From a virus: DNA of 47,707 nt. Both the position numbers and the translations under genes were made by a program. Every line of letters begins with the position of its first letter. Position 1 is the stretch's first letter. Shown here in pieces: positions 1 to 47,707 of the stretch. The stretch is taken from positions 1 to 47,707 of IMG/VR virus record IMGVR_UViG_3300046513_000234. One strand, written 5' to 3'. The notes under the pieces were generated by a model. The model was not told where the DNA came from, searched no databases, and saw only the letters and a program-made list of their open reading frames with translations.

Positions 1-36
1 TACAATGTGCGCCTCTCGCGACGAGTGAGAGAAGCA

Positions 37-127
37 GGAGAGGTGGATGAGTGGTTGAAGTCGCACGCCTGGAAAGCGTGTATAGGTTCATAGCCTATCG
101 GGGGTTCGAATCCCCCTCTCTCCGCCA
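37..127 (+). tRNA. tRNA-Ser (anticodon GGA)
   Basis: Serine tRNA with a long variable arm. The acceptor strand GGAGAGG (37-43) pairs with TCTCTCC just before GCCA (124-127), using one G-T pair. The anticodon stem CACGC/GCGTG encloses the loop CTGGAAA, which gives anticodon GGA (reads UCC/UCU). The T arm GGGGG-TTCGAAT-CCCCC is intact and CCA is encoded. The 3' part, from 86 on, is the left copy of the prophage attachment core, so integration preserved a full-length tRNA. Confidence 0.95.
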
Positions 128-128
128 G
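86..128 (+). repeat. attL core (43-bp direct repeat, left copy)
   Basis: Identical over 43 bases to 38414-38456. It covers the end of the variable arm, the T arm, the acceptor strand and CCAG of tRNA-Ser. The flanks diverge immediately on both sides, as expected for a site-specific recombination core. Confidence 0.93.
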
Positions 129-157
129 AATATGGCAAGTCATTGATTTGCAAAGGG

Positions 158-187
158 AAAAAGCCAGCTAGCATAGCTGGCTTTTTT
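158..187. terminator. Terminator behind tRNA-Ser at the left phage end
   Basis: A perfect 13-bp stem, AAAAAGCCAGCTA paired with TAGCTGGCTTTTT, has a 3-nt loop and a T tract. It is phage-derived because it lies inside attL. It replaces the host terminator now displaced to 38492-38526. Confidence 0.85.
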
Positions 188-203
188 CTTTTTCGGCGCA
201 ATA

Positions 204-232
204 TTTGGGTTTTTGGGTTAGTTTTGGGTTAA
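204..232 (+). repeat. Candidate integrase arm sites, left (three TTGGGTT repeats)
   Basis: TTGGGTT occurs at 205-211, 213-219 and 224-230, the last two in the forms TTGGGTTAG and TTGGGTTAA. The same pair recurs near the right end at 38301-38319 in the same orientation. Short repeats on both sides of the core are typical of arm-type sites for tyrosine integrases. The rest of 233-374 shows no gene. Confidence 0.55.
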
Positions 233-374
233 ATCGGGCCTTCCCCTTCGCGCCCCTATGCCCCCCCGGAGCTAAAAAGCTTGCCCCATATCTCACATTT
301 TTGGTATCGGTCCTTTTTTCTTTTGCTCAAAAGGTGTAGATTGGTTAAGAATTTCCAAACGGAAAACTATCTTA

Positions 375-1739
375 ATGAATATGACACCATTCCAAGTACC
401 TGTAACTAAGCTTGATTTCGATCTGCAAAACCCGCGCTTTCCCGTACAAACTAGCCAACGTGAGGCGCTGGACAAGATTCTGCTCGACAGCACGGCGAAG
501 ACAATCAAGCTGGCGGAACACATTATTGCGAACGGCCAGAATCCGATTGATCTACTCGCGGTATACGAGACGGAAGGCCGGCGGTACGTCGTGCTGGAAG
601 GGAACCGCAGGACCGCTGTGCTGAAAGCGCTGTCCAAGCCGGTCTTGCTCGATTCCCTGCCACCGGGTGCTGGCGTGCCGGCCTTCATCAAGAAGATGAA
701 ACAGCTGGCTGCCCAAGTTAGTCATGATGCGGTCAGCAAGATCAATGTGGTATCTTTTCCAACGCGTGAAGAGGCGGACGTATGGATTTTGTTGAAGCAT
801 ACTGGTGAAAATGACGGTGCTGGTACTGTCGGCTGGGATGGCACGCAGCGCGCACGCTTCCGCAAGGGCGACGTCGGCATGAACCTAATCGACTTCGGTA
901 AGGCGAACGGGTGGTTTACGGATGATCAGTTAACTGCGCGTGGGCCATTCCCCATTACCACCTTCAACCGTCTGCTTGGGGATCCTGGTGTGCGCGCGAT
1001 CATGGGTGTTGAAAAGACCGGCGGCAAGCTTCAGAGCTTGGTGCCAGTGGCCGAACTCGAAAAGGTCGTCACGCGTGTTGTGCAGGACTTGGCGAAAGGC
1101 GAATGGAACGTCACCAAGCTGAAGAGCAAGGCGCAACGCCAAGGTTACATGGAGCAGCTGCCAAAATCGGTCATTCCCAAAACGCAGGCGCCCGAAGGCG
1201 CGTGGGCGGTAGACCCGGACGTGGCGTTAGAGGTAGTTTCACCACCGCCGAAAACCCGTGTCCGCGAAAAGCCGTTAACGCGGACGACGCTGATTCCGAA
1301 GAACTTTACGATTTCTGCCAGCGATAGCAGTCCACGTTTGGGCACGATCTATCGTGAGTTGAAGGCGCTGCAGGTAGAAAAGCAAAAGAATGCGGTAGCG
1401 GTTCTCCTGCGTGTGTTTATCGAGCTGAGCCTGGATGATTACATTCCACGTGAGAAGGTTACGATCATCAGGAAAGACGCGGGCCGCACCACGCTGGCGG
1501 ATAAGGCGATCTCTGCGGCCGCGCACCTGAAGAAGTCTGACAAGCTGAACAAGAATCAAGAAGACATAGTAAGCCGCCTGGTGGGTAACGGCCAAGACCC
1601 GAAGACCGAAGTCACGAGCATCACGACCCTGCATGCTTTTGTTCACAGCCGTCATTCCTCGCCTTTGCCAAGCGAACTTTTGACCATTTGGGACAATATT
1701 TCCGACTTCATGCGCTTGATTACGCATGTACAAAGTTGA
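375..1739 (+). CDS. ParB N-terminal domain protein, prophage cargo
   Basis: This 454-residue protein has a ParB/Srx-like N-terminal fold. Residues 8-90 contain a box-like GNRRT at 76-80 in place of the usual GERR of ParB, preceded by a VLEGNR strand as in DNA-binding ParB relatives. The central and C-terminal parts (about 130-454) are not recognised; they are charged, soluble and lack membrane segments. It is followed by an adenine methylase on the same strand after a 7-bp stem-loop (1760-1778), so the two may work as a pair. The location between attL and integrase is typical for lysogenic cargo such as defence genes. No clear Shine-Dalgarno lies before the ATG. The domain is well supported; the cellular role is not known. 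Confidence 0.7.
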   Translation: MNMTPFQVPVTKLDFDLQNPRFPVQTSQREALDKILLDSTAKTIKLAEHIIANGQNPIDLLAVYETEGRRYVVLEGNRRTAVLKALSKPVLLDSLPPGAGVPAFIKKMKQLAAQVSHDAVSKINVVSFPTREEADVWILLKHTGENDGAGTVGWDGTQRARFRKGDVGMNLIDFGKANGWFTDDQLTARGPFPITTFNRLLGDPGVRAIMGVEKTGGKLQSLVPVAELEKVVTRVVQDLAKGEWNVTKLKSKAQRQGYMEQLPKSVIPKTQAPEGAWAVDPDVALEVVSPPPKTRVREKPLTRTTLIPKNFTISASDSSPRLGTIYRELKALQVEKQKNAVAVLLRVFIELSLDDYIPREKVTIIRKDAGRTTLADKAISAAAHLKKSDKLNKNQEDIVSRLVGNGQDPKTEVTSITTLHAFVHSRHSSPLPSELLTIWDNISDFMRLITHVQS

Positions 1740-1795
1740 TGCTGGCCAGCCGTGTCAAAAGGCGCTAAAGTAGCGCCTGTTCAACGGAGGTCCAC

Positions 1796-2653
1796 TTGTC
1801 AAGTTATCACTCACCACTGCGTTACCCAGGCGGAAAGACCAAATTGACGGAGTACGTCAAGGCTCTTTTCCGCCATAACCGACTGATGGGCGGAAACTAT
1901 GTCGAGCCTTACGCCGGTGGCGCATCGGTGGCCTTGGAGCTGGTGATCCAGGAATTCGTAGAGAAGGCCCACATCAATGACTTAGATCGCTCTGTGTGGG
2001 CATTTTGGCATTCTGTCTTGAACGACGCGGATAGCTTGTGCGCCCTCATCGAGGACGTCGATGTGAACATGGAATCGTGGACGGCCCAGCGGGAAGTGCA
2101 AGCTCGCAAGGATTCCGCCGATGTCTTAGAGCTAGGATTCTCCACGTTCTTTTTGAATCGGACGAACCGATCCGGCATTCTCAGGGCCGGGGTCATTGGG
2201 GGCAAGGATCAGACTGGTAACTTCAAGATCGACGCACGCTTTCGTAAGGATGAATTGATCAAACGCGTCCAGACAATTGCGGAGCACAACGATAGAATCG
2301 AACTCTACCAACTGGACGCCGTTGAGCTGTTGCAGACGGTTGTACCTGGCCTACCGGATCGCACCCTCGTTTACCTTGATCCTCCGTACTACGTAAAAGG
2401 CGGAGATCTATACGAACATCATTACAAGCATGATGATCACGCGGCGGTCGCATCTGCGGCGCTTGCAATTCGTCAGCACTGTCTAGTTTCCTACGACGAC
2501 GTCCCCGAGATCCGTGAGCTATACCGGGATCTACAGTATGTCAGCTACAGCCTGAGTTACACAGCGCAGAACAGATATCGCGGCACTGAGGCTATTTTTT
2601 TAGGTCATTCTTTGGAGTGTCCTGGGTTGCAGGCGTCGATGCAGGCCGCGTAA
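1796..2653 (+). CDS. DNA adenine methylase, D12 class (left copy)
   Basis: This is an N6-adenine DNA methyltransferase of the Dam/D12 family, 285 residues, the usual family length. The N-terminal AdoMet motif RYPGGKTKL is at 9-17, a second binding segment EPYAGGAS at 37-44, and the catalytic DPPY at 195-198. The start is TTG, chosen because GGAGG ends 5 bases upstream; no later ATG has a comparable site. It lies 56 bases behind the ParB-domain gene in the cargo segment, so a joint modification or defence function is possible but unproven. The target sequence cannot be read from the gene; GATC is common in this family. A second, dissimilar D12 methylase is at the right end of the same prophage. 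Confidence 0.9.
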   Translation: MSSYHSPLRYPGGKTKLTEYVKALFRHNRLMGGNYVEPYAGGASVALELVIQEFVEKAHINDLDRSVWAFWHSVLNDADSLCALIEDVDVNMESWTAQREVQARKDSADVLELGFSTFFLNRTNRSGILRAGVIGGKDQTGNFKIDARFRKDELIKRVQTIAEHNDRIELYQLDAVELLQTVVPGLPDRTLVYLDPPYYVKGGDLYEHHYKHDDHAAVASAALAIRQHCLVSYDDVPEIRELYRDLQYVSYSLSYTAQNRYRGTEAIFLGHSLECPGLQASMQAA

Positions 2654-2696
2654 TCACGGCGCGTCGTACAAGGCCGCTTCGTGTTCATCCGTAGAA

Positions 2697-2725
2697 AGAA
2701 AAAGGCCCTCGAATGAGGGCCTTTT
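2697..2725. terminator. Bidirectional terminator between cargo and TA genes
   Basis: AAAAGGCCCTC pairs with GAGGGCCTTTT around a GAAT loop, with A and T tracts on both sides. It serves the rightward methylase and the leftward antitoxin gene. Confidence 0.85.
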
Positions 2726-2744
2726 GGAGGTACATCAGAGATGC

Positions 2745-3107
2745 CTACGCAGCGCGCCGGTGTTCCAGGTTGAGTTCGACCTCTACCTTTTGCTTCCCGT
2801 TCTCAAGAGTCTCGATCTTGCCTTCATTGGCCATCTGGGTAAGGATGACCTTAATTTCAGCAGTGGCGAAGCGTTTCAGGGCTTCTCGCATGAGGGGTTG
2901 ATACCCCATGCCGTGTATCTTGGATATCAGCTTGTACTGTTCGATAAGTTCTTTGGGAAGGCGAATAGAGATCGCTTGCAAGCCCAGTGAGTCGTCCAGC
3001 TCCTTTTCTGCTTCGCGCGGCGCTCTCCGGACGAACTCTTCCTCATTGCCCAGAACGCCCTCGTCCCAAGCTTCAGTAGTGTCGTTGATCTTTTCCGTGG
3101 TGGCCAT
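2745..3107 (-). CDS. CopG-family antitoxin
   Basis: This 120-residue protein has an acidic N-terminus and a ribbon-helix-helix-like core reading ISIRLPKELIEQYKLISK, then a basic helix and an NLEHRRAA tail. It matches CopG-type antitoxins that follow BrnT-like toxins. The start was set at 3107 because AAGGAG lies 6 bases upstream; an in-frame upstream ATG (3140) overlaps the toxin gene end. Order toxin then antitoxin, with a 10-bp gap, is as in BrnTA systems. It probably binds its own promoter; two GTATATAC palindromes upstream of the operon are candidate sites. Confidence 0.8.
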   Translation of the reverse strand: MATTEKINDTTEAWDEGVLGNEEEFVRRAPREAEKELDDSLGLQAISIRLPKELIEQYKLISKIHGMGYQPLMREALKRFATAEIKVILTQMANEGKIETLENGKQKVEVELNLEHRRAA

Positions 3108-3117
3108 GTCAAACTCC

Positions 3118-3399
3118 TTAGTCTCTCGCATATTTTTCATAGATGCGGCAAATTTCCGTAGTGGCGTCGTAAGCTGACTTCAGCTCAGGGCCACTATTGT
3201 GAGGTACATACATTATTTTGAGCTTCCGGCCCTTGTCCGTTTCCGCTACAAACCATTTCGTCAGCGGGTCTGTGAGGTGTTGTGCCCGCGTGTCGTCGCA
3301 TAAACCGCCTTCACGGTTGAAAAAGCACTGCTCCACTTCAATCACACGAATGTTGCGTCCCGTGATCTTCTCTAGTACATCGGTAGATATCCTCAGCAA
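3118..3399 (-). CDS. BrnT-like toxin (annotated elsewhere as dinitrogenase-reductase hydrolase-like)
   Basis: This 93-residue protein has the pattern EVEQCFFNREG, then DDTR, TDPLTKWFVAET and IYEKYARD. The pattern is characteristic of a small family often labelled ADP-ribosyl-(dinitrogen reductase) hydrolase that sits next to CopG antitoxins. That label is historical; a ribonuclease-type toxin with a BrnT fold is more likely from size and partner. The start is TTG with GGAGG 5 bases upstream. The toxin and downstream antitoxin form a leftward operon in the prophage cargo region, which would favour lysogen maintenance. Confidence 0.7.
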   Translation of the reverse strand: MLRISTDVLEKITGRNIRVIEVEQCFFNREGGLCDDTRAQHLTDPLTKWFVAETDKGRKLKIMYVPHNSGPELKSAYDATTEICRIYEKYARD

Positions 3400-3415
3400 A
3401 TCTTACCTCCGCTAT

Positions 3416-3426
3416 GTATATACAAT
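3416..3426. promoter_or_regulatory. Candidate TA operator 1 (GTATATACAAT)
   Basis: The palindromic GTATATAC lies 17 bases before the toxin start and overlaps the likely -10 region of its promoter. An identical 11-mer is at 3550-3560. Autoregulation by the CopG antitoxin is an inference. Confidence 0.45.
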
Positions 3427-3549
3427 AAGGCCGCTGGCATCGAAAAACAACCTACTTTAGTGACAAAGTGTGACTTGCCGCACGTTGTGTCGCATTGGTT
3501 ACAAGTAAGTTCCATCGAAAACGGTCGGTCACTATACCCGGATTTCTGC

Positions 3550-3560
3550 GTATATACAAT
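3550..3560. promoter_or_regulatory. Candidate TA operator 2 (GTATATACAAT)
   Basis: Second identical 11-mer, same orientation, 134 bases from the first. The rest of the 3400-3746 spacer holds only a direct repeat AAGTTGACC at 3683-3691 and 3705-3713, 22 bases apart (about two helical turns). No gene is evident there. Confidence 0.4.
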
Positions 3561-3746
3561 CGTCGGAAGTTCATATTACTCTGTTTAGCAGTAGCGCGTT
3601 AGATTCCCCTACAAAGGGCAGGGCGAAGCGGCAAGTGTGTTGGGCTCGCCCGTCGATGAAGCAGGTAACTGAACAAACAGCTAAGTTGACCAGATCGATA
3701 TCTCAAGTTGACCGGGCGTGAAATTGTCGACTGACGTCGGCTTTTT

Positions 3747-4904
3747 TTACGGCTGGAATCTTGCGATCGCGTGCTCGATCTTGGCCAGCTCGCGGTCGTC
3801 GTTTTGTCCGTCGATCCATTTCGCATACACCCTGAAGAACATCTCCAAGCTATGACCCAACTGGCGGGCCATGTAGGCCGGGTTCGCGCCGGCCATGAGG
3901 CCGATGGTTGCGTAGGTGTGGCGTGTGTTGTATGCCCGCCTGTGGCGTATGCCAAGCCTTTTTAGGGTTGTCTTCCAGAAGACGGCGCCGGTGATGCGTG
4001 TGTAGGTCCAAGGCGCGTCGTACAGGGGGTCGTGGAAAACTTTGCCGCTGAATCGGTAAGTGTACTTTTTTTGGTTGAGGAGCGCTGCCAGGCCCTCCCT
4101 CGGTAGCTTCACGATCCGCGTTGTGTTCGTTTTAGTAGAGTCCTGCTCTTCCTCGTAGACTAGGACGGAATCGACAAGAACCTCCCCCTTGTTCAGGTCC
4201 ACGTTTGACCAGTCCAGTGCTATGGCCTCTGAGGTGCGCAAGCCTGAGAAGAACTGGAACTGTGCGTAATTTACCTCCTGCTCATGATAGTGCTTTGCTA
4301 TGCCGTCCAAGACCGTGCGTACCTCCTGCAGTGAGAAAGGATCAGGGCCGGCCACCTGAACGTCCGCATACTCAAGTCCTTCGCAGGGATTCTCCTTGAT
4401 CTGCTTGTCCATCACGGCCAAGTCAAACACGCCCCGGATGATCGATAGCTCGTTATTGCGGCTCTTATTGCTTTTCCATGTGCCTTTTCGAAGCGCGCCC
4501 TTGATGTCCGAGTGCACGAAGGTGTTGATAGGCTTGTTCGGCAAGTGGACCTTCCAGAAATTGTCCTTCCGAAGCTTGTACTGGCTCTTGGTCGACGGCT
4601 TGAGCTCCAGCAGCTCCCACCAGCGGTCGATGAGGTCGAAGTACAGTTCATCGCCGGTACGCCCCGTTGGCGCCGGGGCCTGCGTTGAATCAGGAAACGT
4701 CGCACGATAGTCGAAGGTGCCGAGCGAAATCTGGCTCTTTACATCAGCGATAAGGCGGACCGCATATTTGATGTTCGCAGGCGTGGGCGGGAGCACCGCG
4801 CCATCGAGCTTAACTGGCTCGCGGCGCTGCTTGCCACCGAACGAGAAGACGACACGGATGCTGCTGTCGCGTACTTCGATGCCGCTTAGTTTTGTTCGAC
4901 CCAC
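3747..4904 (-). CDS. int: Phage tyrosine integrase
   Basis: This site-specific recombinase inserts the phage genome into the tRNA-Ser 3' end. It has 385 residues. The N-terminal arm-binding domain (1-80) is of the DUF3596 type, the core-binding domain spans about 85-180, and the catalytic domain 190-370. The catalytic residues are Arg223 in GLRTSE, Arg328 in NTRHTYAT, His351 in LGH and the nucleophile Tyr360 in RVYAKW. The usual box-II His is replaced by Tyr325, as in this subfamily. It starts with GTG, has AGGAG 8 bases upstream, and overlaps the excisionase gene by 19 bases. It is transcribed from the left operon. Confidence 0.95.
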   Translation of the reverse strand: MGRTKLSGIEVRDSSIRVVFSFGGKQRREPVKLDGAVLPPTPANIKYAVRLIADVKSQISLGTFDYRATFPDSTQAPAPTGRTGDELYFDLIDRWWELLELKPSTKSQYKLRKDNFWKVHLPNKPINTFVHSDIKGALRKGTWKSNKSRNNELSIIRGVFDLAVMDKQIKENPCEGLEYADVQVAGPDPFSLQEVRTVLDGIAKHYHEQEVNYAQFQFFSGLRTSEAIALDWSNVDLNKGEVLVDSVLVYEEEQDSTKTNTTRIVKLPREGLAALLNQKKYTYRFSGKVFHDPLYDAPWTYTRITGAVFWKTTLKRLGIRHRRAYNTRHTYATIGLMAGANPAYMARQLGHSLEMFFRVYAKWIDGQNDDRELAKIEHAIARFQP

Positions 4905-5080
4905 TTGTAATACTCCTGCAGATTCATCGTTATGCGGCCATCAGGGGCCTTGCGGTATTGCTTTCCTTCGATCCATACACCGTCTTCGAGCTTGCGGCGG
5001 ACGGCTTTCTCCGTGTAGCCAGTGAGTGCGCAGAAGACCGGCATCAAGACGTATTGGAGGTTGACTGTCATCCCGGTCAT
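4886..5080 (-). CDS. xis: Excisionase
   Basis: This 64-residue basic DNA-binding protein resembles the DUF1233 excisionase family: a winged-helix core with GYTEKAVRRKLEDGVW, then a basic wing EGKQYRKAPDGR and YYKWVEQN at the end. It would direct the integrase toward excision. The start at 5080 overlaps the stop of the upstream gene as ATGA. The 3' end overlaps int, so the two are translationally coupled. Confidence 0.85.
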   Translation of the reverse strand: MTGMTVNLQYVLMPVFCALTGYTEKAVRRKLEDGVWIEGKQYRKAPDGRITMNLQEYYKWVEQN

Positions 5081-5358
5081 TGGCCGCTCCCGTATTGTTT
5101 TGCCATGGCCAGCGCGGCCAACCGCTCGTCCTGCCGCAAGTGTGAGTCAGGCGCCACTCCGCGGACTTGAAGGTCGAAGCCCACATGCAGCTTTTGCGTC
5201 AGCGTCATGTTTCTGCGCAGGCTCAGGATGATCTCGTGAGCCAGCTGCAGCTCGCTGGCCAGCGTCATGGCCGTGCGGTCGGCGAGCTGCAGCTGGCCGG
5301 CCAAGCTCGTCGCGGCCTCGCGGAAATTGTGCATTATCGAGTTGGATTTGATGCTCAT
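5077..5358 (-). CDS. Small phage protein, unrecognised
   Basis: This 93-residue protein has a helical middle (REAATSLAGQLQLADRTAMTLASE and following) with heptad-like leucines, so it may form a coiled coil. No enzyme motif is visible. It is joined by ATGA overlaps both to the large ParB gene upstream and to xis downstream, so it is translated as part of the left operon. A product acting with ParB or with excision is possible but unsupported. Confidence 0.7.
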   Translation of the reverse strand: MSIKSNSIMHNFREAATSLAGQLQLADRTAMTLASELQLAHEIILSLRRNMTLTQKLHVGFDLQVRGVAPDSHLRQDERLAALAMAKQYGSGQ

Positions 5359-7523
5359 ACTGGGTACTCCATTTCGGTCGGCAGGCCGTCATTCGCTGGA
5401 AGCGAGGCCGCGCGGTTTTTCTTGATCCTCACAACGGGGCCATCCGCAGCGACCGGCGCCGCTGGCTTTGCCTTGAGCTGCAGTTTCGCGCGCTGGTGGC
5501 CGGTAGCCGTTTCGGATGCTTGCTCGGGCGTTGCAGCGTCGGCCTGGCGGAATGGCTCGGCGTCGACGGCATGGTGCGTGGCCTGGTCAACTTGCGCCTG
5601 TGAGTCAACCTGGTTGGGCGCTTTCATCCAGCCGCCCTTGTAGATGTAGCCCTCAGCCAGCGCGGCCGCCTCAAGCTCGCTCAGTCGATGGGGCTGCTCA
5701 TCGAGGAGCGTTTCGGACAGGTCGGAAAGGCGCTCTGGGTGTTCGCTGATGAACTTGCGCAGAGCTTCCGTCGTCGCAATGCAGGCCAGGTCGATCATGT
5801 CATGTTGCGGCAGCTCCAATTGCGCCGGCGCCGCCGGCGCTGCTTTGGGCTTGCTTGCCTTGGGCTTCTTCGACGCCTTGGCTTCCGCGTCGCGCTTGAC
5901 GTCTTTGCGAATCTGCGCGGCGTTCACGTTGAACTGCTCGGCAACGGCAAGCAGGCGAGTGGGCTTGTCGTTGCTGGCGGTATGGGTGTACACGAACAGG
6001 TCCTGCGCCCACACCAGGTCGCGGATAAGGACTGCCGCTTGTTCAACGTCCAGGGCGTCCACCAGTCTCTCAAGCTTCACGGTGCCTGAAATCCATTTCG
6101 AGCCGTCGTGTCCCGCCTGGTACTCGCTGGAGTCCCAGCCGTACACGGTTGCGACGAAGGGCAAGACGTCGGTATGGCATTGCTTGAGCAGTGCCATCGC
6201 AGCGGCGCGCACCTCCGCAGGGGTAAGCTCAGGAGTGGCGGCGGACCGTACAGCCATAAACAAGCGGCGGCGATATTCGCGTTCGATTTTCGCGGCGGCC
6301 GCCTGCTCCTTCTCGCGCTCTTTCTGAGCCAGGTTGCGTGAGCGCTCCGTCTCTGGAATTGGCTTACCGGCGGCAGTGAGTGCGGCCTCGATGTCGTCCA
6401 CCTTGGCAACGGTGAGCATTTCGCCGTTGTGCGGTTGCTCCAGCAGCACCATAGGCGGCAGCTTCTTGCCCAGCAGTTTGCGGTACGTCGTGGTGCCCCC
6501 TTTTTGCAGATATAGCTGCTTGTCGAGATCGATGTAGCCGCCTTTTAAGTCGCCGTACGACTGGGGCATGATCTTGCGAGCCTGCTCACCGGATATCACG
6601 GCAACGCCCTTGCTCTTGGCATCGGCGCGTTCCCGGCCCTGCTGCGCACCTCGCTTGTCCGCAAAGCATGCTGGGTCCGTGCAGACGTCTGCACTTGCGT
6701 CATCGCCCTCGAAATCAGGTTGATTGCCGGCGCGCTTCGGACATTCGATGCAAGAGCCGGCGTCCGTCAGCGTGACGTCCTTGATAGGAAAAGTCGCGGT
6801 CTGCAGGTTGAGCGTGAAATTCCGGCGAATGTGATCGCGCGCTTCACGATATGTCATTGGGCCTTCGTGCCCCCGGTAGCCGTTCGGCTTCGTGATCTCA
6901 CTTACCGCCTGGGCTTGGAGCTTTGGATTCGGGATGCGTGCAATGAGTTGCCCGGTCTCGGCCGTCAGCAGGCCGTCAAAGAAGGCGTCGCGCGCGCTGA
7001 TACACAGCTCGCAAAGCTTCAGGCGGTTGTAGATGTAGGTGCGGCTCTGCTTCACCGTCTCCATGACCTGTTCCACGGTGAAGCCGAAGCCGTGCATGAG
7101 CTGCTGGTAGCCTTCAGCTTCTTCCAGCGGATGCGGGTCCTCGCGCTGGACGTTCTCCAGCAGCTGGATGCGGAGCGCCTGCTCGTCGCTCATGGCAATG
7201 ATGCGCGCGGGTATCGCGAACAGTTCAGCCATCACGGCCGCGCGGAAGCGGCGCTCGCCGGCGACGATCTCGTATGGCTGCGGTTCCGCATCGGTCGCGG
7301 GCATGGGGCGCAGCAGGATTGGCTGCATGATGCCCACTTCGCGCGCCGAGGCCGCCAAGTCATCCAGTGCGCCCATGTCGAAGCGCTTGCGATTCGTCTT
7401 TGATATGCGGATTTGGAACAGCGGCACGTCGCGGTAGCCGTCCGTCACCAGTTCATCAACGACGATGACCTGGTCGGCGGGCATCGGCACCACTGGCGCC
7501 GGCAGTAGAACAAGTTTGCTCAT
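5355..7523 (-). CDS. parB: Large ParB/RepB/Spo0J-family protein
   Basis: This 722-residue protein has a ParB N-domain at about 35-130, with GERRFRA at 89-95 and LLENVQRED at 121-129. A helix-turn-helix at about 147-172 (GFTVEQVMETVKQSRTYIYN) is the usual specific-DNA reader. A cysteine cluster follows (CIECPKR, then DVCTDPACF) that could bind zinc, and a long Ala/Lys/Pro-rich C-terminus. It is about twice the normal ParB size, as in several phage and plasmid ParB proteins. No ParA ATPase gene is seen in the prophage. The gene contains one of six copies of a 16-bp palindrome (6679-6694) that are candidate binding sites. Possible roles are phage genome partition, condensation or transcriptional silencing. 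Confidence 0.88.
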   Translation of the reverse strand: MSKLVLLPAPVVPMPADQVIVVDELVTDGYRDVPLFQIRISKTNRKRFDMGALDDLAASAREVGIMQPILLRPMPATDAEPQPYEIVAGERRFRAAVMAELFAIPARIIAMSDEQALRIQLLENVQREDPHPLEEAEGYQQLMHGFGFTVEQVMETVKQSRTYIYNRLKLCELCISARDAFFDGLLTAETGQLIARIPNPKLQAQAVSEITKPNGYRGHEGPMTYREARDHIRRNFTLNLQTATFPIKDVTLTDAGSCIECPKRAGNQPDFEGDDASADVCTDPACFADKRGAQQGRERADAKSKGVAVISGEQARKIMPQSYGDLKGGYIDLDKQLYLQKGGTTTYRKLLGKKLPPMVLLEQPHNGEMLTVAKVDDIEAALTAAGKPIPETERSRNLAQKEREKEQAAAAKIEREYRRRLFMAVRSAATPELTPAEVRAAAMALLKQCHTDVLPFVATVYGWDSSEYQAGHDGSKWISGTVKLERLVDALDVEQAAVLIRDLVWAQDLFVYTHTASNDKPTRLLAVAEQFNVNAAQIRKDVKRDAEAKASKKPKASKPKAAPAAPAQLELPQHDMIDLACIATTEALRKFISEHPERLSDLSETLLDEQPHRLSELEAAALAEGYIYKGGWMKAPNQVDSQAQVDQATHHAVDAEPFRQADAATPEQASETATGHQRAKLQLKAKPAAPVAADGPVVRIKKNRAASLPANDGLPTEMEYPV
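6679..6694. repeat. 16-bp palindrome copy 1 (candidate parS-like site)
   Basis: GTGCAGACGTCTGCAC, a perfect palindrome inside the parB gene, where it is read as ADVCT. It is identical to copies at 8121, 17182, 23578 and 38208. Confidence 0.75.
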
Positions 7524-7549
7524 GTTGTAGATTTCGATTTTTGGTGGAG

Positions 7550-8089
7550 TTAATCGCGGTCGTTTGCAGCGAACTTTTTGAGGTCCGTGCCGCTTGCCGG
7601 CCGCAGCAGAGGCAAGGGTTTGAAATGGGGTTTGCGGGCCACGCGTTTGATCGCGATGGCGAGCGAGTCGTTCTTCAGCGCGTCATCGAGCGAGCCTTTG
7701 ATGCCGAGCGCGCGATGGGCGAATTGCAGGGCATCGCGGCCTGGCTCGCTTGGCGTCACGGTGATGGAGTAGGGCGCGTCGCCCTGCTTGTCGGCGGCGG
7801 CTGCGTAAGCGGCGTAGCTGGACCCGCAGCGGGCCGTGTGCTGGCTTTCACCGGCGCCGGTGCGCACCCGGACGCTGAACTCTTGGACCAGGTGCAGGTG
7901 CATGGCCAGCGCCATTTTCAGGTCGTGTGCGGTGTCGTGTGGCGTGCCTTCGAAGCCGCTCAATCCGGCAAGCAGCTCAAGGACATTTGCCGCCGCCACA
8001 TGCAGTCTTTCGCCGGAGGCGCTGAGAGCTGCGGACATGTCGACCAGGTTGCCGTCGACAATGGTTGGGGAGGTGCGGGCGCGGCTCAT
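7550..8089 (-). CDS. Phage protein, unrecognised (left operon)
   Basis: 179 residues. The N-terminal half looks helical (NVLELLAGLSGF, HDLKMALAMHLHLVQEF). The C-terminal half, reading ALQFAHRALGIKGSLDDALKNDSLAIAIK, ends in a basic tail. No catalytic motif or membrane segment is visible. The start at 8089 gives an ATGA overlap with the preceding gene's stop, which decides it over an in-frame ATG six bases upstream. It lies 26 bases before parB and shares its operon. Confidence 0.7.
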   Translation of the reverse strand: MSRARTSPTIVDGNLVDMSAALSASGERLHVAAANVLELLAGLSGFEGTPHDTAHDLKMALAMHLHLVQEFSVRVRTGAGESQHTARCGSSYAAYAAAADKQGDAPYSITVTPSEPGRDALQFAHRALGIKGSLDDALKNDSLAIAIKRVARKPHFKPLPLLRPASGTDLKKFAANDRD

Positions 8090-8313
8090 TTGCACGCCTC
8101 ACCGCTGACCAGTTCGACGTGTGCAGACGTCTGCACAGATACGGAGAGTTTCCCCAATCCACGGGCGGCAATATATGCGTGCCCTGTCAGCCCTGCGAAG
8201 GGATCAATTGCATGGGCTCTTGTGCGCACCTTTAATGCGGCTTCAACTGTTGAACTCGTGTCCTGTTCGGCCGAGCCCCCTCGAGTGTCTGTACAGCTTT
8301 CGTAGCGTGTCAT
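8086..8313 (-). CDS. Small first gene of the left operon, unrecognised
   Basis: 75 residues, soluble, no known motif. It is the first gene after the leftward promoter and its operators. A GGGGA stretch lies about 7 bases before the ATG. It contains the second perfect copy of the 16-bp palindrome (8121-8136), read here as VQTSAH. Because the gene is short and its sequence is partly dictated by that site, the protein itself may matter less than the DNA; the ATGA link to the next gene still supports translation. Confidence 0.6.
   Translation of the reverse strand: MTRYESCTDTRGGSAEQDTSSTVEAALKVRTRAHAIDPFAGLTGHAYIAARGLGKLSVSVQTSAHVELVSGEACK
8121..8136. repeat. 16-bp palindrome copy 2 (candidate parS-like site)
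   Basis: GTGCAGACGTCTGCAC, perfect copy within the first left-operon gene, 1442 bases from copy 1. Confidence 0.75.
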
Positions 8314-8348
8314 AGTCCGTCCCCAGTAAGGTTTTACTACTGGCGTGG

Positions 8349-8412
8349 ACTATAGCAAACGATAGTTATTTTGTACAAGCAAATGCTAATGTTTGCTCAA
8401 TCATTTGATAGG
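8349..8412 (-). promoter_or_regulatory. Leftward early promoter with operator array (OL-like)
   Basis: On the minus strand TTGTAC (8378-8373), an 18-base spacer and TATAGT (8354-8349) form a sigma70-type promoter. Three 13-bp operator-like sequences lie over and upstream of it on the plus strand: AGCAAACGATAGT (8354-8366), AGCAAATGCTAAT (8378-8390, whose right flank also carries an inverted AGCAAA half) and ATCATTTGATAGG (8400-8412). The same motif family recurs on the other side of the repressor gene. Repression by the CI-like protein is inferred. Confidence 0.65.
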
Positions 8413-8461
8413 ACTTTTTTGGAATAAAGAAATGGTATTACTGTGAAATTTTCGTATAAAG

Positions 8462-8488
8462 AAAAAGGCCCCGAGAATTCGAGGCCTT
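8462..8488 (-). terminator. Terminator of the repressor gene
   Basis: AAGGCC pairs with GGCCTT, with an inner CGA/TCG stem and a GAAT loop. Read leftward it is followed by TTTTTCTTT. It lies 19 bases after the repressor stop and keeps repressor transcripts out of the left promoter. Confidence 0.75.
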
Positions 8489-8506
8489 GTTTGAGTGCAA
8501 TTCTGA

Positions 8507-9232
8507 TCAGCGCCGTCTTGAGCGTCGGCGGTGTTCGGCCATGACGCCGATGATTTTTAGTGGCGTCGTATCGCTCCGCATTGTTGGATAGTCCTCGTTG
8601 AGAGGCGCAAGCTCAAAGACTTCATTGCCGTGTGAGTCGATGCCGCGCGGGCGGTATTTCTTGAAAGTGGCTTCCTCTCGTCCGTTCTTCGCCGCCACGT
8701 ATTCCCCTGGTCGCGGCTCCCACTCGGGTTCGATGATCACGAGATCGCCGTCTCGAAACTCAGGTGTCATAGAGTCACCCTCGATAACCAAGCCGAACGC
8801 CCATCGGGAGTAGTCATCGTCCGTATATAAAGTCGCGAAACCGTCGCCTACCTCGTATGGTTCCGTAATTTCTCTTAATGCGCCTGCTTGTATAGCCGAA
8901 ATCACTGGTATTGCCCTTTTGCCTAATGCAGCTGGCCGAGCGTTCTCATCGAACGTATCTTGCCTTGTGGAAATGGGCTGCAATTTACCACGAGTTACCG
9001 CGTCGGTGGGGCCTACCGAATCCAGTGAGAGTGGCGCTAGGCCAGCGGCCAACTCAATTGTGCGGGCCGACTTTTCTCCGAAATTCTTGCCATCCCGATA
9101 TTTTTCCGAGAGCACTTGCGATAGGCGTGCTTCGTCTATCCCAGTGTCGCGTGCGAACTGGGCGACGTTCCCTTTCGTGCGGGCATTGATAACGGCTCGC
9201 AGATTCCTGCGCCTGATTGAATTCATGTCCAT
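8507..9232 (-). CDS. CI-like phage repressor, S24/LexA type
   Basis: This lysogeny repressor of 241 residues has an N-terminal HTH (about 20-60: NVAQFARDTGIDEARLSQVL) and a C-terminal S24 self-cleaving domain. The nucleophile Ser154 lies in GDSMTPEF, the Lys general base is at about 191 in ATFKKY, and an Ala-Gly cleavage pair is at about 116 in IQAGAL. RecA-stimulated autocleavage, and so SOS induction, is expected. The start was set at 9232 because the three OR-like operators (9252-9302) would otherwise fall in or before the coding region. There is no Shine-Dalgarno; TTAAAT lies six bases upstream, so the mRNA may be leaderless as for lambda cI. Confidence 0.9.
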   Translation of the reverse strand: MDMNSIRRRNLRAVINARTKGNVAQFARDTGIDEARLSQVLSEKYRDGKNFGEKSARTIELAAGLAPLSLDSVGPTDAVTRGKLQPISTRQDTFDENARPAALGKRAIPVISAIQAGALREITEPYEVGDGFATLYTDDDYSRWAFGLVIEGDSMTPEFRDGDLVIIEPEWEPRPGEYVAAKNGREEATFKKYRPRGIDSHGNEVFELAPLNEDYPTMRSDTTPLKIIGVMAEHRRRSRRR

Positions 9233-9251
9233 TGCGGGATTTAAAACGAAA

Positions 9252-9307
9252 TTTAGCATTTGCGATACTATCGTTTGCTTGACCAAGCTCCTATCAGTTG
9301 CTAAAGT
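9252..9307 (+). promoter_or_regulatory. Rightward early promoter with operator array (OR-like)
   Basis: TTGACC (9279-9284), a 17-base spacer and TAAAGT (9302-9307) form a good sigma70 promoter for the Cro-like gene. Three operator-like 13-mers lie here in reverse orientation: 9252-9264, 9267-9279 (exact match to 8354-8366) and 9290-9302. The transcription start predicted from the -10 box falls on the A of the Cro-like ATG. A poor -35 for the divergent repressor promoter is compatible with activation by bound repressor. Confidence 0.65.
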
Positions 9308-9313
9308 ACGCGG

Positions 9314-9619
9314 ATGAAAAAACTTCTCGACTACCTAAACAGCTTACCGGTGGCCGCTCAGGAAGATTTTGCAAAGCGCTGCCAGACCACCGTTGGCTAT
9401 CTACGTCAGATCGCTTACGGCCACCGCGAATGCCAAGCTCCCTTAGCCATCAATATTGAACGTGAGTCCTCGCGAGCACTCATATGCGAGGAACTGTGTC
9501 CCAAGGGGGTGGACTGGGCATATATCCGCGCTGAACGCCGGCAAGGCGGTAACCGTCGGCAATCGCCGGATCGGCGCGGTACAGAGCAGCATGATCATGA
9601 TCCTCCTGTATCAAGTTAG
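9314..9619 (+). CDS. Cro-like regulator (YdaS-type HTH)
   Basis: 101 residues. The N-terminal 50 form a compact HTH: LDYLNSLPVAAQEDFAKRC, then TTVGYLRQIAYGHREC. This is typical of Cro/YdaS proteins that face CI-like repressors in lambdoid prophages. The C-terminus is charged and probably disordered (RRQGGNRRQSPDRR). No Shine-Dalgarno is present and the -10 box ends 6 bases before the ATG, so a leaderless transcript is likely. It should compete with the CI-like protein for the operator arrays and favour lytic growth. Confidence 0.8.
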   Translation: MKKLLDYLNSLPVAAQEDFAKRCQTTVGYLRQIAYGHRECQAPLAINIERESSRALICEELCPKGVDWAYIRAERRQGGNRRQSPDRRGTEQHDHDPPVSS

Positions 9620-9696
9620 TGCATTTTGGCTTGCACAGTGGTTGGAAGTGTAAGTTGAAAAAACGAATAGCAAAACCATAATTTTTTAGGAGTTGT

Positions 9697-10185
9697 ATGG
9701 ACGTTCGCAAGGCAGTTCTAAAAGTCATCTCCTCTGTGCCGGGAGGCTGGTCCGTCGCGGCAAATTTCCTCGGCATGTCGGAAGTCTCGCTGCGTAACCG
9801 CGCATATGAATTGAAGGGCCAGTCGTTGTCGACGCGCGACGCCCTGACCCTGCAGCAACTGGCGGGCACCACGCAGTTCGCTGAGGCCGTGGCTACTGAA
9901 AGCGGCGGAACCTTCGTCAAGCTGCCAAGCGCTGACCAAGTGGAAAACGATTCGATCCAGGCCATGTTCAACCAGAACTATGCCGAATTGGGCGCCCTGT
10001 TCGCGACCTTCACCGCAGCCATCGTTGACGGCGAGATTGACGACACCGAGCGCGCCCAGTTGCGGGCGCAGGGAGAGCAGTTACACCGCAAGACGGAAAC
10101 GCTGCTTGCGTTGATGTTCAGCGTGTACTGCCGCCATACCAACACCGTCAAGCTGGAACCACGCCGCGAGGTGGCCCATGGCTAA
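9697..10185 (+). CDS. YmfL/CII-like phage regulatory protein
   Basis: 162 residues. The N-terminal HTH region, with GGWSVAANFLGMSEVSLRNR, is followed by LSTRDALTLQQLAGTTQFAEAVA, as in YmfL and CP76-type CII regulators. The C-terminal half is helical and may oligomerise. AGGAG stands 5-6 bases before the ATG. It is the second gene of the rightward operon, the position of lambda cII. It is expected to act in the lysis-lysogeny decision; whether it activates or represses cannot be read from the sequence. Confidence 0.72.
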   Translation: MDVRKAVLKVISSVPGGWSVAANFLGMSEVSLRNRAYELKGQSLSTRDALTLQQLAGTTQFAEAVATESGGTFVKLPSADQVENDSIQAMFNQNYAELGALFATFTAAIVDGEIDDTERAQLRAQGEQLHRKTETLLALMFSVYCRHTNTVKLEPRREVAHG

Positions 10186-10627
10186 CCACGAATTGCCGCG
10201 CCGTGGCAGCGCCGCAGCGACCGGCTTGATCACGCTTCAAGGTATGGGTGGCATGGGCACGGTCTCCGCTTGGCTGCGTGCGAAGGGCTGGCGTGCCTCC
10301 CGCGCCCTGTTCTTTTCGGATGTTGTGGATCGTCTGATGCGCGCACAACTGGTGATCCTGGAGGGAGAGCGCTTCATTATCACCAATGCGGGGTACAAAT
10401 ACCTGGGCGTCAAGGTTGAGGGCGACGCTGAGGCGCCTGCCACTCCCGTTGGCCCACGTTACGCGGCGCCTATGCGTGCACTGAACATCGGCCGCCATAG
10501 TCCCGCGCGCATCATTCGCCCCGGCTCGATGGACTTCCGCGAGATCCCGTCCCGAATTGGTGACGACCTGGTCGCCTACAAAGGCCCGCGCGGATTCTCC
10601 GGCGCCACCGGGAGCGAAGTCGCCTGA
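10178..10627 (+). CDS. Small winged-helix-like phage protein
   Basis: 149 residues. The segment reading TVSAWLRAKGWRASRALFFSDVVDRLMR followed by an EGERFIITNAGYKYL wing looks like a winged-helix DNA-binding fold; the C-terminal 50 residues are Pro/Gly-rich. It overlaps the preceding gene by 8 bases and touches the primase-helicase gene, so it is co-translated. Replication accessory or regulatory function is possible; no family is recognised with certainty. Confidence 0.65.
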   Translation: MANHELPRRGSAAATGLITLQGMGGMGTVSAWLRAKGWRASRALFFSDVVDRLMRAQLVILEGERFIITNAGYKYLGVKVEGDAEAPATPVGPRYAAPMRALNIGRHSPARIIRPGSMDFREIPSRIGDDLVAYKGPRGFSGATGSEVA

Positions 10628-13206
10628 TGTCTGATTTTGATGCTATTCCACAAGAGCTGCGTGAGCGGCCGCAGTGGCTTGTGTGGCGTTTTGAGCCGAA
10701 CCCGAACCCAGCGAAGACCAAGCCGCTGAAGGTTCCGTATTGGGTCAGCGGTAAGAAGCGCTACGGAGTGCAGGGCGACCAGGCCGACCGTAGCCGCCTC
10801 GTCGCGCTCGACGTTGCCCTGGCCACGCTGGCGGCGTCCAATGGGCACTACACAGGCATCGGCTTTGCGTTCCTCGCCGGCGATGGCTTGATCGGCGTTG
10901 ACATCGACAAGTGCATCGACCTGGAGACGGGCGAGGTCACCGAGTTGGCTCTGCAAGCTATGGCCGGCTGCGACTCGTACACCGAGTATTCGCCTTCGGG
11001 CGCCGGTATCCACATCATCGTCGCCGGCGCCACGACGACCTTTAAATCGAATGAGATTGGCCTGGAGGTGTTCTGCTCCAGTCAGTTCTTCACCTTCACC
11101 GGGCGCCAGCTCTCCGGTTCGCCCTCCGCGATCAATCCGATTTCGGACGCCGAGCTTGACCGCCTGCGTGTCTTAGTCCGTGGCGCTCGCCCTGCTGCTA
11201 CTCCAGCGCGTGCGAACACGTCGCCCCCCCTTCCCCCCGGCGCAAGCGACCTCCGCGCGCGTCTCGACGCCGCCCTAGCTTACATCAGCCCGGAGGGCCA
11301 TGACCAATGGATCCGTGTCGGTATGGCGCTGTACAGCGCCCTGGGCGACAACGGCTTTCGCGTGTGGGATTACTGGTCTTCGCGCGCCGAGAGCTACGGC
11401 GGCGAAGAGGAGCTGAAAAAGCGCTGGGCTTCGTTCGGCAAGCGCGGCGTGAACATCACTGAAGCGACCATTTTCAAGATGGGTATCGATGGCGGCTGGA
11501 AGCCACCGCGTTCGGTTCTTCCTCCTCCTATCAAGTCTGGTTCAGTGTCCCCCCGCCCCCCCAGCGGAAGCGCCGCCGTCGGCTCGTCCGCCGCCCCCCC
11601 GCCCCCGGCGGGAAGCGACGGCGGCGTAATCAGCGCTGGGCCAGCCCAGCGAGGAGAGGGGTTAATTCAAGCGGGGGCGGAGGCCCCCGAGAACGACGAC
11701 CAAGTCGTCGAAGCCGCAGTCGGTGACGCCGCTGATTCGTTCACGGCCGCCGTCGGCTCGATGGTGGCCACCTACGACTATCCGCTATCCGACGACGACA
11801 GCGCGCCGGCCGGCCTGGATGACATCCCGTTCGGCGAGAGCGCGCCGCTTTTCGCCGGGGGGGAGGGGGCCGGTGATGTCGCCAAGAAGGAAAAGCCGAA
11901 GAAGGTATATGGCGCGGAGCATTGGGCGGCTGTTGAGGACGTTCTCGACAACTTCATTCTGATTTATGGCGAAGACCTGGTATGGGATGACCGTCACCGC
12001 AAGCTGATGAAGCTGTCGGCGATGCGGGTCATCGTCCAGAACAACGATGTGATGAAGTTTTGGGGCGGCGAGGCGCGCAAGTGGGTAATGAAGGACAACA
12101 TCGTGTTCGATCCAACGGAAACGCCCAGTCCGGCGCGCAGCGGTCCGACCGCGACCGTCAACCTGTTCAATGGCTGGCACATGACACCGAAGCAGGGCAG
12201 CTGTACGCAAATCAAGGGCCTGCTGGCGCACCTGTGTGATGGCAACGACGACCTGTATCTGTGGATATCGCGCTGGTTGGCCTACCCGCTGCGCAATCCC
12301 GGCGCGAAGATGGAAACCTCGATCATCATGCACGGCGACGAAGGGTCGGGTAAGAATTTCTTCTTTGAGAAAGTCATAAAGGCGATCTATGGCAAGTACG
12401 GCTACGTGATCGGCAATCAGCAGCTGGAGGCCCCGTTCAACGACTGGGCGTCGATGAAGCTGTTTCTGGTGGCTGACGAAGTGGTCACGCGGTCCGAGTT
12501 GAAGCAGATGAAGGGCAAGCTGAAATATCTGGTATCGGGTGACACGATCATCATCAACCCGAAGGGCTTGCCCGAACACAGCGAGGCCAACCAGATGAAT
12601 TTCGTCTTCCTGTCCAACGAACTGCAACCGCTGGCGCTCGATAAGACCGACCGCCGCTACCTGGTGGTCTGGACGCCGCCTGCGATGTCCAAGGAGTTCT
12701 ACGTCAGCGTGGCCGACGAGATCAATGCCGGCGGCATCGAGGCGTTTTACTACTACCTGATGTACGAGCTGGACATGGGCGACTTTAACGAGCACACGAA
12801 GCCCATCTACAACGACGCCAAGGACAAGCTGATCGAAAAGAGTCTGGCGCCAGCCGAGCGCTTTTACCGCGAGTGGTCAACGGGCCTGCTGCCCTTGCCC
12901 TTCATCACGGTGGGCGTAACGCAGCTGTACGAGGCGTTCCAGACCTGGTGTAACCGGTCAGGTGAGTCGCGGTACACGACGCAGACCATGTTCAGCCCCT
13001 CGGTCGAGCGCTATGCCGGCGCGGCGCTGAAGAAGCACCCGCTGAAGTACGAGCTGGGGCATGTGGTCAAGCAGCGCATCGTGTTCCTAGTGGGCGAGCA
13101 GCCGGAAGGCAAGACGCTGCGTGACTGGGCCGAGCCGGCGTGCGCCCTGTTCGAGTCGGCGCTAAAGACGTACAAGAGCAGAGGATTTGTCGATGTTGAC
13201 GGTTAA
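10627..13206 (+). CDS. Phage primase-SF3 helicase
   Basis: This replication protein of 859 residues makes primers and unwinds DNA. The N-terminal primase-polymerase-like region (1-190) contains VDIDKCID and GAGIHIIV strands. A PriCT-2 domain lies at about 212-285 and a Pro/Gly-rich linker at about 290-425. A superfamily 3 helicase (DUF5906 type) follows, with Walker A GDEGSGKN at about 570 and Walker B LFLVADE at about 613, then FVFLSNE and RRYLVVW. The gene ends in a TGTTGACGG motif that belongs to the adjacent iteron cluster. Such initiator helicases often act on a nearby origin. No other replication gene is present in the prophage. Confidence 0.9.
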   Translation: MSDFDAIPQELRERPQWLVWRFEPNPNPAKTKPLKVPYWVSGKKRYGVQGDQADRSRLVALDVALATLAASNGHYTGIGFAFLAGDGLIGVDIDKCIDLETGEVTELALQAMAGCDSYTEYSPSGAGIHIIVAGATTTFKSNEIGLEVFCSSQFFTFTGRQLSGSPSAINPISDAELDRLRVLVRGARPAATPARANTSPPLPPGASDLRARLDAALAYISPEGHDQWIRVGMALYSALGDNGFRVWDYWSSRAESYGGEEELKKRWASFGKRGVNITEATIFKMGIDGGWKPPRSVLPPPIKSGSVSPRPPSGSAAVGSSAAPPPPAGSDGGVISAGPAQRGEGLIQAGAEAPENDDQVVEAAVGDAADSFTAAVGSMVATYDYPLSDDDSAPAGLDDIPFGESAPLFAGGEGAGDVAKKEKPKKVYGAEHWAAVEDVLDNFILIYGEDLVWDDRHRKLMKLSAMRVIVQNNDVMKFWGGEARKWVMKDNIVFDPTETPSPARSGPTATVNLFNGWHMTPKQGSCTQIKGLLAHLCDGNDDLYLWISRWLAYPLRNPGAKMETSIIMHGDEGSGKNFFFEKVIKAIYGKYGYVIGNQQLEAPFNDWASMKLFLVADEVVTRSELKQMKGKLKYLVSGDTIIINPKGLPEHSEANQMNFVFLSNELQPLALDKTDRRYLVVWTPPAMSKEFYVSVADEINAGGIEAFYYYLMYELDMGDFNEHTKPIYNDAKDKLIEKSLAPAERFYREWSTGLLPLPFITVGVTQLYEAFQTWCNRSGESRYTTQTMFSPSVERYAGAALKKHPLKYELGHVVKQRIVFLVGEQPEGKTLRDWAEPACALFESALKTYKSRGFVDVDG

Positions 13207-13460
13207 CCGCCCACATCGTAGCACCCCCCCCCCACATCGCAAACCCGCATGAATACTAGGGATGTTGGCGGTATTGGCAGTATTGACGGTTTTGTCTCAC
13301 CCACGCGCACGTATAGGGCTGATAGGTGGGATGAAGTAGCAGGGTGGTGGCAAATTTTTATACCAATTCAAATTTAACTATCAACACTATCAATACAGTC
13401 AACAAAGCTAGTAAAAATCAGGCTCTCCGATGTGGGGGGTAGTGTTGACGGTGTTGAGGG
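13194..13460. other. Candidate phage replication origin (9-bp iterons)
   Basis: Nine-base repeats of the form TGTTGACGG occur in four places: one at 13194-13202, three in tandem at 13263-13289, three in tandem on the other strand at 13378-13404 and two at 13443-13460. Between the opposed arrays lies an AT-rich stretch (about 13350-13377) that could melt. Inverted C/G runs with CCACATCG (13211-13238) and CGATGTGG (13428-13435) frame the unit. It follows the primase-helicase gene directly. Function is inferred from structure. Confidence 0.6.
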
Positions 13461-13494
13461 TTTGAAAAAACACATAACTGCGCAGGGGTATCGG

Positions 13495-13965
13495 ATGGAA
13501 GTGGCGAGGATTGAGGTTGGTGGCAAGGTTTATGTCGAGGAAACGCCGAGGGCACGGTTTGCGCACTGTACGCCGGCGGCCGCGCGCGTGATCCCGGTGG
13601 CGGCGCGCACTGAGATGAAGGCGCTGGATTACTGCCTGGACGTGTGGCTGCGCTGGCAACGGCAGGACGATACGCGCCTGGGCTGGCGCGGCAAGAGCGC
13701 GATGCTGGAAAGCGACTACACCGACGACGAAGAGATCGACTCGGAAGCCGTCTACGGCGACATGGATACGCGTGTCGCGGAAGCGGTTGAGGCGGTGATG
13801 CGTGGCCTGCCGCGTTATCTGGATTGGGCCATTCGCCGCCGCTGCAACATCGCCACGGTCTGGCGTTTTCCCTCGCTGGATTTCTGCTGTGTACTGCCCG
13901 AGGCCGAGGGGGCGCTCGAAGCGCTGCTCCGGAAAAACATTGCAACCCGGAGTTTCTTTGATTAG
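13495..13965 (+). CDS. Late-region regulator candidate (antiterminator Q position), unrecognised
   Basis: 156 residues from an ATG that follows AGGGG by 7 bases; an upstream in-frame start (13432) lies within the iterons and is less likely. Visible features are AHCTPAAARVIPVAARTEMKA, an acidic patch DYTDDEEIDSEA and a C-terminal basic helix AIRRRCNIATVW. No family is recognised. It is the last early gene and is followed at once by a strong terminator and then the late genes. That is the position of Q-type antiterminators or late activators; this role is inferred from place only. Confidence 0.6.
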   Translation: MEVARIEVGGKVYVEETPRARFAHCTPAAARVIPVAARTEMKALDYCLDVWLRWQRQDDTRLGWRGKSAMLESDYTDDEEIDSEAVYGDMDTRVAEAVEAVMRGLPRYLDWAIRRRCNIATVWRFPSLDFCCVLPEAEGALEALLRKNIATRSFFD

Positions 13966-14002
13966 AATTCGCATCGGGGCAAGTCACGCCCCTACAAAAC
14001 CG

Positions 14003-14028
14003 AACCTCGCTCACGCGGGGTTTTTTTT
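14003..14028 (+). terminator. Terminator before the late genes
   Basis: AACCTCGC pairs with GCGGGGTT (one G-T pair) around a 4-nt loop, followed by eight T. It separates early from late transcription and would have to be read through or bypassed for late expression. Confidence 0.8.
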
Positions 14029-14044
14029 CGTCTGGAGGTTTGCC

Positions 14045-14644
14045 GTGGCCATAGAGTTGAATGTGCGCGGTGGCATGGACGCCATCATCGCGGACCTGGG
14101 CCGCGTGAAGCGCGAGGTGGTCGACAAGGCCATCCCGCGCGCGCTCAACCGCACCGGCGCCATGGCCATCACCCAGGCGTCGCGTGAGCTGCGCGCCGAT
14201 GGCTACAACTTCAAGGCGTCCGAGATCAAGGATGCGATGGACCAGCGCAAGGCGTCCGCGTCCAGCCTGGTGACCACCATCAAGGTGCGCCGCAAGACCA
14301 AGAGCCTGATGGAGTTCAGCCCGCGCGAGAGCAAGGCGGGCGTAACGGTTCGCATCCACGGCCAGGCCAAGCTGATCAAGGGAGCCTTCATTGCCCAGCG
14401 GCTCAACGGCAAGGCCGGTGTCTTCATTGAGGACAAGAGCGCGGGCAAGATCATCCTGCGTCGGCAGAAGCAATACAAGAAGGGGAGCCGAGGCGGCTGG
14501 CACAGCCTGCCAGCGCGCAAGCTGTACGGCCCCAGCGTCGGTGGCGCCTATGCCAATGACAAGGTGCAGCGTGTGATGGTCGAGTTCATCGGCTCGAAGT
14601 TCTTCGAGCGCCTGACCCATGAGATCAAGCACCTGTCCCGCTGA
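14045..14644 (+). CDS. Phage minor tail protein Z-like
   Basis: 199 residues, start GTG with GGAGG 6 bases upstream. The N-terminal part, reading AIIADLGRVKREVVDKAIPRALNRTG, and the arginine/lysine-rich body (KVRRKTKSLMEF, LRRQKQYKKGSRGG) match the prophage minor tail Z (GPZ) family, which acts in tail completion. In lambda this gene lies among the tail genes; here it stands before the terminase genes, an unusual but known placement in related prophages. The family call is fairly firm; the exact step is inferred. Confidence 0.72.
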   Translation: MAIELNVRGGMDAIIADLGRVKREVVDKAIPRALNRTGAMAITQASRELRADGYNFKASEIKDAMDQRKASASSLVTTIKVRRKTKSLMEFSPRESKAGVTVRIHGQAKLIKGAFIAQRLNGKAGVFIEDKSAGKIILRRQKQYKKGSRGGWHSLPARKLYGPSVGGAYANDKVQRVMVEFIGSKFFERLTHEIKHLSR

Positions 14645-14647
14645 AAA

Positions 14648-14745
14648 ATTCTCGGGTCCTTCCTGGGGTTGGGAACACGCGGGTGCCACGACCCCGGAAT
14701 TTCTCTAGTTAGCTGGCTCCATAGGGGGTCATAAATTACGACATT
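14648..14745. other. Candidate cos (packaging initiation) region
   Basis: This non-coding stretch is directly upstream of the small terminase gene, where lambda-type phages carry cos. It has GC-rich dyads, among them GGGT-GCCACG-ACCC, and a run TCGGGTCCTTCCTGGGG. Terminase type and place support packaging initiation here; the nick position cannot be read. Confidence 0.35.
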
Positions 14746-14756
14746 GGAGTACGCCC

Positions 14757-15269
14757 ATGGCACTGACACAGAAGGAAATCGGGGAACATCTCGACCTGGA
14801 CCAGTCGGCGGTCAGTCGCATGCTCGACCAGCTGGGGATCGACTGGCGCACATCGTCGCTCGACGACATCCGCCTCGTCTATGTGCGCCGGCTGCGCGCG
14901 CAGGCGGCCGGCCATCGCAGCGATGGCGGGGCCGACCTGGTGCACGAACGGGTGCTGTCGGAACGGGTCGACCGGGAGCTGAAGATTTTCAACCTGGCTG
15001 AGAAGAAGGGGGCGCTGATCAACGTGGCCCAGCTCGAGCCGGAGCTGATGCAAATGGTGGGCGCGTTTAAGTCGGAGTTGATCAGCCGCGACGACAAACT
15101 GAGGGCGGCGCTCGAAGCCGCGTACGGCATCAAGGTCGATGTCCAGCTTCTGAATGACCACACCTATGCAGCTCTCTCCCACCTCGCTCGATACGACCCT
15201 GGGCATACGCCAGTTGCTGTCGCGCCTGGCGCTCTCCCTGAGTCCGCCGGAGCAGATCAGCCTCACTGA
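14757..15269 (+). CDS. Terminase small subunit (Nu1-like)
   Basis: 170 residues. The N-terminal winged HTH LTQKEIGEHLDLDQSAVSRMLDQLGI would recognise cos DNA. The middle region (ELKIFNLAEKKGALINVAQLEPEL) resembles Nu1/DUF1441 small subunits, including the dimer helices. TGGAG lies 8 bases before the ATG. Its last 116 bases overlap the large subunit gene in another frame, which suggests translational coupling of the holoenzyme partners. Confidence 0.85.
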   Translation: MALTQKEIGEHLDLDQSAVSRMLDQLGIDWRTSSLDDIRLVYVRRLRAQAAGHRSDGGADLVHERVLSERVDRELKIFNLAEKKGALINVAQLEPELMQMVGAFKSELISRDDKLRAALEAAYGIKVDVQLLNDHTYAALSHLARYDPGHTPVAVAPGALPESAGADQPH

Positions 15270-17304
15270 CTGGTCCCGGCAACACCGGCGCCTGTCGGCC
15301 AAGGCCTCGGCGTTGCCCGGCAAGTACGACCCTGACCTAACGCCCTGGGTCAAGTACATGCACGAAGCGCTCGACGATCCAACTGTGCGCAAGGTGGTGG
15401 CGATCAAGTCGGCGCAGGTCGCGTGGACCGATGGCGTGGTGCTCAATTACATCGGCAAGAAGATCGATGTCGATCCGACGCCGATGATCATCATGTTCTC
15501 CAAGGAGAAGGCGGCCAAGGAGTTCAACGAAGAGAAGCTGTTGCCGATGGTCGAGGTTACGCCGAAGGTGGCGGGCAAGATGCAAACCGGCCGGCGCAAG
15601 GATCAGGACAACCGCTGGGATTACAAGACTTTCCCCGGTGGCTTCCTCAAGCTGGTGGGCTCGAACAGCCCCAGTTCGGTGAAGTCGACGCCGTCACCCA
15701 TCGTCATCGTCGAAGAGCCAGACGACTGTAACGACAACGTGCGCGACCAGGGCGACACAATCACGCTGCTGGAGGAGCGCGTCAAGAGCTACCTGCGCAG
15801 CAAGGTGATCTTCGGCGGCACGCCGACGATCAAGGGCCTGTCGCGCATTGACGCCGCCTACCAAGCGAGTGACCGGCGCGTGTTCATGGTGCCGTGCCAT
15901 GAGTGCGGCGAAGCCCATGTCCTGGCCTGGGAAAACGTGAAGTACGTGGAGGACCCTGAGTTCAATCATGAGGTCTTCGGCCATATCCGGCCTGAGTCTG
16001 CGCGCTATGCCTGCCCGCATTGCTCTTGCTTGTGGACTGACGCGGACAAGAAACGTAACGTCCAGCAGCTGTATCCAGTCGCCACGGCGCCGTTCTACGG
16101 CATCGCCGGCTTCTACATCAACGAACTTTACTCGTCGTTCCCCGGCAGCAGGATGCAGCTGCTGCTGGAAAAGTTCCTGACGGCGCAGCACGCGCTCAAC
16201 CAGGGCGACGACACGAAGATGCGTTCGTTCCGCAATAACAGCGAAGGGCTGGCATACGAGTACAAGAGCGATCTGCCCAAAGCGGACGCGCTCGCCGAGC
16301 GCGCGGAAGACTACGACGAGAAGACGATCCCATGGGGCGGCATGGTCCTGACAGTGGGCGTCGACGTACAGCATGATCGACTGGCAATCGTAGTGCGGGC
16401 CTGGGGTCGGGGGATGGAGTCCTGGCTGGCGTACTGGGGCGAGATCCACGGACAAACCCTGATACCCAATGAGGGAGCGTGGAAGGATTTGGATCTGCTG
16501 CTCGATGGCGAGTTCATTCACGCCAGCGGCAACAGGCTGGTGCCGCGCGCGGTGTCGATCGACTCATCGGACGGCACGACCACGGATGCGGTGTATGCCT
16601 ACGTGCGTAAGCGCCTGGCGCGCGGCTACATGGCGATCAAGGGGGCCTCCGAGCAGGGCGGCGCGTCGAAGGAGATTTTCACGAAGCCGGCCACGTCGGT
16701 GGACATGAGCAAGAAGCACAAGCCGCATCCCTCGGGCGTCACGCCTTACATCGTCGGCACGCAGCGCGCCAAGGATCTGATGATCGAGGGGCGGCTGCGG
16801 CTGACTGGCAGCGGCCCCGGCCGGCTGCACTGGTACAAGTCGGTGCGGCCCGACTATTGGGAGCAGATCACCAGCGAGGTGAAGGCGCCGCACAAGACGG
16901 TGAAGAACCGGAAGGTGTGGCAGAAGCGTGCCGGCGTGCGAAATGAAGCGCTCGACTGTGAAGTGTATGCGCTGCACGCGGCGATCTCGCTGAAGCTGCA
17001 CTTGCTCAAGCCGGCCACCTGGGACTCGATGGAACTGCATTTGCGCCAGAGCGATATCTTCGCGGCAGCGCCATCCGTTCCGGAGCAGGTAGCCGATGCG
17101 ATGGTGGAGCTGGCCTCCGAGGCGGGCAGCAACCTGGTGGAGGTGCTCACGCCGGACCTCATCCGCGAGGCCATCAACCGTGTGCAGACGTCTGCACAAA
17201 CCCCAGCCCCACCGGCGCCCTCACCGGCGCCACCCGCGCCCAAGCCACCGGCAAGGGCAAGAACCCGTAGCCGCGTCGGCGGTTACTCAGCGAAGAATTG
17301 GTAG
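15154..17304 (+). CDS. Terminase large subunit (GpA family)
   Basis: The packaging ATPase and cos nuclease, 716 residues, is of lambda GpA type. The N-terminal LTDWSRQHRRLSAKASALPGKY is the family signature. The ATPase region contains VVAIKSAQVAWTDG, PMIIMFSKEKAAKEF and IVIVEEPDD (Walker B-like). A zinc-binding-like CHECGEAH with CPHCSCLW follows, then the nuclease part with VGVDVQHDRLAI. The C-terminus (about 675-716) is Pro-rich and contains palindrome copy 3, read as VQTSAQ. The start overlaps the small subunit gene; ATG codons at 15154 and 15166 are both possible. Confidence 0.95.
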   Translation: MTTPMQLSPTSLDTTLGIRQLLSRLALSLSPPEQISLTDWSRQHRRLSAKASALPGKYDPDLTPWVKYMHEALDDPTVRKVVAIKSAQVAWTDGVVLNYIGKKIDVDPTPMIIMFSKEKAAKEFNEEKLLPMVEVTPKVAGKMQTGRRKDQDNRWDYKTFPGGFLKLVGSNSPSSVKSTPSPIVIVEEPDDCNDNVRDQGDTITLLEERVKSYLRSKVIFGGTPTIKGLSRIDAAYQASDRRVFMVPCHECGEAHVLAWENVKYVEDPEFNHEVFGHIRPESARYACPHCSCLWTDADKKRNVQQLYPVATAPFYGIAGFYINELYSSFPGSRMQLLLEKFLTAQHALNQGDDTKMRSFRNNSEGLAYEYKSDLPKADALAERAEDYDEKTIPWGGMVLTVGVDVQHDRLAIVVRAWGRGMESWLAYWGEIHGQTLIPNEGAWKDLDLLLDGEFIHASGNRLVPRAVSIDSSDGTTTDAVYAYVRKRLARGYMAIKGASEQGGASKEIFTKPATSVDMSKKHKPHPSGVTPYIVGTQRAKDLMIEGRLRLTGSGPGRLHWYKSVRPDYWEQITSEVKAPHKTVKNRKVWQKRAGVRNEALDCEVYALHAAISLKLHLLKPATWDSMELHLRQSDIFAAAPSVPEQVADAMVELASEAGSNLVEVLTPDLIREAINRVQTSAQTPAPPAPSPAPPAPKPPARARTRSRVGGYSAKNW
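17182..17197. repeat. 16-bp palindrome copy 3 (candidate parS-like site)
   Basis: GTGCAGACGTCTGCAC, perfect copy in the 3' end of the large terminase gene, in a stretch encoding a low-complexity Pro/Ala tail where extra sequence would be tolerated. Confidence 0.75.
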
Positions 17305-17307
17305 AAC

Positions 17308-17862
17308 ATGAACATTTTTTTGACACTGACAGCGGGCGACTCCAGCGATTGGTTCGACCTGCCGCACAAGCACCACCAGCGCGAGGCGCCACTCACCTCG
17401 GCTGATTGGACGCTGACCTACCAGCTGCGCGGACCTTCGCAACTTACGCTGACCGGTACGCCAGAGGGCGACGGCTGGCGCACCAGGATCGGCTCCGCGC
17501 AGAGCGCCGGCCTGGCGCCGGGCGAGTACATGCTGGTCGCCCAGCTGGCCCGGACGGACGAGCGCTTGACCATCGGCCAGGGCAGGGTGACTATCCTGCC
17601 CGATCCCGCTTCCATCGTTGACGCCATCGATGCGCGCAGCGTGGCGGAGAAAGCGTTGACCGACTGCGAGGCGGCGCTGGCCAGCTTCAAGTCGTCAAAC
17701 GGCAAGGTCAAGAGCTACACCATCGGCACCCGCACGACGGAGTTCCACAGCTTGGCCGACCTGATGGCGCTGCGGGACTTCTGGCAGCGCAAAGTCAACA
17801 ATGAGCGTGCGAAGGCGACGGGCCGCCGCAACCCGCGCGCCCTACTGGTGAGGTTTTCATGA
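17308..17862 (+). CDS. Protein in the gpW position, beta-rich N-terminus
   Basis: 184 residues between terminase and portal, where lambda has the head-tail joiner W. The C-terminal 85 residues (DCEAALASFKSSNGKVKSYT, then LADLMALRDFWQRKVNNERA) resemble gpW-like joiners: a helix, a beta turn and a helix with a basic end. The N-terminal 100 residues look like a small beta domain (WTLTYQLRGPSQLTLTG). It may be a fusion of a decoration-like domain with W. The family call is tentative. Confidence 0.6.
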   Translation: MNIFLTLTAGDSSDWFDLPHKHHQREAPLTSADWTLTYQLRGPSQLTLTGTPEGDGWRTRIGSAQSAGLAPGEYMLVAQLARTDERLTIGQGRVTILPDPASIVDAIDARSVAEKALTDCEAALASFKSSNGKVKSYTIGTRTTEFHSLADLMALRDFWQRKVNNERAKATGRRNPRALLVRFS

Positions 17863-19523
17863 GCAAGTTCTATAACGAGCAGCGCGTGTCGCAGCCTGGG
17901 TCGGTTGTGCTGCGGGAGTGGAACGCGAAGCGCAGCGCCGCGCGCGCAACGTTGGGCAAGGCGCAGGACCGCAAGCGCCAGTATGCGGGGGCGGCGATGG
18001 GGCGCTTGGGGTCCGACTGGACCGCGCTGAACACGTCTGCCGACAGCGAGATCATCACCAGCCTGCGCGTGCTGCGCGCGCGGTCACGCGAGCTGTGCCG
18101 CGACAACGAGTATGCCAAGGCCGCGGTGCGCATCATCAAGAACAACGTGATAGGCACCGGCATAGGAATGCAGGCGCAGGTCAAGACCAGCAGCGGCAAG
18201 CTGGTGGGCAGGATCAACGACCGGATCGAGGAGGCCTTCGAGGAATGGACTGACAAGGACACGTGCGATCCGGCCGGTAAGCTGGGCCTGCCTGACATGG
18301 AGCGCTTGATTCTCGGCTCCCTGGTTGAAAACGGTGAGGTCCTGATCCGCAAAATCCGCCAGCCCTTCGGGCGCGGCCGGATTCCTTACGCCCTGGAGCT
18401 GATCGAGGCGGACCGGCTGGTGGATCAGTGGAGCGTGGCGCGCGCGGACAACGGCAACGTCATCCGCATGGGCGTAGAGCAGGACCGCTGGGGCCGGCCG
18501 GTGGCTTACTGGCTGTACCCGACGCACCCTGGGGACTACCAGTTCTCCTCCTTTGTGGAAAGCGCGCTGGTGCGGGTGCCGGCGAGCGACATGATGCACT
18601 TGTACATACCCGAGCGCATCGGCCAGACGCGCGGTGTGCCGTGGTTCCACGTCATCATCAAGCGCCTGCGGAACATGCAGGGATACGAGGAGGCGGAGAT
18701 CGTCGCGGCCCGCGCCGCGGCGTCCATCGTCGGGATTATCCAGACTCCGGACGAACTGGTCCCTGATGGCGACGATTTGATCGGCGACGGCGGGGAGGCG
18801 CGGCATGGCCCGACGCTGACCATGGAGCCGGGGACCTTCCAGCAGCTTGCACCAGGTGAGACATTCACTGGCTTCAACCCCAGCCGGCCGAACCAGGCGA
18901 TGGACCCGTTCATGCGCTTCATGCTGCGCGCCGTCGCAACCGGCGTCGGCGTTTCCTACGCCAGCTTATCGAGCGACTACTCGCAGAGCAATTACAGCAG
19001 TTCGCGCCTGGCGCTGCTGGATGACCGGGATCTGTGGCGCGTGCTGCAGGGCTGGTTCATCCGCAACTTCCGGCGCGAGGTGCACCGCGACTGGATGGAG
19101 GCGGCCGTGCTGGCCGGCGAGCTGTCCTTCATGGACTACTACACCAACCAGAAAAAATACTGGCAGGTGCGCTTCAAGCCGCGCGGCTGGTCGTGGATTG
19201 ATCCGACGAAAGAGGTGATTGCCTACAAGACGGCAGTGCGCGCTGGCTTCATGACTGTATCCGACGTGATCAGCCTGACGTCGGAGCATGCGGACGCGGA
19301 GGACGTGTTCAAGGAGCGCCGCCGCGAGCTGGATATGATGGCCGATCACGACCTGGTGTTCGATACCGATCCGGGGCAGACCGATTTGAAAGGGGCCGCG
19401 CAGGCAAACACGCTCCCGCCGGAGGGCGATGCCGCCGGCGATGATGATGCGGCCGGGAAGGAGGTTGACCAGTCAGAGCGGCAGGACGATGAGCCTGCCG
19501 AAGAAGCAGTCGCAGCAGAGTAG
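17859..19523 (+). CDS. Phage portal protein, lambda family
   Basis: This dodecameric portal (lambda gpB homologue), 554 residues, forms the DNA entry vertex and docks terminase and joiners. Family hallmarks are DNEYAKAAVRIIKNNVIGTGIG near 85-110, ALELIEADRLVDQW, the central MMHLYIPERIGQTRGVPWF and the late SYASLSSDYSQSNYSS. The C-terminus (about 500-554) is acidic and disordered. It starts by an ATGA overlap with the preceding gene. Lambda's gpC protease is absent after it; the protease is instead fused to the capsid protein. Confidence 0.95.
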   Translation: MSKFYNEQRVSQPGSVVLREWNAKRSAARATLGKAQDRKRQYAGAAMGRLGSDWTALNTSADSEIITSLRVLRARSRELCRDNEYAKAAVRIIKNNVIGTGIGMQAQVKTSSGKLVGRINDRIEEAFEEWTDKDTCDPAGKLGLPDMERLILGSLVENGEVLIRKIRQPFGRGRIPYALELIEADRLVDQWSVARADNGNVIRMGVEQDRWGRPVAYWLYPTHPGDYQFSSFVESALVRVPASDMMHLYIPERIGQTRGVPWFHVIIKRLRNMQGYEEAEIVAARAAASIVGIIQTPDELVPDGDDLIGDGGEARHGPTLTMEPGTFQQLAPGETFTGFNPSRPNQAMDPFMRFMLRAVATGVGVSYASLSSDYSQSNYSSSRLALLDDRDLWRVLQGWFIRNFRREVHRDWMEAAVLAGELSFMDYYTNQKKYWQVRFKPRGWSWIDPTKEVIAYKTAVRAGFMTVSDVISLTSEHADAEDVFKERRRELDMMADHDLVFDTDPGQTDLKGAAQANTLPPEGDAAGDDDAAGKEVDQSERQDDEPAEEAVAAE

Positions 19524-19539
19524 TTTTTTTAACCCCACA

Positions 19540-19572
19540 AAGCCCGCCCGGTTCGCCGCGCGGGCTTTTTGT
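19540..19572 (+). terminator. Terminator-like hairpin between portal and capsid genes
   Basis: AAAGCCCG pairs with CGGGCTTT across a 13-nt loop, followed by a T tract. It lies inside the late operon, so it probably adjusts capsid mRNA level or requires antitermination. Confidence 0.65.
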
Positions 19573-19585
19573 TTTGGAACCCTGT

Positions 19586-21610
19586 ATGGACAAAAAACCA
19601 AAGCTCGCGCCGGGCAAGGCGAAGCTGGGGCCGCACAAGCGCTATGCGCGGCTGCTGTCGGACGCAGGCGGCGCAACGGAAGTGCCTGTCGGCGTCGTCG
19701 ATCGCGAGTCGCGCACCGTCACGTTCTCGTTCTCGAGCGAGACGCCTTGCCCGTTCTGGGATGGCCAGGAGGTGCTCAGCCATCACGCCGGCGCCGCGCG
19801 CATGCAGCGCATCAACGCCGGCGGCCCGCTCCTGTTCAACCACGACATGAACGACCTGCTGGGCGTGGTCGAAAAGGCGTGGATCGGCACCGACCACCGT
19901 GGCTATTGCACGGTGCGCTTCGGCTCCGATGAGCGCGGCGAATGGGCAATGAACCAGGTCGACGACCGCATCTTGCAGAACGTGTCCTTCTGGTATCGCG
20001 TCTATTCCTACCAGTCGGATATGGACACCGACACCTACACGGCGCTCGATTGGGAGCCCTACGAAATTTCGCTGGTGACCGTCCCGGCCGACGCGAGTGT
20101 CGGCGTGGGGCGCTCCGCCGCCGGCGACGAATACGACGTGGCGATCCACGAAAAGCAAACCAACCCGGCAACAGCCGACATCACCGAGGAAGAAGAAATG
20201 ATCAAACGCAAACAACGCAAGCTGGACGTACTGGAAGGTCAACGCACCGCAGGCGCCCCGGCAGCTCCCGCCCCGGCGCCGGCGCCCGGTGCGGACCCGG
20301 CCGCAGTGGAACACGCGCGCGTCAACGAGATCGAAGCGATGTGCCGCTCCCACCAGATCGGCGACGAAACCCGCACGCTGATGGTGACCTTGCGCACTCC
20401 TATCGAACAGGCGCGCGGCATCGTGCTGAACGAAGTGCTGGCGCGCGGCCGTGGCGTTGCCTCGCTGGGCAGCAGCACCAACCCCGACATGACCGAGCGC
20501 GAGAAGGCGAAGTACAGCATGCTGCGCGCCATCAACGCCGCGGTGAAGGAGCGCCTGGGCGAGTCCAATCCCTGGAAGGATGCGGGCTTCGAGCGCGAGA
20601 TTTCGCAGGCCATCGGCCAGCGCTCCGGCAAGATGACCGCCGGCATCTACGTGCCAACCAACCTGCAGTTCGCCGCGCGTAATGCAGACTACAGCGTCGG
20701 CACTGGCGCGGGCCTGTCCGGTTCCTCCGGCGGCTCGAACCTGGTGGCCACCAACCTGATGGCCGGCAGCATGATCGAGCTGCTGCGCAACAAGGCCCGC
20801 GTGTTCGGGCTGGGCGCGCAGATGCTCTCCGGCCTGGTGGGCAATATCGACATCCCGCGCCAGAAGGCCGCCGGCCAAAGCTATTGGGTGGGCGAAGGCG
20901 GTACGCTCAGCCAGACCGGCGCGCAGTTCGACAAGGTGAGCCTGTCGCCAAAGCACATCGGCGCACTGTCGCTGATCACCCGCAACATGCTGCAGCAGTC
21001 GACGCCGGACGTGGACATGCTGGCGCGCGCCGATCTGCTCAGCACCCTGGCGTTGGGCATCGACCTGGCGGCGCTGTCCGGCACTGGTGCGAGCAACCAG
21101 CCGCTGGGTATCGCAAATCAGGCGGGTATCAACCAGATCATCGGTGGCGTCAACGGTGCGGCTATCACCATCGATCACCTGATCGACATGGAAACGGGCG
21201 TCGCCGATTCGAACGCTGACAGCGATAGCATGGCCTACCTGGCGAATGCCCGCACGGTCGGCGCGTTGAAAAAGTTGAAGAGCGCGAACGGTGAGTACCT
21301 ATGGTCGAACTCGCCGATGGGACAGCGCAGCGGCACCCCAGGCGAGATCAACGGCTACACCGTGGCCCGTACGAACCAGGTGCGCAAAAACCTGACCAAG
21401 GGCACCGGCACCAATTTGTCCGAAGTCTTCTTCGGCGACTGGTCGCAAGTGCTGGTGGGCGAATGGGGTGTGGTGGAGATTCTGCCGAACCCGTATGCGG
21501 CAGGCCTGTACGAGGCCGGCGGCATCGAGCTGCGCGTTCTGCAGACGCTCGATATCGCTGTGCGTCATCCGCAAGCCTTCTCCGTCATGAGCGACGCCAT
21601 CACCAACTAA
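19586..21610 (+). CDS. Prohead protease-major capsid protein fusion
   Basis: 674 residues. The first 185 or so are a HK97-type prohead protease, with a His in GPLLFNHD and a Ser in NVSFWYRV as the likely catalytic pair. A low-complexity Ala/Pro linker follows (APAAPAPAPAPGAD). The rest, from about residue 240, is a delta-domain-like helix and a HK97-fold major capsid protein (GIYVPTNLQF, then ANQAGINQIIGG, and an EVFFGDWSQVLVGEWG near the end). The fusion should self-release during head maturation. The start at ATG 19586 was preferred over a TTG (19574) that lies in the terminator's T tract. Confidence 0.92.
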   Translation: MDKKPKLAPGKAKLGPHKRYARLLSDAGGATEVPVGVVDRESRTVTFSFSSETPCPFWDGQEVLSHHAGAARMQRINAGGPLLFNHDMNDLLGVVEKAWIGTDHRGYCTVRFGSDERGEWAMNQVDDRILQNVSFWYRVYSYQSDMDTDTYTALDWEPYEISLVTVPADASVGVGRSAAGDEYDVAIHEKQTNPATADITEEEEMIKRKQRKLDVLEGQRTAGAPAAPAPAPAPGADPAAVEHARVNEIEAMCRSHQIGDETRTLMVTLRTPIEQARGIVLNEVLARGRGVASLGSSTNPDMTEREKAKYSMLRAINAAVKERLGESNPWKDAGFEREISQAIGQRSGKMTAGIYVPTNLQFAARNADYSVGTGAGLSGSSGGSNLVATNLMAGSMIELLRNKARVFGLGAQMLSGLVGNIDIPRQKAAGQSYWVGEGGTLSQTGAQFDKVSLSPKHIGALSLITRNMLQQSTPDVDMLARADLLSTLALGIDLAALSGTGASNQPLGIANQAGINQIIGGVNGAAITIDHLIDMETGVADSNADSDSMAYLANARTVGALKKLKSANGEYLWSNSPMGQRSGTPGEINGYTVARTNQVRKNLTKGTGTNLSEVFFGDWSQVLVGEWGVVEILPNPYAAGLYEAGGIELRVLQTLDIAVRHPQAFSVMSDAITN

Positions 21611-21672
21611 GCCGGCGCTGCCGCACGCGGCGCCGGCCGGCGCCGCGTCAACGACTACTTTAGGAAAAAAAC

Positions 21673-21960
21673 ATGACCACGCAATACAAGATCCGCCATG
21701 GCTTCAGTTTCGTTGATCACCTGGGCGCGGTGCTGACCGGCGGCCGGGTGGTTGAGCTGGCCGACGACGTCGCGCAACTCCACCTGCACAAGCTCGAAGT
21801 CCTACCGGCGCCGACCTCCAAGCGCGCGCCACCGAAGGCGCAGAAAGTGGCCGCAGCCGACACTCCTGCAGCCGAGGCTGCGCCGGAGCTGGAGGCAGTC
21901 GGCGCCGAGCCCGAGGGCGCACAGGGCGACCTGGCGTCCGATTCCGGCGACGGCGAGTAA
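21673..21960 (+). CDS. Small head protein, lambda FI position
   Basis: 95 residues. The first 45 (GFSFVDHLGAVLTGGRVVELADD) form a small globular unit; the second half is an Ala/Pro/Glu-rich, acidic and probably disordered tail. It follows the capsid gene like lambda FI, which helps packaging, but sequence similarity to FI is not evident. A purine-rich TAGGAAAAAAAC precedes the ATG. Confidence 0.65.
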   Translation: MTTQYKIRHGFSFVDHLGAVLTGGRVVELADDVAQLHLHKLEVLPAPTSKRAPPKAQKVAAADTPAAEAAPELEAVGAEPEGAQGDLASDSGDGE

Positions 21961-21965
21961 GTTTC

Positions 21966-22250
21966 ATGGACGAAGACCTGGACGCCTTCCTTGAAGACCA
22001 TGGCAAGCCCTGCCGCGCCGGCGCCACCGATTTCCTTGGCATCCTGGACCAGCCTGACCAAGACCTGGATCTGGGCAAGGCCAGCACCACGTCGACGATG
22101 TACGTGCTGACGGTCAAGTCCTCCGTCGTTGCTCAGGTGCCGCTCCGGAACGGCACGCACATCACGGTCGACGGCGTGGCCTACATCGCGCGCCATCCGC
22201 TCCAGTTGGACGATGGCGCGTTCACGCAATTCAACCTGACCAAAGTATGA
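21966..22250 (+). CDS. Head-tail joining protein (FII-like)
   Basis: 94 residues with a short acidic N-terminus and a beta-rich core (TMYVLTVKSSVVAQVP, then HITVDGVAYIARHPL). This resembles the small FII/attachment family that closes the portal and offers the tail docking surface. It lies between the FI-position gene and the tail terminator gene, with an ATGA link to the latter, matching lambda order. Confidence 0.72.
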   Translation: MDEDLDAFLEDHGKPCRAGATDFLGILDQPDQDLDLGKASTTSTMYVLTVKSSVVAQVPLRNGTHITVDGVAYIARHPLQLDDGAFTQFNLTKV

Positions 22251-22684
22251 CCACGTCCTCTGTATGCAAGCGCTTGCTGGATCGTCTGTTACTCGCCCTG
22301 GTCGACGTGACGGACGCCGCTGACCGCGTGTTCGATAGCCGCGAGGTGGCCGTGGCGCGCGGCGAAACGCCGTGCATCTGGCTCACCCCGCCCGATTCCG
22401 AAGACACGCAGTCCTTCGCGGACGGGGTGGATCAGAACGCCGCGCTCGTCACCGTTGAGATGCTGGTCCGAGGGGAGGACTGGCGCGAGCAGGCCGACCG
22501 GATCGCCGTCGCGGTGCATCGCGTTGTGATGACCGATCCCGAGCTGCAGGCGTTGGTCGACAACGTCCGCAAGCAAGGCCGCCGCTGGCAGGGCGAGGAC
22601 GCGGACCAGACCGCCGGCAGCGACTCGCTCACCTATCGATTCACCTACCTGACCCTGTCGAACGACATGGCCTCAAATTTTTAA
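22247..22684 (+). CDS. Tail terminator / minor tail protein U-like
   Basis: 145 residues. The alternating pattern, with TPCIWLTPPDSEDT, AALVTVEMLVRGEDW and a final DSLTYRFTYLTLSND strand, is as in gpU-like tail terminators, which cap the tail tube and bind the head. Its place between joiner and tube genes supports this. Confidence 0.72.
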   Translation: MTTSSVCKRLLDRLLLALVDVTDAADRVFDSREVAVARGETPCIWLTPPDSEDTQSFADGVDQNAALVTVEMLVRGEDWREQADRIAVAVHRVVMTDPELQALVDNVRKQGRRWQGEDADQTAGSDSLTYRFTYLTLSNDMASNF

Positions 22685-22702
22685 CCTGAAAGAATCAACA
22701 TT

Positions 22703-23455
22703 ATGGCTCGACATTTTGGCTCCGGCGTCCTGTGGGCAACGCCTGTGCAGGACGCCCTGGGCGCCGCATACGCAAGTCCAACCCCCTTCCAGTTTGGCAT
22801 CCTGCAGGACATCGGCATTGATGCCTCGTTCGAGGAGAAGCTGCTGTATGGCTCCAGCTCCTTCGCGGTCGACAGTGGCCGAGGTAAAGGCAAGATCGGC
22901 CTGAAGGCGAAGTTTGCCAACATCAACATTCTGCCGTTCACGGCGGCGTTCTTCGGTCAGTCCGCAGTGAGCGGACTGATCACCTCGGTGAAAGACGACA
23001 TCGGCCAGCTGGCCACCGCGAGCGTCACCATCGCGCCGCCGGCCGGCGCCACCTACTTCGCCAACCTGGGCGTGCGCAGTGATGCCAACGGCACGCCGAT
23101 GATTCGCGTCACCTCGGCGCCGAGCACCGGACAATACACCACGGACGGCAATGGCGCCTATACATTCGCGGCGGCCGATGTCGGGAAAACTATCTTTGTC
23201 GACTATCAGCACCTGACGGCAGCTGCGGGAAAACTGCTGACGGTAACGAACCTGCCGATGGGCCTGACCCCTACCTTCCGCCTCGATATGTCGATGGCGC
23301 GTAACGGCAAGGTGCTGACGCTGACCTGGCCGAAAGTCACCAGCTCCAAGCTGGCGATGTCGACCAAGCAGGAAGATTTCATGATTCCGGAGCTGGATAT
23401 GAGCGCTCTGGCCGACGACAACGGCGTGGTCTGGAAATGGAGCGCATCGGAATGA
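22703..23455 (+). CDS. Major tail tube protein
   Basis: 250 residues. The conserved N-terminal part reads FQFGILQDIGIDASFEEKLLYG, and GKIGLKAKFANINILPFTAAFFG continues it. An internal Gly/Ala-rich beta section follows, and the C-terminus contains GLTPTFRLDMSMARNGK. The size and position before the G/T chaperones identify it as the tube subunit. It ends in an ATGA overlap with gene G. Confidence 0.85.
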   Translation: MARHFGSGVLWATPVQDALGAAYASPTPFQFGILQDIGIDASFEEKLLYGSSSFAVDSGRGKGKIGLKAKFANINILPFTAAFFGQSAVSGLITSVKDDIGQLATASVTIAPPAGATYFANLGVRSDANGTPMIRVTSAPSTGQYTTDGNGAYTFAAADVGKTIFVDYQHLTAAAGKLLTVTNLPMGLTPTFRLDMSMARNGKVLTLTWPKVTSSKLAMSTKQEDFMIPELDMSALADDNGVVWKWSASE

Positions 23456-23952
23456 TTCTCAAATTTCTGAAATGGATGCTGGGCATCTTCGAGCCAGCGG
23501 TGCGTGAGCCAGCCACTCACCGGCCAGCCCCTCCCGAACCAGTCGCGCAGCCAGGCTCTGATCCGGTGGCCGATCCTGTGCAGACGTCTGCACACGATCA
23601 TCGCGCGGTGCCCGGTCAGTCCAATGTGCCGGGTAAGGAGTTCTCGCTCGGCGGCCGTGTCTACATCATTGCGCCGCTGAACGCCGCCGCCGTCAAGCAG
23701 TACCGCGACGAGATCAAGGCGGTGTTCATCGGTGGTCTGCCCGACATCGAGCTGGTGTCGAAGCTGGCATACGCAAGTCTGCGGCGCAACTACCCGACGA
23801 TCACGATTGAGGCCGTCGACGACATCCTCGACTACGAGAACTACTTCGGGGTATGGGAAGCGCTGATGAACCTGTCCGGCCTGGTGGCACAGGCAAAGGA
23901 GCTGACGCGGCGGGTGCAGGAGCAGATGGGGGCGGCGGGCTTGACAGCCTGA
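23452..23952 (+). CDS. Tail assembly chaperone G
   Basis: 166 residues. The start is at 23452, where ATGA overlaps the tube gene stop. The N-terminal 50 residues are Pro-rich and include palindrome copy 4 (VQTSAH). The folded part begins at about 55 (GKEFSLGGRVYIIAPLNAAAVKQ) and ends in a helix (AKELTRRVQEQMGAAG). It is expected to bind the tape measure protein during tail assembly. Near its 3' end a G run allows a -1 shift into the T frame. Confidence 0.8.
   Translation: MILKFLKWMLGIFEPAVREPATHRPAPPEPVAQPGSDPVADPVQTSAHDHRAVPGQSNVPGKEFSLGGRVYIIAPLNAAAVKQYRDEIKAVFIGGLPDIELVSKLAYASLRRNYPTITIEAVDDILDYENYFGVWEALMNLSGLVAQAKELTRRVQEQMGAAGLTA
23578..23593. repeat. 16-bp palindrome copy 4 (candidate parS-like site)
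   Basis: GTGCAGACGTCTGCAC, perfect copy in the disordered N-terminal coding part of chaperone G. Confidence 0.75.
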
Positions 23953-24167
23953 TCGCGCACATCGTCGCCAGCACCGGCTGCACGCCGCAGCAGGCATGGT
24001 CGGAGTGGGACATCCCTTCGATCGTTGCCCAAAATGAATACTGGCGGCTGCATCCGCCAGTTCATTTACTGATCGCAGCGCAGATTGGCTACAAGGCGCC
24101 CGACGCCGACGAGTCCAAAGAAATGACGCCTGAAGATTTATTGCAATTGTTCCCAATGCCTGCCTGA
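23853..24167 (+). CDS. Tail assembly chaperone T part (made as GT by -1 frameshift)
   Basis: The open frame is -1 relative to gene G and runs through the G stop. Only the part after about 23931 is unique. The unique section (LIAHIVASTGCTPQQAWSEW, then APDADESKEMTPEDLL) resembles the T domain of GT fusions. No Shine-Dalgarno supports separate initiation. The G run at 23928-23932 within ATG-GGG-GCG is the best slippage candidate; it is not a classical heptamer. As in lambda, a minor GT product would bridge tube and tape measure proteins. Confidence 0.7.
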   Translation: MGSADEPVRPGGTGKGADAAGAGADGGGGLDSLIAHIVASTGCTPQQAWSEWDIPSIVAQNEYWRLHPPVHLLIAAQIGYKAPDADESKEMTPEDLLQLFPMPA

Positions 24168-24196
24168 ACCGGTGGGCATTTTTTTAGAGGTGGCCT

Positions 24197-26839
24197 ATGT
24201 CGGGCGCAGACAAAGTAGCGGAATATGACATTTCGGCGAATCCGGCCGGGTTCACTGCAGGCATGGAAAAGGCGCAGGCTGCTGCAAAGCAGGCCGCGCA
24301 GGACATCAAGTCAAGCCTCGCCGCGATTGAGGGGCAGATGAGCGCTCTCTCCGGGGCGCTCAAGTCCATCACGTCGGTCTTCGGCACGCTGACGGCGGTG
24401 ATCGCCGGCGGCGCCGCCTTCAAGGAAGTGATTGGCCAGGCCAATGCCTGGACCGGCGAGGCGAAGAAGCTGTCGGCCCAGCTGGGCATCACCACCGAGC
24501 GCGCCAGCGTGATGATGGTCGCCATGCGGCACCTGGGCATCGACTCCGAGGTCGTCACGATGGCGGCCGGCAAGATGGCCAAGCAGATCGCGACCAACGG
24601 CCAGGCGTTCGAGAAGATGGGCGTCAGCGTCAAGGATTCGGCGGGCCAATACCGTCCAACGCTGGACATCATGGGCGAGGTCAACAGCAAGCTCAAGGAA
24701 ATCAGAAATCCGATCGAGCAGAACATCGCCGGCACGCAGATCTATGGCAAGTCGTGGAATGAGGTGCGCGGCACGCTGCGGCTGACCACCGAAGAGATCA
24801 AGGCGGCCGAGCAGAAGACAAAGGACCTGGGGCTGGTCGTGGGCGAAGAGGGCGTCGCCAATGCAAAAAAATATAAGGAATCGATCAACGACATGAAGCT
24901 GGTCATGACCTCGCTGGAGGTCCAGACTGGCAACGCCTTGTTGCCGACGTTTGTCCGCCTCGGATCGTGGCTCAGCGGTATTGGCCCGACTACCGGCAAG
25001 GCTTTCGGGATGGTGCTGGATTCTCTCGCCGAGATCATCAGCATGCTGGCCGAGGTGGTGCTGGACCTGTGGAACCTCATGAAGGACGGCTTCAGCGGGA
25101 TCGGCGACCTGATCGGGGAGATATTTGGGACGAAGGCACCCTCGGCGATGGAGTTCTTCGGGAACGTGTTGAAGGTGGTCGAGATTGCCTTCCTTGGATT
25201 CAAGGTGGCGGTGCAACTAGCGATCGAGGCCGTCATCGGCTACATCGATTATGCCGTGACGCACATGATGCGTATGGCAAGCGTCGCGGAGCGCGCCCTG
25301 CATGGTGACTTCTCCGGTGCCAAACAGGCGTGGGCCACCGGCACGGCGATCCTGGAGGACGTTCAGCGCAAGCATTTCGACAAGCTGGTGCAGATCGCCA
25401 GCAACGGCAAGGACAAGCTGGACGAGATCATCATGCGCCAGCCGAAGCCAGGGCCGGACATCAAGGACAAGGAAATCAAGGGCGGTCCCACTTACGAGTT
25501 TGGGAAGGACAAGGACGACAAGGCCAAGAGTCGCGTCCATGAGTGGGATGCCAAGCTGGCGGCCGACAAGGACGGCTACGCCAAAGAGCAGGCGATGGCG
25601 GGCACCGCGATGGAGTTCAGCCAGGCGATGGAGCGCGACTACTGGAAGCGCATCCTGGATACGACGACGATGTCGAAGGAGGAAAAGGCGCAGGTCGAGC
25701 GGAAGTATTACGCCTCGATGGCGGCCATCCGCAAGGAGGACTTCGAGAACGAGATCGCCGGCGAGAAGCTGAAGCTGGACGAGTTCAAGAACAATCACCT
25801 GGCGCGCCTGGAGATCGCCAACCGCATGTATCAGGAGAACGTCGCCCGCTTCGGGGCCGAGGCCAAGGAAGCGAAAGCCGCCCTGGCCGAGGTGTACAAG
25901 GAGCAGCGCGCATTCGCCGATCAGACGCGCGCGACCAACAAGGTCGTGGCCGAGGCCCGCCGCAATGCCGATCTGGCCGCCATCGACGCGGCGCAGCAGG
26001 ATGCTGAGCAGCAGCTGGCGCTCCGACATATCACCGTCGAGCAGATGCTGGAGCTTGAGCGTGGTTTCGAGGCAAAGCGCTACCAGATCCGCATGCAGGC
26101 GCTGATGGATCAGAAGGCGATGATGCAGGGCCCAGACAAGGACCCGATCGCCCTGGCGCAGATCCAGGCGCAAATCGAAGCGCTGGAGCAGCAGCATCAG
26201 ACCAAGCTGACCGCGATCAAGAACAAGGCCACGCTGGAGCAAAACAAGTCCATGCAGGGCCTCTACTCGAATATGCAGTCGGGACTGGCCAGCGTGATCG
26301 CCGGCACGGCCAAGGGCACCATGACGATGTCCCAGGCCCTGCAAGGCATGATGCAGACCGTCACCGGATCTGTGATCGACATGTTGGCGCAGAGCGCGGC
26401 GCAGTGGCTGATGAACCTGATGCTGACCGAGACGTCGTCAAAGGCCACGGCGGTGGGTGAGATCGCTTCAAACGCCGGTATCGCCGGCGCTGCGGCTACG
26501 GCGTCGGCGGCCGCAATTCCTCTTGTCGGCTGGATGCTGGCTCCCGAGGCCGGCCTTGCCGCGTCTGCCGCCGCAATGGCGTATATGCCGATGGCTTCGG
26601 CTTCCGGCGGGTATGACATTCCGGCCGGCCTGAACCCGATTGTGCAGACCCACGCGGAGGAAATGATTCTGCCGGCGAAGCATGCCAACGTGATCCGCGA
26701 TATGGCGGACAACGGCGCCGGCGGGGGCGGCCCCACGATCAACTATCACGACCATTCCGGCAGGCTCACGCCGCAGGAAATCCGGCGCAATGCTGGGGTG
26801 ATTCAAAAGGCGCTGATGGACCACGCGAAGAAAACATGA
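24197..26839 (+). CDS. Tail tape measure protein
   Basis: 880 residues, setting tail length. The N-terminal region contains MEKAQAAAKQAAQDIKSSLA and GITTERASVMMVAMRHLGID, as in phage tape measure proteins. Hydrophobic helices lie at about 330-370. Long coiled-coil stretches (about 430-690) are Lys/Glu/Ala-rich. A second hydrophobic Ala-rich part (about 740-800) precedes a Gly-rich end. AGAGGTGG stands before the ATG. It follows the G/T pair as expected. Confidence 0.92.
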   Translation: MSGADKVAEYDISANPAGFTAGMEKAQAAAKQAAQDIKSSLAAIEGQMSALSGALKSITSVFGTLTAVIAGGAAFKEVIGQANAWTGEAKKLSAQLGITTERASVMMVAMRHLGIDSEVVTMAAGKMAKQIATNGQAFEKMGVSVKDSAGQYRPTLDIMGEVNSKLKEIRNPIEQNIAGTQIYGKSWNEVRGTLRLTTEEIKAAEQKTKDLGLVVGEEGVANAKKYKESINDMKLVMTSLEVQTGNALLPTFVRLGSWLSGIGPTTGKAFGMVLDSLAEIISMLAEVVLDLWNLMKDGFSGIGDLIGEIFGTKAPSAMEFFGNVLKVVEIAFLGFKVAVQLAIEAVIGYIDYAVTHMMRMASVAERALHGDFSGAKQAWATGTAILEDVQRKHFDKLVQIASNGKDKLDEIIMRQPKPGPDIKDKEIKGGPTYEFGKDKDDKAKSRVHEWDAKLAADKDGYAKEQAMAGTAMEFSQAMERDYWKRILDTTTMSKEEKAQVERKYYASMAAIRKEDFENEIAGEKLKLDEFKNNHLARLEIANRMYQENVARFGAEAKEAKAALAEVYKEQRAFADQTRATNKVVAEARRNADLAAIDAAQQDAEQQLALRHITVEQMLELERGFEAKRYQIRMQALMDQKAMMQGPDKDPIALAQIQAQIEALEQQHQTKLTAIKNKATLEQNKSMQGLYSNMQSGLASVIAGTAKGTMTMSQALQGMMQTVTGSVIDMLAQSAAQWLMNLMLTETSSKATAVGEIASNAGIAGAAATASAAAIPLVGWMLAPEAGLAASAAAMAYMPMASASGGYDIPAGLNPIVQTHAEEMILPAKHANVIRDMADNGAGGGGPTINYHDHSGRLTPQEIRRNAGVIQKALMDHAKKT

Positions 26840-27435
26840 GCGACTTCCTTTTTCCTACATTGCCGGGCGTGACCTGGAGGACTACCTGGACGCCGATATT
26901 TCGCACGAAGGTGCAGTCGGCGGTCAGCGGCCGGGAATACCGCGCCTCGCTGATGGCCAACCCGCTGTACAACCTGACGCTGTCGTATGAGTTCCTGCGG
27001 CACGGCACCAAGCAGGAGCTGCGCCAGCTGGTCGGCTTCTTTCTGGCCAGGCGCGGCGCGTTCGACAACTTCCTCTACCGGTTGGACGACGACTGTGCGG
27101 TGACCGACCAGCAGATCGGCGTCGCGGATGGAGTCACAAAGTCATTTCAGCTGGTGCGCTCGTTCGGCTCGGAGTTCTCGGAGCCGGTGCAGAACGTGGA
27201 CGCCGTCGCGACCGTCAAGGTCAATGGCGTCGCCCAGCCGGCCGGCTACGCCGTTTCAGCGACCGGCATGGTGACCTTCAACGTTGCGCCTGGCGCCGGC
27301 GCCATCACCTGGACCGGCAGCTATTTTTACCGCGCGCGCTTTGCCGATGACCAGCAGGACTTCGACCGCTTTATGAAGAACCTCTGGGAGGCCAAGACCG
27401 TCAACCTGATTTCAAGTCTGGGGACCAGAATATGA
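26836..27435 (+). CDS. DUF2460 tail tip protein (GTA gp12-like)
   Basis: 199 residues. It begins FLFPTLPGVTWRTTWTPIF and contains NPLYNLTLSYEFLR, FFLARRGAFDNFLYRLDDD and a C-terminal beta part with WTGSYFYRARFADD, the DUF2460 pattern. Proteins of this family form the distal tail ring in gene-transfer agents and related siphophages. It starts by an ATGA overlap with the tape measure stop. Confidence 0.85.
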   Translation: MSDFLFPTLPGVTWRTTWTPIFRTKVQSAVSGREYRASLMANPLYNLTLSYEFLRHGTKQELRQLVGFFLARRGAFDNFLYRLDDDCAVTDQQIGVADGVTKSFQLVRSFGSEFSEPVQNVDAVATVKVNGVAQPAGYAVSATGMVTFNVAPGAGAITWTGSYFYRARFADDQQDFDRFMKNLWEAKTVNLISSLGTRI

Positions 27436-28283
27436 GAGCTGCTACACCACGCCTGCAGGCCATCCTGGCCAGCGGCTCGTTCTGCAGGTGCAACCTGTTC
27501 ACGATGACGCTGGCCACCGGCCAGATGTACCACTGGACAGATGCCGACGTGGATATCGTCGCTGATGGACTGGTGTACTCGTCCAGCGGGCCGAGCTTTT
27601 CCGGCGCGAAGTACAGCCTGGTGCGCGGCATGCAGGTCAGCACGCTTGAACTGGCGGTTCTGGTCAAGCCCACGGACCTGGTCGCGGGCGTGCCGTGGTT
27701 CCTGGCCGCGCGCTCCGGTGCGCTTCGCAATGCCGAGGTGCTGATCGAGAAGGCGTTCATGCCGGCCTGGGGTGACGCGGCCGAGACGATGGGCGTGTTT
27801 CGCGGCTATGTGAGCGAAAGCCACGACGGCGAGCAGGAAGTCACTCTGACCGTCGTGTCGGACAGCAATCGGCTCAACACCGCGGTGCCGCGCCCACTGT
27901 TTCAGGCGGGATGCATACGCACCCTGTACGACGCGGGCTGCACGGTCTCCAAGGCCGCATACACATCGAGCGCGGCGGTGCTGGACGCGCCGAACCGTTA
28001 TTCGTTTTCCGCGAACCTGGGCCAGCCCGATCGGTTCTTCGAGCTGGGCGAGCTGGTCTTCACCGGCGGCGCCAACGCGGGCGTGCGCCGTTCCGTGACG
28101 TCGTTCCTGGGCGGCGTGTTCGAGCTTTCCTATCCACTGGTGTTCGACCTGGCGCCCGGCGACACGTTCTTCGTGCGCGCCGGCTGCGACCGGACACGTG
28201 GGGCGAATGGCTGCGAGAAGTTCGCCAACCTGAGCAATTTCAAGGGCACGCCTTTCATTCCCCCTCCGGAGGTGGCGGTATGA
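27432..28283 (+). CDS. DUF2163 tail tip hub protein (GTA gp13-like)
   Basis: 283 residues with the N-terminal GSFCRCNLFTMTLATGQMYHWTD and LEVAVLVKP-like strands, then GVFRGYVSESHDGEQEVTLTV. The C-terminal metal-binding-like part has CIRTLYDAGC and AGCDRTRGANGCEKFANL cysteines. This is the DUF2163/BR0599 family, an iron-sulfur-bearing hub in gene-transfer agents. It is linked by ATGA overlaps on both sides. Confidence 0.87.
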   Translation: MRAATPRLQAILASGSFCRCNLFTMTLATGQMYHWTDADVDIVADGLVYSSSGPSFSGAKYSLVRGMQVSTLELAVLVKPTDLVAGVPWFLAARSGALRNAEVLIEKAFMPAWGDAAETMGVFRGYVSESHDGEQEVTLTVVSDSNRLNTAVPRPLFQAGCIRTLYDAGCTVSKAAYTSSAAVLDAPNRYSFSANLGQPDRFFELGELVFTGGANAGVRRSVTSFLGGVFELSYPLVFDLAPGDTFFVRAGCDRTRGANGCEKFANLSNFKGTPFIPPPEVAV

Positions 28284-28711
28284 CCCCGGAAACGCGTCAG
28301 AACGTCGTCAGGGAGGCGATCAGCTGGCTCAACACGCCATACCACCATCACGCCGACGTCAAGGGCGCTGGCGTCGATTGCGTCATGTTGATGGTGCGGG
28401 TCTACGGCGCATGCGGACTGATTGGGCCGGGCGTCGATCCGCGCCCCTATCCACACGACTGGCACATGCACCGAAGCGACGAGATTTATCTCGGCGGCGT
28501 GGAGGCGCTGGCTGAGCCTGTGGCGACGCCGCTGCCGGGTGATATCGCGCTGTTCCAGTTCGGCCGGTGCGTCAGCCACGGCGCGCTGGTCATCGAGTGG
28601 CCCCTGGTGCTGCACGCATACATCGATCACGGTGCGGTGGTGCTCACGGACGTCAGCAAGAGCGCGGAGCTGCAGAAACGCCTGCGCGGCTTTTATTCAT
28701 TGAAGGAGTAG
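28280..28711 (+). CDS. NlpC/P60 family tail peptidase (GTA gp14-like)
   Basis: 143 residues. The catalytic Cys34 in GVDCVMLM and His100 in CVSHGALV fit the NlpC/P60 papain-like fold. It is expected to cut cell-wall peptides during genome entry and is a tail-tip component. The ATG at 28280 overlaps the stop of the preceding gene. The order DUF2460, DUF2163, NlpC, J-like is that of gene-transfer-agent tails. Confidence 0.88.
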   Translation: MTPETRQNVVREAISWLNTPYHHHADVKGAGVDCVMLMVRVYGACGLIGPGVDPRPYPHDWHMHRSDEIYLGGVEALAEPVATPLPGDIALFQFGRCVSHGALVIEWPLVLHAYIDHGAVVLTDVSKSAELQKRLRGFYSLKE

Positions 28712-28712
28712 C

Positions 28713-31700
28713 ATGGGTGGATTGTTCAAGAGTGGCGGCAGCGTCAGCAGCAGCGCGCCGGTAATCTCGTCGCTGCAGCTGCAAACATCGAGCTACGGCC
28801 GGCCCATCCCATGGGTGTTCGGACAGCAGCGCGTGGCGCCGAACCTGATCCAGTACGAGGACTTCAAGTCCATACCGCACAAGTCCAGCCAGCGCACCGG
28901 CAAGGGCGGCTCTGGTGGCGGTGGCACCACCGATTACACGTACACTGTGGCGGCGGCCATGGCGCTCGGCGCAGGGCCGCTGCAGAGCATCGGACGGGTC
29001 TGGAAGGACAAGGAGAAAAGCTCCCTCGGCGAGCTGCGGCTCGACTTCTACAACGGCAGCAACACGCAGACCCCGTATCCGTACTTCCTGACCACGCATC
29101 CGGATCGCGCGCTGGCCTATCGTGGCATTGCCTACGTCGCCAGCGGCGCCTACGACCTGGGCTCGTCCGCAGGCATGGGCAATCACACGTTCGAGGTGCA
29201 GGCGCCCGGTAGCGTGGGCAGCAGGCACGGCGTGGCGGTGCCGGACGCGGAGATCGCGGACGTGATCACGGCGATCCTGACGGACGTGGAGCAGGGTGTC
29301 GGCATTGATCCATCGGGCCTGGGCGACATGGCGCAGTTCCGCGCTTACTGCCTCGCCAATGGCTTGTGGGTCAGCCCGGCCTACACCGAGCAGCGCGGCG
29401 CCTTCGACTACATCAAGACGCTGCTGACGATCGGCTTTGCCGACTGCGTGTATTCGGATGGCCAGTTCAAGATCGTCCCGTATTCGGACCGCGCCGCGTC
29501 GAGCAGCCTGGCCACGTACACGCCGACCATCGCGCCGGTCTATGACCTGGACGAGGATGACTTCCTGTACGACCAGGGCGGCGACGCCGTCAAGGTTTTC
29601 CAGAAGTCGACCGAGCAGTCCTACAACCATGTTCGGGTGAAGTTTCCCGACCGCGCGAACGACTACAACGACAACATCGCCGAGGCCAAGGACGACGCGG
29701 ACATTGAGCTGAACGGACTGCGCTCGATGGACGTGGTCGACATGCGGGAGATCGCGGACGCGGCCGTCGCGCAGGCGGCCGCAAACTTCCTGCTGCACCG
29801 CTCGCTGTACATCCTGAACACCTATGAGTTCCGCCTGCCGTGGAAGTATGCGCGGCTGGAACCGATGGATGTCGTCACGCTCAATTACGAGCGCAAGTTC
29901 CTTGCGGGCACGCCGGTCCTCATCACGGAGATTTCGGAGGAGGGCGACGACGAGCTGGTGATCAAGGCGGAAGACTACCCGCTGGGCAGCAACCGTGCCC
30001 AGCAGCCGGTGCCGGACATCGGCAACAACGCGCCGAACTACGCGGTCGCGCCTGGCGATGTGAACGTGCCGGTGCTGTTTGAGCCGCCGGCTCGTCTGAC
30101 GGATGGCGCGTCGCAGGTTTGGATGGCGCTCTCTGGCGGTGCGAATTGGGGCGGCTGTGAGGTGTGGGTGTCGGCTGATGGCACCAGCTACCAGCGAGTC
30201 GGAACCGTGCGTAGCAAGGCCGTGCATGGCGCCCTGACGGCGCCGCTTGCTGCAGGCGGTGCGGTCGACGTCGTGCACACTTTGTCGGTCGACATCGCGG
30301 CTGCCGGCGGCACGCTTGCGCCGGTCAGTCAATCGAACGCGGATAGCCTGGTCAGCACATGCTACGTCGACGGCGAATACATCGCCTACTCGGCGGCCGT
30401 GCTGAAGGCGGTGGGCAAGTATGACCTGTCCTACCTGGTGCGCGGCGCGTATGGCCCTGCCATCGTTGACCACGCGGCGGGCGCCTCCTTCGCGCTGCTC
30501 GATAGCGCCCTGTTTCGCTGGACGTTCCCGAGCGAGTGGGTTGGCAAGACGATGTGGTTCAAGTTCGTCAGCTTCAATTCGTTCGGCGGTGCGCGACAAG
30601 ACATCTCCGCAGTGCCGGCGTACCAGCGCGTGCTGCATGGGGCAACTGTCTCGGCGGTGGCCGGGCTGGTGACGTCGCCCCGGCCGTTTGGGATCGGCGT
30701 CAGCTGGTCCCTGCCGCCGGGAGACCTGGACTATCTGCGTGGCACGGAGCTGTGGCAGTCGACCAGCGCCGACCGCAGCACGGCCGTCCTGGTGGATTCC
30801 CTCGCGGCGCCACAGAGTTCGTTTGTGCTGGGCGGCCTGAACGCGGGGGAGACGCGCTATTTCTGGGTTCGGCTGGTGGACCGCATGGGCAATGCCAGTG
30901 CGTTCTTCCCGGCGGGCGCGGGCGTAGCCGGCCAGACCAGCACGGACGCCGCGTCCATTTTGAGCTACCTGGGCGGCGTCATCGGCAAGACGCAGCTGGC
31001 GCAGGATCTGCTCCAGCCGATCGAGGACGCGGAGGAGGTCATCGGGCCGATGGTGGACCGGGTGAATGAACTGCTCAATGGCAAGGCTACGGACGAGCTG
31101 GCCGCGAATCAGCTGCTCGCCATGATCAACGGCGACAAGGCGCTGACCGACACGACGCAGAAGGTCGGCACGCGAATTGAGACTGTTCGCGCCGAGAACA
31201 AGTCCGATAACGCCGCACTGGCCCAGCAGGTCGACCTGGTCGGCGCCGCAGTCGGCCAGAACGCGGCGGCGATTGTGAGCGAGCAGATCGCGCGTGTGAA
31301 CGCGGACGGCGTGCTGGGCCAGCGTATCGATACGGTCGCGGCGCAGGCCGGCCAAGCGGCGGCCGCAGTGCAGAGCGAGCAAACCGCGCGCGTGAGCGCG
31401 GACGGCTCGCTGGGTCAGCGTATCGATACGGCGCAGGCGAAGGCCAACGATGCTAGCGCGGCGGTTCAGGCTACGTCCCAGGCACTCGTGGACACGAACG
31501 GGAAACTATCGGCGCAGTACACGCTGAAAACGCAGGTGACGCAGGGCGGGCGGCGCTATCTGGCCGGCATCGGCGTGGGTGTGGAAGTCAACGGGCCGGT
31601 GGCGGAATCTCAGATCCTGCTGAGCGCGGATCGTTTGGCGGTCGTGAGCGAAGCCAACGGGGGAATCATCACTCCGTTCGTCGTCCAGAACGGCCAAGTG

Positions 31701-32150
31701 TTCATCAATCAGGCCTTCATCGGCGATGCATGGATCAAGGCCGCGCATATCCAGAATGCGGCCGTGGGCACGCTGACCATTGCCGGAAATGCCGTCACCA
31801 CGATGGCGTCGGCGTCCGGTACCGGCGGCGCGTCGATCACGTTCAACGCGTACGGTGCGCCGATCTACCTGGCGGTGACTGGTGTGGGCATTTTTTGGGA
31901 CTCGAATGGGAACGGTTATCACGGGTCGACCGTTGTGACGATCTTCCGCGATGGTGTTGCGATTAACTCGGTGTCGATGGCGGGAGCGAACTTTTCAGGG
32001 GGTGAGATGGCGTTGAGCGCGACATGCGTGTACATCGATTATCCCGGCGCCGGCACGCACACGTACACATTCATAGTTGCGGCTAATCCACAAGAAGGAT
32101 TTTCGAGGGCAGGGCAAATTAACGCAGCACTTTTGGAGACGCGCCGGTGA
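28713..32150 (+). CDS. Tail tip host-specificity protein (J-like)
   Basis: 1145 residues. The N-terminal part (LQTSSYGRPIPWVFGQQRVAP and a Gly-rich loop) and DYTYTVAAAMALGAGPLQSIG match the large central fibre/tip proteins of siphophages. A middle baseplate-like region to about 430 is followed by fibronectin-type modules (about 450-760). A helical section contains repeated RVNADGVLGQRIDTVAAQAG and RVSADGSLGQRIDTAQAKAN units (about 860-930). The final beta part is GQVFINQAFIGDAWIKAAHI, DUF1983-like. It should bind the host receptor with the fibres. Confidence 0.9.
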   Translation: MGGLFKSGGSVSSSAPVISSLQLQTSSYGRPIPWVFGQQRVAPNLIQYEDFKSIPHKSSQRTGKGGSGGGGTTDYTYTVAAAMALGAGPLQSIGRVWKDKEKSSLGELRLDFYNGSNTQTPYPYFLTTHPDRALAYRGIAYVASGAYDLGSSAGMGNHTFEVQAPGSVGSRHGVAVPDAEIADVITAILTDVEQGVGIDPSGLGDMAQFRAYCLANGLWVSPAYTEQRGAFDYIKTLLTIGFADCVYSDGQFKIVPYSDRAASSSLATYTPTIAPVYDLDEDDFLYDQGGDAVKVFQKSTEQSYNHVRVKFPDRANDYNDNIAEAKDDADIELNGLRSMDVVDMREIADAAVAQAAANFLLHRSLYILNTYEFRLPWKYARLEPMDVVTLNYERKFLAGTPVLITEISEEGDDELVIKAEDYPLGSNRAQQPVPDIGNNAPNYAVAPGDVNVPVLFEPPARLTDGASQVWMALSGGANWGGCEVWVSADGTSYQRVGTVRSKAVHGALTAPLAAGGAVDVVHTLSVDIAAAGGTLAPVSQSNADSLVSTCYVDGEYIAYSAAVLKAVGKYDLSYLVRGAYGPAIVDHAAGASFALLDSALFRWTFPSEWVGKTMWFKFVSFNSFGGARQDISAVPAYQRVLHGATVSAVAGLVTSPRPFGIGVSWSLPPGDLDYLRGTELWQSTSADRSTAVLVDSLAAPQSSFVLGGLNAGETRYFWVRLVDRMGNASAFFPAGAGVAGQTSTDAASILSYLGGVIGKTQLAQDLLQPIEDAEEVIGPMVDRVNELLNGKATDELAANQLLAMINGDKALTDTTQKVGTRIETVRAENKSDNAALAQQVDLVGAAVGQNAAAIVSEQIARVNADGVLGQRIDTVAAQAGQAAAAVQSEQTARVSADGSLGQRIDTAQAKANDASAAVQATSQALVDTNGKLSAQYTLKTQVTQGGRRYLAGIGVGVEVNGPVAESQILLSADRLAVVSEANGGIITPFVVQNGQVFINQAFIGDAWIKAAHIQNAAVGTLTIAGNAVTTMASASGTGGASITFNAYGAPIYLAVTGVGIFWDSNGNGYHGSTVVTIFRDGVAINSVSMAGANFSGGEMALSATCVYIDYPGAGTHTYTFIVAANPQEGFSRAGQINAALLETRR

Positions 32151-32548
32151 AGGATTACATCATCTATAACAAAGAGGGGCGTGTCCTGCAGACCGGACAC
32201 ATTCCTGAATCCATGTTCGAGTTGCAGCAGGACGAGGAGCTGGGGCGCTTCGTTCTGGAGGGAAGTGCAGACGTCCGCACACAGTACGTCGTCGACGGCG
32301 CGCTTGTGTCCAGGCCGGTCAATCCGGCGGTGTTCTCCGCGATGGCTGCCGCTGCGGACGGAACAGACGAGGTCGTGATCGCAGGCGTGCCTGCCGGGTC
32401 GAAAGTCGCGGTGACGGGGCCTGTATCGCTGTCAGACATTGCGGACGGGACGGACATTTGCCTGACCTTCGCACGGCCTGGCGCTTACCTGGTGCGCGTC
32501 GAGTCGTTCCCATTCCGAGATCTGGAGGTCACTGTCGATGCGGCTTGA
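32147..32548 (+). CDS. Small tail-associated protein, unrecognised
   Basis: 133 residues, start GTG overlapping the stop of the J-like gene. The sequence has a beta look (YIIYNKEGRVLQTG, VDGALVSRPVNP, KVAVTGPVSLSDI) similar to short proteins that follow tail fibres and aid them. It contains the degenerate palindrome copy 5 (32265-32280). Function is inferred from place only. Confidence 0.65.
   Translation: MKDYIIYNKEGRVLQTGHIPESMFELQQDEELGRFVLEGSADVRTQYVVDGALVSRPVNPAVFSAMAAAADGTDEVVIAGVPAGSKVAVTGPVSLSDIADGTDICLTFARPGAYLVRVESFPFRDLEVTVDAA
32265..32280. repeat. 16-bp palindrome copy 5 (one mismatch)
   Basis: GTGCAGACGTCCGCAC differs from the other copies by one base (T to C in the right arm). 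It is read here as ADVRT, a different frame from the VQTSA copies. Confidence 0.6.
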
Positions 32549-32951
32549 CCTTCACCCATTCGAGGGCCTCAGTGATGCGGTGGCGTGGGGGCGCCGTGAA
32601 ATCGACCAGGCAGCCCTGCAGGCGCGCGAGCGGTTCGCGACCAGCCTTGCCGGACAGTCGGCCATTTACAACGACAAGTATTGGGAGGCCTGCGCTGTGC
32701 TTGCATTCGATAGCCCGCCACCGGGCGTCTACCTGTGGATCGAGGCAGAGGCAAGTCGTTCCGGCAGTTCGCTGAACGAGGTGGCCACGCGGGTCAAGGC
32801 ACGCGGCGACGCCGCGCGCCGCGCTGGCCCTGCCATCGAGGCAGTGCGTGTTGTCGGGAAGGATCGGCTTGCTGCCGCCACCACGGTCGCGCAGGCGGTC
32901 AGGGTGACGCGGGACGTCATCGCAGAAATTGGACAGTGCGCGGCAGGCTGA
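32538..32951 (+). CDS. Small helical tail-region protein, unrecognised
   Basis: 137 residues, mostly helical, with AWGRREIDQAALQARERFAT and a run of Ala/Arg/Val helices to the end. It overlaps the previous gene by 11 bases. It may be a fibre assembly chaperone; no family is recognised. It ends just before a terminator that separates it from the main fibre gene. Confidence 0.6.
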   Translation: MRLDLHPFEGLSDAVAWGRREIDQAALQARERFATSLAGQSAIYNDKYWEACAVLAFDSPPPGVYLWIEAEASRSGSSLNEVATRVKARGDAARRAGPAIEAVRVVGKDRLAAATTVAQAVRVTRDVIAEIGQCAAG

Positions 32952-32972
32952 TTGCCGCGCACTGACGAATAC

Positions 32973-33004
32973 AAGGGCCGCCCGATTGGGTGGCCTTTTC
33001 TTTT
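32973..33004 (+). terminator. Terminator before the tail fibre gene
   Basis: GGCCGCCC pairs with GGGTGGCC (one G-T pair) around GATT, followed by TTTTCTTTT. It sets the fibre module apart as a separate expression unit. Confidence 0.75.
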
Positions 33005-33018
33005 GAGGGATACATCAT

Positions 33019-35277
33019 ATGAGTTGGTATCGAAGCGGCACGGTATCGGTGGTCGCCGGCAGCAAGGTAGTAGCAGGGACCGGGACGGACTTCATCACTT
33101 ACGTTACACCGGGCGCCATCTTCTTCGGACCGGATGGCCGGGCCTATGAAGTGGACACGATCACGGCGGCGGGCAGCATGTCGCTGGTGACGCCGTACGC
33201 CGGCGCAGCGGCGAACAACGCCGCCTATTCCGTGGCGCCCACGCAGGCCTATATCGTCGCGCTGGCGCAGCAAGTGGCGTCGCTGCTGGGGACGTTCTCC
33301 GGATTCAGGGACGACTACCTCGCCGGCAACCTGGTCGGCGCCGGCCTGGAGCTGAAAGGCATTCTCGCATCGCCGGCGCAATTGCCGGCGGCAGGCAACA
33401 GCGACGGCGACGCCTATATGATCGCGGCGGTGCTGTACGTGTGGGCGAAGGGCGCCTGGCAGTTCGGTTCCATTCAGGGGCCGAAAGGCGATGTTGGTGA
33501 CGCCAACCCGCTCACGCTGCAGGCGGCCGTCGATGCGCAAGCTGCCCAGGTCGCCGCTGCTGCGTCTGCACTTTCCGCTTCCAACAGCGCGGCAACGGCA
33601 CTGACGTCGCAGACATCGGCGGCTGGTAGCGCAACGGCGGCGGCGGCCAATCTGGCCACCGCGCGCAATGCGTATTACGGTAGCTATACGGCCGATCCGG
33701 CGACACGTCCGGACGCATCAGCCCGTCAAGCGGGCGACCGCTATTACAACAGCGTCGCCAAGGAGGAGCGCACATTCAACGGCACGATCTGGTACGTTCC
33801 CAATCTGTCGGCTGCCGGTCTTGCCGCCCCAGGCGGGGGCGCGCAGGTTGGCAATACGCCGGCAGGCGGTGTTACTGCGGGGACGCAGCAGGGCGCGATC
33901 AACGAACTGGACGCCAAAAAGGCAGCTCTATCGCAGGTGCAGAACGGTAGCTATCTTGTCGGCGTAGCCAGCGGAAACGCGAACGCAATTACTCTTGCCC
34001 TCACACCAGCTTTCCCGACGCTAGCCCATGGCGCTGAAATTCGATTCAAGGCCCTCGGAGCCAACACGCTTACATCGGTCAGTTTGAAGGTCGATGCATC
34101 GGCGGCCGCTTATATGTCGCGTCCAGACGGAACGCCTCTTGCCATCGGCGACATTCCGTATGCGGGCTGCTGGGTGTACGTGGTCTACGATTCCGTGCTC
34201 GGTAAATGGGTGCTCCAGAATCCGGCGTTTCCCGTCAATACTGCGATCATTGCGAGCAGCATCAACGGTGGTGCGCTGTCTGGCATTCAGAATCGCATCA
34301 TTAACGGCGATATGTCTATCGACCAGCGCAACGCTGGGGCCGCAGTTACGCTTGCCGTCAACGGTTCCGCTTACACGATAGACCGCTGGGGATTTCAGAA
34401 CGCCCGCACTAACGGCAGCACTCTGGTCATCCAGCGGGTGGCGGTGGCAAATCCGGTGATTAGTGGCATGGCGTACGCCCTCAAGATCACCAACACAACT
34501 GCTGGTGCCGTAGGAGCTTCTGATGCCGTGGCGCTATGGCAGGGTGTGGAGGGATTCAACACGGCAGACCTGCTGTGGGGCACTCCCGCTGCCAAACCTG
34601 TGACTGTGGCGTTCGCTGTTACCTCTAGCTTGGCCGGTAACTACGCAGTGGGAATTCGTGGTGGTGGCGGAGCTGGCCGTAGCTACGTCGCCCACGTCAA
34701 CGTGGCTTCGGCAAACGTGGAACAGATCGTGTCCGTCACAATCCCCGGCGACACTTCAGGCACTTGGGCCGTCGACAATCAACCCGGCCTGTGGCTGTCA
34801 GTTGACCTCGGCATTGGCAGCACATACAGCACAGCGTCGCTCGGCACTTGGCTTGCCGGGAACGCTTTCGGCAGTACCACTGGTGTAAAGCTGAGTACAG
34901 TTGCCGGGGCCACGCTCCAGATCACCGCTGTGCGGCTAGTACCCGGTACTGTGGTGCCGCCGATGGAGCCTTTGCCCTACAGCCAACGGCTTGCCATGTG
35001 CCACCGGTACTGCGAGGTGTCCGCTTCTCAAGAGAACCTGTTTTCCGGTAGCGTTGTAAATGGAGGGGCGTACTACTCCATTGTCAAGTTTGCGGCAGGC
35101 AGGATGCGGGCGGTGCCCACCATGACTTGGATTGACGGGGTTAATTTTAATTTCCCAGCAGGTGCCCCAGCAAGCGCCGGTACAGTCTCCGCCTCCGGCG
35201 CGCAGTGCTTTAAGACTGCCAATGGAGCAGGCACCGCTTATTTCACGTTCGGATTTATAGCCTCAGCGGAATTATAA
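33019..35277 (+). CDS. Tail fibre / receptor-binding protein
   Basis: 752 residues. The N-terminal attachment part is MSWYRSGTVSVVAGSKVVAG. A short collagen-like GPKGDVGD lies at about 155, then an Ala-rich coiled coil (about 165-225). The C-terminal half, from RIINGDMSIDQRNAGAAVT on, is a beta-rich, carbohydrate-binding-like head ending in PLPYSQRLAMCHRYCEVS, as seen in exchangeable phage fibre tips. Base composition drops from the N-terminal to the C-terminal half, suggesting tip replacement by recombination. Confidence 0.87.
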   Translation: MSWYRSGTVSVVAGSKVVAGTGTDFITYVTPGAIFFGPDGRAYEVDTITAAGSMSLVTPYAGAAANNAAYSVAPTQAYIVALAQQVASLLGTFSGFRDDYLAGNLVGAGLELKGILASPAQLPAAGNSDGDAYMIAAVLYVWAKGAWQFGSIQGPKGDVGDANPLTLQAAVDAQAAQVAAAASALSASNSAATALTSQTSAAGSATAAAANLATARNAYYGSYTADPATRPDASARQAGDRYYNSVAKEERTFNGTIWYVPNLSAAGLAAPGGGAQVGNTPAGGVTAGTQQGAINELDAKKAALSQVQNGSYLVGVASGNANAITLALTPAFPTLAHGAEIRFKALGANTLTSVSLKVDASAAAYMSRPDGTPLAIGDIPYAGCWVYVVYDSVLGKWVLQNPAFPVNTAIIASSINGGALSGIQNRIINGDMSIDQRNAGAAVTLAVNGSAYTIDRWGFQNARTNGSTLVIQRVAVANPVISGMAYALKITNTTAGAVGASDAVALWQGVEGFNTADLLWGTPAAKPVTVAFAVTSSLAGNYAVGIRGGGGAGRSYVAHVNVASANVEQIVSVTIPGDTSGTWAVDNQPGLWLSVDLGIGSTYSTASLGTWLAGNAFGSTTGVKLSTVAGATLQITAVRLVPGTVVPPMEPLPYSQRLAMCHRYCEVSASQENLFSGSVVNGGAYYSIVKFAAGRMRAVPTMTWIDGVNFNFPAGAPASAGTVSASGAQCFKTANGAGTAYFTFGFIASAEL

Positions 35278-35281
35278 GACC

Positions 35282-35737
35282 ATGTACACCTACAAACTAA
35301 GCAACTACGGCATCGTGCGCTCGGATGGTGCTTGTATCCCGTACGACTCAGCCAACACGGACTACGCTGCCTATCTGGCTTGGCTGGCGGCTGGTAATAC
35401 ACCGGCTCCCATTGAAGCGCCGGACGCCGCGACACTGCAGCGGCAGGGCGCTGTAGCCATTCAGCGGGCGATGGACTCCGTTGCGCAAACCCGTGGCTAC
35501 GATGACATCAAGAGCGCCTGCGCTTATGCCAGCCCAGCTCCGGTTGTTGACGATGGGTCGCCCCTGTTTGAGCGCTGCGAGCGCTTCCGTGCCGAAGGCA
35601 ACGCGCTACAGCAGTGGATGGCCCAGACCTGGGCCAAGGCCTACGACTACCTTGACCTGGTGGCGAAGGGCGAGGCGCCAATGCCAACCCCGGATGAGGC
35701 GGTGGCCATGATGCCGACCTTCAGCTGGCCGGACTAA
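35282..35737 (+). CDS. Tail fibre assembly-like protein
   Basis: 151 residues. The start region reads YGIVRSDGACIPYDSANTDY and the body DAATLQRQGAVAIQRAMDSV with YDDIKSACAYASP, like small proteins found directly behind tail fibre genes (DUF4376-like). It probably aids folding or attachment of the fibre. It is followed by a terminator. Confidence 0.65.
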   Translation: MYTYKLSNYGIVRSDGACIPYDSANTDYAAYLAWLAAGNTPAPIEAPDAATLQRQGAVAIQRAMDSVAQTRGYDDIKSACAYASPAPVVDDGSPLFERCERFRAEGNALQQWMAQTWAKAYDYLDLVAKGEAPMPTPDEAVAMMPTFSWPD

Positions 35738-35766
35738 TCGACAGTAAAGCTTTACCAACCACCACT

Positions 35767-35790
35767 ACCCGCCGCGTGCGGGTTTTTTTT
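35767..35790 (+). terminator. Terminator before the lysis genes
   Basis: ACCCGC pairs with GCGGGT around a 5-nt loop, followed by eight T. The lysis gene start codon lies immediately behind the T tract. Confidence 0.75.
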
Positions 35791-36237
35791 ATGACGAAAG
35801 TACCTATGCCAATCGAAACCACTGCCGCCGCCGGCGGCGCCCTGCTCAAATACTTCGGGGTGCCGGTCGCAGCCGGCGCTATCGCCACGTCGCTGGCCTT
35901 CATGTTCATGTGGCCCAAGACGGTCAAGGAGGCGTTCGTGCGCTTCCTGTGCACCATCCTGTCTTCCAGCATTCTCGGCCCGGTGCTCGTCGTCATGGTG
36001 CGCAGCTGGTGGCCCTCGCTGTTCGACGCCGCGCGCGACGTAGCCGTCATGTACGGCAGCGACCCGGCGCTCGGCTTCCTGTTCATCGCCGGCCCGCTGA
36101 TGGTCGTCGCCGGCCTGCCCGCCTGGTGGATCATCGGCGCCGCTGTCCGCTGGTTCGACAAGCGCAAGGACAAGGACATCGGCGAGCTGATGCAAGACGC
36201 GGCTGAGGCCGTCAAGGACGCGCGAGGCGCGCTGTGA
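35791..36237 (+). CDS. Holin-like membrane protein
   Basis: 148 residues with three likely membrane segments (about 13-37, 47-68, 88-112) and a charged C-terminus (RWFDKRKDKDIGELMQDAAE). This fits a class of phage holins. The start may be ATG 35791 or ATG 35806; neither has a strong Shine-Dalgarno and the upstream T tract belongs to a terminator. It stands directly before the endolysin with a GTGA overlap. Because the endolysin has a SAR anchor, the holin may act as a pinholin. Confidence 0.75.
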   Translation: MTKVPMPIETTAAAGGALLKYFGVPVAAGAIATSLAFMFMWPKTVKEAFVRFLCTILSSSILGPVLVVMVRSWWPSLFDAARDVAVMYGSDPALGFLFIAGPLMVVAGLPAWWIIGAAVRWFDKRKDKDIGELMQDAAEAVKDARGAL

Positions 36238-36761
36238 GGAACCCACTTAACCGAACTGGCCTGACGCTGGTCAGCGCCGCTTTGGTGGCGGTGCTGTCGC
36301 AGTTGGAGGGCACGCGTTATGTGCCCTATGAGGACATTGTCAATGTCTGGACCGTTTGTCAGGGTTACGCCGGCAAGGATGTGATCCGCAACAAGGTCTA
36401 CACGCCAGCCGAGTGCAAGGCATTGACCGAGTCGCAGCTGGCGGCGAAGGGCGCAGGGGTCTTGCGCTGCGCGACCGTGGCGTTGACGCAGAACGAATAC
36501 GACGCGTACACGCTGTTTTCGTACAACGTGGGAACGGCAGCCTTTTGCGGATCGTCGCTGCTAAAGAAGCTGAACCAGGGCGACCACGTTGGCGCCTGCA
36601 ATGGTCTGCTGGCCTGGGACCATGCGGGTGGCAAGCAGGTTCCCGGCCTGCACAAGCGGCGCGAGTTCGAGCGCCGGATCTGCCTGGGCGAGTTGCCGCT
36701 GGCCAGCGCCGGCGGGGTGATCACCTACACATGGAGAAGCGCCAATGATCTGCAAGCTTGA
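36234..36761 (+). CDS. SAR endolysin, GH24 lysozyme
   Basis: 175 residues. It starts GTG in the holin stop overlap. Residues 8-23 (TGLTLVSAALVAVLSQ) form a weakly hydrophobic signal-anchor-release segment. The catalytic triad Glu25, Asp34, Thr40 has the E-8aa-D-5aa-T spacing of phage 21-type lysozymes. The motif after Thr is VCQGYAG instead of the common GYGHT. Cys42 next to the triad, with further cysteines, could form disulfides that hold the enzyme inactive until release. It cleaves peptidoglycan in the periplasm. Confidence 0.88.
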   Translation: MRNPLNRTGLTLVSAALVAVLSQLEGTRYVPYEDIVNVWTVCQGYAGKDVIRNKVYTPAECKALTESQLAAKGAGVLRCATVALTQNEYDAYTLFSYNVGTAAFCGSSLLKKLNQGDHVGACNGLLAWDHAGGKQVPGLHKRREFERRICLGELPLASAGGVITYTWRSANDLQA

Positions 36762-37272
36762 GGGCATATTGCTGCCCACCTGGGCGCGCTGGCTGGTGTA
36801 CTCGCTGATGGCCGCGGTGCTGCTGTGCCTGGGTGAAATGGACGGTGAGCGCCGGGCTGGCCAGCGTCACATCGAGTATGTCACCGCGCAAGCGGCGCGA
36901 ACGGTTGCCATCGGCCAGGCGCAAACAAAGGTCGTGATCCAAACGGAAATCAAATACCGCGACCGCATCCAGAAAATTTATCTGAAGGGAGAAGAAATTG
37001 AAAAACAAGTACCGGTCTATGTCACGGCCGCTGACAGTGCTGTGTATGGCGTTAATGCTGGCTTCGTGCGCGCATACAACGCCGCCTGGTCAGGTGACGA
37101 TCCCGGATCTGCCGCCGACACTGACCGAGAACCCGCCGGCATTCCGCTTGCTGATATCGCCGAAGCCGACGCGCACAACGCCACCAGTTGCCGCGCCTGG
37201 CGTGAGCAAGCCATCGGCCTGAGGGAGTTTTACGGCAACTTGAAAGCGGCAACCGATCACGCGGAGCCGTAG
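36745..37272 (+). CDS. Rz: i-spanin, Rz-like
   Basis: 175 residues. An N-terminal membrane anchor (about 13-32: ARWLVYSLMAAVLLCLG) is followed by a periplasmic helical region with QAQTKVVIQTEIKYRDRIQ and a long C-terminal part. It overlaps the endolysin by 17 bases and contains the Rz1 gene in another frame. Together they fuse inner and outer membranes in the last step of lysis. Confidence 0.82.
   Translation: MICKLEGILLPTWARWLVYSLMAAVLLCLGEMDGERRAGQRHIEYVTAQAARTVAIGQAQTKVVIQTEIKYRDRIQKIYLKGEEIEKQVPVYVTAADSAVYGVNAGFVRAYNAAWSGDDPGSAADTDREPAGIPLADIAEADAHNATSCRAWREQAIGLREFYGNLKAATDHAEP
36998..37222 (+). CDS. Rz1: o-spanin lipoprotein, Rz1-like (embedded)
   Basis: 74 residues fully inside Rz in another reading frame. 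The lipoprotein signal has lipobox LASC with Cys24 as lipid site, then a short Pro/Thr-rich mature part (PPGQVTIPDLPPTLTENPP), typical of Rz1. The start is TTG with AAGGGAG about 7 bases upstream; an ATG at 37019 would also keep the signal peptide. Confidence 0.82.
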   Translation: MKNKYRSMSRPLTVLCMALMLASCAHTTPPGQVTIPDLPPTLTENPPAFRLLISPKPTRTTPPVAAPGVSKPSA

Positions 37273-37288
37273 CGGTAAAAGACAGAGC

Positions 37289-37322
37289 GCCCGCCCGGGT
37301 TGCGCAAACAACCTGGGCGGGC
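37289..37322. terminator. Long GC-rich hairpin behind the spanin genes
   Basis: A 13-bp stem (GCCCGCCCGGGTT with AACCTGGGCGGGC, one G-T pair) has an 8-nt loop but no T tract. It is either a weak terminator or an mRNA-stabilising structure at the end of the lysis unit. Confidence 0.5.
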
Positions 37323-37399
37323 CTCAATTCACTGTATAGGCCAGTAAACCAAGCAAGGCTCTGCCACCTTCCGGAAGGCGGCGAGAGTCTAGCATAAAT

Positions 37400-37411
37400 G
37401 TAAACGTTTAC
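37400..37411. promoter_or_regulatory. Palindromic operator candidate GTAAACGTTTAC
   Basis: A perfect 12-bp palindrome ends two bases before the methylase ATG, where the ribosome site should be. It may bind a repressor or hinder translation. No other copy was seen in the window. Confidence 0.45.
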
Positions 37412-37413
37412 CT

Positions 37414-38202
37414 ATGGCAATGCCTATTATTCCTTGGATCGGCGGCAAGCGACGCCTGGCCGACCGCATCATTCCTCAATTCCCCTCGCACACCTGCTAT
37501 GTCGAAGTGTTCGCCGGAGGAGCCGCGTTGTACTTCATGCGGCCGCCGGCCGAGGTGGAGGTCCTGAACGATATCAACGGCGAGCTGATCAATCTGTACC
37601 GGGTCGTCAAGAACCACCTGGAGGAGTTTGTCCGCCAGTTCAAGTACGCGCTGTCCAGCCGCGATGTGTTCAAGTGGTTGCAGGACACGCCGCCGCACAC
37701 GCTGACCGATATCCAGCGCGCGGCGCGCTTCTTCTATTTGCAGCAGCATGCATTCGGCGGCAAGGTCGATGGCCAGACGTGGGGAACTGCGACGACGGCG
37801 CCGCCAATCAACCTGCTGCGCATCGAGGAGAACCTGTCAGCGGCCCACTTGCGGCTGTCTAGCGCCTACATCGAGAACCTGGACTGGTACAAGTGCATGG
37901 AGCGCTACGACAGGCCCCATACTCTGTTTTATCTGGACCCGCCTTATTGGGAGACTGCCGGCTACGGCGTGGACTTCCCGCTCACTGAGTACGAGCGCAT
38001 GGCAGACCTCATGTCTCGACTCAAAGGGAAGGCCATTCTGAGCCTGAACGATCACCCAGATATCCGCCGCGTCTTCGCCCGCTTCCAGATGGATGCAACC
38101 GGCATCAACTATACGGTTGGCGGCGGTGGTAGGGCGGTGGAGCGCCAAGAGCTGATCATTTACAGCTGGGACAAAGAGGCCGAACCTGCTGGCCTCTTTT
38201 GA
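37414..38202 (+). CDS. DNA adenine methylase, D12 class (right copy)
   Basis: 262 residues, an N6-adenine methyltransferase. The AdoMet motif WIGGKRRLAD is at 8-17, VEVFAGGAALYF at 30-41, and catalytic DPPY at 175-178. It lacks the long region of the left-end methylase and is clearly a different subgroup. It is preceded by a palindrome instead of a Shine-Dalgarno. It is a late-end moron gene that may protect phage DNA from host restriction; the target site cannot be deduced. Confidence 0.9.
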   Translation: MAMPIIPWIGGKRRLADRIIPQFPSHTCYVEVFAGGAALYFMRPPAEVEVLNDINGELINLYRVVKNHLEEFVRQFKYALSSRDVFKWLQDTPPHTLTDIQRAARFFYLQQHAFGGKVDGQTWGTATTAPPINLLRIEENLSAAHLRLSSAYIENLDWYKCMERYDRPHTLFYLDPPYWETAGYGVDFPLTEYERMADLMSRLKGKAILSLNDHPDIRRVFARFQMDATGINYTVGGGGRAVERQELIIYSWDKEAEPAGLF

Positions 38203-38207
38203 TTGGG

Positions 38208-38223
38208 GTGCAGACGTCTGCAC
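38208..38223. repeat. 16-bp palindrome copy 6 (candidate parS-like site)
   Basis: GTGCAGACGTCTGCAC, perfect and the only copy outside a coding region: 5 bases behind the methylase stop, 190 bases from attR. Its non-coding position supports a DNA-level role. Confidence 0.78.
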
Positions 38224-38300
38224 GGCGGGTCTGTGCTGGATGGATGTGGCTGGTAGAATAGCTCTGCTAAACCGGGCGCTGGGTAGGCTGAGGCAAGAGT

Positions 38301-38319
38301 TTGGGTTAGAACTTGGGTT
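38301..38319 (+). repeat. Candidate integrase arm sites, right (two TTGGGTT repeats)
   Basis: TTGGGTT at 38301-38307 and 38313-38319, extended as TTGGGTTAG and TTGGGTTAA like two of the left-arm copies. They lie 95-113 bases inside attR. The remainder of 38224-38413 holds no gene. Confidence 0.55.
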
Positions 38320-38413
38320 AAGCGAGGGGAAAGAAGGGAGCTGTAGGGGGATGATAATTACGTAAGTCATTGTAAACATTCCCCCTTGCTCCCCTTGAGC
38401 CCTCCCGCAATGA

Positions 38414-38456
38414 GTTCATAGCCTATCGGGGGTTCGAATCCCCCTCTCTCCGCCAG
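38414..38456 (+). repeat. attR core (43-bp direct repeat, right copy)
   Basis: Exact match to 86-128. It is the original tRNA-Ser 3' end now displaced by the prophage, and it also forms the left boundary of the downstream island. Confidence 0.92.
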
Positions 38457-38491
38457 GAACAAGTAGTAAGACATCCAAAGATGTCCAGAGG

Positions 38492-38526
38492 CCCGCGATA
38501 CTCCCAGTGAGATCGCGGGTTTTTTG
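38492..38526 (+). terminator. Original tRNA-Ser terminator
   Basis: CCCGCGAT pairs with ATCGCGGG around a 12-nt loop, followed by six T. It lies shortly behind the displaced tRNA end and is close to the island integrase. Confidence 0.75.
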
Positions 38527-38566
38527 TTTCAGGAGCGCTTTTGGCGTCCATTGAAATCCAACAACT

Positions 38567-38619
38567 TTGTCGGTATGGTTGACGGTATCTACAAATACCG
38601 CCAAAACGGATACCGTCAC
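38567..38619. repeat. Island integrase arm-site cluster, left
   Basis: Four 12-mers: TTGTCGGTATGG and TTGACGGTATCT in tandem (38567-38590), then two reverse-strand versions TTGGCGGTATTT (38593-38604) and GTGACGGTATCC. They sit immediately before the integrase ATG and match the tandem pair at 46764-46787. They could serve both recombination and int autoregulation. Confidence 0.6.
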
Positions 38620-39882
38620 ATGCCGAAACTCGCAGTCCCTCTTACCGACATCCAACCCCGCACAGCGAAGCCAAAGGACAAGCCTTACAAGCTGTCGGAC
38701 GGCGGCGGCCTCTACCTCTTGGTCAATACCGACGGCGCGAAGTATTGGCGCATGGATTACCGGTATGGCGAAGCCCGTCGCACACTGGCCTTCGGCAAGT
38801 ATCCCGAGGTCACGCTCGCGGAAGCCCGCGACAAGCGCTTGGCGGCCCGCAAGCTGCTCGACCAGGGGACTGACCCCAGCCAGGATAAAAAGGAGCGCCA
38901 GCGCGAGCTGAGCGAGGCCAACGGCAACACGTTTGAAAAGCTGGCCCGCGAGTGGCACAGCAACAAGCTGCCGACGTGGAGCACCGCTACCGCACGCGAC
39001 ACGATACGGCGGCTGGAGATCGACATCTTTCCGCAGATCGGTTCCATGCCTATCGGCTCGGTCAAGCACCAGCACATGATCGCCGCATTGCGCAAGATCG
39101 AAAGCAGGGGCGCGCACGAGATCGCACACCGCATCAAGGCGACGTGCGCCCGCGTGTTCACCTACGCCAGCCAGCAGGGGATCGAGAACCGCAACCCGGC
39201 GGCGGACATGAAAGATGTGCTTAAGCCCGTCAAGGCAGGTCACTTCGCCGCCATCACGGCTGATGAACTGCCCGCCTTCCTGGCAGCGATGGACACGAAC
39301 TGCGCCCGCCTGTTCAAGCCAACCCGCATCGCCTTGCGTATGATGATGCTGGTCTTCGTGCGCACGTCCGAGTTGATCGAAACGCCTTGGAGCGAAATCG
39401 ACCTTGAGGCCGGGGAGTGGATCATTCCTTGGCACCGCATGAAGCGGGGCAAGCTGACCGTGAACCCTGATACGACCGACCACCACGTATGCCTCTCCTC
39501 GCAAGCGCTCGACCTGCTGCGTGAGCTGCACGCGCTGACCGGCGGCGGCAGGTATCTGTTCCCGAATCAGCGCGACCACGAAAAGCCCATGAGTAACGGC
39601 GCGATTTTGATGGCAATCAAGCGCATGGGCTACCAGAACCGCATGACCGGCCACGGCTTCCGTGCGCTCGCCATGTCTACAATCAAGGAGCGCTTGGGCT
39701 ACCGGCATGAGGTAGTAGACCGCCAGCTTGCGCACGCGCAGAAAGACAAAATAGCTGCGGCCTACGACCGGGCGCAGTTCTTGGCTGAGCGGCGCGTGAT
39801 GATGCAGGATTGGGCCAATTTCCTTGATGGAGTTGCTGCGGGCAAGGTCATCGTTGGCTCGTTTGGGAAGCGCGCAGCATGA
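38620..39882 (+). CDS. int: P4-type tyrosine integrase of the island
   Basis: 420 residues from the ATG at 38620. The N-terminal DUF4102-type arm domain begins with PLTDIQPRTAKPKDKPYKLSD and contains GGLYLLV. The catalytic domain has Arg in FVRTSELIETPW, the box HGFRALAMS and the nucleophile Tyr in AAYDRAQF after RQLAH. In-frame codons extend upstream to 38524, but they lie in the arm-repeat cluster, so the later start is preferred. It inserts elements at tRNA 3' ends and faces away from the tRNA, as usual for this family. Confidence 0.93.
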   Translation: MPKLAVPLTDIQPRTAKPKDKPYKLSDGGGLYLLVNTDGAKYWRMDYRYGEARRTLAFGKYPEVTLAEARDKRLAARKLLDQGTDPSQDKKERQRELSEANGNTFEKLAREWHSNKLPTWSTATARDTIRRLEIDIFPQIGSMPIGSVKHQHMIAALRKIESRGAHEIAHRIKATCARVFTYASQQGIENRNPAADMKDVLKPVKAGHFAAITADELPAFLAAMDTNCARLFKPTRIALRMMMLVFVRTSELIETPWSEIDLEAGEWIIPWHRMKRGKLTVNPDTTDHHVCLSSQALDLLRELHALTGGGRYLFPNQRDHEKPMSNGAILMAIKRMGYQNRMTGHGFRALAMSTIKERLGYRHEVVDRQLAHAQKDKIAAAYDRAQFLAERRVMMQDWANFLDGVAAGKVIVGSFGKRAA

Positions 39883-40454
39883 TAGCGCGGCAGCATCCGA
39901 CAAGTGCAATGGTAGTCGAGATGATCACGAAGCAGCCCAAGGCCGCCAGTGAGTATGACATCGGCGCAGAGGAACAATCATCAGAGGACTTCGATTCCGT
40001 CGTCTATCAGGCGTGGCTTGATTTAACCTCTAAGCCGCCACGGTTTCATGCGCTGCCCGATGATCCTCGCACAATCGAAGACCCTACGGAGCGGTTGCTA
40101 CGCCTTGGTCGCGAGAGTGTGAGCGGAAAAGCCCCAAGCGAGTTATTCCGGTTTCTCCTCAGTGAAACGAAGAATGGCGCTGGTTTGCCGCGTGTTACTA
40201 CAAGAGCAAAGATGACGGCGCAAAAACGACTGGATATTGCTAATGCCTTCAAAGACTTTCTACGTGGTCTTCCAGACCGAACGAATTTCAAGGACGCTAA
40301 GAGCAAGTTCCGCATTGAGATCGAACTTCGTGGGATCAATGGCCTGCGCCCAAGCGGCGCATCCGTGGATGACGCTCTCGCGGCGTATGACATCGAGTGG
40401 AACGCATACAGCATCGACGCAGCACGAAAGGGCGCGCGGGGAGAATCAAAGTAA
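39879..40454 (+). CDS. Island protein, unrecognised
   Basis: 191 residues, start ATGA overlapping the integrase stop. It is soluble and charged, with PRFHALPDDPRTIEDPTERL and LRGLPDRTNFKDAKSKF segments and no catalytic motif. The link to int suggests co-expression and a role in integration or element maintenance, but this is inferred. Confidence 0.65.
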   Translation: MIARQHPTSAMVVEMITKQPKAASEYDIGAEEQSSEDFDSVVYQAWLDLTSKPPRFHALPDDPRTIEDPTERLLRLGRESVSGKAPSELFRFLLSETKNGAGLPRVTTRAKMTAQKRLDIANAFKDFLRGLPDRTNFKDAKSKFRIEIELRGINGLRPSGASVDDALAAYDIEWNAYSIDAARKGARGESK

Positions 40455-40549
40455 TTCTTGAAGTGCGATTTCGTGTCGCATCTGGCAAACGGTTGTCTTT
40501 TACAGTTCTCACATACCGCACTGGCGGCTAACAAACTGTAAAGGACAAC

Positions 40550-40792
40550 ATGAACCACGTTATCCCGTTTCCTGCTTCGTTGAATTTCACGGCAGGAGAC
40601 ATCATGCTTCGCCTGCCGCAGGTCAAAGGCCGCACTGGTCTTGGTCGCTCCAGCATCTATGCAGGAGCAAAGGCAGGCACTTTCCCCGCACCCATCAAAC
40701 TTGGCGAACGTGCCGTAGGCTGGACGGCATCCAGCATTGATGCTTGGGTGCAGGCCCGCGTACAAGCCGCCGGTCAGCGGGAGGCCGCATGA
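40550..40792 (+). CDS. AlpA-family regulator / excisionase-like
   Basis: 80 residues. The MerR-like winged helix (LPQVKGRTGLGRSSIYAGAK, then GTFPAPIKLGERAVGW and SSIDAWV) is the AlpA signature. AAAGGA lies 5 bases before the ATG. AlpA proteins activate or assist excision of P4-integrase islands. It heads an operon with the three following genes. Confidence 0.88.
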   Translation: MNHVIPFPASLNFTAGDIMLRLPQVKGRTGLGRSSIYAGAKAGTFPAPIKLGERAVGWTASSIDAWVQARVQAAGQREAA

Positions 40793-41100
40793 AGCGCCGC
40801 CCGCCAGCCCAGCCCCGTGACGCCGACGATATTGTTTTCGGTGACGTGCCGTCCGTCGAAAAAATGGAGTGGATGCAACCACCGTCGGACATCGCCCAAG
40901 AGCTTTTCCGCATTGCGGGCAAGCGCGGCCCCGTCGAACTGAATGACGAGCAGCTCATTCAACTTTGTGCTTTTGGTCGTGCCGTGGCCCGGCACAAGCG
41001 GCCTGATGCAACGATCCTCGTGCTTTGCGATGACCTCGCACAGCACCTCGTTGTTATCAAAGGCGCGAACCGCCTGCACTTCGCCTTTTTCCCAAATTAA
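40789..41100 (+). CDS. Island operon protein 2, unrecognised
   Basis: 103 residues, start ATGA overlapping the AlpA-like stop. Basic N-terminus (MKRRPPAQPRD), then a helical and beta mixture with IAQELFRIAGKRGPVELNDE and a final HLVVIKGANRLHFAFF. No family is recognised. Tight spacing shows it belongs to the same transcript. Confidence 0.68.
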   Translation: MKRRPPAQPRDADDIVFGDVPSVEKMEWMQPPSDIAQELFRIAGKRGPVELNDEQLIQLCAFGRAVARHKRPDATILVLCDDLAQHLVVIKGANRLHFAFFPN

Positions 41101-41110
41101 GGAAGCACCA

Positions 41111-41437
41111 ATGACCAAACGTATCACCTTGAACGAAGACATGGCCGAGATCATGGCGCGGCTTGCGACGCGCACCGGTATGACAATCACCGTTATCACC
41201 AATCACCTTCTGGGTTCCCATTTGCCTGAGCTGCACGAGCTGGACGCATTCCTGGAGCTGCATTCTGCTGGCGCTGGTTCGCTCCACGAGCAGGGTGTGA
41301 ACCTGATGCAGTCCTACGGCCCGGAGTCCATCATGGAAGGGATCGCACGCATCGCGCCGCATTATCAAACGCTGACGGCCCGTTTTGAGCGCGAGATGGA
41401 CGAGGCCATCGGTTCAACGGCAACCGGACGGCAATGA
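41111..41437 (+). CDS. Island operon protein 3, unrecognised
   Basis: 108 residues from an ATG 10 bases behind the preceding stop, with AAGGAAG upstream. The N-terminal ITLNEDMAEIMARLATRTGM looks like a ribbon-helix-helix or short HTH segment; the rest is helical and acidic (ARFEREMDEAIG). It could be a small regulator. Confidence 0.65.
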   Translation: MTKRITLNEDMAEIMARLATRTGMTITVITNHLLGSHLPELHELDAFLELHSAGAGSLHEQGVNLMQSYGPESIMEGIARIAPHYQTLTARFEREMDEAIGSTATGRQ

Positions 41438-42234
41438 GCGTGCTGAGCGCCGCAGGCCCAGTGGATGGGTTCGCGCCGCTCGCGTCGCTGCTGCGTGCAT
41501 CCGCGCCGGATGCACTGAGCGAGGCGCGGCGTCGTGTGGCGAAGCTTGACCGCGACAGCTTGATGGGACGATTTCGCGCCGCCTTTGCTGATGGCAAGCG
41601 GCTGGTGGCCTTCGTCATGGCCGAAGCATTGGTCGAGCGCGGTATCCCGCCGAGCTTTTGGCATGAGGAGCTGGCGCTGGATAGCGCCACTGTCAACCAG
41701 CGTGCCGATCTGCTGCTGTTTGATTTGGCATGGCTGCGGCGCTGGCACAGAGAACATGCCAGTGCCGTCCGATACCTGCGGGGCAAGGAATTGCTGACGG
41801 GCAGCGATGCCGTCTTCCATCGAGAGGCCGCGTTCGCATTCCACCAAGGCAAGCGGCCAGCTTGGAAAATCGTAGGCTCGCTAAGCCTTACGGAACGCCA
41901 GCAATGGGACTCCGCATATTTGCGTTCTGCACCGATCAACAAGCAAGCGGAGATTACGAGGAGCTACGGTAAGCGAGTCCGGCTTGCGCTACAGGACGAC
42001 TTGCGAAAGACGCGCCGCACCACTGCATTCGGGGAGCCGGAAGCACAGGCCACCCTGTCGCGCAGGTATGCACTCTGGTGCTGCGCGCGCATGGTGAAGG
42101 ATGCCAGCCCGACGGAAATCGCAGCCCGCTACTATCAGATGACCGGGGTTCTGATTTCAAGGCAGGCGGTAGCGAATCAGCTCGTCAATGTGCGCGCCGT
42201 GCTTCGTGAACGAGGAGATGACTTTATGGCCTAG
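41434..42234 (+). CDS. Island operon protein 4, HTH C-terminus, possible replication-type protein
   Basis: 266 residues. The N-terminal part is helical and basic (EARRRVAKLDRDSLMGRFRA). The C-terminal third has RTTAFGEPEAQATLSRRYALW and an HTH-like TEIAARYYQMTGVLISRQAV. It overlaps the previous gene by ATGA. It is directly followed by the GTCACCCC repeat cluster, which would fit an initiator with its target or a regulator with operators. No database family is recognised by eye. Confidence 0.65.
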   Translation: MSVLSAAGPVDGFAPLASLLRASAPDALSEARRRVAKLDRDSLMGRFRAAFADGKRLVAFVMAEALVERGIPPSFWHEELALDSATVNQRADLLLFDLAWLRRWHREHASAVRYLRGKELLTGSDAVFHREAAFAFHQGKRPAWKIVGSLSLTERQQWDSAYLRSAPINKQAEITRSYGKRVRLALQDDLRKTRRTTAFGEPEAQATLSRRYALWCCARMVKDASPTEIAARYYQMTGVLISRQAVANQLVNVRAVLRERGDDFMA

Positions 42235-42270
42235 AAACGAGGCGAGTGGGGAGGGGACGCATCCCTTTTC

Positions 42271-42423
42271 GAGAACGTAGTTCTCGATTATCCCTGTCAC
42301 CCCTCGAATACGTCTCCATGCCCCGAGATTCGTTGGCCTTGTGGGGTGACAGAACGAGACGACTTTGATGGGTGACGAATCGGCACCGCCGTCATCCGTG
42401 AAGCTTACAGGGGGCGTCACCCC
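42271..42423. repeat. GTCACCCC repeat cluster
   Basis: GTCACCCC occurs at 42296-42303 and 42416-42423 on the plus strand and at 42343-42350 (exact) and 42369-42376 (one mismatch) on the minus strand. The first and second form a 10-bp inverted repeat (CTGTCACCCC with GGGGTGACAG, 39-nt spacer). A further hairpin CGAGAAC-GTA-GTTCTCG begins at 42270. The cluster is non-coding and may be an origin or operator region of the island. Confidence 0.5.
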
Positions 42424-42539
42424 TCATGCCGCATTGTGAGAAGCAACGCTTAAGAGATGCGTAACGATTTCTGTATCAAATGATCAATCCCGTCACCGGC
42501 TCCGGGCTTCATGAGCCGATACAATTTGGAGGAACGACT

Positions 42540-42707
42540 ATGCGCAGCATCACCCTTGAGCAACTGGCCGACATCTTGGAAGTCATGACCATCATTCAGT
42601 CCATCGACAACGGCTTCGCTATCACCCATCACGGCCATGTCGAGGGACAGCCGACTACCGTTATCTCGACTTGTCGCGGGGAGGGTGAAGGATGTCTCCT
42701 TCAATGA
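42540..42707 (+). CDS. Small protein, unrecognised
   Basis: 55 residues. A strong GGAGGA lies 7 bases before the ATG and supports translation. Sequence MRSITLEQLADILEVMTIIQ is helical, then a small beta part with GHVEGQPTTVIST. It stands between the repeat cluster and the low-GC module. The following 42708-43225 holds no gene that can be supported; its composition turns AT-rich from about 43050. Confidence 0.55.
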   Translation: MRSITLEQLADILEVMTIIQSIDNGFAITHHGHVEGQPTTVISTCRGEGEGCLLQ

Positions 42708-43225
42708 GGGATCGATGGTGTCCTGCGCTGCGGCTGACATTGAAGCCAGAGGACTGGGCCGCAAGGCTACGTGATATTGCTGCCATGACGGTATGAAAAA
42801 CACGAAGTCCTAGAAAATTCACTGCCCACAGATGGGGTAGCGTTCGTCAACTTTGGGGTTTAAACCGCGTATCCTTATACATCGTAGATCTCATACGGAC
42901 ACATCCATGCCTGTCGTTGCTTTTCAAGAGGGGTGGCATGGCGGAACGGTGGCAGCAATCCATCGTGGGGACGCGGTAGCACTTCTTGTGCTGCGAGGCG
43001 AGGGCATGTCAGAGCCGCTCCGTTGCGCAGTCGTAGCTATATAGTTTGGACCGACTGCCTCCGCACCGCTACAATCTCAAACTTTGATCGGAAATGCCTA
43101 GAGGATTTTAGCCGCACTGAGCAATTTGTGGGCGCTGATTTTACTTACAAAATAGGCATTGTCTGGTTTACAATGAATTATCTCCATGTTATTCATGGTA
43201 GAAATGCAATGGCTTTTAGGGGGCA

Positions 43226-44209
43226 ATGATGAACGGAAAGATACTTCGGCAGCTTATCAAAGCTGGCACCACTGGGGACTCAGCGGTGTTTCGTCGTGCT
43301 TCAGAGGCAATTATTGAGAACGAACGGCAAAAGCAGCATCACTTGCTTGCCAACGATTTAGAGCGAATTCTGTATGGGGATCACCAAAATGTGAATCCTG
43401 GTCGGGCGAACAAGCTACCAGCGTCCCCTGTTGATAAAGAACGTGGCTTCCCGCTGCTGGATATTCGGCAGCCGCAACGCTCGTTGGAAGAGCTTATCGT
43501 TGGCGCTGCTAGTGTAGCTGCGGTTGACGACTTGCTTGAGGAGCATAGGCGTTCCGACCTGCTACGCAGTTACGGAATGAAGGCAGCGGGGAAAGTCCTA
43601 TTTTATGGTCCACCGGGGTGCGGTAAGACGTTGGCTGCTGAAGTCATCGCTTTTGAACTTGATATGCCACTTGCAATTGTGCGCCTCGACGCATTGGTGT
43701 CGTCGTTCTTAGGTCAAACTGCAGCTAACCTACGACAGGTATTCGAATTCGTCGGGGAGCACTCAATGGTTGTTCTGTTCGACGAGTTTGACGCTATTGG
43801 CAAGGAGCGTGACGATAGTAGTGAACATGGCGAACTTCGAAGGGTTGTAAATGCGGTGTTGCAGATGATGGATGCTTACCAGGGCAAGAGCCTAATTTTG
43901 GCTGCGACTAATCATGAGCAAATTTTGGACACCGCAATTTGGCGGCGCTTTGATGACACCATAGAGTTCCTATTGCCAGAGCCGGCTCAGATCGTTCAGC
44001 TGTTGCAACTGAAGTTGCGAGGAATCAGGCGGCAATTTGAGCTGGATGACGTAGATGTGGTGAGCGAATTTAAAGGAATGAGCGGAGCCGACATAGAACG
44101 AACTATACGGCGGGCAGTTAAACATATGATCCTGCGGAGCCAAGAATTTTTGACTCTGAAGGATCTTAAAAGTGCCCTAGCGAGAGAAAGTCGGAGTAAT
44201 ATTAGGTAA
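43226..44209 (+). CDS. ietA: AAA+ ATPase, IetA-like
   Basis: 327 residues. Helical N-terminal 110, then one AAA module: Walker A GPPGCGKT (128-135), pore-loop-like SFLGQTAANLR, Walker B VVLFDEFDAIG (182-192), sensor 1 Asn229 in AATNHE, arginine finger in WRRFDD (240-241) and sensor 2 in GADIERTIRRA. It is FtsH/SpoVK-like but lacks a protease domain. A second ATG at 43229 fits the AGGGGG site better. The pairing with a cytoplasmic subtilisin 24 bases downstream matches IetA, reported as the antitoxin partner on an Agrobacterium Ti plasmid and as part of an anti-phage module. GC is clearly lower than in the prophage. Confidence 0.85.
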   Translation: MMNGKILRQLIKAGTTGDSAVFRRASEAIIENERQKQHHLLANDLERILYGDHQNVNPGRANKLPASPVDKERGFPLLDIRQPQRSLEELIVGAASVAAVDDLLEEHRRSDLLRSYGMKAAGKVLFYGPPGCGKTLAAEVIAFELDMPLAIVRLDALVSSFLGQTAANLRQVFEFVGEHSMVVLFDEFDAIGKERDDSSEHGELRRVVNAVLQMMDAYQGKSLILAATNHEQILDTAIWRRFDDTIEFLLPEPAQIVQLLQLKLRGIRRQFELDDVDVVSEFKGMSGADIERTIRRAVKHMILRSQEFLTLKDLKSALARESRSNIR

Positions 44210-44233
44210 CGTTGACTCTGCTATAGGGATGGA

Positions 44234-46651
44234 ATGGAATCTGACTTCAAACACTTAACTATCAAAAGAGAAGTCTTAGAAAATCCCCGTCGCACCCGCA
44301 ATCCCCCATTTTTTGTCCGGCGCGACGATATGCGAGCGCACGGAAGGCGTCTGAACGCTTTTTTCGCAACAGCTCGTGCAGCCGCTGGGAAGCTGATTCC
44401 CTCATCAACACAGACTTATATTTTCAAGCTCCAATACGAAGGTGCGTTAACCTTTGAAAATCTCCGTATTCATGGTGTGGAGTTCATCAGCCAAGAAGAT
44501 AGCCAGGTTTGCGTGGTGTTTGCTGATGAGCAGGGCCTAATGAAATTTTCTGACCATCTTGATCGGCTTGGGCAGAACGATACCGATATAACTTATAAGC
44601 AAATTCTTGAGGCGTTGAGTGGCATTGACTGCTGGACTGAGGCTGACCGCACTAGTTGGGCTATTCAACGTAAAGGGTTGCCAAAGGATGAGTCGTTTAA
44701 ATTAGATATTGAGCTTTGGCCCATCTATGCCGCCAACCATCCTGAGAGACTTCGGTTGTGCGCTGCTTTTGAGACATGGCTTGTTGCCGAAAAAATCCAG
44801 AATCTTGATAAAGTTAACTTAGACAGCCTTTTGATATATAGGTTGAAAGTGACACATTCTCAGGCTAAAGAATTGTTGAATCATATGGATGTCAGGTGCG
44901 TTGATTTATTGCCTGAAACAGGAATCGAATACAATTTTCAGCTTAATCGCGACATTGCCGAAATCCCACGCAATATTCCTTCGCCAAGCGAAACCGCTAC
45001 GAAGATTTGTATTTTGGACAGTGGAGTAAATACAAATCATCCGCTCCTTAAGTCATCCATGGCTGAGAGTGCAACATTTATTTCGAATGAAGATGAGAGT
45101 GATCTAAATGGGCACGGAACAGCGGTTGCGAGCATTGCACTTTACGGAGATTTAGAGGCATGTAACGCTAGTGACTTTTGGCAACCTGAACTTTGGATTT
45201 ATAGCGGGAAAGTGCTTAATGTAGACGGTGATTTCGACGTTAAGACTATCGAATCTACACTTATCGAAGCTGTTAATTATTTTACTGAGCTGGGCTGTCG
45301 GATATTCAATGTTTCTTTTGGAAATGCCAACTCGCCATATGATCAACGACACATTAAGGGAATGGCGTATACGTTGGATCGGTTGGCGCGGAGTAAGGGA
45401 GTCTTATTCGTCGTTTCTTGTGGGAACTTCAATGGATCTGAAGATCCGCCTGTTCCAAAGGATAGTTGGCGTGAAGAATATCCAGAATATTTAATTCATT
45501 GCGAAAATCGGATAATTGATCCAGCCCCTGCGTTAAACGTTTTGACTGTTGGCAGCTTAGCTCGGCACAATGCTACGAAGGATGCTCAGCAACGCGAGGA
45601 CGATATTTCTCAGCTTTCTCCTGCAATCGAAAACCAGCCTTCGCCATTTACTCGTCATGGCCCGAGTGTGAAAGGTGCGCTCAAACCTGAGTTGGTTGCG
45701 CATGGGGGTAATTTCGCCAATCCTATGCGATTCGAGGGAAAGCAATGGCAAAAGGTTGATTCGCGTCTAGGGGTGTTGGCTTGTCGGAGTGATTTTATTG
45801 GAAATACTTTGTTCTCTGAAAAATCGGGAACCAGTTTTTCAGCACCATATGTTTCCCATTTGGCGGGGCGGTTCCTTAATCAATATCCTAATTCGTCTGC
45901 AAATTTGGTTCGGGCAGCACTTCTTAATCATGCAGCTATGGTTAGTGAGATTGAGGATACTTTTACTGAAGAGTTTAAAAAGGCCTATAAAGAAGATCCT
46001 AAGACTCTCAATAGAGATGTGGCTCGTGATGTGGCAGGTTATGGCGTTGTGAACGAAGATTTGCTTTATAGGTCATCTGAAAATGCTGTCGTTCTTATGA
46101 TTGAAGACTCCATTGAAAATGACTCACATCAATTCTTTGAATTGCCTCTACCTTCGGATTTTTTGCGTTCAAAACGCGCATCCCGCGAATTGAGAATTTC
46201 CTTAGCCTATACGCCGGAAGTCCGAACTACGCGTATTGAATATACCGCAACAAAAATTAGCTTCCGATTTGTCAGGGGAAGTAGCTTGGAAGAGGTGGCG
46301 AATCACTTCAATCATGATACGCAAGAAACGGCTGAGTCGAGAAATGACGATGCTACTACGAATAGGACTATAACTGCGCAGACCCGTGATCGTGGAACTG
46401 CGCAAGCATCAATATGGCATTTCCGGCAATGTAGACCGACCGAAAAATGGTTTGTGGTCGTCACTCGCCAAGACCGCGAATGGGGGAAAGCTGTTGCCTT
46501 GGAGCAGGAACCTTACGCGCTGATAATTACAGTTACGGATTTTGAAAATGCGGAGGCTCAGCTATATACGCAGATCCAGACCAAAATCCAAGCGCGTAAC
46601 CAAGCTCAAGGACGTAATCAAGCCCAAGAGCGCCAGCGAGGTCGAACGTAA
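44234..46651 (+). CDS. ietS: Subtilisin-like serine protease, IetS-like
   Basis: 805 residues. The S8 catalytic triad is complete: Asp262 in ILDSGVNTNH, His294 in NGHGTAVAS and Ser534 in SGTSFSAPYV. Residues 1-250 form an unrecognised N-terminal domain. There is no signal peptide, so it acts in the cytoplasm. The C-terminal part (about 600-805) is beta-rich and ends in a Gln/Arg-rich tail (NQAQGRNQAQERQRGRT). Its partner ATPase probably restrains or directs it. In the ietAS model the protease is the toxin or effector. Low GC and codon use unlike the flanks indicate recent transfer. Confidence 0.87.
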   Translation: MESDFKHLTIKREVLENPRRTRNPPFFVRRDDMRAHGRRLNAFFATARAAAGKLIPSSTQTYIFKLQYEGALTFENLRIHGVEFISQEDSQVCVVFADEQGLMKFSDHLDRLGQNDTDITYKQILEALSGIDCWTEADRTSWAIQRKGLPKDESFKLDIELWPIYAANHPERLRLCAAFETWLVAEKIQNLDKVNLDSLLIYRLKVTHSQAKELLNHMDVRCVDLLPETGIEYNFQLNRDIAEIPRNIPSPSETATKICILDSGVNTNHPLLKSSMAESATFISNEDESDLNGHGTAVASIALYGDLEACNASDFWQPELWIYSGKVLNVDGDFDVKTIESTLIEAVNYFTELGCRIFNVSFGNANSPYDQRHIKGMAYTLDRLARSKGVLFVVSCGNFNGSEDPPVPKDSWREEYPEYLIHCENRIIDPAPALNVLTVGSLARHNATKDAQQREDDISQLSPAIENQPSPFTRHGPSVKGALKPELVAHGGNFANPMRFEGKQWQKVDSRLGVLACRSDFIGNTLFSEKSGTSFSAPYVSHLAGRFLNQYPNSSANLVRAALLNHAAMVSEIEDTFTEEFKKAYKEDPKTLNRDVARDVAGYGVVNEDLLYRSSENAVVLMIEDSIENDSHQFFELPLPSDFLRSKRASRELRISLAYTPEVRTTRIEYTATKISFRFVRGSSLEEVANHFNHDTQETAESRNDDATTNRTITAQTRDRGTAQASIWHFRQCRPTEKWFVVVTRQDREWGKAVALEQEPYALIITVTDFENAEAQLYTQIQTKIQARNQAQGRNQAQERQRGRT

Positions 46652-46763
46652 GGACACTCAAACCCGTTGCGGGAATGTAACGACGCGAAGAATATTTTTT
46701 ATGCGATGCTGGGACACTGAGCTGAAAAAGCAGGCTTGAGCGTGAAGTGCCGCATGTATTTTT

Positions 46764-46787
46764 TTGACGGTATCTTTGACGGTATGA
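46764..46787 (+). repeat. Island integrase arm-site pair, right
   Basis: TTGACGGTATCT and TTGACGGTATGA in tandem, exact 10-bp match to the repeats before the island integrase 8 kb away. They mark the right end of the island. The stretch 46652-46763 has no gene. Confidence 0.6.
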
Positions 46788-46865
46788 ATGAAGTTAATGA
46801 TGAGCAAGTCGAGTGTCTGTGCGGGTTCTGAGGCATGATTAGGCTTCCCCTCTCGGATAAAAAAG

Positions 46866-46893
46866 AAGGCCGCCCGATGGGCGGCCTTTTTTT
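46866..46893. terminator. Terminator at the right edge of the island
   Basis: AAGGCCGCCC pairs perfectly with GGGCGGCCTT around GAT, followed by a T tract; A residues on the other side make it bidirectional. Confidence 0.85.
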
Positions 46894-46945
46894 ATTCTGG
46901 CGGAGAGAAGCAAGCCGCCTGCGCGGCTTGCGCGGGGGATTCGAA
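46893..46945 (-). repeat. Inverted tRNA-Ser 3'-end remnant split by a hairpin
   Basis: The minus strand reads TTCGAATCCCCC (46945-46934), then 25 extra bases, then TCTCTCCGCCAG (46908-46897). These two 12-mers are contiguous in tRNA-Ser (105-128). The 25-bp insert (46909-46933) contains a 9-bp hairpin GCAAGCCGC/GCGGCTTGC. The match extends 4 bases past the CCAG to 46893. Confidence 0.6.
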
Positions 46946-47030
46946 GGCAAAAATGTGCACGTTTTTGCCGCTCCGAATCGCCCAATTGCTGGCGCTGCGC
47001 GCCAGCGTCGCGCGCCGAGGGCGCGCGGTC
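46946..47030. repeat. Series of strong palindromes
   Basis: GGCAAAAA and TTTTTGCC (46946-46969) enclose GTGCAC, and an outer GATTCG/CGAATC pair extends the hairpin. Next follow CTGGCGC/GCGCCAG and GCGCGCC/GGCGCGC. Together with the terminator and the split tRNA remnant, five hairpins lie within about 170 bases. The whole 46788-47152 spacer lacks a supported gene. Confidence 0.55.
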
Positions 47031-47152
47031 GTATCCTCATTTCAAGCCGTGGGCTCCTCGAAGTCAGCAAACCCAGCGCTCACATACCGCATCCGAAGTC
47101 AGCCCGGTGCTGGGCCAACTTAAGGCTCAAGCCGAATTTGACAATGCCCTAA

Positions 47153-47347
47153 GCCTCGCTCGTCCCGAGCAAGTATCTCTTTCCGAACCAACGAGATCAT
47201 AAAAGACCAACAAGCAACAACACCATTTTGGTGGCACTTGAGCGTATGGTCTACAAGGGCCGCATGACGGGCCATGGCTTCCGCGCGCTGGCGATGAGCA
47301 CGATCAAGGAGCGGCGTCCGCCAAGCGCATATGACCGCGCTTGCTAA
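47153..47347 (+). pseudogene. Remnant of a P4-type integrase
   Basis: The frame reads KYLFPNQRDHKRPTSN, then RMTGHGFRALAMSTIKER, which aligns closely with the C-terminal region of the island integrase, and ends in AYDRAC and a stop. About 24 codons between KER and AYDRA are missing, including the RQLAH segment, and everything before KYLFPN is absent. It is similar but not identical to the intact integrase, so it comes from another element formerly at this site. Confidence 0.85.
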
Positions 47348-47707
47348 GGCAAAGTGTCGCGGTTGGCGAAGATGCTGGCCATTTCCGCCATGTGCTCGGT
47401 TCCCCAGGTGCATAGCGGGACGATCGCCTCAGCCAAGCTGCGACCGAGCGGCGTCAGCGTGTAGTCAACGCGCGGCGGCACTTCCTTGTAGTCGTTCCGC
47501 GCCAGCACGTGATCGGCCTCGAGATCCTTCAATTGCTGGATCAGCACCTTGTCGCTGACGCCCTGGGTCAGGCGCTTGAGCTCGCCGTAGCGCTTCGGGC
47601 CATCGCGCAGGAAAAACAGGATCAGCGGTTTCCACTTGCCCGAGATGATGCGGAGCGTGGCGTCGAGCCCGCAGGAGAAGCCGCCGGTACCGCAGGTTTC
47701 ATGCGCC
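47344..47707 (-). CDS. HxlR-family transcriptional regulator (5' end outside window)
   Basis: About 120 C-terminal residues are visible. A Cys in CGLDATLRIISGKW is followed by the winged HTH (KPLILFFLRDGPKRYGELKR, LTQGVSDKVLIQQLKDLE) and a VDYTLTPLGRSLAEAI wing, the HxlR/MarR-like pattern. The stop TAG is at 47346-47344; the start lies beyond 47707. Many members sense redox or electrophiles through a Cys. It is probably the first chromosomal gene beyond the hotspot and overlaps the last bases of the integrase remnant. Confidence 0.88.
   Translation of the reverse strand, partial: AHETCGTGGFSCGLDATLRIISGKWKPLILFFLRDGPKRYGELKRLTQGVSDKVLIQQLKDLEADHVLARNDYKEVPPRVDYTLTPLGRSLAEAIVPLCTWGTEHMAEMASIFANRDTLP

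Follow-up and report, generated by a model that had tools for sequence, protein, structure and literature searches.

Why should a phage that integrates at a tRNA gene encode a ParB protein, and carry copies of a single palindrome scattered over its entire length? This question is raised by a stretch of 47,707 nucleotides from an IMG/VR virus record (referred to here as the window), in which the following elements are relevant.

86–128, no strand: left att repeat, at the 3′ end of tRNA-Ser (37–127)
3747–4904, minus strand: prophage integrase
5355–7523, minus strand: orphan ParB of 722 aa, with ParB_N and HTH_ParB domains, a GERRFR motif and a four-cysteine motif
6679–6694, no strand: parS-like 16-mer, exact, within the ParB gene, where it codes for part of SADVCT (frame ADVCT)
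8121–8136, no strand: parS-like 16-mer, exact; it lies 598 bp upstream of the start of ParB, within the leader of its leftward operon
17182–17197, no strand: parS-like 16-mer, exact, at the 3′ end of terL (15154–17304), frame VQTSA
23578–23593, no strand: parS-like 16-mer, exact, in the ORF 23437–23952 (phrog_7947, function unknown), frame VQTSA
32265–32280, no strand: parS-like 16-mer with one mismatch, in the ORF 32147–32548, frame ADVRT
38208–38223, no strand: parS-like 16-mer, exact, 6 bp past the methylase stop (38202) and 190 bp short of the right att repeat
38414–38456, no strand: right att repeat, duplicating 43 bp of the 3′ end of tRNA-Ser

The dispersed occurrence of the 16-mer in the window is confirmed as real. 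The five exact copies and the single-mismatch copy listed in the original prediction were all recovered, and no further match was found anywhere in the 47,707 bases with up to three mismatches allowed. In 100 shuffled controls, the mean number of matches was 0.44 and the maximum 3; none reached six. All six copies lie in the interval bounded by the 43-bp repeats, in agreement with the claim that they are confined to the prophage and spare the island and flanks, and the different frames given for the coding copies (VQTSA, ADVCT, ADVRT) agree with the ORF coordinates. An intergenic copy exists as predicted, but two copies rather than one look intergenic, namely 8121 (between the ORF 7550–8095 and CI) and 38208; longer mechanical ORFs span both.

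At these sites, selection acts on the DNA sequence itself, as is shown by codon usage at the site inside the ParB gene. Ala278 is encoded by GCA in 44 of 52 cases; this codon makes up 17% of the Ala codons used by these genes and is the commonest in 0 of 28 other conserved Ala columns. Similarly, Ser277 is encoded by AGT in 40/46, against 6% of Ser codons. Rare synonymous codons are thus fixed within the site, and the constraint stops at its right-hand edge, the next synonymous base being unconstrained. Across the phages, sites fall in the three reading frames 26, 32 and 23 times (26, 18 and 23 times excluding the copies in ParB genes), and they are more evenly spaced than random (mean rank 0.30, 23 phages).

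The protein has the expected equipment of a ParB. A ParB_N CTPase domain (5.2e-21) is followed by HTH_ParB (1.1e-13), and both CTP-binding motifs, GERR-x-R and EN-x-QR, are present; among 81 relatives, the strict patterns occur in 64 and 78, respectively. A fold search matched the window ParB to ParB, Noc and KorB, with no match for its long C-terminal part; a single-protein scan gave no match, and a scan of genome contigs returned mostly generic ParBs. ParA (PF13614) was found in 0 of 50 site-bearing contigs, with detection in 14/14 known genomes as positive control. The ParA-binding motif (L/F/I)G(K/R)G(L/F/I), as defined in PMC12704722, where that of P1 ParB is given as divergent, occurs within the first 120 residues of neither the window ParB nor any of the 81 relatives. 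The earlier description of a ParB with an HTH and no visible ParA, with one site in its gene and another just upstream, stands.

The association of palindrome and protein extends beyond the window, as seen in three selections that were made differently and overlap partly, with phage kinship inflating every count and p value. At least 119 IMG/VR stretches contain the 16-mer, whereas a control palindrome is found in 2. Fifty contigs, mostly the longer ones, were examined from 73 distinct contigs in 80 entries among the matches listed, leaving 39 further 16-mer loci outside this sample; 44 of the 50 carry at least two copies and 41 a ParB relative. Among phages selected by primase instead (42 of 79 loci, those with contigs of at least 20 kb), sites are present in 23/23 ParB carriers and 9/19 non-carriers (Fisher p 6e-5), or in 13/13 and 8/18 (p 0.001) once 11 records from the earlier sets are removed. 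Bacteria of the order presumed to include the host rarely have the exact 16-mer in their genomes (0/398 and 7/399, in two partly overlapping samples), and a ParB of the phage type (E < 1e-60) was detected in 5 of the 7 genomes with the 16-mer against 0 of 42 tested from the 392 without (p 1e-5). At the level of sequence comparison, the original interpretation of the palindromes as candidate parS sites is supported.

When the protein would be made is suggested by the region between its gene and the early genes.

8349–8377, minus strand: predicted left promoter of the ParB operon, 9/12 consensus, with TG before the second hexamer
8353–8364 and 8377–8388, no strand: two CI-operator-like repeats (TAGCAAANGCTA type) over the left promoter
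8465–8488, minus strand: predicted terminator separating CI from the ParB operon
8507–9286, minus strand: CI-like repressor with S24 peptidase domain
9254–9303, no strand: three further repeats of the CI-operator-like kind, overlapping the predicted right promoter (9279–9307)
9314–9619, plus strand: small regulator located where Cro would be expected; its family, phrog_35, is annotated as transcriptional repressor
9697–10185, plus strand: CII-like activator

The predicted operators flank CI. Over whole sequences, operator-like matches barely exceed chance (10 in the window, where 6.5 are expected, and 7 in VarioGold, where 3.3 are expected); the argument is carried by the way they cluster at both promoters. 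VarioGold, a phage with a Variovorax host, has six sites of the 16-mer as well. In the CI region, promoter-like hits number 3 against 0.8 by chance, and terminator-like hits 3 against 1.9, which is not above chance. A strict scan of 16 phages placed a terminator after CI in three; that of the window, whose stem contains a G-T pair, falls outside these matches. For the strand of CI, the count is 16 of 16. The operator and promoter predictions, made in two phages, suggest that the ParB operon is early and CI-repressed. Because ParB lies behind both a predicted terminator and a predicted CI-repressed promoter, silencing of late genes, proposed originally and taken here as a role in the lysogen, is disfavoured.

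What, then, would the palindromes do? The answer to which we lean, with some confidence, is that the six are parS-like loading sites of an orphan phage ParB clamp acting on lytic DNA. It is drawn from the co-occurrence of site and ParB, the selection at DNA level, the finding of no ParA, and the CTPase and HTH fold of the protein. The HTH would bind the 16-mer, and bound ParB would close as a clamp, probably CTP-dependent, and then slide off the site; a sliding clamp could gain access to much of the phage genome from a few spread-out sites. The operon would be off in the lysogen and on early upon induction or infection, going by the predicted CI operators of the two phages. On lytic DNA, the clamp may organise replicating genomes or strip host proteins before late expression and packaging. 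More tentatively, and with rather more doubt than conviction, this may represent a ParB–parS system devoid of ParA and of partition, in which an early lytic clamp coats the whole phage genome from spread-out sites and either drives off host silencers or nucleases or organises the replicating DNA, in many integrating phages of Burkholderiales and relatives.

A different function for the same contact, unlikely but the most serious of the alternatives, is that of a KorB-like regulator, with ParB loading at dispersed operators and sliding to nearby promoters, and so timing phage transcription including its own operon. KorB itself is described as repressing promoters as far as 1.5 kb away (PMC11790492) and is among the fold matches of the window ParB; a site lies within 1.5 kb upstream of ParB in 27 of 61 site-bearing loci and inside the ParB gene in 50 of the 61, and the window has one in the operon leader. 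On the other hand, 81 of 92 sites are covered by ORFs that reach 100 aa or more, although these were called mechanically and not all of them are genes. The sites are spread along the genome with no grouping at promoters seen, a weak comparison as promoters were mapped around CI in the window only, and no locking partner was identified.

It is improbable that another protein (a repressor, packaging or host factor) reads the 16-mer and that ParB is a mere neighbour, although mismatches between site and protein occur in both directions. Sites persist in some ParB-less phages: one (G034) has a NACHT-like gene in the place of ParB, and three others (G899, G902, G903) keep sites as well. Yet such phages have fewer sites (at least two in 6/19, against 20/23 ParB carriers of the primase set), and four of them (G026, G889, G901, G906) appear to be cut before the ParB position. 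Conversely, 61 of 80 ParB-selected loci have a site in their flanks at up to two mismatches and 19 have none; the whole records of 18 site-less loci lacked one at up to one mismatch in 17 cases. (Whole records cover 50 of the 80 loci and were enriched for nearly all site-less ones, so that 32/50 is not a frequency.) The recognition helix is almost invariant among ParBs of site carriers, and its covariation with the site is suggestive only: the strong columns, 278–280, are the site itself, and several site-less ParBs retain the same helix. A repressor of the CI type would probably read something else, as the predicted operators differ in sequence from the 16-mer, which is absent from the CI–Cro promoter; an ACGT-centred 16-bp palindrome, moreover, resembles chromosomal parS.

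A switch of specificity, by which ParB phages without the 16-mer would use another dispersed palindrome, was also considered, and no convincing alternative was recovered. By an exact-palindrome method, the 16-mer was the sole palindrome common to its six positives; a looser ranking, weak in that it placed the 16-mer first in two of four positives, second in one and outside the top four in one, was also applied. In G096, GCAATACCGGTATTGC has three copies within two mismatches, a count with no chance comparison made.

Partition in an extrachromosomal phase, with ParB borrowing a host ParA as in an N15-type prophage, is very improbable. Membership of the ParB family and the dispersal of sites would suit it, but neither ParA nor its binding motif was found in the sets described above, and the integrase, together with the tRNA gene flanked by 43-bp att repeats, marks an integrating phage rather than a plasmid prophage; the extrachromosomal phase entertained originally is disfavoured by the same integration. 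Chance, or a repeated sequence inherited by descent among phages that are indeed related, can hardly be upheld against 0.44 expected matches in the window, the near-absence of the control palindrome (2 stretches against at least 119), and exact 16-mers in all three frames beside ParBs only 28–46% identical to that of the window.

With the 16-mer, one orphan prophage ParB family gains a candidate DNA target that is phage-wide and rare in the sampled bacterial genomes. The evidence also suggests that the ParB gene belongs to the lytic programme, and a ParB function beyond partition can now be put to a direct test, for which a short probe and one deletion are enough.

Prophage and plasmid ParBs that lack the ParA-binding motif have been reported as a class (PNAS 2025 survey, PMC12704722); the available part of that survey names no cognate sites or role for prophage orphan ParBs. 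Title and abstract searches, with subscription literature mostly outside their reach, found no report of such sites, and the 16-mer occurs in none of the papers searched. Chromosomal parS is a 16-bp palindrome with a central ACGT. The window ParB shares ParB_N, HTH and the GERR motif with ParABS/Spo0J, but belongs to a phage system without ParA or ParA-binding motif, whose sites differ in their outer bases and extend over the whole element. N15 is likewise a temperate phage in which a ParB-like protein, SopB, has several dispersed sites; it is, however, a linear plasmid prophage with SopA, whereas in the window phage an integrase and att repeats are present and no ParA was found. VirB of Shigella is described as a ParB-like CTP-dependent switch affecting gene expression, but it counters H-NS at particular promoters, whereas the 16-mers are spread over the phage genome with no known target promoter. 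Noc has many dispersed chromosomal sites tied to division control. It is presented as a ParB paralogue without the ParA-binding motif (PMC12704722) and matches the window ParB by fold. Its sites are chromosomal, in contrast to the 16-mers in prophages. KorB of plasmid RK2 acts at several operators on one replicon. It is described as a CTPase of the ParB family that forms a clamp sliding on DNA (PMC11790492), and the window ParB matches it by fold. KorB is, however, a plasmid regulator with KorA as partner, whereas the window ParB is carried by an integrating phage and has no known partner; the phage has a different 16-mer, and its ParB, 722 residues long, carries a cysteine motif and a long tail.

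A scan of the window, which is a virus record, for the 16-mer GTGCAGACGTCTGCAC confirmed the six palindrome copies of the original prediction; exact copies start at 6679, 8121, 17182, 23578 and 38208, and a single-mismatch copy at 32265. No further match with up to three mismatches occurs in the whole window. The shuffled-sequence expectation is 0.44, and six matches were reached in 0 of 100 shuffles. All six sites lie between the att repeats that bound the prophage, 43 bp of the tRNA-Ser 3′ end repeated in direct orientation (86-128 and 38414-38456). The element looks like a lambda-like temperate phage:

minus strand: integrase, ParB (5355-7523) and the repressor CI (8507-9286)
plus strand: small regulator (Cro position), CII and DUF5906 primase
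after the primase: terminase, portal, capsid, tape measure, tail, endolysin and methylase genes

Two phrog_56-type DNA methyltransferase genes (1796-2653 and 37414-38202) lie one towards each prophage end. A separate integrase is found just past the right att repeat, with an AAA ATPase and subtilase gene pair further on; this region (38524-46651) is possibly a defence-type island adjoining the prophage.

The 16-mer recurs in at least 119 IMG/VR stretches; a control palindrome matched to it in half-site composition and centre occurs in two. Among 80 listed IMG/VR rows, representing 73 distinct contigs, 50 contigs were examined; 44 of these carry at least two copies at up to one mismatch (maximum seven), and a reversed control gave zero matches in the same 50. 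Twenty of the examined contigs, the Variovorax phage VarioGold and the Acidovorax phage Aval hold 3 to 9 copies each (up to three mismatches) against an expected 0 to 0.6, an expectation that counts CG-centred matches only, with two of the 20 contigs cut by fewer than 400 bases. Aval has six copies at 1 to 3 mismatches and zero exact ones. Its variant GTGCACACGTGTGCAC occurs twice (L126, 7662 and 20625) and, in nearly the same form, at 13369 and 38568, suggesting target drift at position 6.

A link between these sites and the phage ParB is highly probable. Of the 50 site-bearing contigs, 41 carry a ParB relative (E 5e-28 to 2e-164), and PF02195 is absent from the remaining nine. Eight of the nine were fetched: G026, G029, G048, G049 and G050 look cut before the ParB position, G006 and G040 are ambiguous, and in G034 a 1011-aa NACHT-like ORF, flanked by CI and integrase, stands in place of ParB. 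This ORF (L432:11586-14621, minus strand) had its domain judged by eye, and sites elsewhere in that genome are kept; the CI-integrase slot may swap with defence genes. Among 42 records selected by their primase, the site occurs in 23/23 with ParB versus 9/19 without (p 6e-5), or in 13/13 versus 8/18 (p 0.001) when 11 records already in earlier sets are omitted; G889, G901 and G906 start in or near the primase, so cannot reveal ParB. In G899, G902 and G903 the region is covered and ParB is lacking, but sites are present; thus, in mosaic phages the sites can persist after ParB is lost.

Searching from the protein side, the window ParB matched 66 of 50,697 phage-collection records at E up to 1e-5. 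Of 80 ParB-selected loci, 61 have a site and 19 have none at up to two mismatches in the fetched flanks; a whole-record search of 18 of these 19 still left 17 without a site at one mismatch. The site-less ParB records G076, G093, G086 and G082 have common non-palindromic repeats, CGCCGTCCGCAG, in 3-4 copies lying within ~2 kb (over 6 kb in G082), possibly a clustered centromere or iterons.

Burkholderiales is presumed as the host order because the VarioGold and Aval hosts belong to it and the closest ParB lies on a Burkholderiaceae contig. Bacterial genomes there rarely contain the exact 16-mer: around one Burkholderia genome, it was found in 0/398 genomes of the same family and 7/399 of the same order, two slightly overlapping samples. 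Two of the seven have three copies each, all in a single stretch of one contig (17 kb in one genome and 33 kb in the other) adjoining the ParB gene. A phage-type ParB (E below 1e-60) is present in five of the seven versus 0/42 site-less genomes tested, where the best match (4.7e-30) is presumably the chromosomal ParB. One of the five, G579, has site and ParB on separate contigs; G508 and G653 each carry one lone copy without phage-type ParB. Contigs, primase-selected records and genomes, three partly overlapping selections, all bear out the co-occurrence of 16-mer and ParB family.

Selection on the DNA, originally proposed from copies read in different frames, also finds support. Across 92 sites from 21 phages (picked at up to one mismatch), conservation ends at the 16-mer edges save for a weak A/T preference adjoining it. 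The longest ORF over the site uses frames 0/1/2 in 26/32/23 cases (26/18/23 minus ParB-gene copies) and is shorter than 100 aa in 11, these ORFs being called mechanically and not all being genes. The in-gene copy overlaps the conserved SADVCTD stretch of ParB. Here, the Ala278 codon is GCA in 44/52 sequences, although GCA makes up 17% of Ala codons and ranks first in none of 28 further conserved Ala columns; Ser277 is AGT in 40/46 (6% of Ser codons). Past the right edge, the first synonymous base is the third of the Thr282 codon, and it varies freely (entropy 1.95); this edge was scored, the column left of the site being too gapped. The sequences are related, and no p value is claimed. Codon bias within the site and the free base beyond it indicate that the DNA itself is conserved, besides the protein.

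The window ParB has ParB_N and HTH_ParB domains, with Spo0J/ParB and Noc as nearest solved chains by sequence. In its model (mean pLDDT 82.8, pTM 0.57; residues 638-712 disordered), the N-terminal part matches the fold of ParB, Noc and KorB. The recognition helix is near-fixed in non-redundant site carriers (Y165 is Y/F in 33/33, R167 in 30/33), and also occurs in several site-less ParBs. Cysteines 258, 261, 281 and 286 are invariant (32 and 43 aligned sequences). This motif, possibly a zinc ribbon, directly follows the HTH domain and is partly encoded by the palindrome itself. The protein was described as a ParB without visible ParA, and this holds more widely: ParA was found in 0/50 site-bearing contigs and a ParA-binding motif in the first 120 residues of 0/81 ParB relatives.

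Three predicted elements bear on expression timing:

8377-8349, minus strand: leftward promoter, overlain by TAGCAAANGCTA-type repeats
9279-9307, plus strand: rightward promoter, overlain by TAGCAAANGCTA-type repeats
8488-8465, minus strand: terminator between CI and the ParB operon

VarioGold has TAGCAAANGCTA-type repeats at both equivalent places, and ParB and CI share a strand in all 16 phages with CI found (23 examined). Terminator-like matches in the CI/ParB region are not above chance. Repeats over both promoters, the terminator and the shared strand suggest, from predicted elements in the window and VarioGold, that CI most likely represses ParB, which would be made early in lytic growth. 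An extrachromosomal phase and silencing in the lysogen, both offered as roles in the original prediction, are disfavoured.

ParB-like phage proteins are annotated or surveyed in PMC12704722, PMC9658991, PMC6536676 and PMC4490671, the sections of which drawn on here describe no dispersed sites for them; the VarioGold paper uses no word starting "repeat" or "palindrom" in its main text. Along phage genomes, the sites tend to be spread out: over 23 phages, mean ranks are 0.30 for gap variation and 0.32 for the largest gap (random, 0.5), with single-phage ranks from 0.01 to 0.94. According to PMC11790492, the KorB clamp slides, reaching promoters up to 1.5 kb off. Given such a sliding clamp, the spacing would suit wide genome coverage better than control of particular promoters. 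An early lytic, genome-wide ParB clamp is favoured, if modestly, as the overall reading. The interpretation of the palindromes as parS sites is supported and extended, with ParB binding itself a prediction; the canonical parS sequence serves as the comparison for the 16-mer, and the plasmid prophage N15 as that for the system.
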